A stretch of DNA of 52,278 nt. It comes from Bacteroidales bacterium (GTDB taxonomy: Bacteria; Bacteroidota; Bacteroidia; Bacteroidales; P3). Of this stretch, positions 1 to 52,278 are shown piece by piece. The position numbers were made by a program, and so were the translations under genes. The stretch is taken from the NCBI GenBank assembly GCA_024400415.1, contig JAKSMS010000008.1:1-52278 (forward strand), in the 5' to 3' direction. The stretch's first letter is position 1; every line of letters begins with the position of its first letter. Below the pieces are notes generated by a model. It had not been told where the DNA came from. It did no database searches and saw only the letters and a program-made list of their open reading frames with translations.

Positions 1-623
1 AGCAGAAGAAAGACAAGTGGGTTAACCGCGAGCCTAAGTTTGCTAAGGGCGTAGTACGCGGCGAGGCCGTTAAGGGCTCCGACAACCAGGGCATCCTCCT
101 CATCTACGGTGAGACCGAAGGCTTCAAGCCAACCCAGCACAACCGCATGGTCATCAACCAGCTCTCCGACTGCATGGAAATCACCGCTCTCGAGGTTATC
201 CGCGAGAAGATGGGCGGCACCTACAGCCCTTCAGTATCAGTTAGCGGCGAAATCCTGCCTACCGGCCAGGTAACTTGGCTGTTCTACATCAACGTAAACC
301 CAGAGACCTCAAAGGATGTTGAGAATGCAGCTATCGAGATCATCAAGGGCTACCAGCAAAATGGTCCTGACGCCGTTACCCTCAGCAAGGTACAGGAGCA
401 GCAGATCATCAACCGCGGTACCGCTATGGACAACAACGGTTTCTGGATGGGCCAGATCGTAAGCAGCTACCAGTACAACGAGAACAACGACGCCAACGGC
501 TCACTCGAAGAGTACGGCAAGCAGGTTAAGTCTGTTACTGCTGACGAAATCAAGGCTATGGCTCAGAAGTTCCTCAACCTGAACAACTACGCTGTAATCA
601 CCCTCGTTCCTGAGACCAAATAA
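1..623 (+). CDS. M16-family zinc peptidase, C-terminal part (5' end outside window)
   Basis: The open frame runs in from the left edge (first full codon at base 3) and ends with TAA at 621-623, so only about the last 206 residues are present. The segment with RxKMGGTYSPSVSVSG (an Arg-Glu-Lys then GGTYS) is the C-terminal signature of insulinase-like M16 peptidases, the part that closes over the substrate and contacts it. The HxxEH zinc site is in the N-terminal half and is not in the window. The ending ALNL..YAVITLVPE is also usual for the PqqL-like branch. M16 proteins of this type in Bacteroidota are usually exported or periplasmic, which cannot be checked here. An internal ATG at 147 is not the start: coding character and family similarity extend upstream of it. 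A strong terminator follows. Confidence 0.88.
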   Translation, partial: QKKDKWVNREPKFAKGVVRGEAVKGSDNQGILLIYGETEGFKPTQHNRMVINQLSDCMEITALEVIREKMGGTYSPSVSVSGEILPTGQVTWLFYINVNPETSKDVENAAIEIIKGYQQNGPDAVTLSKVQEQQIINRGTAMDNNGFWMGQIVSSYQYNENNDANGSLEEYGKQVKSVTADEIKAMAQKFLNLNNYAVITLVPETK

Positions 624-646
624 TCTCACATACGAGTAATCCTAAC

Positions 647-674
647 AAAAGGCTGGCCCAACGGCCAGCCTTTT
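647..674 (+). terminator. Rho-independent terminator after the M16 peptidase
   Basis: Eight-bp GC-rich stem ggctggcc (651-658) and ggccagcc (663-670) with loop caac, flanked by aaaa on the left and tttt on the right. It separates the peptidase gene from the small membrane protein gene. Confidence 0.85.
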
Positions 675-718
675 ACTATTCACGCAATAAAAAAAGCTTT
701 CGCGCGTTAATATATAAT

Positions 719-979
719 ATGAAAGAAATCCTCATCGTCACCCTATTCGCCTGCGCAGTCGTAGGGCTCTGCATTGCCGGACTCGGCATCAAGATGTTCT
801 TCAAGAAAAACGGAGAATTCAAGCGCCACTGCAATGCCGTCGACCCCCTCACAGGCCAGCGCAGCGGATGCCAATGTGCCGCCAAGTCGGTACTGACAGA
901 TTGCAACCACGGCCCCAAATACCACCCGCTCGAGGTCAACAAAGAACTCCTCGAGGAATGCGGAACCCTAAGCAAATAG
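719..979 (+). CDS. Small Cys-rich membrane protein of unknown function
   Basis: 86 residues: one N-terminal membrane segment (about residues 4-26, LIVTLFACAVVGLCIAGLGI) followed by a short soluble tail starting KMFFKKNGEFKRHC. The tail holds Cys at HCNAV, GCQC and TDC, a spacing that could bind metal or form disulfides. Membrane-anchored small proteins with a KKNGEF motif right after the helix are known to me from Bacteroidetes genomes as uncharacterised proteins; I do not know a function. It lies 21 bp upstream of the NAD(P)HX dehydratase gene and the two are probably co-transcribed. The ATG at 719 follows a 44-nt gap after the terminator. No antisense frame here has comparable composition. 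Confidence 0.7.
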   Translation: MKEILIVTLFACAVVGLCIAGLGIKMFFKKNGEFKRHCNAVDPLTGQRSGCQCAAKSVLTDCNHGPKYHPLEVNKELLEECGTLSK

Positions 980-1000
980 ACTCAAACGCGCCCATCCATT

Positions 1001-1858
1001 ATGGAACAGACCTTCAAACCCATACTGCCCGCCTACCTCACCAATAGGCCCGACGAATCCCACAAAGGATACTACGGCCACGCCTTGCTCATAGCCGGAA
1101 GCCTGGGCAAAATGGGCGCCGCAGTACTGGCCGCCAAGGCCTGCCTCAGAAGCGGCGTAGGCCTGCTCACCGTACATGTGCCACGATGCGGCGTTGATAT
1201 CATGCAGACCGCAGTCCCTGAAGCCATGATCAGCATCGACGCCGACCTATCCAAATTCACCCAAGCGCCATCCAACCTCGACCGCTACGACGCAATTGCC
1301 ATCGGTCCCGGACTAGGCACCGAGCCCACTACAGCATGGGCAATGGAAAAACTCCTCCGCTGTCGGAACAAGCAGCCGCTGGTGATCGACGCCGACGCCC
1401 TCAATCTGCTCGCCCAACACGACGAGTGGCTCCCGCTCATCAAAGGATCGCTGCTTACGCCACATGCAGCAGAATTCGAACGCCTCTTCGGCTCCGCCGA
1501 GGGCGAGGAGCGGATAGCGCTCCAACGATCCATGGCCCAAGATCTGGGATGCGACATCCTCTATAAAGGCCACCACAGCCGAGTGGCTATCCGCACAGGA
1601 GAAGTATTCGTCAACACAACAGGCAATTCCGGAATGGCCACCGGCGGCAGCGGAGATGTGCTGACCGGGATCGCACTCGGACTATGCGCACAGCGCAAAG
1701 GATTTGAAAAACACGGCCTTGCCACCGGCGGCATGCCCGAACTGCTCACAGCCGTGTACATTCACGGCAAAAGTGCCGACATTGCCATCAAAAAACAGTC
1801 AAAAGCAAGTCTTATCGCATCCGATATCATAGAGAACATCAAGTATGCAATTGACTAA
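1001..1858 (+). CDS. nnrD: ADP/ATP-dependent NAD(P)H-hydrate dehydratase
   Basis: 285 residues of the ribokinase-like YjeF C-terminal fold. It dehydrates hydrated NADH/NADPH back to the usable cofactor at the expense of ADP or ATP. Visible signatures are GHALLIAGSLGKMGAAVLAA near residue 27, DADALNLLAQ near residue 130, and the nucleotide-binding block GNSGMATGGSGDVLTGI, where Asp219 of the GSGD motif is the expected catalytic base. Many bacteria carry this domain fused behind an epimerase (NnrE) domain; this copy begins directly with the dehydratase domain, so the epimerase must be a separate gene not in the window. ATG at 1001 sits 21 bp after the small membrane protein gene, suggesting an operon. 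Confidence 0.92.
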   Translation: MEQTFKPILPAYLTNRPDESHKGYYGHALLIAGSLGKMGAAVLAAKACLRSGVGLLTVHVPRCGVDIMQTAVPEAMISIDADLSKFTQAPSNLDRYDAIAIGPGLGTEPTTAWAMEKLLRCRNKQPLVIDADALNLLAQHDEWLPLIKGSLLTPHAAEFERLFGSAEGEERIALQRSMAQDLGCDILYKGHHSRVAIRTGEVFVNTTGNSGMATGGSGDVLTGIALGLCAQRKGFEKHGLATGGMPELLTAVYIHGKSADIAIKKQSKASLIASDIIENIKYAID

Positions 1859-1904
1859 TACATACATCATTACAATATAAAGATAAAAAAAGTTTCAAAA
1901 ATAT

Positions 1905-1935
1905 TTTGTCAATTCCGAAAAAGTGCGTACTTTTG
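1905..1935 (+). promoter_or_regulatory. Bacteroidetes-type promoter for tRNA-Asn
   Basis: TTTG at 1905-1908, 19-nt spacer, then TACTTTTG at 1928-1935, an exact TAnnTTTG. Transcription would start about 20 nt before the tRNA. Confidence 0.8.
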
Positions 1936-1959
1936 CACCCGATTTCGAGAGAGAAATAT

Positions 1960-2033
1960 TCCTCAATAGCTCAGTTGGTTAGAGCACCTGACTGTTAATC
2001 AGGGGGTCGCAGGTTCAAGTCCTGCTTGGGGAG
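1960..2033 (+). tRNA. tRNA-Asn (anticodon GTT)
   Basis: 74 nt forming a full cloverleaf: acceptor tcctcaa (1960-1966) with ttgggga (2026-2032, two G-U/T-G type wobble positions allowed), D-arm agctcagttggttagagc, anticodon loop ctgttaa with GTT, T-arm gcagg / ttcaagt / cctgc (2009-2025) and discriminator G. CCA is not encoded. Confidence 0.97.
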
Positions 2034-2106
2034 CAAAGACAGAGTCACTCAAATGTGGCTCTTTTTGTTTTCCACAGAAACACAGAATACCATCATCCAC
2101 TAGAAT

Positions 2107-2192
2107 CGCTTCCTTGACGCTTCCGCGACATACCTCCGACTATTCTCCGACTAATCTCCGGGTCAACTCCGATAAAAAAGCCCGAGAAATAC
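2107..2192 (+). repeat. Array A: 11-bp-period intergenic repeat, six degenerate units
   Basis: Six consecutive 11-nt blocks from 2107 to 2172 keep the same register, with the core TCC/CTCCGA at fixed phase; examples are ctattctccga (2140-2150) and gtcaactccga (2162-2172). The run is followed by cgagaaatac (2183-2192), which also follows array C. The period of 11 is not a multiple of three and no frame is open, so it is not coding. Both neighbours (tRNA-Asn, parE) read on the + strand, the same strand as the CTCC reading. Whether it is transcribed or bound by a protein is not known. The stretch 2034-2106 before it holds nothing else I recognise. Confidence 0.75.
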
Positions 2193-2236
2193 CATAGATA
2201 CAAACCCATTATCCCAAAGAAAAAACGGACCAAAAA

Positions 2237-2263
2237 GTTATCAACAGCCATTTTGTAGATAAC
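2237..2263. promoter_or_regulatory. Inverted pair of DnaA-box-like sites upstream of parE
   Basis: gttatcaaca (2237-2246) and its inverted partner tgtagataac (2254-2263, reverse complement gttatctaca) are separated by 7 nt. Each contains a 9-mer one base away from the DnaA box TTATCCACA, with the difference at the same position. It could be a DnaA site or an operator for another dimeric regulator. It lies about 70 nt upstream of the parE start. Confidence 0.35.
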
Positions 2264-2301
2264 TCATTTGCGGTTGCGGACTTTTTGCTTATTATATTAT
2301 G

Positions 2302-2309
2302 TAATTTTG
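2302..2309 (+). promoter_or_regulatory. Candidate -7 element for parE
   Basis: TAATTTTG matches TAnnTTTG and lies 24 nt before the parE ATG. A TTTG is present at 2284-2287 but the spacer (14 nt) is shorter than in the other promoters of this window, so only the -7 part is supported. Confidence 0.45.
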
Positions 2310-2332
2310 CATTTTGAAATAATACGCGCAAA

Positions 2333-4228
2333 ATGGAAGAAAACGAACTGAATCTGACGGCCAACTATGGCGATGACAGCATTGTACACCTTGAAGACAT
2401 GGAGCACATCCGCCTGCGTCCCGGTATGTATATCGGCAAACTCGGCGATGGTTCGAGCCACGACGACGGCATATATGTGCTCATCAAAGAGGTTATTGAC
2501 AATGCCATCGACGAATACACCTCGGGTTTCGGCAAGAAGGTGGAGGTAAAGATCAACTTTGGCGAACGCCGAGTAAGCATCCGCGACTACGGCCGAGGCA
2601 TACCTCTGGGCAAAATGGTGGAAGCCGTCAGCAAACTGAACACGGGAGCAAAGTACGACAGCAAGGTGTTTCAAAAGTCAGTCGGACTGAACGGCGTAGG
2701 TACCAAGGCCGTGAATGCGCTCAGCAGCTACTTCAAAGTGACTGCCATCCGCGACGGCAAATGCCGCACCGCTGAATTTTGCGAGGGAAAACTGACCAAC
2801 GATAGCGGAATCATCCCTTACGAGGGCGAGGACACCGGCACCTTGGTAGAGTTCGTTCCCGACCACAAGCTGTTCGGCAACTTCCATTTCGTGAACGAAT
2901 ACGTAGAAAAGCGAGTATGGAACTACTGCTACCTCAACCGCGGGCTCACCTTCTACTACAACGACAAGCGCTATTATTCCAAAAACGGACTGCTGGACCT
3001 GCTAGACAACAACATGGACTCGGCCGCCCTCTACCCTATCATACACATTAAGGACGACGACTTTGAGGCTGCCTTTACCCACGTGAACGGACAGAGCAGC
3101 GACTACTACTACTCGTTTGTCAACGGCCAGCACACCACCGAAGGCGGCACACACCAGTCCGCATTCCGCGAGGCCTATGCAAGGGTGGTAAAGGAATTCT
3201 ACAAGAAAGACTGCGAACCCGCCGACTGCCGACAAGGCCTAGTATGCGCACTCTGCATTAGAATCCAAGAACCGGTATTCGAAGCCCAAACCAAAACCAA
3301 ACTAGGCTCCACACATCTAGCGCCGAACAAGACCGACGGCACCAACGACAGCCCTTACATCAAGACCTACGTGCTAGACATACTAAAGCGCCATCTCGAC
3401 AACTATCTGCACATGCACGCCGATACTGCCGAGGCCCTTTTGGCAAAAATCAATGCCAACGAAAAAGAGCGAAAAGAAATCGCAGGCATCAAGAAAGTGG
3501 CACGTGATGCAGGCAAGCGTGCCAGCCTAAACAACTCCAAGCTGCGCGACTGCCACGTGCACTACAACACCAACCATGCACGCAGACTGGAAAGCACCAT
3601 CTTCATCACCGAGGGTCTTTCGGCAAGCGGAAGCATCACCAAATGCCGCGACGTAGAGACTCAGGCCGTATTCAGCCTGAGAGGCAAACCCAAGAATTCG
3701 GTAAGCCTCAACAAAGTGGACGTATACAAAAACGAAGAGCTCAACCTGCTCCACAACGCCTTGGACATCGACGACGGCATAGAGAACCTACGATACAACA
3801 ACGTGGTGATTGCCACCGATGCCGATGTCGACGGCATGCACATACGCCTGCTGCTGCTCACCTTCTTCCTAAAGTTCTATCCCGAACTCGTGCGCACCGG
3901 CCACGTATATATCCTTCAGACGCCCCTGTTCCGCGTGCGCAACAAGCAGAAAACTCGTTACTGCTACAGCGACGAAGAACGAATAGACGCCATCAACTCG
4001 CTTCCCGGCGCTGAAATCACCCGATTCAAAGGTCTTGGCGAAATATCGCCCGACGAATTTAAGGGCTTTATCGACCAAGATATGCGACTCGACCCAGTAT
4101 TGCTCCACAAAGAATTCGACACGAAGGGAGTGCTGCAGTTCTACATGGGAGCCAACTCCGCAGAACGTCGCGACTTCATCATGAAAAACCTAAGAATCGA
4201 AGACGATGAGTCGATTGTGCTGACATAA
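2333..4228 (+). CDS. parE: DNA topoisomerase IV subunit B (type IIA, GyrB/ParE family)
   Basis: 631 residues, the size of Bacteroidetes ParE. It is the ATPase subunit that drives strand passage for decatenation, with ParC (not in this window). GHKL ATP-binding motifs: [10 protein letters not shown] with catalytic Glu53 and Asn57, RDYGRGIP (84-91), and GLNGVGTKA (118-126). The QTK loop is at about residue 318. The TOPRIM domain has EGLSASG from Glu427 and DADVDG at Asp496/Asp498/Asp500. The canonical TOPRIM motif is EGDSA, so Leu429 replaces a normally conserved Asp. The short N-terminus and the [11 protein letters not shown] form favour ParE over GyrB. ATG at 2333 follows the candidate -7 element directly. 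Confidence 0.92.
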
Positions 4229-4264
4229 GAAATAGACTCAAAAATCAACTTTTTTAAAGAAAAA

Positions 4265-4296
4265 TTTGGTCAATTAGAAAAAACGTACTATTATTG
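4265..4296 (+). promoter_or_regulatory. Bacteroidetes-type promoter for the acidic conserved protein
   Basis: TTTG at 4265-4268, 20-nt spacer, TATTATTG at 4289-4296 (seven of eight matches to TAnnTTTG). The ATG at 4313 follows by 16 nt. Confidence 0.65.
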
Positions 4297-4312
4297 CACA
4301 AAATTTGAAGCA

Positions 4313-5002
4313 ATGAAACCAACAAGAACTCGCAAGAAAAACCTGATAGTCAGCTATAAGAACCTGACCCCCGAACTACTCGAACTGCTCAAACAGACCT
4401 ATCCAGAAGGCTATAAGGACTATATACAGCGCTTCGAAAAGCCAAACGGCGAAACAATCTTTGTGGTGTCAATCGAAACCGAAGAAACCTGCTATATGGT
4501 GAAAATGGACGTAAAAGTAGACTCCGCTATGGCCGCAGATGCCGAACTCGACAAAGAGATGTACGGCGACGAGGAAGAGAGCGACCTCGAGTTTGAGGGC
4601 CTCGATGCAGTAGAAAAAGAAGACGACCCAGAACACCGCGAAACCCGCCTCCATCACGGCAACTACGAGGAAGAGCTTGACCCAAAAGCCAAACTCAAAA
4701 AGAACGTAGAACTCTCTAAAGAACTGGCCGAAGCCTTTGGCGACGACGACACCGATGAATATGACGACGACTATGTGGATGATGACGACGAGGATGACGA
4801 CATAGACGAAAAAGACGATATGGAAGACGATTTTGAGCCATCATTGGAAGACATCATGGGCATTGAAGACGAGATGGGGAACCTAATCCTGCCAGAAGAT
4901 GCCGAACTGGCCGACAAACACAAAGGCACCAAGAAGGCAACCAAAAAAACAGCCGAACCTGCCGAACCCAAGAAGAGAGGCCGCAAGAAGAAAGAAGAGT
5001 AG
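4313..5002 (+). CDS. Conserved acidic protein of unknown function
   Basis: 229 residues in three parts. Residues 1-70 look folded (RKKNLIVSYKNLTPELLELL, then YPEGYKDYIQRFEKPNGE) and are the part I associate with an uncharacterised Bacteroidetes family. Residues about 75-190 are very acidic, with a near-continuous run of Asp and Glu at about 142-178. The tail is basic, rich in Lys and ending KKRGRKKKEE, which contains an AT-hook-like RGRK. A domain with an acidic arm and a basic AT-hook-like tail suggests contact with nucleic acid or with a basic partner, but this is inference. It has its own promoter 84 bp after parE and its own terminator, so it is probably monocistronic. Confidence 0.7.
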   Translation: MKPTRTRKKNLIVSYKNLTPELLELLKQTYPEGYKDYIQRFEKPNGETIFVVSIETEETCYMVKMDVKVDSAMAADAELDKEMYGDEEESDLEFEGLDAVEKEDDPEHRETRLHHGNYEEELDPKAKLKKNVELSKELAEAFGDDDTDEYDDDYVDDDDEDDDIDEKDDMEDDFEPSLEDIMGIEDEMGNLILPEDAELADKHKGTKKATKKTAEPAEPKKRGRKKKEE

Positions 5003-5030
5003 CCACCACCTACCCTGCACAACACATAAA

Positions 5031-5060
5031 ATCCTCGCCCAACGGCGGGGATTCTTTTTT
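5031..5060 (+). terminator. Rho-independent terminator after the acidic protein gene
   Basis: Nine-bp stem atcctcgcc (5031-5039) with ggcggggat (5044-5052), one T-G wobble, loop of four, followed by tctttttt. Confidence 0.85.
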
Positions 5061-5088
5061 CTCTCAAACAAATAATAAGAAATAGCCG

Positions 5089-5682
5089 CTATTCGTAGAA
5101 ATGCATTTCTGTCAGGTATTCATACACAGGCTCGGTCAGAAGGTACTGTACGCTATGTTTTAGGGCAATCTGGCTGCGAATATAGCTAGATGAAATATCC
5201 ATCATAGGCACATCAACTATTGTGACATGCGGATGTCCCGCAAAAGGGTTATCCTCAAATCTGGGACGGGGATAGACAAATATCTGGTAATTATCAAGAA
5301 TATACTGGTAATTGCGCCAGCGATGGAATCCTGCCAGATTGTCCCCACCCATAATGAGACAGAACTGATAGTCGGGATATCGTTCCGAAAGTTCAGCCAA
5401 TGTGACACAAGTATAGGAGGGTATTGGCAAGTGAAATTCCACATCGCAGGCTCGAAGGCGGTAATTGTCGTCTATTGCGCGGCGGACCATCTGCATGCGA
5501 TGGTGGTCTGCCAGAAGAGTTCGACGTTCCTTGAAAGGGTTCTGCGGCGAAACGACAAACCACACCTCATCGAGATCGCTATTATGCAGCATCGCATTGG
5601 CAATAATGAGATGGCCGACATGAATGGGATTAAACGAGCCGAAAAAGAGGCCAACTTTCTTGTGCTTTGGTGACGGGTTCAT
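5089..5682 (-). CDS. nadD: Nicotinate-nucleotide adenylyltransferase
   Basis: 197 residues, usual for NadD. It adenylylates nicotinic acid mononucleotide to deamido-NAD in NAD synthesis. The nucleotidyltransferase signature GLFFGSFNPIHVGH is at residues 11-24 (the HxGH binds the phosphates), and the second conserved motif SSSYIRSQI is near residues 164-172. A DNLAGFHRWRN segment in the middle is also typical. Start is ATG at 5680-5682. It reads convergently with the acidic protein gene; the 5061-5088 gap holds only the end of that terminator. Upstream on the same strand is the small exported protein gene, with a weak terminator between, so nadD may have its own promoter, which I do not see. 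Confidence 0.95.
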   Translation of the reverse strand: MNPSPKHKKVGLFFGSFNPIHVGHLIIANAMLHNSDLDEVWFVVSPQNPFKERRTLLADHHRMQMVRRAIDDNYRLRACDVEFHLPIPSYTCVTLAELSERYPDYQFCLIMGGDNLAGFHRWRNYQYILDNYQIFVYPRPRFEDNPFAGHPHVTIVDVPMMDISSSYIRSQIALKHSVQYLLTEPVYEYLTEMHFYE

Positions 5683-5696
5683 TACGGATTGGTTAC

Positions 5697-5721
5697 TAAA
5701 AAGGCCATCTTGCGACGGCCT
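5697..5721 (-). terminator. Weak terminator between the 198-residue exported protein gene and nadD
   Basis: Read on the minus strand, aggccgtc and gatggcct pair (5-bp stem, one mismatch, two more pairs) and are followed by ttttt. A second small hairpin (cctcaac/gttgagg) lies just after the stop codon. Confidence 0.5.
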
Positions 5722-5763
5722 ATGTCATTATCTGATCCTCAACATAGGTTGAGGCGGATCATC

Positions 5764-6360
5764 CTAATAGTATTTATATTTAGTGCCTACTGCAATATGG
5801 CGCAGTTTGTTGCCCTTGAAGGTATATATCTCATAAACCTCGCCAGCACCAGAAACCACCTTGAGCACGGCCACATCGGAGGTATATGACTTGGGGTACT
5901 TGGTGAAGAAGGTATGGAACACATCGTCCTTAGTCACGCCCGGATGCAGTCCATTATCGAGAATAATCTCAGGATCGGTCACCTTGGCGGCAAGCACCTC
6001 GCAAAGGCCGGTATGAATACTGCGGTATACATCAATAAAGCTGCCGTCGAGACGGCGGATAGAGTTTACTGATACCGACATCGAGTCATAATAAGTCTTA
6101 TATCCAACCTCACGATACCATTGGAGCTGGTCGGAGGTCAGATACTGCTCTACGGTCTCAAACTTGCCGAATGGATAAATCACATAGTCGGCAAGGGAAT
6201 AGATGGTCATGGTGTCGCAATATACCTTGATATCCTTGATCATATATTCTGCACGAGAGTAGTTCATCATGCGCATAGCCTTGGCGCGGGAGCTGACCTC
6301 TTGGCCGAAGCTGATGGCCACAAGCATCATCATGGCCGAGAGTAGTACGAGTTTCTTCAT
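5764..6360 (-). CDS. Exported protein of unknown function
   Basis: 198 residues with an N-terminal signal peptide MKKLVLLSAMMMLVAISFGQ (cleavage probably before the Gln). The mature part has no motif I can assign; it contains YCDTMTIYSLADYVIYPFGKF and a C-terminal block DVAVLKVVSGAGEVYEIYTFKGNKLRHI that looks like beta-strands. Six bases upstream there is an in-frame GTG (6366), but the ATG at 6360 begins a normal signal peptide, so I chose it. The gene lies downstream of the Omp28-like T9SS cargo gene on the same strand, separated by a strong hairpin. I cannot say more than that it is likely periplasmic or surface-located. Confidence 0.7.
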   Translation of the reverse strand: MKKLVLLSAMMMLVAISFGQEVSSRAKAMRMMNYSRAEYMIKDIKVYCDTMTIYSLADYVIYPFGKFETVEQYLTSDQLQWYREVGYKTYYDSMSVSVNSIRRLDGSFIDVYRSIHTGLCEVLAAKVTDPEIILDNGLHPGVTKDDVFHTFFTKYPKSYTSDVAVLKVVSGAGEVYEIYTFKGNKLRHIAVGTKYKYY

Positions 6361-6395
6361 TGACACTATTTATTATGAATACTATTATATATAAC

Positions 6396-6426
6396 GCAAG
6401 GCACAAAAAGATATTTTGTGCCTTGC
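6396..6426 (-). terminator. 13-bp hairpin after the Omp28-like gene
   Basis: gcaaggcacaaaa (6396-6408) pairs perfectly with ttttgtgccttgc (6414-6426) around a 5-nt loop. It lies 22 bp past the stop of the T9SS cargo gene. There is no clean U-tract after the stem, so it may slow transcription or protect the 3' end rather than terminate fully. Confidence 0.6.
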
Positions 6427-6448
6427 ATAATATTTTTCGTTTTACGGA

Positions 6449-8290
6449 TTAACGAACAACATTGAGGCGGCTGGTAGCAAGACCCTTGTCGGTCTTAACG
6501 GTTACCATGTAGGTACCAGCTGCGTAGTTCTGAGTGTTAACCTGGAGTGCTTCAGCGTTAACATTGCTGTTTACGTAAACCTCCTGGCCGATAGCGTTGA
6601 TGATGCGTACCTCGCGGATTGCCTCAGCAGCGTTAACGTTAACCATGTTGGTGGCTGGGTTAGGATATACGTTGAGAACAACATCGCTAGCAACCTGGTC
6701 GATGCCTACGTAAGGAGCGTTGATGTAAGCGGTCTGAGTAGCGTTGGCAACACGGCGGTTGAGTATGTCGGTGCTGTAGTTGCTTACGAAAGCGATGAGC
6801 TTGCAACGGCATACAGCGTAAGACTGAGGAACGGTGTATTCATAGTTCTTTGAGTAGCTGCCGCTCTGGATGTCCTCGCCCCATACGTCGGTGATGGCGT
6901 GGCGCATTACGTGCATGTGCTCAATTCTACCAGCACCTGCCTGAGAATAGAGCAGAGAGTCCTCCATGAGGTAGAGGGAGATGCGTGGATTCTGGAGGCC
7001 GTTAGTGGTACCGCTTACGGTGCAGCTGAGCTTGCGGGTAGCTGGATCAAAGCTTACATTGCTGATAGCAACTGAAGAGAATGTAGGAATTGCGAGAGCT
7101 GCATCAAGCTTAGCAGCGTTCACGGCTGCCTGCTGAGGAACCTCTACTGGGGTAGTGCCGCTGCCATCGCCAAATTCTACAGAACGGTCGAACATTGCGC
7201 CTGGAGCATAGGTGCTGCCGCCGGCATTGTAGAAAGCAAGGAGTGCATTGTTCTCTGGGCAGGTCATCTCGTCGTCGTAGTAGCCAGCGTGGTGCTTCAG
7301 CCAGATGTAGTTGGTCTTGCCAGCGAGACCCTCCTCGAGACGCTGCTCGCCGCCTGGGCACTGTGGGCACTTGCCAGTAGTGAAGTGCTCGAGAAGAACG
7401 GTACGCTCTACAGCGTTGGTAGCATCGTATACATAGGTAGAAGTGGTAGCGCTGTTGTCAGCAACATCGTCAGCCTGGCCATTAGGATTAGCAACGGTAG
7501 CCTCCACGGTGTAGGTGCCTTCTACAGACTCCATGAATGGGGTATTGAAGGTGTAGGTGTAGGTCTGGTTGTAAGCAAGGTTGATGCCGGTAACGGTCTC
7601 GGTAGCGGTAGGAGCACCACCATTTACGGTATAGTAAGCCTCGAATTGGGTAAGAGGCTGAACGCCCTTGTTGCGAACGGTAACCTTAACCTGGCTAACA
7701 GCATTCATAGGAGAGTAGCCTGACATAGAAGCCGAAACAGCCATAATCTCATCGGCAGGAGGAACGCAAACATTTACGTTGTCGAGCAACAGAACGAAGC
7801 CATCGTTGGTCTGATCTACGAAAGCGACGTAGATGTTCTGGCCAGCATAAGCGCTGAGGTCGATCATGAATGACTCCCACTCATCGCCCGGGATGTAGGT
7901 CTGAACGGTGGTGAAGCTTGACTTCTGGTTGTCGGTGGTAGAAATCTTAACGGTAAGTCCATCAGGATAGCTTGCATTATAGTTCATAGCGTCGAACATC
8001 ACTGCATAACCTGCTGCAGGAATGTTCAGCTGTGGGGTAACAAGCCAACGGTCGGCAACTGTAGGTGGGTTGAAATAAGAGGTAGTCCACACGCAAGGAG
8101 CAGGATTACCAGTAACGGTGCAAGCGGTCCAAGCGCCGCCCTGGAAATCAGAGTAGTAAACCTGGTTGTTGTCGTTGTACATAGTCCAACCGGCAGGAAC
8201 ACCAGCATTAAACCCCTCGTTCAAGAGCGACTGAGCGCTCATGGTTGCAGCCATACAGAGAGCTGCGAGAGAAAGTAACAGTTTTTTCAT
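6449..8290 (-). CDS. T9SS-secreted protein with jellyroll and Omp28-like domains
   Basis: 613 residues. Signal peptide MKKLLLSLAALCMAATMSAQ. Residues about 22-175 form a cleaved-adhesin/choice-of-anchor type jellyroll (NEGFNAGVPAGWT ... DRWLVTPQLNIP ... IYVAFVDQTNDGFVLLLDNV). A CARDB-like beta domain follows at about 185-285. At about 295-450 an Omp28-like segment starts VLLEHFTTGKCPQCPGG, with a thioredoxin-type CPQC. The last ~75 residues are a type A T9SS sorting domain (LNVYPNPATN ... GTYMVTVKT ... VVR). The protein should be exported by Sec, moved across the outer membrane by T9SS and anchored or released after tail cleavage. A full promoter lies 44 bp upstream. The role of the CPQC on the cell surface is unknown. 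Confidence 0.88.
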   Translation of the reverse strand: MKKLLLSLAALCMAATMSAQSLLNEGFNAGVPAGWTMYNDNNQVYYSDFQGGAWTACTVTGNPAPCVWTTSYFNPPTVADRWLVTPQLNIPAAGYAVMFDAMNYNASYPDGLTVKISTTDNQKSSFTTVQTYIPGDEWESFMIDLSAYAGQNIYVAFVDQTNDGFVLLLDNVNVCVPPADEIMAVSASMSGYSPMNAVSQVKVTVRNKGVQPLTQFEAYYTVNGGAPTATETVTGINLAYNQTYTYTFNTPFMESVEGTYTVEATVANPNGQADDVADNSATTSTYVYDATNAVERTVLLEHFTTGKCPQCPGGEQRLEEGLAGKTNYIWLKHHAGYYDDEMTCPENNALLAFYNAGGSTYAPGAMFDRSVEFGDGSGTTPVEVPQQAAVNAAKLDAALAIPTFSSVAISNVSFDPATRKLSCTVSGTTNGLQNPRISLYLMEDSLLYSQAGAGRIEHMHVMRHAITDVWGEDIQSGSYSKNYEYTVPQSYAVCRCKLIAFVSNYSTDILNRRVANATQTAYINAPYVGIDQVASDVVLNVYPNPATNMVNVNAAEAIREVRIINAIGQEVYVNSNVNAEALQVNTQNYAAGTYMVTVKTDKGLATSRLNVVR

Positions 8291-8333
8291 ATTGGTTAAT
8301 TTTAATGAATAATTACACTTCTATAATTCGGTG

Positions 8334-8365
8334 CAAAATTACAAAAAAAAAATCATTCACACAAA
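8334..8365 (-). promoter_or_regulatory. Bacteroidetes-type promoter for the Omp28-like gene
   Basis: On the minus strand TTTG (8362-8365), 20-nt spacer, TAATTTTG (8334-8341). Start of transcription would be near 8328, giving a leader of about 38 nt. Confidence 0.8.
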
Positions 8366-8393
8366 TAATTTTTATCATTCATGTTTTTTTTCG

Positions 8394-8401
8394 TATCTTT
8401 G
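8394..8401 (+). promoter_or_regulatory. Candidate -7 element for tex
   Basis: TATCTTTG is an exact TAnnTTTG; at the expected 20-nt distance upstream there is only TTTT (8370-8373). It lies inside the longest possible open frame, which argues that translation starts later, at 8463. Confidence 0.6.
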
Positions 8402-8462
8402 TTATCGATTAATCAACCCAGAAAGCACGCATCGCACCTGGTTATCAACCAATAACAGATTT

Positions 8463-10589
8463 ATGAACTATCCAACAGTCATTGCCAATCAACTCAACAT
8501 CGGAGTACGCCAAGTAGAAAAAACCATCGAACTCCTCAGCCAAGGAGCCACCGTGCCCTTTATTGCGCGTTACCGCAAAGAGGCCACCGGTTCGCTCAAC
8601 GAAGTGCAGATCGCCGCCATTCGCGACATGTGGCTAAAGCTTCAGGAGCTCGACAAGCGCCGCGAAGCCGTCATTGAGTCGATTCAAGAACAAGGCAAGA
8701 TGACGCCCGAGCTGATGGCCCAGCTTCAAGAAGCCGCCAGCATGACCGAGCTCGAAGACCTCTACCTCCCCTACCGGCCCAAGCGACGCACCCGCGCCAC
8801 CATGGCCATCGAGAAAGGCCTCGAACCCCTCGCCGACGACCTCGCCAAGCAGTATCAATGCCACGTTGAAGACCTAGCAGCCAAATACATCGACCCCGAC
8901 AAGGGCGTCGCTACGGCAGAAGAGGCCCTCGCTGGAGCGCGAGATATCATTGCCGAACGCGTGAGCGAAGACGCCTCATCGCGCAACAAGGTGCGCAACC
9001 AATTCCGCCGCACGGCACAGATCACCTCCAAGCTGGTAAAATCCAAAGAAGAAGAGGCCGGCAAGTTCCAATCCTGGTTCGACTGGACCGAGCACGCCAT
9101 GAAGGCCCCCAGCCATCGCATACTAGCCATGCTCCGAGGCGCCGACGAGGGAGTATTGCGCGTGCACATCCAGCCCGAAAGCGACACCCAGATACTCGAC
9201 GCCCTCGACCGCCAATGGGTGCGCGGCAGCCACGAATCCTCCGAACAGATACAGCTAGCCGTACACGACGGCTACAAGCGCCTCCTGGCTCCCAGCATCG
9301 AGAACGAGATGCTCAACCAAATCAAGGAAAAGGCCGACCGCGAAGCCATCAAAGTGTTCGCCGAAAACCTGCGCCAGCTGCTGCTCGCCTCGCCCCTCGG
9401 ACAGAAACGCACCCTAGCCATCGACCCAGGATTCCGCACCGGATGCAAAGTCGTGTGCCTCGACGCCCAAGGCCAGCTCATCCACAACGAGACCATCTAC
9501 CCCTTCACCTCCGTGCGCGAAGAGCGCAACGCCGTGAGCAAGATCGAAAACCTCGTCGAAGCCTTCCACATCGAGGCCATAGCCATCGGCAACGGCACCG
9601 CCGGCCGCGAGACCGAAGAGGTGGTCAAGCGCTGCCACTTCAAGCAGAAGCTCATAGCCGTGATGGTGAGCGAAAACGGAGCCTCCGTATACTCAGCCAG
9701 CGACGTCGCCCGCCGCGAATTCCCCGACTACGACGTGACCGTGCGCGGAGCCGTAAGCATCGGCCGCCGACTCATGGACCCCCTCTCCGAGCTAGTCAAG
9801 ATAGACCCAAAGAGCATCGGCGTAGGCCAATACCAGCACGACGTAGACCAAACCCTGCTGCAAGAAAGCCTCAACGACACCGTGGTGAGCTGCGTGAACA
9901 GCGTAGGCGTAGAGCTCAACACCGCCAGCCGCGAACTCCTCTCCTACGTAAGCGGCATAGGACCCGCCCTGGCCGACAAGATAGTGACCTACCGCAACAA
10001 GAACGGCGCCTTCAAGAACCGCCACGAACTCCTTCAAGTAGAACGCCTCGGCAACAAAGCCTTCGAACAATGCGCCGGATTCCTGCGTGTGCGCGAAAGC
10101 GACAACCCACTAGACCGCAGCGCCGTACATCCCGAGCGCTATCCCCTCGTCGAGAAAATGGCCAAGAGCGTGGGCTGCAACGTAGACGAACTGATGAAGA
10201 GCCGCGAACTGCGCAGCAAGATAGACCTAGACCAATTCGCCACCGCCGACTGCGGCCTGCCCACGCTGCAAGACATCATGAAGGAGCTCGACAAGCCCGG
10301 ACTCGACCCACGCGCCAAGTTCGAAGTGTTCGAGTTCGACAAGAACGTGTCGCGCATCGAAGACCTCAAAGAGGGAATGATACTGCCCGGCATAGTGACC
10401 AACATCACAGCCTTTGGCGCCTTTGTGGACCTAGGCGTGCACCAAGACGGCCTCGTGCACATCAGCCAGATGGCCAACCGCCGCGTAAACGACCCCAACG
10501 AGGTGGTCCACCTCCATCAGCACGTGATGGTGAAGGTAATCGAGGTCGACCTCAAGCGCCACCGCATCAGCCTAAGCATGAAACAATAA
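8463..10589 (+). CDS. tex: Tex family RNA-binding transcription accessory protein
   Basis: 708 residues. Tex is a conserved cytoplasmic nucleic-acid-binding protein related to eukaryotic Spt6. Visible parts: N-terminal helical region with VPFIARYRKEATGSLNEVQ (residues ~31-50), the RNase H-like YqgF domain starting LAIDPGFRTGCKVVCLDAQG, helix-hairpin-helix motifs (LLSYVSGIGPALADKIV and the following FKNRHELLQVERLG), and a C-terminal S1 domain (GMILPGIVTNITAFGAFVDL ... HISQMANRRV). The open frame extends 132 bp upstream to 8331, but that stretch is AT-rich, contains the -7 element TATCTTTG and codes for nothing family-like; ATG 8463 begins the normal Tex N-terminus MNYPTVIANQLN. A clear terminator follows. 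Confidence 0.95.
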   Translation: MNYPTVIANQLNIGVRQVEKTIELLSQGATVPFIARYRKEATGSLNEVQIAAIRDMWLKLQELDKRREAVIESIQEQGKMTPELMAQLQEAASMTELEDLYLPYRPKRRTRATMAIEKGLEPLADDLAKQYQCHVEDLAAKYIDPDKGVATAEEALAGARDIIAERVSEDASSRNKVRNQFRRTAQITSKLVKSKEEEAGKFQSWFDWTEHAMKAPSHRILAMLRGADEGVLRVHIQPESDTQILDALDRQWVRGSHESSEQIQLAVHDGYKRLLAPSIENEMLNQIKEKADREAIKVFAENLRQLLLASPLGQKRTLAIDPGFRTGCKVVCLDAQGQLIHNETIYPFTSVREERNAVSKIENLVEAFHIEAIAIGNGTAGRETEEVVKRCHFKQKLIAVMVSENGASVYSASDVARREFPDYDVTVRGAVSIGRRLMDPLSELVKIDPKSIGVGQYQHDVDQTLLQESLNDTVVSCVNSVGVELNTASRELLSYVSGIGPALADKIVTYRNKNGAFKNRHELLQVERLGNKAFEQCAGFLRVRESDNPLDRSAVHPERYPLVEKMAKSVGCNVDELMKSRELRSKIDLDQFATADCGLPTLQDIMKELDKPGLDPRAKFEVFEFDKNVSRIEDLKEGMILPGIVTNITAFGAFVDLGVHQDGLVHISQMANRRVNDPNEVVHLHQHVMVKVIEVDLKRHRISLSMKQ

Positions 10590-10618
10590 CGAATACAAAC
10601 CCAATACACCACTTTTTG

Positions 10619-10649
10619 GGCAGCCGGAAATCGCCGGCTGCCTTTTTTT
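10619..10649 (+). terminator. Rho-independent terminator of tex
   Basis: Perfect nine-bp stem ggcagccgg (10619-10627) and ccggctgcc (10634-10642), loop aaatcg, then seven T. Confidence 0.9.
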
Positions 10650-10691
10650 ACGTGCCGAAGCGCCGCCCCATCAGCCAAGGCCTATCGGGCA

Positions 10692-10823
10692 CACAGCTCC
10701 TTCCAAACTGGCGCATTTGTGCTATATATGTGCTATATATGTGCTATATATGTGCTATATTTCTGCTATTCTATAGAGATAGGACATATATAGCACATAT
10801 ATAGCACATATATAGCACAAATG
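10692..10823 (+). repeat. Array E: 11-bp-period array with perfect 40-bp inverted repeat
   Basis: Starts with units shared with array C: cacagctcctt (10692-10702) and ccaaactggcg (10703-10713). From 10714 to 10823 there are exactly ten 11-nt blocks. The left arm 10714-10753 and right arm 10784-10823 are perfect 40-bp inverted repeats, each made of tandem copies of an 11-mer of the form gtgctatatat; the spacer is 30 nt. The 11-nt register is kept across spacer and right arm. As RNA or single-stranded DNA it would form a very long AU/AT-rich hairpin. The element lies 43 bp after the tex terminator and 116 bp before the next gene; 10824-10939 contains nothing else I recognise. Confidence 0.9.
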
Positions 10824-10939
10824 ACTGAGATAATACAGAGCCAAGGCGGCAATGGGAGCGATTTAACGTGCTGATTCTATTCTAGAACGGGGCAATAAAA
10901 TGGGAGATTCTGCGTTTATGCGGCACAACTGTATCGACT

Positions 10940-11743
10940 ATGAAGAAACTCCTCGCCACCGCCCTGCTGGCCTGCCTATGCGCCTTATCCCTAGCGCAGC
11001 CCGACGCGAAAGACCTCGCCCTGCTGCGCACCACCATCAACGGACGGATGGTGGAGGTGCCGCGCACGCATGAGAACCGCAGCTATATCTGCTACGACAT
11101 ACGCGAGCCCTTTGTGGAGCACGACACCACCTTCCTCTTCCGCCGCTACACGGTCAGGAAATGCGACACCTGCAACCTACAGAAAGCCCGCATGGAGTTC
11201 TCCTACTACATCAGCTTTGCCAAGGAGAAGAACCACCTAGAGCACGTTCGGGCAATGACTCTGAGCAATCTGGACGAGCAGCCCCCGGCCGACGAGCAGC
11301 AATCGGAGGAATGGGTGCTGGACGATATTGAGATAGCCAGCAACGACCTTAAGGACATTCCCCGCACCTGGTACCAGCTGGTAAAATACAACGACCGCTA
11401 CTATCTAAGCTGCGAACGGCCTGCCGTGATACAGTTCACCGAGAACTATATTGTGAACCACTACTCCGACGGCACCTGGCGCAGCCAGCTGACCGACGTG
11501 AAGATCAAAGACAAGAAAAACTTCAGCTACAAGGAGGACGGCCTCCCCTGCGAGATTCGGGCCTCAAAAGTGGTCAAAGGGCTGTATGTACTCACATCCA
11601 CCACTCCTAATGGGAATATCGTAAAGGAGGCTCTCTGCCCGGAGGAGTCGGTCAAGTACTTCGACCTCATCGACCGCTGCGGAGAGCCTCTCGGCAAGAT
11701 GGCGTTCGCTGGATATCAGGAGATAGACTTCGACAAGCTGTAA
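10940..11743 (+). CDS. Exported protein of unknown function
   Basis: 267 residues with a signal peptide MKKLLATALLACLCALSLAQ. The mature part contains HDTTFLFRRYTVRKCDTCNLQKARMEF, with a CDTC pair that could bind metal or form a disulfide, and an alternating polar/apolar C-terminal half that looks beta-rich (NYIVNHYSDGTWRSQLTDVKI). I do not recognise a family. It is preceded by the large array E and is convergent with porX, whose stop lies 9 bp away (11753); I see no terminator in that 9-bp gap. No promoter of the usual form is visible in the 116 bp between the array and the ATG, so the array region itself, or read-through from tex, may supply transcription. Confidence 0.65.
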   Translation: MKKLLATALLACLCALSLAQPDAKDLALLRTTINGRMVEVPRTHENRSYICYDIREPFVEHDTTFLFRRYTVRKCDTCNLQKARMEFSYYISFAKEKNHLEHVRAMTLSNLDEQPPADEQQSEEWVLDDIEIASNDLKDIPRTWYQLVKYNDRYYLSCERPAVIQFTENYIVNHYSDGTWRSQLTDVKIKDKKNFSYKEDGLPCEIRASKVVKGLYVLTSTTPNGNIVKEALCPEESVKYFDLIDRCGEPLGKMAFAGYQEIDFDKL

Positions 11744-11752
11744 TCTGCCGTA

Positions 11753-13291
11753 TTACTTGCGCCTGAGGTGCACGAATGGGATGAGCACCTCTTCGAGCGA
11801 CACGCCTCCGTGCTGGAAGGTGTTCATATAGTATTGCACGTACTGATTGTAGTTGTTGGGGTAGGCAAAGAAGTCGCCCGAACGGGCAAAGATGTAGGGG
11901 CGCGAAGTGGCGTGGAGGGCTGGCAGGAATCCGTTCTTGGACGACACCTCGAAGACCTGCTTGGGGCTGTATTCGAGCAGGCGTCCCTGCTTGTAGCGGA
12001 GGTTGACGCTGACATCCTTGTCGCCCTTGATGCGGACGGGGTTGTCCACTCTGGTGGAGCCGTGGTCGGTGGTGATGATCACGTCTACATCCTTCTCGGC
12101 CAGCACCTTGAGGCAGTCGAGCAGCGGGGAATGCTCGAACCAGGAGAGGGTGATGGAGCGATAGCCCTTTTCGTCGGCGGCCAGTTCGCGCACGATATTG
12201 CTGTCGGTGCGGGCGTGAGAGAGCATGTCGATGAAGTTGTAGATGATGACGTTGAGCTTGTTGTGGAGAAGGTTGGGCAGCTGGTCGACCACCTTCTTGC
12301 CGTATTGGGCGTTGAGCACCTTGTTGTAGGTGTGTCGGAGGTTGTAGCCATGACGGCGCAGATTCTCGTCGAGGAGTTCCGACTCGTGGTCGTTCTTATG
12401 GCCGTCTTCGCCTTCGTTGACCCAATACTGGGGATACTTCTTCTCGATTTCGGATGGCATCAGGCCGGCGAACATGGCGTTGCGGGCGTATTGGGTGGTG
12501 GTGGGCAGGATACTGTAGAAGATATCGTCGCGTTCGACCCTGAAATACTGTTCGATAGCGGGCTGTAGAAACTTCCACTGGTCGTAGCGGAAATTGTCGA
12601 TCACGATAAGGAACACGGGGCGGCTGGAGTCGAGGAGCGGGAACATGCGGTCTTTGAGCACGGTGGTGGAGAGGAGCGGCTTCTCGCCACTGATGAGCCA
12701 GTCGAAATAGTTGTCTTCCACAAAGCGGCAGAAGAGCCGGTTGGCCTCCTTCTTCTGCGACTCGAAGATCTCGTGGATATTGTCGTCTTGGACGTTGCTC
12801 AGCTCCAGGTCCCAATAGACCATCTTCTTATAGAGCTGGATCCACTCGTTGAAGTCGAGCCGGGCAGACATTTCCATGGCCAGTTCGCGAAACTGCTGCT
12901 GGTAGGACATGGTGCTCTTCTCGCTCTGGAGTCGGCGCGCCTCGGTATGCTTCTTTACGGCAAGGAGTATCTGATGGGGATTCACGGGCTTGATGAGGTA
13001 GTCGGAGATCTTGCCGCCGATGGCCTCGTCCATGATGTGCTCTTCCTCGCTCTTGGTGATCATGACTACCGGAATCTGAGGCCAGCGGGCCTTGATCACA
13101 GAGAGGGCGTCGAGGCCGCTGATGCCCGGCATGTTTTCGTCGAGAAACACGATGTCGGCCGGAGCCTGTTCAAGTTCGTCGATAGCCTCGCTTCCCGAAG
13201 TGACTGGAATAACGGAGTATCCGCGTTCTTCCAGAAAAAGGATATGGGGTTTCAGCAGGTCTATTTCATCATCTGCCCAGAGTATTGTCAT
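11753..13291 (-). CDS. porX: PorX-type T9SS regulator: response regulator with PglZ domain
   Basis: 512 residues, close to the ~518 of Porphyromonas PorX. Residues 1-120 are a receiver domain with acidic pair Asp7/Asp8, phospho-acceptor Asp51 (IVFLDENMPG) and a conserved Lys in YLIKPVNP. Residues ~220-500 form a PglZ/alkaline-phosphatase-fold domain with the expected metal and nucleophile positions: Asp232 (IVIDNFRYD), Thr cluster 264-266 (ILPTTTQYAR), Asp355/His359 (IDMLSHARTD), Asp409/His410 (TTDHGSTR) and a late His (LPALHATSRPY). In studied members PorX works with the sensor kinase PorY and sigma factor SigP to control T9SS genes and has oligonucleotide phosphodiesterase activity. PorY is not adjacent. 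T9SS cargo and porT in this window fit this role. Confidence 0.93.
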   Translation of the reverse strand: MTILWADDEIDLLKPHILFLEERGYSVIPVTSGSEAIDELEQAPADIVFLDENMPGISGLDALSVIKARWPQIPVVMITKSEEEHIMDEAIGGKISDYLIKPVNPHQILLAVKKHTEARRLQSEKSTMSYQQQFRELAMEMSARLDFNEWIQLYKKMVYWDLELSNVQDDNIHEIFESQKKEANRLFCRFVEDNYFDWLISGEKPLLSTTVLKDRMFPLLDSSRPVFLIVIDNFRYDQWKFLQPAIEQYFRVERDDIFYSILPTTTQYARNAMFAGLMPSEIEKKYPQYWVNEGEDGHKNDHESELLDENLRRHGYNLRHTYNKVLNAQYGKKVVDQLPNLLHNKLNVIIYNFIDMLSHARTDSNIVRELAADEKGYRSITLSWFEHSPLLDCLKVLAEKDVDVIITTDHGSTRVDNPVRIKGDKDVSVNLRYKQGRLLEYSPKQVFEVSSKNGFLPALHATSRPYIFARSGDFFAYPNNYNQYVQYYMNTFQHGGVSLEEVLIPFVHLRRK

Positions 13292-13376
13292 AGCATTAGG
13301 TTTTAGAGATCACCCTTTAAAACGAGAAAAGGGCAAAAAAAGTACGCCGAGAGCATGCTATGTGGATTTTTTTTTG

Positions 13377-13384
13377 TATTTTTG
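13377..13384 (+). promoter_or_regulatory. -7 element placed directly before the mfd start
   Basis: TATTTTTG is an exact TAnnTTTG and ends 5 nt before the ATG at 13390, so transcription would begin at or within a base or two of the start codon. No TTTG is seen at the usual distance upstream. Confidence 0.6.
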
Positions 13385-13389
13385 CACGC

Positions 13390-16300
13390 ATGTTACTGAC
13401 CGAAAAATACTACAAAAGTTCGATAGTCAAATCATTACTCACGCTAGCAGACAAGCCTCAGGCCCGCATTCATATTGACGGACTGGTAGGTTCGCTGCCT
13501 ACCACCATTTGCGCCACAATAGCGGTAGAACGCCCAACGAGCAGCATTCTGATGATTGCGCCCAGCAAGGAGGAGGCCTACTACCTGCTCAACGACATAG
13601 AATCGCTACTGGGCGAGACCGATGCCGACCTGGAGCAGAAACGGGCATTGCTCTTCCCTACTACCTATCGCAAACCCTATCAAAGCGACGAGGTGGACAA
13701 CGCCAACGTGCTGCAGCGCTCGGAGGTGGTGCGCCAGCTGAGCAACGGACGCAAACTGATAGTGGTGACATATCCCGACGCCCTCTGCGAAAAGATTATT
13801 TCCAAGACAACGCTCAAAGAGCACACGCTGGAGATCAACCGTGGAGGCAGACTGGATATTGACTTTGTGATGGACATGCTGCAGGAATATGACTTCGAGC
13901 GGACGGACTTTGTGGTAGAGCCTGGCCAGTTTGCCGTAAGAGGCGGCATCATCGACGTGTTCTCCTATGCCGACGAGCACCCCTACCGCATCGAATTCTA
14001 TGGCGAGGAGATAGACTCGCTACGCACCTTCGACCCCGTCACTCAGCTATCGATCAAGCAGCTGGACAGCATCACGATACTGCCCAACCTAGACAACAGG
14101 GAGAACGCTATAGTTGAGCAGAAAGTGCCCCTAGTGCACTACTTCGGCAGCCAGGACATGGTGTGGATGCAGGGCCTGATGTTTATCTGCGAAACCATCG
14201 AGAAAGGTTTTGCCACTGCGCGTCAAGAATACGAAAAGAAGACTAGCCCCATTGCCCACCTCAAACCCGAAGAACTATACTGTTCGGCCAACGAATTCCT
14301 AAAACTGCTGCTCGAATGCAAGATCATCGAATACGGAAACAGCGTATATTTCACAAAGGCCGAACGTCTGAAATGCAGCTCTGAGGTGCAGCCCACGTTC
14401 AACAAGCAGTTCGATCTGCTAGAGAAATGCCTCAACGACTACACCGAGCGAGGCTACGAGATGATGATTGGCGTAACCAACGAAAAGCAGCGCATGCGTC
14501 TAGAAAAGCTCTTTGACGAAGGCACATGCCCCGCTTGCCAGCTAGTGGACATCAACCTCAATCACGGATTCATCGACCACGACGAGCACCTGCTATGCTT
14601 TACCGACCACGAAATATTCGAACGATACCACAAATATACGGTTCACGACCTGCAGAACAACCGCGAAGCACTCACACTGAAAGAGCTATTTGAGCTGAAA
14701 CCTGGAGATTTCGTAACCCACATAGACTATGGCGTAGGCCGCTTCTCGGGCTTGGAGAAGATAGACAACAACGGCAAAGAGCAAGAGGTGATACGCCTGA
14801 CCTACAAGAACAACGACACGCTCTATATCAGCATACACGGCCTGCACAAGATATCGCGATACGTAGGCAAAGAGGGCGTAGCGCCCACGCTAAGCCGCCT
14901 AGGCAGCAGCAGCTGGCAGGTGCTCAAGCAGAAGACCAAGAAGCAGGTAAAAGACATTGCTCGAGACTTGATAGCCCTCTACGCCAAAAGACGTGCCTCA
15001 AAAGGATTCGCTTTCAGCGCCGACAGCTATCTGCAAAACGAGCTAGAAGCATCATTCTTTTACGAAGACACTCCCGACCAGTACAAGGCCACACGAGATG
15101 TAAAACACGATATGGAATCCACCGTGCCGATGGACCGCCTAATATGTGGCGACGTAGGCTTCGGCAAAACCGAGGTGGCCATCAGAGCGGCATTCAAGGC
15201 AGTATGCGATTCCAAACAGGTTGCCGTGCTGGTGCCCGCCACGATATTGGCATTCCAGCACTACAACACGTTCTGCGAACGCCTAAAAGGCATGCCGGTA
15301 AGAGTAGACTACCTCAACAGATTCCGCACTACTAAAGAAAAGAACCAAATCTTCAAAGACGTGGAGTCTGGCAAAATCGACATCCTGATAGGTACACATG
15401 CCATACTGAATAAGAATCTGAAGTTCCACGACCTCGGACTGCTCATCATCGACGAAGAACAAAAGTTCGGAGTGTCGGCAAAAGAGAAACTACGCCAACT
15501 GAAAGTAAACGTAGACTGCCTGACCCTTACAGCCACTCCTATACCAAGGACACTACAATTTTCGATGATGGGCGCTAGAGACCTAAGCGTGATTCAGACC
15601 CCGCCACCAAACCGACAACCCATCGAGACCGAACTATCGGAATTCAACGAGACCCTTATTCTCGACGCCATCACCTACGAGTTGTCTCGTGGCGGCCAGG
15701 TATTCTTTATCAACAATAGGGTAGAAAATTTGACCGAGATAGCCGGCATGATTAATCGACTGGTCCCCGATGCCTCAGTAGCTATCGGACATGGCCAGAT
15801 GGACGGCAAAGAGGTGGAAGAGGTGTTGATGCGCTTTATGGAAGGCGAAATAGATATCCTAGTGGCCACAAGTATTATCGAAAATGGACTCGACATACCG
15901 AATGCCAACACCATGATCATCAACAACGCCCAAAACTTCGGACTTAGCGACCTGCATCAAATGCGCGGCCGCGTAGGAAGAAGCAACAAGAAAGCCTTCT
16001 GCTACCTAATGATTCCTGGATTCAGCATGTTGACCGAAGAAGCGCAGAAACGCCTGCGTGCCATAGAAGAATTCAGCACTATTGGCAGTGGATTCAACAT
16101 TGCGATGAGGGACCTCGATATTCGCGGAGCCGGAAACATTCTTGGCGCAGAGCAAAGCGGATTCATCAGCGACATCGGCTACGACATGTACCAAAAGATT
16201 CTCGACGAGGCAATTGAAGAACTGAAAGAAACCGACTTTGCAGACCTATTCTACCAAGAAGCTGCAGAAAAGAAGGAATACGTGCGCGAATGCTTGATAG

Positions 16301-16734
16301 AGACCGACCTCGAGGTGCTCATACCCGACCACTATGTGACCAACATCAGCCAAAGGCTATTGCTCTACAAGCAGCTCAACGACATTACTACCGACGAGGA
16401 CCTAGACCAATATCGAGAGCAGCTGATCGACCGATTCGGACCCGTTCCGCAATCCACTCAGGAACTAATCCTCACCATTAAGCTGCGTCGCATTGCCAAA
16501 GAATTCGGCATTGAAAAATTGGCGCTCCGCCAGGACAAGATGGTATGCTTCTTTGTCGCCAACCAAGACAATCCATTCTATAAATCCACCAACTTCAGCA
16601 AGATGATACGGTTTGCATCTGCTCATCCACAATCGGTACACCTCAAAGAAACCAAAGATCGACTTTCCCTAGTATGCGACAACATCAAATCCATCTACGA
16701 AGCTATCGAATGCCTACGCACTCTCGTAAGTTAG
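13390..16734 (+). CDS. mfd: Transcription-repair coupling factor Mfd
   Basis: 1114 residues. Mfd removes RNA polymerase stalled at DNA damage and recruits UvrA/UvrB. Domains in order: UvrB-homology region (~1-330), RNA polymerase interaction domain (LKPGDFVTHIDYGVGRFSGLEK), then a RecG-like motor with Walker A GDVGFGKTEVA (Lys593), DEEQ box in LLIIDEEQKFGV, TATPIPRTLQFSM, and the TRG-type segment QMRGRVGRSNKKAFCYLM; a C-terminal domain follows. The open frame also has an ATG at 13360, but that adds 10 residues encoded by the -7 element itself, so I chose 13390 (MLLTEKYYKSS), implying a leaderless or almost leaderless mRNA. uvrB, its repair partner, is at 42.9 kb. Confidence 0.95.
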   Translation: MLLTEKYYKSSIVKSLLTLADKPQARIHIDGLVGSLPTTICATIAVERPTSSILMIAPSKEEAYYLLNDIESLLGETDADLEQKRALLFPTTYRKPYQSDEVDNANVLQRSEVVRQLSNGRKLIVVTYPDALCEKIISKTTLKEHTLEINRGGRLDIDFVMDMLQEYDFERTDFVVEPGQFAVRGGIIDVFSYADEHPYRIEFYGEEIDSLRTFDPVTQLSIKQLDSITILPNLDNRENAIVEQKVPLVHYFGSQDMVWMQGLMFICETIEKGFATARQEYEKKTSPIAHLKPEELYCSANEFLKLLLECKIIEYGNSVYFTKAERLKCSSEVQPTFNKQFDLLEKCLNDYTERGYEMMIGVTNEKQRMRLEKLFDEGTCPACQLVDINLNHGFIDHDEHLLCFTDHEIFERYHKYTVHDLQNNREALTLKELFELKPGDFVTHIDYGVGRFSGLEKIDNNGKEQEVIRLTYKNNDTLYISIHGLHKISRYVGKEGVAPTLSRLGSSSWQVLKQKTKKQVKDIARDLIALYAKRRASKGFAFSADSYLQNELEASFFYEDTPDQYKATRDVKHDMESTVPMDRLICGDVGFGKTEVAIRAAFKAVCDSKQVAVLVPATILAFQHYNTFCERLKGMPVRVDYLNRFRTTKEKNQIFKDVESGKIDILIGTHAILNKNLKFHDLGLLIIDEEQKFGVSAKEKLRQLKVNVDCLTLTATPIPRTLQFSMMGARDLSVIQTPPPNRQPIETELSEFNETLILDAITYELSRGGQVFFINNRVENLTEIAGMINRLVPDASVAIGHGQMDGKEVEEVLMRFMEGEIDILVATSIIENGLDIPNANTMIINNAQNFGLSDLHQMRGRVGRSNKKAFCYLMIPGFSMLTEEAQKRLRAIEEFSTIGSGFNIAMRDLDIRGAGNILGAEQSGFISDIGYDMYQKILDEAIEELKETDFADLFYQEAAEKKEYVRECLIETDLEVLIPDHYVTNISQRLLLYKQLNDITTDEDLDQYREQLIDRFGPVPQSTQELILTIKLRRIAKEFGIEKLALRQDKMVCFFVANQDNPFYKSTNFSKMIRFASAHPQSVHLKETKDRLSLVCDNIKSIYEAIECLRTLVS

Positions 16735-16755
16735 TTTCCTGACGGCATCAATAGC

Positions 16756-16797
16756 AACAAGGGCAAGATTCATGAACCTTGCCCTTGTTTATTTTAA
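16756..16797 (+). terminator. Rho-independent terminator of mfd
   Basis: Perfect 12-bp stem aacaagggcaag (16756-16767) and cttgcccttgtt (16778-16789), 10-nt loop, followed by tatttt. It may also serve the convergent Sel1-repeat gene. Confidence 0.88.
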
Positions 16798-16813
16798 AAG
16801 GAATGTATTCTAA

Positions 16814-18490
16814 TTATTCAACGCTTTCGAGGATGAAGTCGCCTGACGGGTCAATCCATTCACCATCCACGTAGCCATTCTTAGCGGCCAAGTTGTAATA
16901 CTTATCACTTAAGCGCTTTGACTGAGCAACGCCCTTACCACTTTCATAGATTCTTCCCATTTCGTATTGAGCTGGAGGATAGCCTTGGTCTGCAGACTTC
17001 TTGTACCATGATGCAGACTTTTCGTCGCTCTTCTCGACTCCGAAACCATTAGCATAAGCGTAACCCATATTGTATTCAGCACAATAGTGATGTTTTTCAG
17101 CAGCTTTGCTCCACCATTTGAAAGCTTCCGTATAGGACTGACGAACAACCTCACCCATGTAGTAATAGTTGCCCATAGCGTTCTGAGCGCGCTCATAACC
17201 ATAGTCAGCGGCTAACCAAATATACTTGGTAGACTCTACCATAGAAGCCTCAACACCCACACCTTTGCGGTAGCACATGCCCACACTGAAAAGAGCCTCA
17301 GGCAGACCCTGCTCAGCAGCCTTCATATACCAGTCGAAAGCGGTTTTTGCATCTCTTTCAGCACTATTGGTCTGCTCATAATAAACTCCGAGGTTATATT
17401 GAGCTTGAGACAAACCATGCTCAGCAGCCTTGCGCCACCATTTAAGACTCTCTGCCTCAGATGCAGTAACACCTTCTCCAGTCTTATAGAAGCAACCTAA
17501 ATTAAACTGGGCCAATTTATTGCCGTTATTAGCTGCACGAGTGTACCATTTAATTGCTTCCGAAATACTCTTATCAACGCCACGTCCCGTTTCATAACAC
17601 AGAGCAACATTGAACTGAGCACCGATATTCTTCTGATTAGCAGATCTAACGAACCACTTGAAAGCCTCTGCATACGACTGGGTAACACCCTGTCCATAGT
17701 AATAGAGATTGCCCATCTTATTCTGAGACTTATTGAACCCCTGTTCGGCCGAAGTAGCAAAAAGATCAACAGCCTTCGCAACAGATTTAGGAACGCCACG
17801 ACCAGCAAAATAACACATGCCTAAGTTAAATTCTGCCTCAACCATGCCTTGATCAGCAGCCTTCTGATACCACTTAACGGCCTCAGCGTAGTTACGTTCT
17901 TTTGTATTGGTGTTCTCATAAAAGATACCAAGATTAAACTGAGCCTTATCATAACCAGACTCAGCTGCCTGACGCCACCATTTGAGACCCATTGTCTCAG
18001 ACTTCATCACGCCAATACCCTTCATGTAAAAAATGCCTATGGAAAAAGAAGCCACAGAAAGTCCTTCACTAGAAGCTCTTCTATACCAATGCATTGCATC
18101 AGAAAAGGATTGTTCAACTCCCTCACCATTCTCATAACACCAGCCCATATTGTACTGAGCACGAACATCACCCATCTCAGCAGCTAGACGATAGTTCTCA
18201 ATAGCCTTATCTAAATCACGCTCAACACCATAGCCATTATGATAGAAAACACCAAGATAATAAGTGGCTTCAGCATCCCCTTTGGCAGATTCCGACTGGA
18301 AAAGACTCAGAGCATCAGAATATTGCTGATGTCTACAATACTTCAAACCTTTATTGACAATCATATTGCTGCTCTCAGTCTCAAAGGACATCAATAGTGA
18401 AGATCCTGAGGTTTGAACAGATGCTGCAAAGGAGGTCGAAAATCCCCCAAAAGCAAAAACGAATGCCAAAAATAATAAACAGTGTTTCAT
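16814..18490 (-). CDS. Exported Sel1-repeat (TPR-like) protein
   Basis: 558 residues: signal peptide MKHCLLFLAFVFAFGGFSTS followed by about 13 Sel1 repeats of 36 residues and a partial last one. Each repeat shows the A..WY..AA..G...AQ..LG..Y..G.GV pattern. Sel1 proteins form superhelical scaffolds for protein binding; the partner is unknown. Repeats 4-7 and 9-12 match one another better than their neighbours, a five-repeat higher-order duplication. The frame extends to 18547, but the promoter's -7 element lies at 18517-18524 and the ATG at 18490 begins the signal peptide, with AAGGAAAGGA just upstream acting as a possible ribosome-binding site. An ATG two codons earlier (18496) is the alternative. 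Confidence 0.88.
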   Translation of the reverse strand: MKHCLLFLAFVFAFGGFSTSFAASVQTSGSSLLMSFETESSNMIVNKGLKYCRHQQYSDALSLFQSESAKGDAEATYYLGVFYHNGYGVERDLDKAIENYRLAAEMGDVRAQYNMGWCYENGEGVEQSFSDAMHWYRRASSEGLSVASFSIGIFYMKGIGVMKSETMGLKWWRQAAESGYDKAQFNLGIFYENTNTKERNYAEAVKWYQKAADQGMVEAEFNLGMCYFAGRGVPKSVAKAVDLFATSAEQGFNKSQNKMGNLYYYGQGVTQSYAEAFKWFVRSANQKNIGAQFNVALCYETGRGVDKSISEAIKWYTRAANNGNKLAQFNLGCFYKTGEGVTASEAESLKWWRKAAEHGLSQAQYNLGVYYEQTNSAERDAKTAFDWYMKAAEQGLPEALFSVGMCYRKGVGVEASMVESTKYIWLAADYGYERAQNAMGNYYYMGEVVRQSYTEAFKWWSKAAEKHHYCAEYNMGYAYANGFGVEKSDEKSASWYKKSADQGYPPAQYEMGRIYESGKGVAQSKRLSDKYYNLAAKNGYVDGEWIDPSGDFILESVE

Positions 18491-18516
18491 AATCATTCCT
18501 TTCCTTTTGTTGCCCG

Positions 18517-18548
18517 CAAAATTATGCTTTTTTTTTATAAATACCAAA
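18517..18548 (-). promoter_or_regulatory. Bacteroidetes-type promoter for the Sel1-repeat gene
   Basis: Minus strand TTTG (18545-18548), 20-nt spacer, TAATTTTG (18517-18524). Confidence 0.82.
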
Positions 18549-19063
18549 TTTTTTAGAAAAAAACAATAAAAAAAATTGCAACTAACTCATAATCATAGCA
18601 AGAATAATTTGAAACGAATACAAATTCATACTCCAAAAGCCAGACAGGATTAAAGGATTTTCTCATTTTTTCATTCAAACCAACTAAAATACGATTAAAA
18701 CTAGCGCAACATTGATTTTCAGTATTTTAAACAACTAGAAAAACTCATGCAACATCAAATACAACACCCAAAGCAACTTAATGAACCATGTAAAAAGGAC
18801 AAATATTTCGTGCAAGCAGACAATCAAAACTTGAGAAGATCCTTGCACCAGAAAACACGCAAACAATCAAGACAAACTTATAGAACCATCCATTTACTGG
18901 ACACATCAGAACAGAATATCCCAACACATAACAAATGAGGAAAGGGTACATATCCTCCTATTTTAATAATATGTATGATATTGCCAGTATTGCCAATATG
19001 CTTCTAGCAATTGGGCAATTTGGCGAGAGAACACACCTTTACTAATAGTGCCGAAAAACAATC
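18549..19063. other. AT-rich intergenic stretch without a recognisable gene
   Basis: About 515 bp between the Sel1-repeat promoter and the terminator of the PepSY-like gene. It is markedly AT-rich. A 63-codon frame at 18747-18938 has a composition dominated by Gln, Lys, His and Asn, no family-like segment and no promoter, so I do not call it. A patch of related ttgcca/ggcaat words lies around 18970-19025 but has no clear period. I see no tRNA, ncRNA or 11-bp array. Confidence 0.5.
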
Positions 19064-19091
19064 ATAAAAAAAAGCGGACTTATGTCCGCTT
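19064..19091 (-). terminator. Rho-independent terminator after the PepSY-like gene
   Basis: On the minus strand aagcggac and gtccgctt (19072-19091) form an eight-bp stem with a 4-nt loop, followed by a run of T (aaaaaaa at 19065-19071 on the plus strand). Confidence 0.85.
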
Positions 19092-19115
19092 ATATACATT
19101 TATATAGTAGATCAA

Positions 19116-20168
19116 TTATTGGATATCATGTTCATCGAGTGGCTGAGCCAGCAGATCGATAAAGGCGCCAGAATTATCAAACTCCATACGGGTAAACTTG
19201 AGTTTATTAACGCTACCCTTAGTTTTTTGGCTGACTACCACATAGGTGTAAGGCTTAGGCTTTTTGCCATCGGCTGCACGATATTTAGAATCGTAGGTAT
19301 ATTCAACCATCTTCTCTACCTTATATTTCTCACCTTTATATTTCTCGGCAAGATACTTCATGATAGGGCTCTTGTAGCGGTCTTTAGAAAGGACTTTACC
19401 CACCTTGGTCAGCGTGCTGGTCTGAACATCATAAACATATTCAAGCTCAACTTTCTGCTTGTTGACCATATAGCCAACCACTTCGTCGTAGCCACGCTGC
19501 ATCCACAGCGGACCCTCTAGGCGCTGTGAAGCCTTTACCCTCTTGTCGAAATCGGCAACAATCTTATCAGCAGGTGCGAATGCTACAACTTCTGGAGCAT
19601 CCTCAACAGGAGCAGGACGATTTTTCTTATGCTTGCGCTCAGTGGCTTCCGGAGCCTTGTCCTCCATAGTGCCGTCTGGATCATTGTGGGTATAGTAATC
19701 GCGTTTTACGATGGCAGGATCAGGAGCATTGGTCTTCATAAGTTTTCCTCTGGTGTCGAAGATCATTTCACAGTCATCTGCGCCAACGCCTTTGCGCACG
19801 ATTATCATTCGATAATAGTTATCGCCGCTCATTTCCTCGACATAGTCAATACTCTTGATTCGATAACCAGGATAATTGTTGACGAAATAAGTATTCATCA
19901 AAGTAGGACAACTATTCAGATCTACGGGGAACGAACTATACTGCCAATCGCCAGAAGCAGCGAAATAGCTGCGACCATTCTGACCGTCAACAACTATTTC
20001 TGCCACATATTGCCCAGTGGTTTGATACCAAGCCTTCACCTTATAGGAGTCGTAGGTTTTCTCCAAGGCCAAAAGCACAGACTGAGGTACTGCGGTCTCT
20101 TTGATCTTGGTCTGAGCCATTGCTATCATTGGCAGACAGAAGAGTGCGATTAAGAGAATCTTTTTCAT
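19116..20168 (-). CDS. Exported PepSY-like protein of unknown function
   Basis: 350 residues with signal peptide MKKILLIALFCLPMIAMAQ. Two PepSY-like units are suggested: residues ~25-155 (VPQSVLLALEKTYDSYKVKAWYQTTGQYVAEI ... FDTRGKLMKT) and ~205-345, each pairing a helix with a strand block. Between them is a charged linker (PEATERKHKKNRPAPVEDAPE). The first unit resembles the beta-lactamase-inhibitor-like PepSY proteins that are common in Bacteroidales exported proteins, where the role is mostly unknown. It lies 101 bp downstream of purA on the same strand, with no clear promoter between, so it may be partly co-transcribed with purA. A strong terminator follows. Confidence 0.7.
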   Translation of the reverse strand: MKKILLIALFCLPMIAMAQTKIKETAVPQSVLLALEKTYDSYKVKAWYQTTGQYVAEIVVDGQNGRSYFAASGDWQYSSFPVDLNSCPTLMNTYFVNNYPGYRIKSIDYVEEMSGDNYYRMIIVRKGVGADDCEMIFDTRGKLMKTNAPDPAIVKRDYYTHNDPDGTMEDKAPEATERKHKKNRPAPVEDAPEVVAFAPADKIVADFDKRVKASQRLEGPLWMQRGYDEVVGYMVNKQKVELEYVYDVQTSTLTKVGKVLSKDRYKSPIMKYLAEKYKGEKYKVEKMVEYTYDSKYRAADGKKPKPYTYVVVSQKTKGSVNKLKFTRMEFDNSGAFIDLLAQPLDEHDIQ

Positions 20169-20269
20169 ATTTTGGTTTTCTTAATGTTTCGAGTAGTAAC
20201 GAGGAAATGTTAAAATTATTGTACGAAACCGAACTTTAAGATTGTTTAAGAATCTATTAGAGACTTACT

Positions 20270-21562
20270 CTACTTAAAGAGAACATCTTTTCTATCAGGA
20301 CTGGTAGATACGGCACAAACCTTAACGCCAGTCTCTTCTTCGATAGCTGAAATATAATCCTTAAGACGCTGTGGAAGCGCTGAATAATCTGAAATACCAG
20401 CCAAACCTTGCTTCCAACCAGCAAAATTCTTCAGGACTGGCTTAATCTCAACTGCATTGAACTCAAAAGGAATCTCATCGGTCTGCTGTCCATCAATCTC
20501 ATAATGAGTACACATGCTGACCTCGTCGAAATTGTTCATCACATCGGGCTTAGTCACGAAGAGATCACTAACGCCATTGAGCATACACACATAGCGGAGG
20601 GCTGGAAGGTCAATCCAACCGCAACGGCGTGGACGGCCGGTAACTGAACCGAACTCATGACCCTGTTCACAAAGAGTACGGCCAGTCTCGTCGAACAGCT
20701 CTGTGGGGAATGGACCGGCACCAACACGGGTGCAATAGGCTTTAGTGATACCCATTACGCGTCCGATATTAGTTGGAGCCACACCAAGGCCAGAGCAAAC
20801 GCCTGCAGTAACGGTGTTTGAAGAAGTCACAAATGGATAGCTGCCGAAGTCGATATCAAGCATAGAGCCCTGGGCGCCTTCTGCCAACACTTTCTTATCT
20901 TCTTTCAGGCACTTGTTGATAAAATATTCGCTATTGATCAGCTTGAAGCTCTTGAGAGTCTCGAGGGCCTCAAACCAAGCAGCCTCATACTCATCCAGAG
21001 TCAGGCCTTCTAGGCGGAAGTTTTCCACATCGAATCCAAGCATCTTGGCAGTCTGGACATGCTGATACTTCTGCATCATGAAGCGCTCCTTGAAATCGAA
21101 CTCCAAAATATCGCCTACGCGAAGACCCGTACGGGCAATCTTGTCAGTATAGGCGGGACCGATACCCTTAAGGGTTGATCCAATCTTAGCGTTGCCCTTA
21201 GCCTGCTCATTAGCAGCATCCATCAGACGATGGGTTGGCAGAATCAGGTGTGCCTTCTTGGAGATATAGAGGTTCTGGGTAGGATCTACGTTCTTCTCGC
21301 GCAGTGCCTCCACCTCCTGGCGGAATATCTTAGGCTCGATAAGCACGCCGTTGCCTATCACGTTTACCTTATCGGTATGGAAGATACCCGAAGGGATGGT
21401 GCGCAGCACATGCTTGATGCCGTTGAACTCGAGGGTGTGGCCTGCATTCGGACCGCCTTGGAAACGGGCAATCACATCATACTTTGGAGTGAGCACGTCA
21501 ACAATTTTTCCTTTGCCTTCGTCTCCCCACTGCAAGCCTAAAAGAACGTCAACTTTTGTCAT
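20270..21562 (-). CDS. purA: Adenylosuccinate synthetase
   Basis: 430 residues, the usual length. It joins IMP and aspartate using GTP, the first committed step to AMP. Signatures: the GTP-binding loop GLQWGDEGKGKIVD (residues 8-21), GGPNAGHTLEFNG with the catalytic His near residue 42, the IMP-contacting stretch GSTLKGIGPAYTDK, and QGSMLDIDFGSYPFVTSSNT in the middle. It has its own promoter 97 bp upstream and a leader long enough to hold a hairpin (21623-21649). ATG at 21560-21562 is the only sensible start. Confidence 0.97.
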   Translation of the reverse strand: MTKVDVLLGLQWGDEGKGKIVDVLTPKYDVIARFQGGPNAGHTLEFNGIKHVLRTIPSGIFHTDKVNVIGNGVLIEPKIFRQEVEALREKNVDPTQNLYISKKAHLILPTHRLMDAANEQAKGNAKIGSTLKGIGPAYTDKIARTGLRVGDILEFDFKERFMMQKYQHVQTAKMLGFDVENFRLEGLTLDEYEAAWFEALETLKSFKLINSEYFINKCLKEDKKVLAEGAQGSMLDIDFGSYPFVTSSNTVTAGVCSGLGVAPTNIGRVMGITKAYCTRVGAGPFPTELFDETGRTLCEQGHEFGSVTGRPRRCGWIDLPALRYVCMLNGVSDLFVTKPDVMNNFDEVSMCTHYEIDGQQTDEIPFEFNAVEIKPVLKNFAGWKQGLAGISDYSALPQRLKDYISAIEEETGVKVCAVSTSPDRKDVLFK

Positions 21563-21622
21563 TTTATATATATTTATTTTTTAGCGATAATTACTATTAT
21601 TTTCATTACAAGCACGTTAATT

Positions 21623-21649
21623 CAGCGCCACCAGTTTAGGCTGCGCTGA
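21623..21649 (-). promoter_or_regulatory. Hairpin in the purA leader
   Basis: ttcagcg and cgctgaa pair around an inner cag/ctg stem and a 6-nt loop, with an unpaired ccac on one side. It lies between the purA promoter (21659-21690) and the start codon, so it would be transcribed. No U-tract follows, so it is not an ordinary terminator; I do not recognise a riboswitch. Confidence 0.35.
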
Positions 21650-21658
21650 AAAACATTG

Positions 21659-21690
21659 CGAAGATAGCAATTTTTGGCGATATGGACAAA
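21659..21690 (-). promoter_or_regulatory. Bacteroidetes-type promoter for purA
   Basis: Minus strand TTTG (21687-21690), 20-nt spacer, TATCTTCG (21659-21666; seven of eight matches to TAnnTTTG). Confidence 0.65.
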
Positions 21691-21710
21691 TTTTTTTTAT
21701 TTCTGACGCT

Positions 21711-22322
21711 TTATTCCGCATCGCGATAGCGTTTGAACCACTCCACAAACTCGGGAAATTCGTCCAGCGGCTTGAAGCCTTCTTTGAACGGTTCCTTAGG
21801 GAGTGGCACTGCCTCAAGGTAGCCCACCAAAGTGGCGCAGTCAAACTCGCCAATCAATGCCTCTAGTGTCACATATACGCCCACCAGCTGGTCGTCGTCA
21901 TCTTTCACTGGATTGGGAATGGCCACCCTGACACCTAATATATCGGGTTCTTCTTCATTCTCCAACTGCATGAAATACATTTCCTTGGTATCAAATTTAT
22001 ATTTATCGAAATACACCTTCAATCCTTTGCCTTTAGGCTGCTTGAATGCCTCAAACTCCCACCAATCCACATCTGGCGCATTGTCCACCAAATCAACCAC
22101 ATACTCAAAGAGGTCCATGTCGCCTTCTGCCGAAATAGTCATGGTACGACCCTTCTGAGTCTGCTCGCTGATCTCGTAGGTCAAGCCTTCGCAATACATA
22201 TCCAGTTGATGCTGAAGTTCGTCGAGCAGCATCTGCTGCTGACCCTCATCGATGTCGTTGAGCATGGTCATGCGCTCAGCATTCTCGACAAACCATTTCC
22301 AGAAAATCTCTACTTTATTCAT
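21711..22322 (-). CDS. Conserved cytosolic protein of unknown function
   Basis: 203 residues, no signal peptide or membrane segment, strongly acidic. The best conserved-looking block is ISAEGDMDLFEYVVDLVDNA followed by PDVDWWEFEAFKQP, a pattern I have seen in uncharacterised Bacteroidetes proteins but cannot tie to a function. It ends in GYLEAVPLPKEPFKEGFKPLDEFPEFVEWFKRY. It starts 28 bp after murB on the same strand, so the two are very likely one transcript from the murB promoter. purA, the next gene, has its own promoter located just past this gene's stop. Confidence 0.7.
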   Translation of the reverse strand: MNKVEIFWKWFVENAERMTMLNDIDEGQQQMLLDELQHQLDMYCEGLTYEISEQTQKGRTMTISAEGDMDLFEYVVDLVDNAPDVDWWEFEAFKQPKGKGLKVYFDKYKFDTKEMYFMQLENEEEPDILGVRVAIPNPVKDDDDQLVGVYVTLEALIGEFDCATLVGYLEAVPLPKEPFKEGFKPLDEFPEFVEWFKRYRDAE

Positions 22323-22349
22323 ATTGTATTAATGTTTTTTTTCGTTTTT

Positions 22350-23360
22350 CTACACTATAATGGCTTCTGGCACTAACAGCACGCCAAAGCGCTGATACAC
22401 ATCACTCACCACGGCGCCGGCCAGTTCCACCACATCGCCGCCTCGGGCTTCGCCATCGGCATTCACCAACACCAATGCCTGCTTCTCGTATACGCCGGCA
22501 TGGCCGAGATTCCTGCCTTTCCAACCGCACTGCTCTATCATCCATCCGGCGGAGAGCTTCTTCTTACCCGCTTCAGCATCGAAGGCCACCAATCCAGGAT
22601 AATCCTTCACAATACGCTCATACACATTTATCGGCACAACCGGATTCTTGAAGAAACTGCCAGCACTGCCTTTCTCTTCAGGCCGAGGCAGTTTGGACCA
22701 ACGCACTTGCGTAATCACGTCAATCACTTCGGCAGCCGTAGGGCAATCCTTGCCAGCCAAAGCATCGGCCAAAGCCTTATACCCCAGCTTGGGTTCAAAA
22801 GTCGGCGTCAGCCTATACATTACAGACTCAATTATATATTTATCCTTCAGTTCGCCTTTGAAGATAGACTGACGATAACCAAATTGGCAATCTTCATTCA
22901 TAAAGGTACGTGATTTGCCAGACGCTATCTCATAGGCTTGCACACACAATATCACATCCTTAGCCTCCAGTCCATAGGCGCCGACATTCTGCACGGCGCT
23001 AGCGCCGACCGTACCTGGTATGGCAGCCAGATTCTCAAGGCCGTAAGCGCCCTTGGCCGCACACTCGCGCACCAGTTCGTCCATCACCTTGCCCGCCTCG
23101 GCAGCCACTACAATGTCGTCCCCCATGCGGCCAAAGCGCACAGCGGCATTTTCCATACGCACCACCACGCCATCGAAATCTCGCGTAAAAACCACATTGC
23201 TGCCGCCGCCAAGAATCAGAAAGGGCTCTTTGAGCAGCAATCCCGACTGAAGCAGCTGCATCAAGTCGTCGTGCGAGCGAATTGCCACATAGTCCTTAGC
23301 CGTGGCCTCTATGCCGAAAGTATTGTATTTCTTAAGCGAAACTCCGTGTTCAATAGTCAT
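22350..23360 (-). CDS. murB: UDP-N-acetylenolpyruvoylglucosamine reductase
   Basis: 336 residues of the long (type I, E. coli-like) MurB form. It reduces UDP-GlcNAc-enolpyruvate to UDP-MurNAc with NADPH and FAD in the cytosol. Signatures: N-terminal LKKYNTFGIEA, FAD-binding LILGGGSNVVF (GGGSN at 51-55), AAIPGTVGASAVQNVGAYG, and the substrate-proton donor Ser in KGSAGSFFKNP, with the C-terminal AGWMIEQCGWKGRNLG. The frame continues 24 bp further to 23384, but that part lies in the promoter spacer/-7 region; ATG 23360 (MTIEHGVSLKK) is at a normal distance from the promoter. Array D lies upstream of the promoter. Confidence 0.95.
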   Translation of the reverse strand: MTIEHGVSLKKYNTFGIEATAKDYVAIRSHDDLMQLLQSGLLLKEPFLILGGGSNVVFTRDFDGVVVRMENAAVRFGRMGDDIVVAAEAGKVMDELVRECAAKGAYGLENLAAIPGTVGASAVQNVGAYGLEAKDVILCVQAYEIASGKSRTFMNEDCQFGYRQSIFKGELKDKYIIESVMYRLTPTFEPKLGYKALADALAGKDCPTAAEVIDVITQVRWSKLPRPEEKGSAGSFFKNPVVPINVYERIVKDYPGLVAFDAEAGKKKLSAGWMIEQCGWKGRNLGHAGVYEKQALVLVNADGEARGGDVVELAGAVVSDVYQRFGVLLVPEAIIV

Positions 23361-23381
23361 AACGATGCATATTATTCGCCA

Positions 23382-23413
23382 CAAAATTACTCAAATATTT
23401 CCACATATACAAA
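23382..23413 (-). promoter_or_regulatory. Bacteroidetes-type promoter for murB
   Basis: Minus strand TTTG (23410-23413), 20-nt spacer, TAATTTTG (23382-23389). Transcription start near 23376, leader about 16 nt. Confidence 0.82.
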
Positions 23414-23464
23414 TTTTATTCAAATTCTGCCGCCATACACGCATATTAATTCCGCCTCAACCGT

Positions 23465-23519
23465 AGTCCTCTTTATCGGAGATGACATACAGTTAACACG
23501 GAGAATACCCAGAGGAAAA
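23465..23519 (-). repeat. Array D: 11-bp-period intergenic repeat, minus orientation
   Basis: Read on the minus strand, blocks of 11 nt run from 23519 down to 23465; gtattctccgt (23498-23508) and gtcatctccga (23476-23486) match units of arrays A and B, including the closing unit gtca-ctccga followed by taaa. Both neighbours (polY ending at 23552, murB starting at 23360) are also on the minus strand. It lies between the polymerase stop codon and the murB promoter. Confidence 0.65.
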
Positions 23520-23551
23520 CGCCACAAAAAAAACACCCCAAAGACGGCCGA

Positions 23552-24730
23552 TCACTTGAATTCGACAGTGCCAGATCCAAACTTCTCGTTGATACGGTCG
23601 GCAACTTCCATCAGCTTTCGGCGTTTCTCGTCGACCTCAACGGTAAAGAGGTCTAGCTGGTGGCCCTCTTCTGGACGGATATCGGCCAACACCACACCCG
23701 CCTGCTTATATTGGAAAAAGGGCTTATACACTTGGCCCAACAACTGCTCGGCCGCTTTCATCAACGCCACAGAATCGGAGGTACGCTTGGTCAGTTTCAG
23801 GCTGGCACTATTATGATACTGAGCCAGATCGGTCCTATGCCTGTTGGTGGCCAAAAAGACGGATACCGAACCGCACTCCCCTTTCTGGGCACGAAGCTTG
23901 ATGCTGCAGTCTGAGGCAAACTTGCGAACCTCAGCAGCCAGTTTTTCGCGGTCGTCTATCATAAACCCAAACGTGCGGCTCTGCATGATACTGCTCTGCA
24001 ATCCGCCTCGATCGATGGTGATGCAAGGCTGGCCATTGAGTTCGCGATAGGTATTCACGCCTTGGGTATTGAACTCTTGCTTAACCCGATTCGGATCCAT
24101 GCTGGCAAAATCCCAAGCAGTCACCACATTGAGCAGCATCATACGCTTACGCAGCTGCCGGCCTATTCCCCACACCTCGTTGACTGGCAGCTTGCGAAGT
24201 GCCACCTCACGATTTTCTGGCATCATCACACAAATGCCTTTGTAGCCTTCGTACAGCTTGGCATAATGAGTTGCAACCTTGGCCAACGTATAAGTGGGCG
24301 CATATCCGCACGAAACGGGTATATGGGTAGAGGCTTCGATATGCTCTTTGATGAGCTTAATGTAATGTCGAGCCGCTTGAGCATCGTCGACTGGCAGTTC
24401 GCCAAAAAATTCATCAACCGAATATTGCACAAAGTTCAAAACCAGGTCTTGCGACCTCACTGCCTCCATCAGTTGCTGAGAGATGCGGCGATACTTCTTG
24501 TGGTCGGCACGACACACTGCCACATGGTTTTCGTCCAGGACACGCTTGACCTGAAAAACGGGGTTGCCTCGCTTCAGTCCCAATGCCTTAGCTTCCTTAT
24601 TGAGGGCCAGCACGATGCCTCCGCCTGCCTCATTCACGTTGGCCACCACTACCGGACGGCCTTCGAGGGAGGGGTCAGTCGCAATCTCGCAACTGGCAAA
24701 ATAGCTGTTACAGTCGATATGAAGAAACAA
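23552..24730 (-). CDS. Y-family DNA polymerase (UmuC/DinB type), TTG start
   Basis: 392 residues. Translesion DNA polymerase fold: catalytic Asp6 in FLHIDCNSYFASCE, Asp106/Glu107 in YSVDEFFGE, the helix-hairpin region LRKLPVNEVWGIGRQLRKRM, and a little-finger domain at ~240-345 (SSIMQSRTFGFMIDDREKLA). The SRTFGF segment and the RELNGQPC element are closer to UmuC than to DinB. No umuD-like gene is adjacent. The only possible start is TTG at 24728-24730: an in-frame stop lies two codons upstream and the catalytic Asp is residue 6, so a later start is impossible. It begins 13 nt after the MATE transporter stop, suggesting one transcript. Confidence 0.9.
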   Translation of the reverse strand: MFLHIDCNSYFASCEIATDPSLEGRPVVVANVNEAGGGIVLALNKEAKALGLKRGNPVFQVKRVLDENHVAVCRADHKKYRRISQQLMEAVRSQDLVLNFVQYSVDEFFGELPVDDAQAARHYIKLIKEHIEASTHIPVSCGYAPTYTLAKVATHYAKLYEGYKGICVMMPENREVALRKLPVNEVWGIGRQLRKRMMLLNVVTAWDFASMDPNRVKQEFNTQGVNTYRELNGQPCITIDRGGLQSSIMQSRTFGFMIDDREKLAAEVRKFASDCSIKLRAQKGECGSVSVFLATNRHRTDLAQYHNSASLKLTKRTSDSVALMKAAEQLLGQVYKPFFQYKQAGVVLADIRPEEGHQLDLFTVEVDEKRRKLMEVADRINEKFGSGTVEFK

Positions 24731-24743
24731 GACGACTCAGTTT

Positions 24744-26186
24744 TCAGTTCTTGTCTTCAGTTGGCCCATGCTCTTTGCGAGGCTTATGGATCGGCGCAAC
24801 ATAGTCGACAGAGAATACCTTGCGTTGTCCATAAAGCAGAACCATGGCGAGGGCAAAACCGAAGAAATCGCTCATCGTACATGCCATCCAAACTCCGTTA
24901 AGGCCCGTCCATCCGTGCTGCACATAAAACACTGGCACTATATATATCATCGGTATAAGGAACAGCACTTGGCGGGAAAGGCTGGTTGCAATCGCAATCC
25001 AAGGCTTGTCTATCGACTGGAAGAAGTTGGAATTGGTGATCGTGGCTCCGATAAACGACCACATCACCATTAAGTAAGGCATGGCCACCTCGGCGATATC
25101 GAGCATGTCGGCCGAATTGGTAAACCAGCTGGCAAAGAATCGCGGAAACAGGCAGCCAAACAGGGCGCCCAGAGTTCCAACCAGCACGTTGACCTTCATA
25201 GCCAACATGAAGACCTCCTTCAATCGATGATTATGGCCAGCACCATAGTTGTAGCCGGCAATTGGCTGCATGCCCTGGCAGATGCCGATAATCACCATAA
25301 CCAGCAGGCTTCCGAATGTGTTGATCACACCGTAGGCGCCAACAGCAAGGTCGCCGCCGCCTGCCACCAGCTGGTTTCCGTAATAGACGAGCTGCTTGTT
25401 GAGGAGAGCCACCACGGCAGAGGCTGCCACATTCATCAAGAATGGACTCATGCCGATAAGCAGAATATTGCGGAAGATGTAGAGCTTAGGACTCCACGCA
25501 TGGCGCTTGAATCGGATAAAGGACTTAGGATTCACAAAATGGGCGATAGCCAACACTGCAGAGATTGCCATAGAGATGGTTGTTGCCCAAGCAGCACCAG
25601 CGATACCCCAGTCGAGCAGATAGATGAAGATGGCGTCGAACGCTATATTGAGCAATGCTCCTATCACCATGATCCACATTGACTTGCTCGGGTAGCCGGA
25701 AGCACGGATAAGACCCGTAAGATTCAGAGCAACGGTAGTTAGAAACATACCGGGAAGCACGATCAGCATATATTCGCTAGCATATCCCACAGTAGCCTCA
25801 GAAGCGCCAAACAGACCTAGGATCTGATCCATAAAAAGATATCCTATACTGAGGAACAGCGCTCCAAAAATAAAGGTGAGCAACATAGAGTTGCCAAGAA
25901 TTTTCTCGGCCCAGCGTTCATCCTTACGGCCCAAGACAATACTCATGCGGCTGCTCGATCCCACGCCCACCAGAGAGCCGAAGGCATGAATGATGTTCAT
26001 CACCGGCATAGTGATAGCCAAGCCGGCAATAGCCAGTTCGTTCACACACTGGCCCAGGAATATTCTATCCGCAATACTATATACAGAAGCAATGATCTGA
26101 CTGATCACTGCTGGAAGGGCATACACCCACAAAAGACTTCCAATTTTCTTAGTTTCAAGTTCTTTAGTCTTATCCAATTCACTCAT
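24744..26186 (-). CDS. MATE family multidrug/Na+ antiporter
   Basis: 480 residues with about 12 hydrophobic segments, typical of MATE exporters in the inner membrane. Recognisable stretches are SLLWVYALPAVISQIIASVYSIADRIFLGQ at the first helix, the loop SSRMSIVLGRKDERWAEK, and QGMQPIAGYNYGAGHNHRLK opening the second half, the usual MATE repeat. Substrate cannot be told. The frame extends to 26219, but the -7 element (26207-26214) lies inside that extension, so ATG 26186 (MSELDKTKELETKK) is the better start. The Y-family polymerase follows after 13 nt, an unusual pairing. Confidence 0.93.
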   Translation of the reverse strand: MSELDKTKELETKKIGSLLWVYALPAVISQIIASVYSIADRIFLGQCVNELAIAGLAITMPVMNIIHAFGSLVGVGSSSRMSIVLGRKDERWAEKILGNSMLLTFIFGALFLSIGYLFMDQILGLFGASEATVGYASEYMLIVLPGMFLTTVALNLTGLIRASGYPSKSMWIMVIGALLNIAFDAIFIYLLDWGIAGAAWATTISMAISAVLAIAHFVNPKSFIRFKRHAWSPKLYIFRNILLIGMSPFLMNVAASAVVALLNKQLVYYGNQLVAGGGDLAVGAYGVINTFGSLLVMVIIGICQGMQPIAGYNYGAGHNHRLKEVFMLAMKVNVLVGTLGALFGCLFPRFFASWFTNSADMLDIAEVAMPYLMVMWSFIGATITNSNFFQSIDKPWIAIATSLSRQVLFLIPMIYIVPVFYVQHGWTGLNGVWMACTMSDFFGFALAMVLLYGQRKVFSVDYVAPIHKPRKEHGPTEDKN

Positions 26187-26206
26187 CTTATTCAAATTTG
26201 AAGGTG

Positions 26207-26214
26207 CAAAAATA
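26207..26214 (-). promoter_or_regulatory. Candidate -7 element for the MATE-polymerase pair
   Basis: Minus strand TATTTTTG, an exact TAnnTTTG, 20 nt before the ATG at 26186. No TTTG at the usual upstream distance. Confidence 0.55.
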
Positions 26215-26276
26215 CACAAAAAAAATGAAAGAGCCGCTACGAAGAAGCGAAATAATCACCCATTCATTCCCAAAAC

Positions 26277-27668
26277 TCACACTATATGCTTGATATACTT
26301 GAAGAACTTGTAGGGCATATATCGAATTGGGAGATCGAAGTGCTTGGGAGTCACCAGCACGGCTCTACGATGGGTAAAGGCCTCGAAACTTAGCTTTCTA
26401 TGGTAACTGCCCATGCCCGAATTGCCCACGCCACCAAAAGGCATATGGGTGTTCACGATATGCATGATATCGTCGTTGATGCAGGCACCGCCCGAAGAGG
26501 TGCGCCGGATGATGCGCCAGCCCGTCTTTTCGTCGCCATAATAATAGAACGCCAAGGGTTTAGGCCGATTGGCCACATATTCTACCACCTTGTCGGCAAA
26601 GGTGCTTCCTCCATCGTCGTCGAATGCCACCATAGGGAATATCGGGCCGAAGATTTCTTCATTCATCACCGGAGCTTCCTGATCCACTTCATCCATAAGC
26701 GTGGGTTCGATGAATCGCTGGCCGTCATCGGTTCGGCCGCCACAGATCACATGGCCCTGTTTGAGATAGGAGCACACCCGACGATAGGCCTTCTCGCTCA
26801 CCATTCGCACATAATGAGGACTTTCCTTCACATCCTGACCATGAAGCACTAATAGCTGACGTTTGAATGCCTCGATGAATTGATCCTTCACATCACGATG
26901 GATTAGTATATAGTCAGGAGCTATACAGGTCTGTCCGCTGTTAAGGCTCTTGCCCCATGCCACACGCTTGGCGGCCACCTCAATGTCGGCCGTACGGTCA
27001 ATAATGCAGGGACTCTTGCCGCCCAGTTCCAACACTACGGGAGTAAGATGTTTGGCGGCCGCCTCCATTACCGTGTGAGCCACGGCAGGACTGCCCGTGT
27101 AGAATATCAGGTCGAATTGTTTTTCCAGCAGATGGGCATTCACATCGCGATGGCCTTGAACCACAGCAATGTAGTCTTCCGAGAAGGTCTCCCCTATCAT
27201 GTCGGCGATAGTCTGCGACACTGTTGGCACATAGGGAGAGGGCTTCAATATGGCCGTACATCCGGCGCTGATGGCGCCTACCAAAGGACTCAGAAGCAAC
27301 TGCACAGGATAGTTCCATGGCGACACGATGAGCGTAGTGCCCAGGGGCTCTTTTACCACATAACTCCTTGACGGCAACACCGATAGATTGGGCATCACGT
27401 GTTCTCTTTTTGCCCAGCGCCCAACCTTCTTATGGGCGTCGCGTATTTCGGCCAACACAATGCTAGTTTCGGTCAGATAGGCTTCTTCATACGACTTCCT
27501 CAGGTCGTTCCATAATGCCTCATAGATACGAGGTTCCCATTTCTTGATAGCTCTGCAAAGGGCATCAAGCTGCTGCTTGCGAAACGCTATGGGCAATGTG
27601 CGTCCCGTGGCAAATGCCTGTTTCTGCGACGCATACACGGCGTCAATCTTTTCGAACGTGGTATTCAT
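26277..27668 (-). CDS. Aldehyde dehydrogenase, class 3-like
   Basis: 463 residues. NAD(P)+-dependent oxidation of an aldehyde to the acid. Active-site residues are all present: Asn119 in VSPWNYP, Glu214 in VVLELGGKSP, and catalytic Cys248 in NSGQTCIAPDY; the cofactor region FYTGSPAVAHTV precedes Glu214. The short N-terminus and the hydrophobic end FKYIKHIV are as in the class 3/fatty-aldehyde and coniferyl-aldehyde branch. The substrate is unknown. The frame extends nine codons upstream to 27695, but ATG 27668 (MNTTFEKIDAVYASQK) gives the family-like N-terminus. It follows the TIM-barrel-like gene after about 38 bp and may belong to the pdxJ transcript. Confidence 0.92.
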   Translation of the reverse strand: MNTTFEKIDAVYASQKQAFATGRTLPIAFRKQQLDALCRAIKKWEPRIYEALWNDLRKSYEEAYLTETSIVLAEIRDAHKKVGRWAKREHVMPNLSVLPSRSYVVKEPLGTTLIVSPWNYPVQLLLSPLVGAISAGCTAILKPSPYVPTVSQTIADMIGETFSEDYIAVVQGHRDVNAHLLEKQFDLIFYTGSPAVAHTVMEAAAKHLTPVVLELGGKSPCIIDRTADIEVAAKRVAWGKSLNSGQTCIAPDYILIHRDVKDQFIEAFKRQLLVLHGQDVKESPHYVRMVSEKAYRRVCSYLKQGHVICGGRTDDGQRFIEPTLMDEVDQEAPVMNEEIFGPIFPMVAFDDDGGSTFADKVVEYVANRPKPLAFYYYGDEKTGWRIIRRTSSGGACINDDIMHIVNTHMPFGGVGNSGMGSYHRKLSFEAFTHRRAVLVTPKHFDLPIRYMPYKFFKYIKHIV

Positions 27669-27706
27669 ATCTATGATAACGCCTCTTGGCTCCAATTATT
27701 GTGAAT

Positions 27707-28366
27707 CTAGTGCATGTAGTTCACAACCTTGTCCACCTGTTCGCCAAAATGCTCGCCAAAACGATGCTCAAAAAAGGCGCTGCCTATCGTAAATCCCCAA
27801 GGCGAGACAGACTTCACCTCCTTGAGGCGATCGTATCCATCGATGCTGCCTGCCACGCAAACGGGAGCAGCCACGCCATTGACCACAGACTCCATCAGCT
27901 TTCGAGCGTCGCCAACATAGCGATAGGCCAACAAATCAATCCCATAGGCGCCTTTGCGAACATATTCCTGTGCCTCAGCCACCATACTTTCTATAGTACC
28001 TTTCAGAATCGAGGGACGGCCTTCAACCACGCCCACAAAGGGCATGTACGCCAACCCATTATGCTGACAATAGTCGAGAATGGATTCATGAAAGCTGGTG
28101 CCCATCAACACATCGCAACCGCAACCGACAGCCATCCTTGCGCCCTCAAGGCCCTCCTCCTCAGTATAGGCCACGACCTCCATCACAGTCGTTTTGCCGC
28201 ACGCCTTCATGCGAGCATAAAGACGCCTCATTTCTTCCAAAGGGAGCGGTTTTTCCTTGAATCCCCAATACCTTGCCTTTGATGCTCGGCATTGCTCAAA
28301 TATCTCGTAGGCATTGCTCACCGTCAAATCGTTATGGGTAAGCATTACGATTAGTTCTGAAGCCAT
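27707..28366 (-). CDS. TIM-barrel-like protein of unknown function, coupled to pdxJ
   Basis: 219 residues, no signal peptide. The alternating strand-helix pattern (RYWGFKEKPLPLEEMRRLY, TTVMEVVAYTEEEG, CDVLMGTSFHESI, GIDLLAYRY, APVCVAGSI) and the closing GFTIGSAFFE, which resembles a C-terminal phosphate-binding loop, point to a beta/alpha barrel acting on a phosphorylated compound. I cannot name the family: it is not CutC and not a second PdxJ. Its ATG overlaps the pdxJ stop by one base (TAATG), so translation is probably coupled, and a link to vitamin B6 or a related phosphorylated metabolite is possible but unproven. Confidence 0.75.
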   Translation of the reverse strand: MASELIVMLTHNDLTVSNAYEIFEQCRASKARYWGFKEKPLPLEEMRRLYARMKACGKTTVMEVVAYTEEEGLEGARMAVGCGCDVLMGTSFHESILDYCQHNGLAYMPFVGVVEGRPSILKGTIESMVAEAQEYVRKGAYGIDLLAYRYVGDARKLMESVVNGVAAPVCVAGSIDGYDRLKEVKSVSPWGFTIGSAFFEHRFGEHFGEQVDKVVNYMH

Positions 28367-29079
28367 TATTTCAAACAGTTAAGATACTGACGAATAGTTT
28401 CTTCTATGCCGAGATAGAGAGCATCGCTGATGAGGGCGTGGCCTATCGACACCTCATCCAGCCAAGGAATCATCTGGTGGAAATAGGCAAGATTCTCCAA
28501 ACTCAGGTCGTGTCCAGCATTAAGGCCAAGCCCGCAGTCACGAGCCACTTCGGCCGCCTTCACATATGGAGCAATAGCCCGTTCTCTACCTTCCGCATAA
28601 TGAGCAGCATAGGCCTCGGTATATAGTTCTACTCGGTCGGCGCCAATCTCTGCCGCCTTTCGAATCATATCGGCCACAGGATCAACAAAGAGAGACACTC
28701 TGATACCCTCGCTCTTGAATTTGGCCGCCACCTCTCGCAAAAAGGCCTCATTCCTAACAGTATCCCAACCGGCATTGCTAGTTATGGCATCTTCGGCATC
28801 AGGCACAAGGGTCACTTGTGCAGGCTTCACCTCGCATACCAAATCGATAAATTTTCCCACAGGGTTGCCCTCTATGTTGAACTCTTCAGACAGCAATGGG
28901 CGCAATTCGCGCACATCTGCATAGCGAATATGGCGTTCATCAGGACGGGGATGAACAGTAATTCCTTGAGCACCAAAACGTTCACAATCCAATGCAAACT
29001 TTACCACATTAGGCACATTGCCACCTCGGGCATTCCGGATAGTGGCCACTTTGTTGATATTTACACTAAGCTGAGTCAT
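28366..29079 (-). CDS. pdxJ: Pyridoxine 5'-phosphate synthase
   Basis: 237 residues, the usual PdxJ length. It condenses 1-deoxyxylulose 5-phosphate with 3-amino-2-oxopropyl phosphate in the DXP-dependent vitamin B6 route. Signatures: [17 protein letters not shown] at the start, [39 protein letters not shown], the VSLFVDP strand, [13 protein letters not shown] and [12 protein letters not shown]. The open frame reaches 29202, but the extra 41 residues are hydrophobic, untypical and cover the promoter; ATG 29079 ([10 protein letters not shown]) matches the family start. Gene order is pdxJ, TIM-barrel-like gene (1-bp overlap), aldehyde dehydrogenase. Confidence 0.95.
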
Positions 29080-29112
29080 AACAAAATAAACTATTATTTC
29101 TGTTTTATTTTG

Positions 29113-29143
29113 CAAAAATACTATCAACTCAGCAATACTCAAA
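29113..29143 (-). promoter_or_regulatory. Bacteroidetes-type promoter for pdxJ
   Basis: Minus strand TTTG (29140-29143), 19-nt spacer, TATTTTTG (29113-29120). Confidence 0.8.
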
Positions 29144-29222
29144 CCATAACATCCCAAGAAAGAAAACACTACTCCCAAAATCACAAAACAAACGAGCAGC
29201 AAATCCGGAAAAGAAACCTTTT

Positions 29223-29254
29223 TTTGGATAATTCAAAAAATAGTAGTACATTTG
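29223..29254 (+). promoter_or_regulatory. Bacteroidetes-type promoter for the rml genes
   Basis: TTTG at 29223-29226, 20-nt spacer, TACATTTG at 29247-29254. Transcription would start near 29260, giving a leader of about 107 nt before rmlA. Confidence 0.82.
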
Positions 29255-29304
29255 TAATCCGCATTAGGCAGGCCTTCCTCCTATGCCGCAAACATAATAA
29301 GTTG

Positions 29305-29337
29305 AAAATTTGCGCGATGCGCGCATGCGTGAATTTT
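29305..29337 (+). promoter_or_regulatory. GC-rich hairpin/palindrome in the rmlA leader
   Basis: The 10-bp palindrome atgcgcgcat (29317-29326) sits inside a longer imperfect inverted repeat closed by aaaatt and aatttt. It is within the predicted leader, about 30 nt before the rmlA ATG. It could be an operator or an RNA hairpin. Confidence 0.35.
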
Positions 29338-29366
29338 AATAAATACACAAAAAACGAATCTCAACT

Positions 29367-30245
29367 ATGAAAGGAATCGTATTGGCCGGAGGCTCCGGCA
29401 CCCGTCTGTACCCAATCACTAAAGGCGTAAGCAAACAGCTGCTGCCTATTTACGACAAACCGATGGTGTACTACCCCATCAGCGTACTGATGCTGGCCGG
29501 CATACGTGACATACTCATCATCTCCACCCCGCAAGACTTGCCCGGATTCAAGCGTCTATTAGGCGATGGCAGCGACTATGGCGTCAACTTCACCTATGCC
29601 GAGCAGCCCAGTCCAGATGGATTGGCCCAAGCCTTTATTATCGGCGAGGAATTCATCGGCAACGACTCCGCATGCCTCGTTTTGGGAGACAACATCTTCC
29701 AGGGCAACGGTTTCACCACCCGACTCAAAGAGGCCGTTCGTGCCGCCGAAGAGGATCAGAAAGCCACCGTATTCGGCTATTGGGTAAGTGACCCCGAACG
29801 CTACGGAGTGGCCGAATTCGACGTCCAAGGCAACTGCCTCAGTATAGAGGAGAAGCCCAAGGAACCCAAGAGCAACTACGCTGTGGTAGGACTCTATTTC
29901 TACCCCAACAAGGTGGTAGAGGTGGCCAAAAACATCAAGCCATCAGCTCGTGGCGAGCTCGAAATCACCTCCGTCAACCAAGAGTTCCTCAAAGCTGGCG
30001 AACTCAAGGTGCAGACCCTCGGCCGCGGATTTGCATGGCTCGATACCGGCACCCACGACTCCCTCTCAGAGGCTTCAACCTATGTAGAAGTCATCGAGAA
30101 ACGCACCGGACTCAAAGTGGCCTGTCTAGAAGAGATCGCATTCAGCCAAGGCTGGATCAGTGCCGACAAGCTGCGCCAACTGGCCCAGCCCATGATCAAG
30201 AACCAATACGGGCAATACCTCCTTTCCCTTTGCGAAGGACGCTAA
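29367..30245 (+). CDS. rmlA: Glucose-1-phosphate thymidylyltransferase
   Basis: 292 residues, the usual size. It makes dTDP-glucose from dTTP and glucose 1-phosphate, the first step to dTDP-L-rhamnose. The N-terminal nucleotide-binding motif [16 protein letters not shown] and the Lys in [16 protein letters not shown] are intact; [13 protein letters not shown] (metal-binding Asp) and [20 protein letters not shown] are also family signatures, and [13 protein letters not shown] closes the active site. It opens the rhamnose cluster after a long leader with a hairpin; rmlD follows 34 bp later. Confidence 0.96.
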
Positions 30246-30279
30246 CGGACAAAATAACCCAACAAAAACGATACCAATT

Positions 30280-31191
30280 ATGAACATTCTGGTAACCGGA
30301 GCCAACGGGCAATTAGGCAACGAGATGCGCATCATCTCCCAACAATCGGAGCACAACTTCATATTCACCGACGTCAGCCAAGTAGTTGGACTCACCACCC
30401 TCCACCTCGACATTACCGACCTCGAGGCGCTGCGCCGGATGGTGCACACAATGGGCATCAAGGCCATCATCAACTGCGCTGCCTACACCAACGTAGATGC
30501 TGCCGAAAGCAACCGCGAACTCGCCGAACTGCTCAACGCAACAGCACCCGAAAACCTCGCCATAGCCATGAAGGAGGTTGGAGGACTACTCATCCACATC
30601 TCCACCGACTACGTGTTCGGGCAAGAGCCCTACAACACCCCCTGCCGAGAAGAAATGACCGGCACGCCAACCGGCGTTTACGGACTCACCAAGCTGATGG
30701 GCGAGCAAAAGATCATCGCATCCGGCTGCCAGCACGTGATACTCCGCACCTCGTGGCTCTACAGCGAATTCGGCAAGAACTTCTGCAAGACCATGCTCTC
30801 ACTTACCGAGACGAAGCCCGAACTCAAAGTGGTATTCGACCAGGCGGGCACCCCTACCTATGCATGGGACCTTGCCGAGGCCATTATGGCCGTAGTCAAA
30901 GACTACGCCATGGAAGGTTCGCAGAACTACACCAAGCAAGGCATCTATCACTTCTCTAACGAGGGCGTGTGCAGCTGGTACGACTTCAGCAAGATGATTG
31001 CCGAATACGCCGGCCACACCAACTGCAACATACTTCCTTGCCACAGCAACGAGTTTCCAAGTCCCGTCACCCGGCCCTCCTACTCCGTGCTAGACAAGAC
31101 CAAGATCAAATCCACCTTCAACATAAACATCCCATACTGGACCGACAGCCTCAAGCGCTGCCTCTCCAACCTTGACCAACTATGCAAGTAA
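30280..31191 (+). CDS. rmlD: dTDP-4-dehydrorhamnose reductase
   Basis: 303 residues. It reduces dTDP-4-keto-L-rhamnose to dTDP-L-rhamnose with NAD(P)H, the last step of the route. Short-chain dehydrogenase features: cofactor loop GANGQLGNEM (residues 7-16), INCAAYTNVDAAE, HISTDYVFGQEPYNTP, and the catalytic pair in YGLTKLMGE (YxxxK). The C-terminal part ends with the typical RPSYSVLDKTKI. It overlaps rmlC by 10 bp, so the two are translationally linked. Confidence 0.95.
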   Translation: MNILVTGANGQLGNEMRIISQQSEHNFIFTDVSQVVGLTTLHLDITDLEALRRMVHTMGIKAIINCAAYTNVDAAESNRELAELLNATAPENLAIAMKEVGGLLIHISTDYVFGQEPYNTPCREEMTGTPTGVYGLTKLMGEQKIIASGCQHVILRTSWLYSEFGKNFCKTMLSLTETKPELKVVFDQAGTPTYAWDLAEAIMAVVKDYAMEGSQNYTKQGIYHFSNEGVCSWYDFSKMIAEYAGHTNCNILPCHSNEFPSPVTRPSYSVLDKTKIKSTFNINIPYWTDSLKRCLSNLDQLCK

Positions 31192-31772
31192 TCAAAACCC
31201 CTATCGAAGGCCCCGTAATCATAGAGCCACGCGTGTTCGCCGACTCAAGAGGATACTTCTTTGAGAGCTACTCCCAGCGCGACTTCGACGAACAGGTAGC
31301 CATTCCCTTCTGCGGACACCCCATCACCTTCGTTCAAGACAACGAAAGCCTCTCCACCTACGGCGTCAAGCGCGGACTCCACTTCCAACGTCCGCCCCAC
31401 ACCCAAAGCAAGATACTCCGCTGCGTCAAAGGCCGCGTGCTCGACGTGGCAGTAGACATTCGCAAGGGCAGCCCAACCTATGGCCAGCATGTGGCCGTGG
31501 AACTCTCCGAGGAGAACCACCGCCAATTCTTCGTGCCCAAAGGGTTCGCTCATGGATTTGCCGTGCTGAGCGAGGTGGCACTCTTCCAATACAAATGCGA
31601 CGAATTCTACCACCCCGAATCTGATGGCGGCATCAGCATTCAGGACGAGAGCCTAGGCATCGACTGGCAGCTGCCCGCCGACAAGGTGATACTCTCCGAC
31701 AAAGACACCCGTCATCCCCTGCTCAAAGACCTCGACAACCCCTTCGATATCAATATCGACCTATACAAGTAA
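31182..31772 (+). CDS. rmlC: dTDP-4-dehydrorhamnose 3,5-epimerase
   Basis: 196 residues, a single cupin domain. It epimerises dTDP-4-keto-6-deoxyglucose at C3 and C5. Signatures: DSRGYFFESYSQRDF near residue 22, FVQDNESLSTYGVKRGLHFQ (catalytic His), PHTQSKILRCVKGRVLDVAVDIRKGSPTYGQ, and FVPKGFAHGFAVLSE. The start codon lies inside the end of rmlD. The next gene, rmlB, is 156 bp away with array B in the gap. Confidence 0.96.
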   Translation: MQVIKTPIEGPVIIEPRVFADSRGYFFESYSQRDFDEQVAIPFCGHPITFVQDNESLSTYGVKRGLHFQRPPHTQSKILRCVKGRVLDVAVDIRKGSPTYGQHVAVELSEENHRQFFVPKGFAHGFAVLSEVALFQYKCDEFYHPESDGGISIQDESLGIDWQLPADKVILSDKDTRHPLLKDLDNPFDINIDLYK

Positions 31773-31816
31773 GACACTACCGCCAAGAATACCCCAAAAG
31801 CCATTCAAAGAGCGCT

Positions 31817-31871
31817 TGTTTCTAAGGCTTAACTGAGGCCTTTCTCCGAGTAATCTCTAGGTCAACTCCGA
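31817..31871 (+). repeat. Array B: 11-bp-period repeat between rmlC and rmlB
   Basis: Five 11-nt blocks in one register: the third is cctttctccga (31839-31849) and the last is gtcaactccga (31861-31871), identical to the closing unit of arrays A and C and followed by taa as in A. It lies within an otherwise compact operon on the coding strand. The gap 31773-31928 holds no promoter of the usual form and no gene. Confidence 0.7.
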
Positions 31872-31928
31872 TAATAAGCCCCAAAGACATGCCGCCAAAT
31901 ATCGAATCCTAAACCGAAGAAACCAAAG

Positions 31929-33056
31929 ATGAACATACTCATTACCGGCGGAGCCGGATTTATCGGCAGCCACGTCGTTCGCCTAATGGTGAACAAATAC
32001 CCCGAATACCGCATCATCAACCTCGACAAGCTGACCTATGCAGGCAACTTGGCCAACCTAAAAGACGTGGAGGACAAACCCAACTACCAATTCGTCAAGA
32101 TGGACATCTGCGACTTCGACGGCATCTTCAAGCTGCTCCAAGACGAACAGATAGACGGAATCATACACCTTGCTGCCGAGAGCCACGTGGACCGCTCGAT
32201 AAAAGACCCCTTCACCTTCGCTCGCACCAATGTGATGGGCACACTCTCGCTGCTGCAAGCCGCCAAGCTCTATTGGGAAAGCCTGCCTGAGAAATATGAG
32301 GGCAAAAGATTCTACCACATCTCTACCGACGAGGTCTACGGAGCACTGGAAATGACACATCCCGAAGGCATCAAGCCGCCATTCTCCACCAAAGCCAGTT
32401 CGGAACACCATGAGGCCTACGGCGAAGACTTCTTCTACGAAACCACCAAATACAACCCGCATAGCCCCTACTCGGCCAGCAAAGCCAGCAGCGACCACTT
32501 CGTGCGTGCATTCCACGACACCTACGGAATGCCCACCATCGTAACCAATTGCTCCAACAACTACGGACCATACCAGTTTCCTGAGAAGCTGATACCGCTG
32601 TTCATCAACAATATTCGTCATCGCAAGCCACTTCCCGTTTACGGCAAAGGCGAAAATGTACGCGACTGGCTCTATGTTGAAGACCACGCCCGAGCCATAG
32701 ACCTTATCTTCCACCAAGGCAAGGTGGCCGAGACCTACAACATCGGAGGCTTCAACGAATGGAAGAATATCGACATCATCAGAGTGGTCATCAAGACTGT
32801 AGACCGTCTCCTCGGCCGCCAAGAGGGCGAAGATATGGACCTGATCACCTACGTTACCGACCGTGCCGGCCACGACATGCGCTATGCGATAGACTCCACC
32901 AAGCTCCAACGCGAACTAGGATGGGAACCATCACTACAGTTCGAAGAAGGCATCGAGAAAACCGTCAAGTGGTATCTCGACAATCAAGAATGGATGGACA
33001 ACATCACCTCGGGCGACTACGAGCGATACTACGAAGACATGTACAAAAACCGCTAA
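31929..33056 (+). CDS. rmlB: dTDP-glucose 4,6-dehydratase
   Basis: 375 residues. It converts dTDP-glucose to dTDP-4-keto-6-deoxyglucose, the second step of rhamnose synthesis. Extended SDR features: GGAGFIGSHVVR (residues 7-18), LAAESHVDRS, catalytic Thr133-Asp134-Glu135 in HISTDEVYGAL, and Tyr181/Lys185 in YSASKASSDH, followed by NCSNNYGPYQFPEKLIPL. About 30 residues are inserted between the TDE motif and YxxxK relative to the common form; this longer version is usual for Bacteroidetes. It completes the four-gene rhamnose set with rmlA, rmlD and rmlC, from which it is separated by array B. Confidence 0.96.
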   Translation: MNILITGGAGFIGSHVVRLMVNKYPEYRIINLDKLTYAGNLANLKDVEDKPNYQFVKMDICDFDGIFKLLQDEQIDGIIHLAAESHVDRSIKDPFTFARTNVMGTLSLLQAAKLYWESLPEKYEGKRFYHISTDEVYGALEMTHPEGIKPPFSTKASSEHHEAYGEDFFYETTKYNPHSPYSASKASSDHFVRAFHDTYGMPTIVTNCSNNYGPYQFPEKLIPLFINNIRHRKPLPVYGKGENVRDWLYVEDHARAIDLIFHQGKVAETYNIGGFNEWKNIDIIRVVIKTVDRLLGRQEGEDMDLITYVTDRAGHDMRYAIDSTKLQRELGWEPSLQFEEGIEKTVKWYLDNQEWMDNITSGDYERYYEDMYKNR

Positions 33057-33082
33057 TACATAATACAACTAAATCAAACACT

Positions 33083-35470
33083 ATGAAATACAACACCGCT
33101 AGCAAGGTAGAGGCCTACTTCCAACAGTTCGACTCTACTTTTTCCGAAAACCTTAAAAGCTGCCGCACCCAGACCCTGACGGTAGACAACTACATCGTGT
33201 TAGGACAACTGACCGCACTACGATTTATCGAATGGGCCGGATTGAACCCGGGCGGCGTAGTGGCCCTGCCAACCGGCAAGACTCCAGAATTCTTCATCAA
33301 ATGGATACAGTACTATCTTGACAACTGGGACGAAGAGGAAAAGAACGGCATTATTGGCAAGCTGGACATCAAAAAGCCTGATTTCAAAAGCATGCATTTC
33401 TTCCAGCTCGACGAGTTCTTCCCCATCAATCCAGAAAACGAACGTTCGTTCCGCTACTTCGTTAAGAAATACTACATCGATGTGCTTGGCTTCGACCCAG
33501 CCAAGACCCATCTGATCAACACCTATTTCCTCAACGAGGAAGAACAAGCCATGCTTGGCGGCGCCAAAAACATGAGCGAGGTATTCATTGACGGCAAGGT
33601 CGACCTATCACTCAGAATACGTACCGCAAACAATAAGACCGAAGAGTTCCAGCAGCGCGCCATTAGGATGTTTGACGACTTCTGCACCCGCTACGAAAAC
33701 AAGATTCGCGACCTAGGCGGCATTGGATTCTTCCTTGGCGGCATAGGTCCCGACGGCCACATTGCCTTCAACGTGAAAGGTTCCAGCCCATTCTCGCACA
33801 CCCGCCTCACGGGACTCAACTACGAGTCGCAGGCCGCCGCCGCAGGCGACCTTGGCGGAATCACCATGGTCCGCAAAAAGGCCGTAATCACTATGGGTCT
33901 TGAAACCATCACCTACAATCCCGACTGCGTGGCAGTCATCATCGCTGCCGGCCAGTCAAAGGCAAAAGTGGTTGCCGGATCGGTACTCAACGAACCCACC
34001 CAGCAATTCCCAGCCACTTGCCTGCAAAAGCTGCCCAACGCCCGATTCTTCATCACAGCAGCCTCATCCGTGCTGCTTCCCAAAACCGAAGACGGCATCA
34101 GTCGCGATTTGAACAAGACCAAGTCCGAATACCGCGAAACGCCCGCCACTCAGGCATTGATAGAAAAACTGGTAGTTGATGCCGCTCTGAAAACCAACCG
34201 CACTTTCGACGCCCTTATAGACACCGACTATACCGACGAGCAGTTCCAGATGCTAGAACGCCTGACCGGAAAGAAAACCCAAACCCTACTCAAGAGCGCA
34301 CAGGCCTCTATCAAGGCCAAGATCGAAAACGGCCTGGATATCGACGAAGAGGAGATTGTCTTACATACCGGCCCACACCACGACGATATCGAACTGGCCT
34401 ATTTCCCATATCTCCACCATCTGGTTCGTTCCAAAACCATCAAGAACTATTTTGCTTATTGCACCAGCGGATATACTTCTGTGACGGGCGCTTATCTAGA
34501 ATCGGTTTATGAGCATCTGATTGAGCGCATCAATCCTCAACAGGTTGCCCTCAAAGACGAAAATCTGATGAGCGTGCTTGCCAGCAGCTATCAAGACGAC
34601 ATCACCCTCTATCTGAGAGGCGTTGCCCGCCAGGACAAATCCCGTCAAGACTATGCAGTAGCCCGTCGTTTGGCCCGCAAATGGATGGACCACAACCATT
34701 ACAAGACTCTCACCGAACTCGCCACATTTGTTATGGACCAGCTCAACCAGCTGCAACAATTCGAAACGGGCCGCAAAGAACCCGAGACGTTCCATCTGGC
34801 TAAAGGCTGGCTGCGCGAAATGGAGGCCGAACTGGTTTGGGCTCATTTTGGTTTGGGCAGCGACCGAGTAAGCCACCTCCACCTGCCATTCTACAGCGAC
34901 GATATATTTCCCCACTACCCCGATTTCGAACACGACGTCAAGCCTATAGTCGACTTGCTCGAAAAGGTGAAACCCACCATTGTCAGCCTTGCACTCGACC
35001 CAGAAGGCAGTGGACCCGACACTCACTTCAAGACCCTCATAGCCCTCAGTATGGCCCTCGACGAGTATCATGAACGCCACCCTGAGGTAAACCTTCGCGT
35101 TTGGGGCTACCGCAACGTATGGTCGCGCTATCATATCAGCGAGGTCGGCAAGGCAATCCCCGTCTCGCTGAATTCCTTTGCCGTAATCAAGAACATGTTC
35201 GACACCTGCTACCTCAGCCAGAGAAGTGCCGACTTCCCTAGTTACGAGTATGATGGCCCGTTCAGCGAATTGGCTCAGAAAGTATGGGTAGAGCAGCACA
35301 ACGACATCTGCAGCTTATTAGGCGAGGACTACTTCTACGGATCCGACTCCATGATGATGAAGCGCGCCTATGGCATGATCTATCTCAAGGAAATGACCTA
35401 CGCCCAATTCAAGGAGTACATGATTCCCGTCAAACGGCTTCTCGAGACCAAAGAGGCCATGCAGAAATAA
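33083..35470 (+). CDS. Glucosamine-6-phosphate deaminase-like domain fused to a PIG-L-type deacetylase domain
   Basis: 795 residues. Residues ~30-350 are NagB-like: GGVVALPTGKTPEFF (sugar-phosphate loop), FFQLDEFFPI, and GGIGPDGHIAFN with Asp224 and His226. Residues ~425-760 are PIG-L/LmbE-like, with the zinc motif HTGPHHDDIE (His432, His433, Asp434, Asp435, Glu437) and ALDPEGSGPDTHFKT. NagB/PIG-L fusions annotated as glucosamine-6-phosphate deaminases are known in Bacteroidetes; this one is longer than the ~660 residues I remember. The pairing suggests handling of N-acetylated amino sugars. The frame runs upstream into rmlB in another phase; ATG 33083 (MKYNTASKVEAYF), 26 bp after rmlB, is the real start. 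It probably shares the rml transcript. Confidence 0.88.
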   Translation: MKYNTASKVEAYFQQFDSTFSENLKSCRTQTLTVDNYIVLGQLTALRFIEWAGLNPGGVVALPTGKTPEFFIKWIQYYLDNWDEEEKNGIIGKLDIKKPDFKSMHFFQLDEFFPINPENERSFRYFVKKYYIDVLGFDPAKTHLINTYFLNEEEQAMLGGAKNMSEVFIDGKVDLSLRIRTANNKTEEFQQRAIRMFDDFCTRYENKIRDLGGIGFFLGGIGPDGHIAFNVKGSSPFSHTRLTGLNYESQAAAAGDLGGITMVRKKAVITMGLETITYNPDCVAVIIAAGQSKAKVVAGSVLNEPTQQFPATCLQKLPNARFFITAASSVLLPKTEDGISRDLNKTKSEYRETPATQALIEKLVVDAALKTNRTFDALIDTDYTDEQFQMLERLTGKKTQTLLKSAQASIKAKIENGLDIDEEEIVLHTGPHHDDIELAYFPYLHHLVRSKTIKNYFAYCTSGYTSVTGAYLESVYEHLIERINPQQVALKDENLMSVLASSYQDDITLYLRGVARQDKSRQDYAVARRLARKWMDHNHYKTLTELATFVMDQLNQLQQFETGRKEPETFHLAKGWLREMEAELVWAHFGLGSDRVSHLHLPFYSDDIFPHYPDFEHDVKPIVDLLEKVKPTIVSLALDPEGSGPDTHFKTLIALSMALDEYHERHPEVNLRVWGYRNVWSRYHISEVGKAIPVSLNSFAVIKNMFDTCYLSQRSADFPSYEYDGPFSELAQKVWVEQHNDICSLLGEDYFYGSDSMMMKRAYGMIYLKEMTYAQFKEYMIPVKRLLETKEAMQK

Positions 35471-35491
35471 GCATCAGATCTAATAAGAATG

Positions 35492-35520
35492 ATAAAGCCC
35501 GCCGAAAGCGGGCTTTATTT
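35492..35520. terminator. Bidirectional terminator between the NagB/PIG-L gene and the CapD-like gene
   Basis: Perfect 11-bp stem ataaagcccgc (35492-35502) and gcgggctttat (35508-35518) with loop cgaaa, A/T-rich on both sides, between two convergent genes. Confidence 0.85.
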
Positions 35521-35542
35521 ATTGCAATATCGCAGTAGTTTC

Positions 35543-37468
35543 CTACTTGTCCAACGCCTCATATTTCGAGCAGCGGCTCTTATATTCTGGCACGATTTCC
35601 TTCATAATCTTCACGATGGCCATGTCATCGAATCCATAGCTGGTTTCAAGCAGGCGTTCCTCGTTGGCGCAAGCGGTCTGGTAATCGTATTCGCGCACGC
35701 TGGCCACCATAATCTTAGGATGATGGGTCGGCTTGGTCTGTTCGGCATCGTTGAGCACCTCCTCATAGAGTTTCTCGCCATCACGAAGGCCGGTAAACTT
35801 GATGTCGATATTCTTTGCGCCAGAGAGCTTGATCATGCGCTTGGCCAGGTCTACGATACGAACCGGTTTGCCCATATCGAAGACGAATATCTCGCCGCCA
35901 TTGCCCATAGTGCCCGCCTCAAGAACCAGTCGGCAAGCCTCAGGAATAAGCATGAAGAATCGGATAATATCAGGATGAGTAACGGTAATAGGACCGCCCT
36001 TCTTTATCTGTTCTTTGAAGATAGGGATAACGGAGCCGTTGCTGCCAAGCACGTTGCCAAAACGAGTGGTAACGAACTGGGTAACGCCCTTAACGGAGCC
36101 ATCCACGATAGCCTTGTTGAGTGACTGGCAGTAGATCTCGCAGATGCGCTTCGAACAGCCCATCACGTTGGTCGGGTTCACAGCCTTGTCGGTAGAGATC
36201 ATCACAAACTTCTTGGTGCCGTACTTCACTGCCAGATCGGCCACTACGCGCGTACCATATATATTATTCTGGACAGCAATTCCTGGATTGTCTTCCATCA
36301 TGGGCACATGCTTATAGGCAGCTGCGTGGAACACATATTCAGGCTTATGCTCGGCAAAGATGGATTCCATATGCGACTGATTGGCAATGCTGGTGACGAT
36401 AGTCTCGCACTTGATGTCGCCAAACTGACGACACATCAGCAGGCGGATATCGTGCATAGGAGTCTCTGCCTGGTCGATAAGCACCATCTCAGCGGGTTCG
36501 AACTGTGCCACCTGGCGCACCATCTCAGAACCAATGCTGCCGGCAGCACCAGTGATAAGGATGCGCTTGCCTTTCAGCATATTGCCGATAGCAGCCATAT
36601 CCACCTCAATCTTCTCACGTGGCAGCAGGTCTTCGATATCCACCTCGTGGAGATGAGAGTGCTGAAGGTCTGACTTGCCGTCCCACACTTCGGCCGGAGG
36701 CAGCATCAAAATCTTGATATTGTTGGAAATCAAGTTATCTATCAGCTCTTCATTCTCGCGAAAGCGCTCAGCCTGCATAGGGCTCACCACCAGCATCTGG
36801 GCATGAGAGTCCTTCATGTGCTTGATCAGGTTGGGGCCGTCGCGACGCACCTGAACACCCATGAGCCACTTGGTTTGGAGGTCGCCGTCGGGGCTAACGA
36901 ATCCCACCACGCTCATGGTCTGAGGCACCTCGTTCTGGATGCTCTTGGCCAACGCCACGCCGCCTTCCTTTACGCCATAGATATACACACGCTTGGCCGA
37001 CTCATTGCGGGTAACGCCCTCAAAGAGATATTTCACCAGCAGGCGTTCCACCCACATCATGAGGGTAGCAAGAATGCCTGCAATCAAGATTGAGACTATG
37101 CCAGGAATCATCACGCACTCTACCTGGAAAAGTTCCAGCAGAAGCTTGACTCCAAAAGTGGCAGCAGCTCCGCATGAGGTAGCGGTAGAGGCATGGGTAA
37201 GGTCCACCAGCGACGAATAGCGGATAATGCCGCTATAGGTGTGGAACACTCTGAACATCACAGCATAAATAGCCGTACTAAGCAATATGCCGTAATTAAT
37301 GGCCAAAAAGTTAGACTCTATCACGTCCAACTCTTCTCCCAAAACGATTCCAACAGCACTGGACAGCAACACGATAACGCAATCCAGCACAAGAATACAC
37401 CAATAAGGCAGCGCCTTCTTTGAGAAGTACCATTTTGAGATTGATGATAGTAATCCGTTCAGTTTCAT
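35543..37468 (-). CDS. Membrane-bound nucleotide-sugar 4,6-dehydratase (CapD/WbpM type)
   Basis: 641 residues. Four hydrophobic segments in the first ~150 residues (LVLDCVIVLLSSAVGIVL, YGILLSTAIYAVMF, and two more), a CoA-binding-like Rossmann domain (~155-270, YIYGVKEGGVALAKSI), then an extended SDR domain from ~295: ILITGAAGSIGSEMVRQV, YVFHAAAYKHVPMME, FVMISTDKAVNPTNVMGCSKR with Lys of the catalytic set, and RFGNVLGSNGSVIP. Such proteins form UDP-4-keto-6-deoxy sugars for capsule, O-antigen or glycoprotein glycans. It is convergent with the rml/NagB cluster and fits a surface-sugar neighbourhood. A full promoter lies 44 bp upstream. Confidence 0.92.
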   Translation of the reverse strand: MKLNGLLSSISKWYFSKKALPYWCILVLDCVIVLLSSAVGIVLGEELDVIESNFLAINYGILLSTAIYAVMFRVFHTYSGIIRYSSLVDLTHASTATSCGAAATFGVKLLLELFQVECVMIPGIVSILIAGILATLMMWVERLLVKYLFEGVTRNESAKRVYIYGVKEGGVALAKSIQNEVPQTMSVVGFVSPDGDLQTKWLMGVQVRRDGPNLIKHMKDSHAQMLVVSPMQAERFRENEELIDNLISNNIKILMLPPAEVWDGKSDLQHSHLHEVDIEDLLPREKIEVDMAAIGNMLKGKRILITGAAGSIGSEMVRQVAQFEPAEMVLIDQAETPMHDIRLLMCRQFGDIKCETIVTSIANQSHMESIFAEHKPEYVFHAAAYKHVPMMEDNPGIAVQNNIYGTRVVADLAVKYGTKKFVMISTDKAVNPTNVMGCSKRICEIYCQSLNKAIVDGSVKGVTQFVTTRFGNVLGSNGSVIPIFKEQIKKGGPITVTHPDIIRFFMLIPEACRLVLEAGTMGNGGEIFVFDMGKPVRIVDLAKRMIKLSGAKNIDIKFTGLRDGEKLYEEVLNDAEQTKPTHHPKIMVASVREYDYQTACANEERLLETSYGFDDMAIVKIMKEIVPEYKSRCSKYEALDK

Positions 37469-37511
37469 TTAGTCTATTTTTTCAATAACTATTGTGTCGG
37501 TTTGGAGTTTG

Positions 37512-37543
37512 CAAAGTTATTATTTTTTTCACTCTAAGGCAAA
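37512..37543 (-). promoter_or_regulatory. Bacteroidetes-type promoter for the CapD-like gene
   Basis: Minus strand TTTG (37540-37543), 20-nt spacer, TAACTTTG (37512-37519). It lies 50 bp past the gltD-like stop. Confidence 0.82.
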
Positions 37544-37593
37544 TCCATTTCTATCCATTTCGTAATATACTCTATTTCAATAAGCAAAAACGG

Positions 37594-38946
37594 CTATTTA
37601 AGGTCGATAGACTCCATCAGTTTGACAGCATCGACATACTGGGCGATGCCTTCTGCCACCAATTTGGCATCGCGCATCGCATGCACAACAGAGGCCTGAC
37701 GGTTGGCCACATCGCCGCCCGCAAACACACCTCTTCTCGAAGTCATGCCATAAGGCATTTCGCGGGTGAGCATGAAGCCCTTCTCGTCGGTATTGATGCC
37801 GCTAGTGTTGCGCGAAGCGGTAGTGGCAGGCTGAGCACCTACGGCCAGCAGCACCACGTCGGCGCCCAGCGTCTTGCGCTCATACTCCATGTGGTCGGGG
37901 TCCTCGGGGGTTGGTGCAGGCTTCTTGGTCTGCATCACTATCTCAGTCATGCTGCCGTTGTCGTCGTGGTGGATTTCCACGATGTCGGCATTCCAGTTGA
38001 AGCGAATGCCCTCCTCGAGGGCCTCTTCATACTCCGAATGCAGCGCAGCCATGCGGTCGATGGTGCGATGATAGACCACGTCCACCGTTCTGGCGCCCAA
38101 GCGGATAGCCATGCGTGCAGCGTCCATTGCCGTATTGCCGCAGCCAATCACGTACACCTTGTCGCCCGGCTTCACAGCCACCTCGTTGCGGCCGGCCAGG
38201 CCATCCTGATAGAGCTGTGATATGCGGAGGAAATGGGTGGCCATCACGGCCCCCTTGGTCTCCTTGCCAGGGATGTCGAGTTCGCGAGGCTTCGAGGTGC
38301 CGGTGCCCACAAACACGGCGTCAAATCCCTGCTCAAACATCTGGTCGATAGTGATATCCTCGCCCACAGTGGTATTCATGTGGAACACCACGCCGAGCTC
38401 CTCGATAAGGCGCACCTCGCGACGCACCACCTCCTTAGGCAGGCGGTATTCTGGAATGCCGTACATCAGCACGCCGCCGGCCTCGCGCTCCATCTCGAAG
38501 ATGTCGACATGGAAGCCCATGCGAGCCAGATCGCCCGAAACCGTAAGGCCGGCAGGACCGGAGCCAATCACGGCCACGCGGCCACGAGTCTTGGCCGGGA
38601 TATCGGAGTGGGTAAGGTTGAGTTCGGCGTCGAAGTCGGCTATGAAGCGCTCCAACTTGCCGATATTGATATTCTTGCCCTGCTTGCCAAGAACGCACGA
38701 GCCCTGGCACTGGCGCTCATGGGCACAAACGCGTCCGCAAACGGAGGGAAGATTGCTTTTGGCACGAATAATCTGGATGGCGTTGCCCATATTTCCCTTG
38801 CGCAATTCGTGAATCCAATCAGGAATATCATTAGAAATCGGACAGCCCTTTTTGCACGATGGCACCTTGCATCTGAGGCATCTCTGAGCCTCTTGGATAG
38901 CCTCTGCCATTGTGTAACTTTCACTAACTTCTTTGAATTTGTTCAT
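37594..38946 (-). CDS. gltD: NADPH-dependent glutamate synthase small subunit / NfnB-like FAD oxidoreductase
   Basis: 450 residues. The N-terminal domain has two 4Fe-4S Cys sets (CLRCKVPSCKKGCP and CGRVCAHERQCQGSC), followed by ERFIAD, an FAD-binding GSGPAGLTVSGDLARMG, and an NADPH-binding GCGNTAMDAARMAIRLGA. This is the architecture of GltD and of NfnB. No gltB or nfnA gene is in the window, so its electron partner must be encoded elsewhere, or it acts alone. The ending EGIAQYVDAVKLMES is normal. The frame reaches 39033, but ATG 38946 (MNKFKEVSESYTM) is chosen because the promoter's -7 element (38971-38978) lies inside the longer frame. Confidence 0.88.
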   Translation of the reverse strand: MNKFKEVSESYTMAEAIQEAQRCLRCKVPSCKKGCPISNDIPDWIHELRKGNMGNAIQIIRAKSNLPSVCGRVCAHERQCQGSCVLGKQGKNINIGKLERFIADFDAELNLTHSDIPAKTRGRVAVIGSGPAGLTVSGDLARMGFHVDIFEMEREAGGVLMYGIPEYRLPKEVVRREVRLIEELGVVFHMNTTVGEDITIDQMFEQGFDAVFVGTGTSKPRELDIPGKETKGAVMATHFLRISQLYQDGLAGRNEVAVKPGDKVYVIGCGNTAMDAARMAIRLGARTVDVVYHRTIDRMAALHSEYEEALEEGIRFNWNADIVEIHHDDNGSMTEIVMQTKKPAPTPEDPDHMEYERKTLGADVVLLAVGAQPATTASRNTSGINTDEKGFMLTREMPYGMTSRRGVFAGGDVANRQASVVHAMRDAKLVAEGIAQYVDAVKLMESIDLK

Positions 38947-38970
38947 TTCTTCGAATCGTGTTTGAGGGTG

Positions 38971-39002
38971 CAAAGTTACGAATTTTACGCGAACCATCCA
39001 AG
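38971..39002 (-). promoter_or_regulatory. Bacteroidetes-type promoter for gltD
   Basis: Minus strand CTTG (38999-39002, three of four), 20-nt spacer, TAACTTTG (38971-38978, exact). Leader to ATG 38946 about 19 nt. Confidence 0.7.
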
Positions 39003-39150
39003 CAATTTGCAATATATTTTTATTAATGACCACATGCGCGACCCAAAAACCTCGGCAGAAAACAAGTAAAATTTGTTACACATACAGCCCCATTTCCAAC
39101 CCAGATCGATTCACAATCGCCCCGACAACAAGGTCCAACATAGACCATTT

Positions 39151-39282
39151 TTTGCGCTATATCTCCTTTTTATCTCCTTTATATCTCCTTTTATTCTGTT
39201 TCTTAGCAAAAGAGATAAAAAGGAGAAAATAAAGAGATAAAAAGGAGATATAACAAAGAAACAGCTGTTTTATAGCGCAGTA
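39151..39282. repeat. Array F: 11-bp-period array with nested inverted repeats
   Basis: Twelve consecutive 11-nt blocks. The first is tttgcgctata (compare tttgtgctata in array E), then three near-identical tctcctttt-type units (39162-39194), then units of the opposite polarity (aaaaaggagat). Inverted repeats: 9 bp tgcgctata (39153-39161) with tatagcgca (39271-39279); 19 bp from 39158-39176 with 39234-39252; 9 bp ctgtttctt (39196-39204) with aagaaacag (39256-39264). An 18-bp direct repeat recurs at 22 bp, twice the period. Gap context: 38947-39458 holds the gltD promoter, this array and, at 39283-39458, AT-rich sequence before ansA in which I see nothing certain. Confidence 0.88.
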
Positions 39283-39458
39283 GCGCCTTTCTATCCGAAA
39301 CGGAATACATCAGCCATCTAAGGCGAGCAGAAAAGAGAATTTGTTGCACTAAAAATAAAATCTCAAATATGCGAAATGATGGATTTCAAAAAAAATAAAA
39401 CCTCTGCAAACTATTCGGCAACTTTTTGCGTTATAGGAATAATTAAAAATATAATTTT

Positions 39459-40472
39459 ATGCACAACAAAGTCCTTTTGATCTATACCGGCGGCACCATC
39501 GGCATGGTGCAAGACGAGAACGGGGCACTCCACCCTTTCGAACTCGAGCGCATCTTCGAGGCCGTTCCGCAACTAAAGCATACTACCTACCAGATCGACA
39601 GCTGCCAGCTTAAGGAGATCATCGACTCCTCCAACATGAACCCCAAGGTGTGGGCCGAGATAGCCGACATCATTGAGCGCGAGTATGAGAAGTACGACGG
39701 ATTCGTTGTGCTCCACGGCACCGACACCATGGCCTACACCGCCTCGGCACTGAGCTTCATGCTCGAGAATGTGGGCAAGCCCGTGGTGCTCACCGGCTCC
39801 CAGCTGCCCGTGGGCATGCTGCGCAGCGACGGACGCGAGAATATCATCTGCGCCCTCGAGATTGCCAGCGGCCAGCACCAGGTGGTGCCCGAGGTGTGCA
39901 TCTTCTTTGAGCAGCACCTCTATCGCGGCAACCGCTCCACCAAGGTGAGCTCCGAGAACTTCGACGCCTTCTACAGCTACAACTATCCTCCGCTGGTGAC
40001 CGCCGGCATCAATATCCGCTACAAGAAGCAGCACATCATGCCCATGCCCGACGAGCCGATGCGGGTGCGCACCCGCATGGACGAGCACATCGCCGTGCTG
40101 AAGCTCTTCCCCGGCATCACTCCTCAGGTGGTGCAGGCCGTGCTGCATGCCGAGGGTCTCAAGGGCGTGATCATCGAGACCTACGGCTCGGGCAATGCCC
40201 CCACAGAGCAATGGTTCCTCTTGGCGCTCCAGGAGGCCGCGATGAGGGGCATCCTGCTGATCGACGTCACCCAGTGCAAGGCCGGCGGCGTGAAGCTGAA
40301 GCAGTATGCCGTGAGCTGCGACCTCGACCGCATCGGAGTCATTTCCGGCGGCGACATCACCACCGAGGCAGCCGTCACCAAGCTGATGTACCTGCTCGGC
40401 AACTACGGCGACGACCCGCAGAAGGTGAAAGAGCTATTCGAAATGCCATTACGCGGCGAGATGAATTTGTAA
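39459..40472 (+). CDS. ansA: L-asparaginase, type I
   Basis: 337 residues without a signal peptide, so cytosolic type I. It hydrolyses asparagine to aspartate and ammonia. Active-site motifs are intact: first Thr in LLIYTGGTIGMV (residues 5-16) and second in VVLHGTDTMAYTAS (Thr-Asp pair), with GSQLPVGMLRSDGREN and the later Lys region SQ...QCKAGGVKLKQY. Composition is more GC-rich and codon choice more even than its left neighbour, as in the next genes. The region upstream holds array F; a TTTTTG (39423-39428) and a TAATTTTA next to the ATG hint at a promoter, but the fit is poor. Confidence 0.94.
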   Translation: MHNKVLLIYTGGTIGMVQDENGALHPFELERIFEAVPQLKHTTYQIDSCQLKEIIDSSNMNPKVWAEIADIIEREYEKYDGFVVLHGTDTMAYTASALSFMLENVGKPVVLTGSQLPVGMLRSDGRENIICALEIASGQHQVVPEVCIFFEQHLYRGNRSTKVSSENFDAFYSYNYPPLVTAGINIRYKKQHIMPMPDEPMRVRTRMDEHIAVLKLFPGITPQVVQAVLHAEGLKGVIIETYGSGNAPTEQWFLLALQEAAMRGILLIDVTQCKAGGVKLKQYAVSCDLDRIGVISGGDITTEAAVTKLMYLLGNYGDDPQKVKELFEMPLRGEMNL

Positions 40473-40547
40473 GACAATTTTCTTGGAGCTCAGAACAATC
40501 AAAATCATATTACAATAGTCCACAAAGTTGAAAAAACATCAAATAAT

Positions 40548-41321
40548 ATGTTAAACCAATCCCGGAAATCCGTCGACAACCACGCCCGGATAATTGGGAA
40601 AGCCTCCTTGTTGAGGAGGCTGATTCTGGTAATTGGGTGCTGCCTGGCTTCAGTCGTAGACACAAGTGCGCAGGTCACGAACCTTGCCGGATTCGACGAC
40701 CACATGCTGCACTACGGCATTCAGATCGGCTATACCGGGGCAAAGTTCGACGTGGGCTTCACCCAGATGGACAGCATTCGCGGGCGACTCAACAACACCA
40801 ACTCCTATAATCAGGCCGGATTCCATATAGCCGTAATCGGAGATATGCGCATCGGCCGATTCTTCAGCCTTAGGGCGCTGCCTGGAGTGTCGCTGCTCAG
40901 CCGCGAAATCACCTACACTTGGGATCCCGCCTACCAGGCCGACCACCCGATAGTCGACCCCAAGCGAACCGTGGAATCGGTATACGGCGACTTCCCCATC
41001 GAGATCAAATACAAGGCCATGCGCTGGAACAACTTCCGTCCCTACGTGACCGGTGGCGCCAGCTATGGATTCGACTTTGCCAGCCTGCGCAAGAACAAGA
41101 ACAACAACGACGAGGCCATCATCCGCCTCAACCCCAACGACATACGCTATTCGCTTGGCGTCGGAAGCGACTTCTTCCTCTCGTATGTGAAGTTCGCCAT
41201 CGAGCTGAAGATGAACTTCGGCGTGCTCAACCTCAGGGTTGACGACAACGATATCTATACCCTTTCCACCGACAAGCTCACCTCGCGCACCTATATGATC
41301 TGCTTCACATTCGAAGGATAG
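40548..41321 (+). CDS. porT: PorT-family outer membrane beta-barrel protein (T9SS assembly)
   Basis: 257 residues. A long N-region (MLNQSRKSVDNHARIIGKAS) precedes a signal-peptide core RRLILVIGCCLASVVDTSAQ. The mature part starts VTNLAGFDDHMLHYGIQIGY, resembling the N-P/G-(F/Y)-D-xxx-H(F/Y)G opening of PorT, followed by alternating beta-strands with aromatic girdles (GFHIAVIGDMRIGRFFSLRALPG, NNFRPYVTGGASYGFDF, SYVKFAIELKMNFG). PorT/SprT is an outer-membrane component needed for T9SS in Porphyromonas and Flavobacterium. PorX at 11.7 kb and two T9SS cargo proteins in the window fit. The unusually long N-region might mean the start is later, but there is no other Met before the signal core. Confidence 0.82.
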   Translation: MLNQSRKSVDNHARIIGKASLLRRLILVIGCCLASVVDTSAQVTNLAGFDDHMLHYGIQIGYTGAKFDVGFTQMDSIRGRLNNTNSYNQAGFHIAVIGDMRIGRFFSLRALPGVSLLSREITYTWDPAYQADHPIVDPKRTVESVYGDFPIEIKYKAMRWNNFRPYVTGGASYGFDFASLRKNKNNNDEAIIRLNPNDIRYSLGVGSDFFLSYVKFAIELKMNFGVLNLRVDDNDIYTLSTDKLTSRTYMICFTFEG

Positions 41322-41347
41322 CGCACTCCATCAGCAAGAAAAAAGTA

Positions 41348-42895
41348 ATGAAGACCATCCAGATAGACCTCACACCTGAAGAATACTTCACCGAAGAACT
41401 ACTGAAAAAAGCCGTTGCCAAAGAACTTCACACCGCCAGCGAGAGCATCGCCCATGTGGAAGTCATCAAGCGCAGCCTAGATTCGCGTCGAGGCATTCGC
41501 TATCACGCCACGGCAGAGGTCTACATGGCCGGCGAACCCATCTCCGAGAAGGACTATTCGTCGCCCTACCAAGACTGCCGTAATGGCGATCCGGTAGTGA
41601 TCGTCGGAGCCGGACCAGCAGGACTCTTTGCCGCCCTCAAGGCGTTGGAGAAAGGACTGAAGCCCATCATCATCGAACGCGGCAAGCCGGTGAAGGAACG
41701 CAAGTTGGACATCGCCCAGCTGGCGCGCGAAAAGCAGGTCAACCCCGAGAGCAACTGGTGCTTTGGCGAAGGTGGTGCCGGCACGTTCAGCGACGGCAAG
41801 CTATATACCCGCAGCAACAAGCGCGGCAACATCGACGAGGTGATCAGCAAGTTCGTAGAGCATGGCGCCGACCCCAAGATCATGATCGACGCCCACGCCC
41901 ATATCGGCACCGACTGCCTCAGCGGCATCATAGCCAACATGCGTAACACCATCACGAGCCATGGCGGAGAATACCATTTCGAAAGCCGCGTCGTCGACCT
42001 CGTCATAGACGGCGACAGCCGTGTGCGCGGCGTCATCGACCACCTCGGCAACCGCTACGAGGGCAAGGCCGTGATCCTGGCCACCGGCCACTCGGCCAGA
42101 GACATTTATGAGCTCTTCTACCAGAAGGGATGGCAGATCGAGGCCAAGCCCTTTGCCATGGGCGTGCGCGTAGAGCACCCGCAAAGGCTCATCAACAGCA
42201 TACAGTACCACACCGAGCACTACTCTCCCCTACTGCCGCCGGCAAGCTACTCGCTGGTGACGCAGGTGGGACGGCACGGCGTGTTCTCGTTCTGCATGTG
42301 CCCCGGCGGAGTAATAGTGCCCGCCGCCACAGCCGACGGACAGCAGGTGGTGAACGGCATGAGCAACTCCAACCGCAACTCCCCATACGCCAACTCGGGC
42401 ATCGCAGTGACGGTGGGACTGGAAGACGTGCCGCAATACAGCCAATATGGAGAGTTGGCGCTGCTAAGGTTCCAGCAGGACGTGGAGCGGCGAGTCTTTG
42501 AGGCGGCCGGCAACAGCATCAAGGCCCCCAGCCAGCGGCTCACCGACTTCGTGAAAGGCAAGCCCAGCACCCGTCTCAACAAGAGCAACTACATGGGCGA
42601 ATGCGTAAGCGCCAACGTCTACGAGATACTGCCCGACTTCGTGGTAGAAGGCCTTCAGCAGGGATTTATGGATTTCGGTCGCAAGATGCGCGGTTTCTAC
42701 ACCGCCGAGGCAAGCGTGCTGGCCGTGGAGTCGAGAACCTCGTCGCCCGTGCGCATTCCCCGCGACAGAGAGACTCTGGAACACCCGCAGCTCAAGGGGC
42801 TCTACCCCTGCGGCGAAGGCGCCGGCTACGCCGGAGGCATCGTATCCAGCGCCATGGACGGAATTAATTGTATAGAAAAGTTTTGCCAGAGGTAA
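41348..42895 (+). CDS. FAD-dependent oxidoreductase (COG2509-like)
   Basis: 515 residues. A ~75-residue N-terminal cap (IQIDLTPEEYFTEELLKKAVAKELH) precedes the FAD-binding loop VVIVGAGPAGLFAALKALEKG (~83-103), then ERGKPVKERKLDIAQL and the conserved NWCFGEGGAGTFSDGKLYTR. Towards the end are AVESRTSSPVRIPRD and LYPCGEGAGYAGGIVSSAMDG, which closes the FAD site. This family is widespread and annotated as FAD-dependent dehydrogenase, but its substrate is not known to me. It lies 26 bp after porT and 30 bp before uvrB, so porT, this gene and uvrB could be one transcript. Confidence 0.88.
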   Translation: MKTIQIDLTPEEYFTEELLKKAVAKELHTASESIAHVEVIKRSLDSRRGIRYHATAEVYMAGEPISEKDYSSPYQDCRNGDPVVIVGAGPAGLFAALKALEKGLKPIIIERGKPVKERKLDIAQLAREKQVNPESNWCFGEGGAGTFSDGKLYTRSNKRGNIDEVISKFVEHGADPKIMIDAHAHIGTDCLSGIIANMRNTITSHGGEYHFESRVVDLVIDGDSRVRGVIDHLGNRYEGKAVILATGHSARDIYELFYQKGWQIEAKPFAMGVRVEHPQRLINSIQYHTEHYSPLLPPASYSLVTQVGRHGVFSFCMCPGGVIVPAATADGQQVVNGMSNSNRNSPYANSGIAVTVGLEDVPQYSQYGELALLRFQQDVERRVFEAAGNSIKAPSQRLTDFVKGKPSTRLNKSNYMGECVSANVYEILPDFVVEGLQQGFMDFGRKMRGFYTAEASVLAVESRTSSPVRIPRDRETLEHPQLKGLYPCGEGAGYAGGIVSSAMDGINCIEKFCQR

Positions 42896-42925
42896 CATAT
42901 ATTTGACCCAGTTGTTATTATAGGT

Positions 42926-45025
42926 ATGGAATTTGAACTGAAATCTGATTTTGCGCCGATGGGCGACCAGCCCGAGGCCATACGGCAGCTCGTGGAAGGC
43001 ATCAACAACGGCCAGCGGGCGCAAGTGCTCATGGGCGTGACGGGCAGCGGCAAGACTTTCACGGTGGCCAACGTCATCAAAGAACTGAACCGCCCTACCC
43101 TCGTGCTCAGCCACAACAAGACCCTTGCTGCCCAGCTCTACGGCGAGTTCAAGCAATTCTTCCCCAACAACGCGGTGGAGTACTTCGTGAGCTACTACGA
43201 CTACTACCAGCCCGAGGCCTACATCGCCGCCACTAATACCTATATAGAAAAAGACCTGGCCATCAACCAAGAGCTCGACAAACTGCGCCTTCGTGCCAGT
43301 TCGGCCCTGCTGAGCGGCCGCCGCGACGTGATCGTGGTCAGCTCCGTAAGCTGCATCTACGGCATCGGCAATCCCGAGGAGTTCAAGCGCGGCACCGTAG
43401 CCCTCAAGGTAGGCGACCGCATGGAACGCGACCAGCTGCTCATGCGCTTGCTCGAAGGGCAGTATGTCCGCAACGAGATAGAGTTCATCAACGGCCGCTT
43501 CCGCGTCAAGGGCGACACCGTGGACATCTTCCCATCCTTTGCCGATTTCTGTTTCCGAATCAGCTTCTGGGACGACGAGATCGAGTCCATCTACAGCTTC
43601 GACCCCATCAGCGGACAAAAGCTCGAAAACTTCAACGAGACGGTCATCTATCCCGCCACCAACTTCCTCACCAACAAGGAAACTATGGCGCAGGCCCTGT
43701 TGCAGATCCAGCACGACATGTTTGAGCGTCGCGACTATCTCGAATCCATCGACAAGCACCTCGAAGCCAAGCGACTAGAGGAGCGCGTGAACTACGACCT
43801 AGAGATGATCCAAGAGATAGGCTACTGCAGCGGCATCGAGAACTATTCCCGCTACTTCGACGGCCGCGAGGCCGGCACAAGGCCCTTCTGCCTCATCGAC
43901 TATTTCCCCGACGACTTCCTGCTGGTGATCGACGAAAGCCACGTCACCGTACCTCAGATCGGAGCCATGTATGGCGGCGACCGCAGCCGCAAGACTTCGC
44001 TCGTGGAATATGGATTCAGACTTCCGTCGGCATTCGACAACCGCCCGCTGAAATACGACGAATTCTACGACATCACCGGCCAGACCATATATATTTCCGC
44101 CACCCCTGCCGACTACGAGCTCAACGAAGCCGAAGGCGTAGTGGTAGAGCAAGTCATTCGTCCAACAGGACTGCTCGACCCGGTAGTAGAGGTGCGACCC
44201 GCCGTGTCGCAGGTCGACGACCTGCTCGACGAGATTGAGAAGACCCTCGACAAAAACGAGCGCGTGCTGGTCACCACCCTCACCAAACGCATGGCCGAAG
44301 AGCTCTCCAGCTACCTCATAAACCTCGGAATCAGAACCAAATACATACACTCCGACGTCGACACATTGGAACGCGTGGAGATCATGCGCGACCTCCGCAT
44401 GGGCGTCTTCGACGTGCTCGTCGGCGTCAACCTCCTGCGCGAGGGCCTAGACCTGCCCGAGGTGAGCCTCGTGGCCATCCTCGATGCCGACAAGGAAGGC
44501 TTCCTGCGCAGCGACCGAGCACTTATCCAGACCATCGGCCGTGCCGCCCGAAACGTGCACTCCAAGGCCATCCTCTATGGCGACAAGATCACGGGGTCCA
44601 TGCAGCGCGCCATCGACATCACCAACGCCCACCGCGAGAAGCAGATACGCTTCAATCTCGAGCACGGCATAGTGCCCAAGCAGATCAAGAAATCCACCGA
44701 GTCTATCATCGGACAGACCTCCGTCATAGAGCTCGCCGCTGAGGAAGCCGCCGAATACCAAACCAAAGACCCCTGGCAGTTCGACGAAGGCCAGCGCAAC
44801 CACACCGCCCCCCTCGAAGTCCACGACGACGAGGCCGAATACCGCGTAGCGCCCGCCCCAAAAGCCAAAGAGCCCGACGGCCGCACCAAGGAACAGCTGA
44901 AAAAGGACATCCGCGAAACCCAACGCAAGATGCAGGCGGCAGCCAAGGAGATGAACTTCATGCAGGCCGCAAAGTTCCGCGACGAAATCGCCGAAATGCA
45001 GAAGCTGCTCGAAACCGCCCGATAG
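42926..45025 (+). CDS. uvrB: UvrABC excinuclease subunit B
   Basis: 699 residues. UvrB verifies DNA damage found by UvrA and positions UvrC. Walker A GVTGSGKT (37-44), the beta-hairpin that clamps DNA in YYDYYQPEAYIAATNTYIEKD, the DEAD-type DESHVT motif (LLVIDESHVTVPQIGAMYGGD), YISATPADYE, motif V/VI (DVLVGVNLLREGLDLPEV, QTIGRAARN) and a C-terminal UVR domain (MNFMQAAKFRDEIAEMQKLL) that contacts UvrC are all present. A linker with many acidic residues and Pro precedes the UVR domain. Array C begins five bases after the stop codon, and no terminator of the usual form is seen there. Confidence 0.97.
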   Translation: MEFELKSDFAPMGDQPEAIRQLVEGINNGQRAQVLMGVTGSGKTFTVANVIKELNRPTLVLSHNKTLAAQLYGEFKQFFPNNAVEYFVSYYDYYQPEAYIAATNTYIEKDLAINQELDKLRLRASSALLSGRRDVIVVSSVSCIYGIGNPEEFKRGTVALKVGDRMERDQLLMRLLEGQYVRNEIEFINGRFRVKGDTVDIFPSFADFCFRISFWDDEIESIYSFDPISGQKLENFNETVIYPATNFLTNKETMAQALLQIQHDMFERRDYLESIDKHLEAKRLEERVNYDLEMIQEIGYCSGIENYSRYFDGREAGTRPFCLIDYFPDDFLLVIDESHVTVPQIGAMYGGDRSRKTSLVEYGFRLPSAFDNRPLKYDEFYDITGQTIYISATPADYELNEAEGVVVEQVIRPTGLLDPVVEVRPAVSQVDDLLDEIEKTLDKNERVLVTTLTKRMAEELSSYLINLGIRTKYIHSDVDTLERVEIMRDLRMGVFDVLVGVNLLREGLDLPEVSLVAILDADKEGFLRSDRALIQTIGRAARNVHSKAILYGDKITGSMQRAIDITNAHREKQIRFNLEHGIVPKQIKKSTESIIGQTSVIELAAEEAAEYQTKDPWQFDEGQRNHTAPLEVHDDEAEYRVAPAPKAKEPDGRTKEQLKKDIRETQRKMQAAAKEMNFMQAAKFRDEIAEMQKLLETAR

Positions 45026-45029
45026 CATG

Positions 45030-45105
45030 AATTACTAGGGCACAACTCCCGCCTATCTCCTGCCAAACTGGCGGTCAACTCCGAGACTAGGAAGGCGAGA
45101 AATAC
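45030..45105 (+). repeat. Array C: 11-bp-period repeat directly after uvrB
   Basis: Five to six 11-nt blocks from 45030. Units cacaactcccg (45041-45051) and ccaaactggcg (45063-45073) are shared with array E; the unit between them in C (cctatctcctg) is missing in E. The unit gtcaactccga (45074-45084) is identical to the closing units of A and B, and cgagaaatac (45096-45105) follows as in A. So this copy links the A/B/D type with the E type. It is on the coding strand of both neighbours. Confidence 0.78.
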
Positions 45106-45213
45106 GCCTTGCGACCTAGCGTTGGCCCGGCATTATCGCCCCAAAAAAACAAAATAGTAGTCCCCCGAAACAATAAAACTGGAAGATTGACGTTATTGAC
45201 CAAAACCATCCGC

Positions 45214-46152
45214 ATGAAAAAGATAGTCTTTGCATTGGCAGCACTGCTCTGCATCATGTCATCGTGCAAGAAAGATGACGACAATTCCTCAACAGCAAAC
45301 GGCATCACCGACTACGGTGCCATCGACGCCCTCTATTCTATCGGTCCAAACAAGCAAGTGAGATTCTCCAAAGGCAACCTCCAGTACAAGGCCTCTACCC
45401 AGACCTGGAGATTCGCCGAGAAACAATTTGACCGCATCGGAACCGACAACGAGAACATCTCCGACATCTATGGCGGATGGATCGACCTCTTTGGCTGGGC
45501 CACAAGTGGCTGGGACTGCGGCAACACCTACTACATGCCCTACGACCACGACTTCGTGGACGACTATGAGCAAGGCAACGGCTACGGGCCTCTGCCTCCC
45601 CGAGACTACGACCTGGTGGGCGAATACGCCAACTGCGACTGGGGCGTTTACAACGCCATATCCAACGGAGGCAACAAGGCCGGCATGTGGAGGACCCTCT
45701 CGGCCGACGAATGGGACTACCTGATCAACACCCGTCCCAACGCCTCACAAAAATATGGTGCAGCAAGCATTGAAGGCATCAACGGACTCGTGCTGTTGCC
45801 CGACAGCTGGACGCTTCCCGAGGGCTGCAAGTTCAAGATAGGCATGGGCACCAACGAGGACATGTCCTACTACGCACGCCAAAACAACCTCACCGAAGAA
45901 GAATGGCTGCCCATGCAGAAAAACGGCGCCGTGTTCCTGCCTGCCGGCGGAAGCCGACAAGAGTTCTCGTCGGTGGCCTATGTCAACGACATCGGGCGCT
46001 ACTGGTCGGTGACTCGCTGCTACGACAAGCCCCTCTACGAGGAGTGGTGTGCCTACAGCCTCTATTTTCAAAGCAACGACGTCAAGGCCAAGGAGTTCAA
46101 CAATCCTCGCGACTATGGCCGCTGCGTGCGCCTGGTGCGCGACGCCAAGTAA
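45214..46152 (+). CDS. Lipoprotein of a Bacteroidales paralogous family
   Basis: 312 residues. Lipoprotein signal MKKIVFALAALLCIMSSC with lipobox IMSSC, then charged KKDDD. The mature part contains the segment QVRFSKGNLQYKASTQTWRF, GGWIDLFGWATSGWDCG and the ending RCVRLVRDAK, a family with many copies in Bacteroidales genomes and related to formylglycine-enzyme-like (FGE/SUMF-type) or major-paralogue domains. Function is unknown; a surface lipoprotein is likely. The frame is open from 45109, but the stretch before ATG 45214 has no signal-peptide character and follows array C, so I chose 45214. Confidence 0.8.
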   Translation: MKKIVFALAALLCIMSSCKKDDDNSSTANGITDYGAIDALYSIGPNKQVRFSKGNLQYKASTQTWRFAEKQFDRIGTDNENISDIYGGWIDLFGWATSGWDCGNTYYMPYDHDFVDDYEQGNGYGPLPPRDYDLVGEYANCDWGVYNAISNGGNKAGMWRTLSADEWDYLINTRPNASQKYGAASIEGINGLVLLPDSWTLPEGCKFKIGMGTNEDMSYYARQNNLTEEEWLPMQKNGAVFLPAGGSRQEFSSVAYVNDIGRYWSVTRCYDKPLYEEWCAYSLYFQSNDVKAKEFNNPRDYGRCVRLVRDAK

Positions 46153-46206
46153 GAACGAATCCTAAACTAACGCAAAATATTATCTAACCCAAAAAACATT
46201 ATAATC

Positions 46207-46626
46207 ATGAAAAAAGCACTGAAATTTGCAGCCATGCTGCTCGGCATCGTAGCCATGATCTCCTTGTCATCTTGCAAGAAAGAAAATGAAGACCTCATCA
46301 TCGGCAAATGGAACGTCGTTTCCGAGACCGCAATGGGCCAGACCATGAACCTCAGCCAGATGGGCATGACCATGACTTGGGAATTCCTCAAAGACGGCAC
46401 CGGCAAGATGAACATGACCATGAACTTCATGGGCCAGAACATGAACGAGAGCGAAGACTTCGCCTACACTGTTGATGGCGACAAGCTTATCATGACCGCA
46501 GAAGGCGAAACCGAGACCGTTACCATCGTAAACCTCGACAAGAAAGTTCTCGAAATGGAAATGACCGACGTCGACGAAGACTCTGGCGCACCTATGACCA
46601 TCAAGATGAACTGCGAGCGCATGTAA
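46207..46626 (+). CDS. Small lipocalin-like lipoprotein
   Basis: 139 residues. Lipoprotein signal peptide MKKALKFAAMLLGIVAMISLSSC (lipobox SLSSC) followed by KKENED. The mature part begins LIIGKWNVVSE and runs through short antiparallel strands (MTWEFLKDGTGKMNMTM, FAYTVDGDKLIMTA, ETVTIVNLDKKVLEME), the pattern of lipocalin-like domains found in many Bacteroidales lipoproteins (GxW near the start, then FxxDGT and YxxxGDxL). The protein is notably rich in Met (about 20), mostly in the strand pair around residues 45-80. Ligand unknown. It lies 54 bp after the previous lipoprotein gene and ends at a strong terminator. Confidence 0.8.
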   Translation: MKKALKFAAMLLGIVAMISLSSCKKENEDLIIGKWNVVSETAMGQTMNLSQMGMTMTWEFLKDGTGKMNMTMNFMGQNMNESEDFAYTVDGDKLIMTAEGETETVTIVNLDKKVLEMEMTDVDEDSGAPMTIKMNCERM

Positions 46627-46649
46627 TTCATCGCAAAACAATACCCACA

Positions 46650-46677
46650 AAAGGCTGCAGACTGCAGCCTTTTTTTT
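46650..46677 (+). terminator. Rho-independent terminator after the lipocalin-like gene
   Basis: aaggctgcag and ctgcagcctt (46651-46671) form a tight hairpin, followed by eight T. Confidence 0.88.
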
Positions 46678-46752
46678 GTATCTTTCCGCGTCTGATAAAG
46701 GACTATTTCGCGCACGAATGATAAAAAGTAGGCAATATTCGCGTTTTTTTCG

Positions 46753-46760
46753 TATCTTTG
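46753..46760 (+). promoter_or_regulatory. Candidate -7 element for the 1775-residue surface protein gene
   Basis: TATCTTTG, exact TAnnTTTG, 46 nt before the ATG. It sits in the same context (ttttttt-cg-TATCTTTGTT) as the tex -7 element at 8394. No TTTG at the usual distance. Confidence 0.55.
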
Positions 46761-46806
46761 TTGGTTCGTAATAGCATCAATCAGTATTAAACACCTTAAT
46801 AACTAT

Positions 46807-49800
46807 ATGAAAATCAACTTAAGACACTATTTCGCACTCGCAATCCTTGCGGTAATTTGTGTATTTGGGCGCTCCGTCCAGGCCCAAAACTCACCCGCCG
46901 ACTCCTGTGCCATCACTATTGTGATGCATGATTCTTTTGGCGACGGATGGAATGGCAATGCCGTCTACGTCTACGAGGAGCAGACCCTCCTTGGCTCCTG
47001 CACGCTAGGCAACGGACGCCTAGGCACTAGAGAATTCCACGTAGCCAATGGCGACTCCATCAAACTAGCCTACCACGCAGGCCAATACCCCGACGAATGC
47101 ACTATTGATGTCCTCAACGCCAACGGCGACACGATCATCAGCAGACTCTCGCTGAACTACCACAACGAGGGCGACATCCTGGCCGCATTCATCAACAATT
47201 GCCCCTCATGCATTCGTCCTTCCCACCTAGAGCTGACCGACGTGACCTACAACTCCGCCTCATTCAGCTGGAACGGCAACGCCGGCATGTGGATCTACGA
47301 ATATGGTCCACGCGGATTCGAACCCGGAAACGGCACCGCAGCCTCAACCACCGACCTCAACTGCTCCATCTACGGACTGATGCCCCACACCGACTACGAC
47401 CTCTACGTCATGGCCTCCTGCTCGAGCAATCCTTCTCCTGCCGTGATGGTTCAGTTCACCACTACCTACCAATGCTCCCCTATCGGTTCCGTATCCATCA
47501 GCCAGATTGGAACCACCTCAGCCATGATAGAATACACCATCATCGAGGACGAGGCCGACAATATCGCCAATGAGTTCGCCATCACGGTGAACGGCAGCGA
47601 CAACTTCAACCAGCAATTCATCATCAACGGCGAGTCTATGCGCCTGCTAGGACTCACCCCCAACACCGCCTATACCGTAAATGTGGCTCCAAGATGCGGC
47701 CTGATTCAAGATACCGGCATGACCGTCCACTTCATCACCCACGGCCTCCCCTGCCTCGTTCCTGACACCACCACCCGCTTTGCCGCCATCACCGGCGACG
47801 GCATCCAGCTCGTCAACCGCGTGCCCATCTTCATCGACCGCGGCAACTCCTTCGCACAATGCCTCTATCGTGCCTCAGACCTCATCGCCGCTGGCGCCGT
47901 TGGCGGCATCATCGACTCTCTCTACCTTACTTGGACTCCTAACGACACTATCGTCAAGGACTTCACCATCCTTCTGGGCACCACCGAAGCCGAGAGCGTT
48001 TCAACCGCCGGATGGCTGGCTGCCAACAACTCCGTGGTAGTCTACACCGGCACCCACGGACAGTATACCGATAATACCCAAGGCTACAAGCTGAACGGCA
48101 ACTTCGCTTGGGATGGCTCCAGCAACCTCGTGATGAGCATTCTCTCTGCCACTCCTGCCGGCACCACCAGCGACTTCTCCGGCTTCACTGCAGCAGCCAC
48201 CCCAACCTCCTATCCCGCCACGTCTTGCTATGGTGTTGATGGCGCCCCGCTCACTTTGGCCAACGCCTGGAACGGCACCTCCAACGGTACCTCTGCATAC
48301 CTGCCAAACCTGAGAATCGTCACCTTCGGATGCAGCTCCCAGCTCACCTGCGCAGCACCTATCATCACCATCGACGCCATCGATGCCTCTGCTGTCGAAC
48401 TCAGCTGGATCCCCGGTTATCAGGAAACTTCCTGGACCGTTGAATACAAGCAGCAGGGCGCTTCCGCCTGGACCCTTGCCGAAAGCGACAATCCCGTACC
48501 CTACTACTACTTTGACGACCTCGAGGTAAATACCGACTACATCTTCCGCATTGGTGCCAACTGCAACGACACCACCTTCTATAGCGAAGTCAGCGCCCGC
48601 ACCCAATGCGGCCAGCTCCGTAACTTCCCTTACACCCAAGACTTCGAGTCTTGCGGCCAAAACATGCCAGCATGCTACACCGCTATGAACAGCGACGAAG
48701 GCGAGACCTGGGTAGAATACTACGGCAGCCGCCTGGCCATGATGATGTCCTTTGGCGACCCAACCGGTTTCATGCTGCCACCTCTCAATGACGACATCGA
48801 CGCCAACAACATGCAGATATCCTTCACCGGACGCGTCGGCATGTCCGATTGGACCTACGGTTCATCCCTCATCATAGGCGTCTGCAGCCAAGCAGGCAAC
48901 CTCAGCACCTTCGAGGCCGTAGACACCCTCGTTGATATCCCCAACACCATCTACACCTATACCGTCAGCTTCGCCAACTATTCCGGCAGCGGCAAGTACA
49001 TCACCTTCGTATCCAAGCCGCTGGGTAACAATATGGCCAATTTGGTGGTTGTCGACAACCTTGTGCTCGACCTGCTGCCCAACTGCCCCGACCCAACCGG
49101 TTTCGAGGTTAGCGCCCTCCATACCAATTCAGCCGACCTCGTGTGGGATGCTTCGGGCAACGTTGAGAATTGGATTCTCGAATATGCCGACCACAGCTTC
49201 ACCCCTGGCGTAGACAGCGTTGCTTCCATCACCACCACATCCGCCGGCGCCACACTCTCCAATCTCGCCAGCAATACCACCTACTATGCCTTCCTCTATG
49301 CCGACTGCGGCGGCGAATACGGCAGCCACGCCTCCGTCACCTTCACCACTCCGCTCACCGAGCCCGAGGCTCTGCCCATCTCTTGCAGTTTTGAAAACGG
49401 CAACGACGGATGGATGTTCGCAGGCCAGACCAACAACTGGACCATCGGCGACGCCACCAGCCACGGCGGCAGCCACTCCCTCTATGTCAGCAACAACGGC
49501 CAATCCCACGCCTACACCACCAACACCGCCACTGCATCCTACGCCTTCAAAGACATCCTTGCCGCCGATACCGGCAACTACTACTACGCCTACGACTGGC
49601 TCTGCAATGGCGAAGGCTCCTACGACTACATGCGCATCTATCTGGCACCTGCCGGCGTAGAGCTCACCCCTGGCGTGAAATACAACGGCATTACCGCCAC
49701 CTCTGCCCCTCAAGGATGGAAGGCTCTCGACAACGGACACATGTCCTACAATGAAGACTGGACCTACAGCGCCGGCGCCGTGCATATCGACCAGCCCGGC

Positions 49801-52134
49801 CAATACCGACTGGTAGCCGTTTGGGTCAACGACGCTTCTGACGGCAACCAGCCTCCAGCAGCCATCGACAACTTCACCCTCTCCAACAGCAACTGCGCTG
49901 CTCCTTCCTCATTCGCCGGCACCCTCAACGCCGCTGGCGACACCGTCACCCTCACCTGGCAGGAGACCTCTACCGCCTCCTACTACCAGATTCGCAGCGT
50001 GGCCCACGGCGGCAATCCTGAAACCGACGCCGCCCTCGTCGGCCACATTACTGGCAGCACCTGGATTTTTACCGACCTGCCGCTCGGCGAATACTACGAC
50101 TTCTACATCCGCAGCGAGTGCGACTCCGACTCCTCCAACTGGAGAGGACCCATCACTTTGCTCACCGGACCTAAGTACAATATGGCAGTCACCGGCACCG
50201 ACACGCTCGTCACCTGCACAACCACCATCTTCGACAATGGCGGCCCCAACGGCAGCTATAGCAACTATTGCAACTCCACACTCTACGTGATACCTGCCGA
50301 CAGCAGCAGCGTGCTCTCCATCAGCGGCACCGCCCATACCGAAGGCCGCTACGACTATCTCACCATCTATGATGGCGACGCTGACAACGGAATCCTCGTG
50401 TTCAGCGACTACGGCATCGACGACCTTTCTCAGATCGGACCTTTCATCTCTGAGTATGGCGGATTCACCATCCAGTTCCATTCCGACGGCAGCCGCGAAT
50501 ATAGCGGTTTCGAACTCACCACCCATTGCATCGACAACAGTTGCCCAACTCCCGTCAACCTCGTCGCCAGCAACGCCACCCACAATAGCGTAGAACTTTC
50601 GTGGACCGACCGCGCCGGCGCCAACGCCTGGATCGTTGAATATGGCGCCAAGGGCTTCACCCTCGGACAAGGCACCCAGATAGCCGCCAGCACCAACCCT
50701 GTCACCATCAGCGTGCCCGCCAGATTCGAAGGCGAATACTACGTACGCGCCGTTTGCAACCCCGGCTCCGACACCGGACGCTACAACGCCTACCCATGCC
50801 CATTCCGCACCGCTCAGATTGCCGCCACCCTTCCCTATAGCTACGCTTTCGACAACAATGCCGAATGGTCTTCCTGGGAGCAGGCCCACAACTCCACCAT
50901 CACTTGGACCAAGGCCTCCAACCAGATGGAACTCGCCATCGACGCTCAGGCCTCCTACAATGGCGCCAACAGCGTATTTGCTTACCGCGACTTCGATTTT
51001 GGCACCGAGGACACCCTCGTCAGCATCTCTTTCCGCGCCAAGAACAGCCCTATCAACTCAGCCCAGGCCGAGCAGTTCTCCGTACTCCTGGTAGATCCAT
51101 CCACGCCAGTCTCAGCCAGCAACGCCGCCTACACCACTCCTTGGGGCTCCGACGCCCAGCTCTCCCCTATCGCTACTATCGACACCTCTAGCGAATGGAC
51201 CAACTACTCGATCGACATCCCTAACCTCAGCGGCATCAAACGTCTCGTATTCTACTGGCGCAACGATATTGCCATCAGCGCACTGCCTTACACACCTGCA
51301 GCCATCGACAGCCTCATCATCGACTTCAGCCGCTGCCACCAGCCCTATAGCGTAGCCGCCTCCGATATCGACCAGACCTCCGCCGACATCAGCTGGCAGG
51401 GCGATTCCGACATGGGCTATACCGTACGCTACCGCTACGACGGACAGGAGCACCCCTCCTACGCCACCACACAGCAGCCCCGCATCACCCTTACCGGACT
51501 CCTTCCTCAAACCCACTACACCGTTGAGGTAGCAGCCATCTGCGACGGCGGCACCAGCGACTTCTCCGCACCAGCCTCATTCACCACTCTCGAGATGCCT
51601 TGCCCAGCACCTACCAACTTGGCAGCCACCCAGATTACCCACAACAGCGCCACCATCACTTGGTCCGCCGAAGAGGGCATCGAGAGCTTCACCCTATTCT
51701 ATGGCGCTCCCGGCTCCGAGATCGACAGCCGCCGTTCGGTAACCGTCCAGGCCACCCAGGCCGACCTCACCGCACTTAGCGCCAACACCGAGTATGCAGT
51801 GTGCGTTCGCGCCAATTGCGGCACCTCCAACACCGCCATCAGCGACGACATCCGCTTCACCACCCTCCAGAGCAACGCCATCAGCGCCATCGAGGACGGC
51901 ATAGAGCTCAGCCTCTATCCTAACCCCGCCACCCATGTCGCACACCTCTGCCTCAACGGCATCGACGAGCCGGTAGAGATAATCCTCCTCGACATCAACG
52001 GCCGCGAGGTTCTCCGCCAGCAGGCCCACGCCCAAGAGGCCTCCCTCAACGTTGCCCATCTGGCAGCCGGCACCTACTTCGTCAGAGTGGTCGGACTCCA
52101 CACCCACGCCTCTAGCAAGCTCCTTGTAAAGTAG
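46807..52134 (+). CDS. Giant mosaic T9SS surface protein (FN3, CUB and jellyroll modules)
   Basis: 1775 residues. Signal peptide ending SVQAQ. Modules in order (approximate residues): a DSFGDGWNG domain (33-130); FN3 (134-218) and FN3 (222-310); an unassigned beta domain (315-511); FN3 (515-600); cleaved-adhesin-like jellyroll (601-757); FN3 (760-848); second jellyroll with HGGSHSLYVSNN (857-1028); FN3 (1031-1120); CUB-like domain with RYDYLTIYDG and YSGFELT (1121-1243); FN3 (1244-1336); third jellyroll (1338-1509); two FN3 (1510-1596, 1598-1690); C-terminal T9SS type A sorting domain (LSLYPNPATH ... GTYFVRVVG ... LLVK). It should be displayed on or released from the surface through T9SS and probably binds glycans or proteins; no catalytic motif is seen. 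Confidence 0.88.
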   Translation: MKINLRHYFALAILAVICVFGRSVQAQNSPADSCAITIVMHDSFGDGWNGNAVYVYEEQTLLGSCTLGNGRLGTREFHVANGDSIKLAYHAGQYPDECTIDVLNANGDTIISRLSLNYHNEGDILAAFINNCPSCIRPSHLELTDVTYNSASFSWNGNAGMWIYEYGPRGFEPGNGTAASTTDLNCSIYGLMPHTDYDLYVMASCSSNPSPAVMVQFTTTYQCSPIGSVSISQIGTTSAMIEYTIIEDEADNIANEFAITVNGSDNFNQQFIINGESMRLLGLTPNTAYTVNVAPRCGLIQDTGMTVHFITHGLPCLVPDTTTRFAAITGDGIQLVNRVPIFIDRGNSFAQCLYRASDLIAAGAVGGIIDSLYLTWTPNDTIVKDFTILLGTTEAESVSTAGWLAANNSVVVYTGTHGQYTDNTQGYKLNGNFAWDGSSNLVMSILSATPAGTTSDFSGFTAAATPTSYPATSCYGVDGAPLTLANAWNGTSNGTSAYLPNLRIVTFGCSSQLTCAAPIITIDAIDASAVELSWIPGYQETSWTVEYKQQGASAWTLAESDNPVPYYYFDDLEVNTDYIFRIGANCNDTTFYSEVSARTQCGQLRNFPYTQDFESCGQNMPACYTAMNSDEGETWVEYYGSRLAMMMSFGDPTGFMLPPLNDDIDANNMQISFTGRVGMSDWTYGSSLIIGVCSQAGNLSTFEAVDTLVDIPNTIYTYTVSFANYSGSGKYITFVSKPLGNNMANLVVVDNLVLDLLPNCPDPTGFEVSALHTNSADLVWDASGNVENWILEYADHSFTPGVDSVASITTTSAGATLSNLASNTTYYAFLYADCGGEYGSHASVTFTTPLTEPEALPISCSFENGNDGWMFAGQTNNWTIGDATSHGGSHSLYVSNNGQSHAYTTNTATASYAFKDILAADTGNYYYAYDWLCNGEGSYDYMRIYLAPAGVELTPGVKYNGITATSAPQGWKALDNGHMSYNEDWTYSAGAVHIDQPGQYRLVAVWVNDASDGNQPPAAIDNFTLSNSNCAAPSSFAGTLNAAGDTVTLTWQETSTASYYQIRSVAHGGNPETDAALVGHITGSTWIFTDLPLGEYYDFYIRSECDSDSSNWRGPITLLTGPKYNMAVTGTDTLVTCTTTIFDNGGPNGSYSNYCNSTLYVIPADSSSVLSISGTAHTEGRYDYLTIYDGDADNGILVFSDYGIDDLSQIGPFISEYGGFTIQFHSDGSREYSGFELTTHCIDNSCPTPVNLVASNATHNSVELSWTDRAGANAWIVEYGAKGFTLGQGTQIAASTNPVTISVPARFEGEYYVRAVCNPGSDTGRYNAYPCPFRTAQIAATLPYSYAFDNNAEWSSWEQAHNSTITWTKASNQMELAIDAQASYNGANSVFAYRDFDFGTEDTLVSISFRAKNSPINSAQAEQFSVLLVDPSTPVSASNAAYTTPWGSDAQLSPIATIDTSSEWTNYSIDIPNLSGIKRLVFYWRNDIAISALPYTPAAIDSLIIDFSRCHQPYSVAASDIDQTSADISWQGDSDMGYTVRYRYDGQEHPSYATTQQPRITLTGLLPQTHYTVEVAAICDGGTSDFSAPASFTTLEMPCPAPTNLAATQITHNSATITWSAEEGIESFTLFYGAPGSEIDSRRSVTVQATQADLTALSANTEYAVCVRANCGTSNTAISDDIRFTTLQSNAISAIEDGIELSLYPNPATHVAHLCLNGIDEPVEIILLDINGREVLRQQAHAQEASLNVAHLAAGTYFVRVVGLHTHASSKLLVK

Positions 52135-52172
52135 CCCAACACATAATATAAGTAAATAATAATTATCACCAT

Positions 52173-52278
52173 ATGAATTACAAAGAATATAAGCAACTGA
52201 ATCTTACCCAGATCAGCGAGGAAATCCGCAAGTTCTGGGAAGACAACGAGACTTTTGAGAAAGGACTGAAACTCTCCG
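52173..52278 (+). CDS. ileS: Isoleucyl-tRNA synthetase, N-terminal fragment (3' end outside window)
   Basis: Only 35 codons are in the window: MNYKEYKQLNLTQISEEIRKFWEDNETFEKGLKLS without its continuation. The pattern Y..(L/F)(D/N)L...(I/V)...(I/V)..FW..N..FEK is the opening of Bacteroidetes IleS, which charges tRNA-Ile with isoleucine. The HIGH motif that would confirm it lies further downstream. ValS and LeuS start differently, but with so little sequence the call rests on the N-terminal pattern alone. Confidence 0.65.
   Translation, partial: MNYKEYKQLNLTQISEEIRKFWEDNETFEKGLKLS

Follow-up and report, generated by a model that had tools for sequence, protein, structure and literature searches.

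What are the short arrays of 11-bp units that lie scattered between the genes of a gut Bacteroidales bacterium, and what holds them to that length? The question was raised by the window, that is, the whole stretch of 52,278 nucleotides analysed here, in which an earlier note had placed six arrays (A to F) that it described as a single non-coding family in strict register. All six are found where it had placed them (Table 1), and they are indeed non-coding. The register lies far above chance: with a dense region defined as at least 30 matches in 44, a scan of the window gave four regions at lag 11 and two at lag 22, the remaining lags between 7 and 30 giving none. Dozens of such short intergenic arrays, often fold-back hairpins, occur in this bacterium and its relatives.

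Table 1. Arrays of 11-bp units in the window, numbered from its first letter.
Array	Position	Strand	Description
A	2118..2200	+	four 11-mers and a short tail; anchor GTCAACTCCGA at 2162-2172
E	10703..10834	+	11-mers forming a palindromic hairpin; its stem arms (10714-10758 and 10779-10823) are 98% complementary
D	23466..23518	-	member of the A-D family; anchor GTCATCTCCGA; absent from the profile training set
B	31817..31893	+	direct 11-mers with anchor GTCAACTCCGA at 31861-31871; flanked by rmlC-type and rmlB-type genes
F	39149..39261	+	TATCTCCTTTT-type 11-mers forming a palindromic hairpin; lies upstream of an asparaginase-type gene
C	45030..45106	+	direct 11-mers; anchor GTCAACTCCGA at 45074-45084; immediately 3' of uvrB

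The genomes used are drafts, some of them incomplete; the one that harbours the window amounts to 1.84 Mb in 79 contigs and is 81% complete. Its intergenic DNA was sampled as the window plus ten 20-kb stretches, a choice that was not blind, contigs C1, C12 and C23 being known carriers of family E. In the 24,737 intergenic bases of this set, lag 11 gave 14 dense windows, lag 22 gave 12 and lag 33 gave 5, while no other lag from 5 to 40 gave more than one (none at lag 10, one at lag 12). Five letter shuffles gave a mean of 0.0 at lag 11, and the excess of lag-11 signal in intergenic DNA of which the earlier note had spoken is thus present. Six congeners without the CTCCG dialect of arrays A to D also gave 14 dense lag-11 windows, in 20,994 intergenic bases (shuffles 0.0; lag 10, 3; lag 12, 0), with an excess at lags 22 and 33 as well, and their arrays are made of other units. 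This second sample consists of ten stretches, 188,780 bases, on uvrB-listed contigs, and includes L297, which holds an already known array. No dense lag-11 window turned up in twenty stretches, with 35,171 intergenic bases, sampled from other families in the same order. The 80 named loci taken from wider relatives gave 31 windows at lag 7, more than at lag 22 (25) or lag 11 (12).

Do the six arrays form one family, as first proposed? By sequence they form three: A to D, E, and F. The genome contains the unit GTCAACTCCGA at 22 places and its backwards control at none. A 77-column profile without structure was built from 19 of these 22 places, three having been removed by eye as chance matches in coding-like DNA. 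It retrieved 40 copies from the same genome at E ≤1e-4, and 53 at E ≤1. The training copies A, B and C score 60.7, 68.6 and 53.5 bits; D, which did not contribute to the profile, scores 36.1 bits (E 1.7e-10). The kinship of these four, already perceived from the letters, is confirmed by the shared unit and the profile scores. Arrays F (11.6 bits, E 0.0076) and E (3.7 bits, E 2.2) fall outside, and these scores rule out the single-family reading. Array E does contain a single unit resembling those of A to D, CCAAACTGGCG, which has an exact match in array C: it is the outer unit, at 10703-10713. The left arm has one extra whole unit.

The A-D family is made of direct arrays. In an alignment of 39 copies, information peaks at the anchor, in part as a result of the choice of anchor, with almost none left of the fourth unit, and the tail carries an inverted half unit. 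A conserved RNA fold was rejected: RNAalifold gives three pairs, none of them with two-sided change. A promoter-orientation reading, prompted by the four members in the window, was also abandoned, since the right-hand genes in this genome divide into 16 on the plus and 21 on the minus strand, and 6 of 29 copies sit in a convergent context. Array A itself is flanked by a tRNA gene and a gene for a topoisomerase subunit (DNA gyrase B Pfam match). Sought in tandem with at most one mismatch, the CTCCG dialect appears in 27 of 120 congeneric genomes, with up to 124 matches in one of them, against two control matches over all 120. The present genome has no such match because its units alternate. The spacer letters are genome-specific, and several congeners carry inverted arms in the same register.

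Arrays E and F are of another type, which the earlier note had missed. Folded as single-stranded DNA, they make hairpins (z -12.0 and -8.0, respectively); arrays A, B and C do not fold (z -0.3, 0.8 and -1.3). With at most one mismatch, the E pattern GCTATATNNNNGCTATAT has 111 forward and 113 reverse matches in the genome, 224 altogether, and its control none. At two pattern matches per arm the family would number about 55 copies, of which 29 were read. These 29 were gathered without a rule on the centre and provide the counts given here, unless reference is made to a separate alignment of 26 copies, where the centre rule by itself shut out copies paired at stem position 4. The stem measures 44 bp, with 8-9 nt between the first paired bases. 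It is built of four units per arm in 24 of the 29 copies; four copies have one unit more and one copy has one unit less, on a single arm, so that every change of unit number (5/29 copies) involves whole units. Some mismatches are kept, at position 4 (27/29, the other two copies being paired there), position 6 (29/29) and position 8 (26/29). Pair 30, by contrast, is A-T or T-A in 13 copies, G-C in 9 and mismatched in 7. In the 26-copy alignment the variable stem positions (8, 19, 30 and 41) are 11 apart. Beyond position 44 pairing is mostly lost, and conserved bases at 52, 63 and, more weakly, 74 mean that the register continues outward past the stem. The F family is smaller: 29 pattern matches at 7 sites including the window, with none for the control.

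A further palindromic family, K, was read in two related species, G053 and G041, ten sites in each, taken from pattern matches found mostly on both strands, a choice that favours intact palindromes. K consists of nine 11-mers, which together form a palindrome of 99 nt about the sequence GCTTnnnAAGC, with a 3-nt centre, and its fold is strong like those of E and F (DNA parameters). Its three-base loop takes six forms in the 20 copies. Pairs 24, 35, 48 and 49 show two-sided changes: pair 24 is C-G in 18 copies and G-C in 2, while pair 35 divides into 13, 6 and 1 mismatched. Four of the ten sites fetched per species are orthologous in G053 and G041, hence inherited in place. Three of their cores agree at 99/99 positions, at 98/99, with the one difference in the loop, and at 92/99; the fourth, cut by a contig end, at 93 of about 95 aligned, both changes lying in the loop. 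Within this one species pair, the first two sites keep 197/198 positions in their cores against 389/480 (81%; 198/240 and 191/240) in flanks of 120 bp per side, a pooled difference with a Fisher p of 5e-14. In the third pair (L366/L371) the core, at 92/99, is no better kept than the flanks (228/240; p 0.44), and constraint on K is therefore not universal.

One site shows more. When a K site of G053 was sought in G041, both gene flanks aligned on contig C119, with no K match there; the interval is occupied instead by a different 11-bp palindromic array, built of TTCAACGTTCG-type units. Its lag-11 count is 27/33 (maximum 18 in 100 shuffles) and 37 of its 56 stem positions are paired, with a score of 9.0 (maximum 4.5 in 100 shuffles). 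This swap of families is seen at a single site.

How different are the units? We picked by eye 23 other unit consensuses from the congener arrays and the window, and compared them with the CTCCG unit only: they are no nearer to it than shuffled units (combined z 0.13). A common ancestral unit for all families finds no overall support in this comparison, which has the CTCCG unit as its one reference. Taken singly, F (p 0.05) and a unit of G016/G048 (p 0.04) are borderline, and GCTATAT is common to E and K; some families may thus share descent. Diversity is also met at close range, with at least three unit types within 9.3 kb of G144. The backwards control of the E pattern even struck another 11-bp family in congeners, with 297 matches in G041, 174 in G025, 115 in G053 and 50 in G007. 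Downstream of uvrB, 11-bp arrays of other dialects were seen by eye at L254, L268 and L275, in a survey of 30 loci that includes our own and of which L259, L261 and L274 were unusable, their longest frame not being of the listed uvrB length. The six syntenic rmlC-rmlB spacers among the 80 named loci hold no lag-11 array. Spacing rather than sequence may be what is kept.

The place of the elements among genes separates the types further. With gene calls trained on codon usage, the 24 of 29 E copies with both neighbours are divergent in 13 cases, co-oriented in 10 and convergent in 1; K gives 9, 8 and 1 (18/20 copies), and A-D 2, 21 and 6 (29/39 copies), the A-D copies mostly adjoining gene 3' ends. 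The divergent share of E differs from that of A-D (p 0.0002) and from a length-weighted background of ten stretches of the same genome (p 0.004). The motif TAnnTTTG, which we take to be the Bacteroidetes -7 box, stands between E and the start codon on 34/40 gene-facing sides against 7/40 on the opposite strand; for K the figures are 15/26 and 4/26. These promoter-like boxes between element and gene place most E hairpins, probably, outside the flanking mRNAs: E and K, mostly upstream of genes and beyond predicted promoters, are probably not mRNA elements. The earlier note had hesitated between a face of DNA bound repeatedly by a protein and an action as RNA. For the hairpin type, action at the level of DNA fits the E boxes better. 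The codon-trained caller puts no E copy, and no A-D copy of this genome, inside a gene. A cruder caller puts 4 of 39 of the genome's own arrays inside open reading frames, none of which remains inside with the codon-trained caller; for congeners, where the cruder caller alone was applied, the figures are 11/16 in G024, 1/5 in G046, 2/2 in G110 and 1/5 in G012.

Several known systems come to mind. The tandem-repeat MITEs of Porphyromonas gingivalis, named as the nearest precedent when the arrays were noticed, stand as an analogy and fail as a relative. BrickBuilt is such a MITE, which its authors found in both P. gingivalis and P. gulae; its unit measures 23 nt and its terminal repeats are IS5-like (PMC4596501). 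It resembles the present elements in belonging to Bacteroidales, in being intergenic, dispersed and multicopy with tandem units, and in having no transposase inside; it differs in that the units here measure 11 bp, the cores are palindromic and the unit sequences vary widely within a genus. A 23-nt unit of the BrickBuilt type is absent here, where units measure 11 bp, and for its type of ends we see that E and K, still in register, fade away towards the outside, no abrupt boundary being seen. REPs span 20-40 bp, and REP/REPIN elements go with a RAYT transposase (PMC3733652). They share with our families the nature of multicopy palindromic intergenic repeats, whereas the elements here keep a fixed 11-bp register, as palindromes of about 100 nt or as direct arrays. 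The RAYT enzyme (Y1; PF01797) has no match in this 81% complete genome, the missing part of which might hold one; six of 14 control genomes were positive. No GTAG/CGTC tag beside a 20-40 bp palindrome was seen by eye in 23 E cores, the palindromes being of about 100 nt. The capsule operon of P. gingivalis has a long imperfect intergenic palindrome, bound by HU and thought to be cruciform-capable (PMC3969353). Like ours, it is from Bacteroidales, intergenic and upstream of genes; unlike ours, it is described from one locus, and its published 77-nt arm has no lag-11 signal (9/33).

An origin in phages or plasmids was rejected: the E pattern has no match in viral contigs, and no plasmid match was found. 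The triple CTCCG unit occurs in one viral contig; the two-unit pattern occurs in 23, by eye a matter of chance except for that same one. An 11-bp spacing is familiar from direct-repeat operators of PhoB/OmpR and from ParR sites in parC, which share with the present arrays head-to-tail 11-bp units near promoters and the register itself. Such sites have one sequence per protein, and they are not long perfect palindromes, nor do they come in dozens of copies with different units. The core site of tyrosine recombinases of the Xer/dif type has two 11-bp inverted arms around a fixed centre of 6-8 bp. We discarded it as a model, since the centre is not constant in length: it is 3 nt in K and 8-9 nt in E. 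CTCCG palindromes with a 6 bp centre, spotted by eye in five species (G012, G046, G110, G102 and G045), do fit recombinase geometry.

Our preferred reading, which we hold tentatively and at somewhat less than even confidence, is that these are intergenic elements of 11-bp units in several multicopy families, of which the hairpin type would be a DNA-level structure under constraint. Hairpins such as E, F, K and others, with matching arms and a variable centre, would act at the level of DNA as structure. This might be a cruciform, extruded in negatively supercoiled DNA between divergent promoters, or else a track coated by a putative protein taking one unit per 11 bp, which would account equally well for the register. 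The structure would buffer or insulate neighbouring promoters; its units would be gained or lost whole, and a site could pass from one family to the next, since pitch and symmetry would outweigh letters. The direct arrays (A-D) probably have a related role, or are decayed forms of something related. Arm matching could come from hairpin-templated repair without selection, yet the mismatches kept in E speak against such repair as the sole cause. Others have related a 10-11 bp periodicity of sequence to the mode of supercoiling (PMC3940949). A broader proposal, which we advance with more doubt, is that of a class of chromosomal element set by its 11-bp pitch and not by its sequence, usually a long intergenic palindrome, where families would arise, multiply and take over each other's sites with unchanged period and symmetry, because the cell would read helical spacing and fold-back in place of letters. 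A search of the open-licence literature, which leaves most subscription papers uncovered, brought up no account of a class of palindromic repeats with 11-bp units.

A serious rival to this DNA-level reading is that of selfish interspersed repeats, akin to MITEs or REPINs: an unseen enzyme would spread the hairpins, which would be tolerated in intergenic DNA, and their likeness would reflect copying or gene conversion, not a function for the host. We think it rather unlikely. It would readily explain the many near-identical dispersed copies, such as those behind the 224 E-pattern matches, the presence of the CTCCG tandem pattern in 27 of 120 congeners with its genome-specific spacer letters, and the avoidance of genes by E and A-D copies under the codon-trained caller. 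It sits badly with the failure to find a RAYT/Y1 transposase in the 81% complete genome, with the fading of E outward in register, where neither sharp ends nor target duplications could be made out, and with the four K sites, from ten fetched per species, inherited in place; it also leaves unexplained why exactly 11 bp is common to different families. Another reading is that of operator arrays, on which sequence-specific proteins of OmpR/PhoB or ParR type would sit head to tail at 11-bp intervals. They agree with the strict register, with the 5/29 E copies that differ by whole units, with the location of E and K upstream of promoter-like boxes and with the position-specific conservation in A-D. 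We nevertheless find them distinctly improbable: several unit sequences per genome argue against one cognate regulator, as far as sequences can tell, and the three families here, or the at least three types of G144, would need several proteins, while the arms co-vary, unlike what is expected of independent half-sites.

Eleven base pairs is also about one turn of double-stranded RNA, so that long transcribed hairpins might be read turn by turn. The strong folds of E, F and K (computed with DNA parameters), as well as variable loops and two-sided changes, would suit such RNAs; this remains very improbable, as on most sides of E a promoter-like box separates the hairpin from the gene, which should keep it out of the flanking mRNAs, and direct-only arrays cannot fold. 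Nor does Rfam help: tRNA alone reaches the gathering score in the window, no array does, and the weaker matches given by hairpins of E, F type and K almost all concern microRNA models, that is, generic hairpins, with one Phe leader. Finally, the arrays would be neutral minisatellites if slippage made the tandem units and their period were an accident kept by descent. Whole-unit gain and loss, the lag-7 arrays of relatives and the GCTATAT common to E and K are as expected from such a process. An accident of this kind would hardly impose 11 bp on many unit sequences while leaving lags 10 and 12 near empty (0 and 1 against 14 in this genome, 3 and 0 against 14 in congeners), nor conserve two K cores above their flanks, and we hold it to be extremely improbable.

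What would such elements mean for these bacteria? Repeat finding based on sequence would separate the families and miss their common 11-bp rule. If the pitch is selected independently of sequence, the arrays would form a class to be set beside REPs and MITEs, and would offer a genomic handle on supercoiling, or on a pitch-reading protein, at promoters. Even if they are selfish, a helper enforcing 11 bp across different families would be unusual.

Some copies of the A-D family, the intergenic arrays of 11-bp units around CTCCG, have similar sequence beside them in their own genome. Four of them (L109, L111, L114 and L118) have longer flanks that are partly common to other repeats, and look as if nested inside a larger repeat: GCAAAATCGTCATGAGGCGAAGCCGAGTAAC stands in the left flank of three, and ATTGGCGATTGGC belongs to the right-side flank sequence. 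At three others (L137, L139 and L142) similar sequence precedes each array, with CAGACCCTC.CGAAGGCAG in all three and CTCCTCCAACCTCTG in two, which suggests that the array was copied along with adjoining DNA.

In five congeneric genomes (G012, G046, G110, G102 and G045) the CTCCG palindromes, read by eye at L160, L180, L182, L184-L188, L191, L192 and L194-L198, keep 6 bp between the inner inverted 11-mers, the letters of this centre differing from copy to copy. Centre spacings in other 11-bp families are not these 6 bp.

Units of this dialect also occur on a viral contig, in the order ATCAACTCCGA GTCAACTCCGA GTCAACTCCGA, a few bases past the end of a 391-aa reading frame. On visual inspection this gene resembles a tyrosine recombinase, and the units' position is attP-like.

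Coordinates of the viral units and of a long frame in the window
Feature	Sequence	Positions	Strand
Three CTCCG-dialect units (L319)	IMGVR_UViG_3300031760_000084	2895-2927	
Very long open frame, 1775 aa	window	46807-52134	+

Among 80 named loci from wider relatives (L028-L107), intergenic windows with dense self-match at lag 7 (31) and lag 14 (15) are each commoner than those at lag 11 (12). Besides the 11-bp arrays, these Bacteroidales may have heptamer arrays as a further class of short period.
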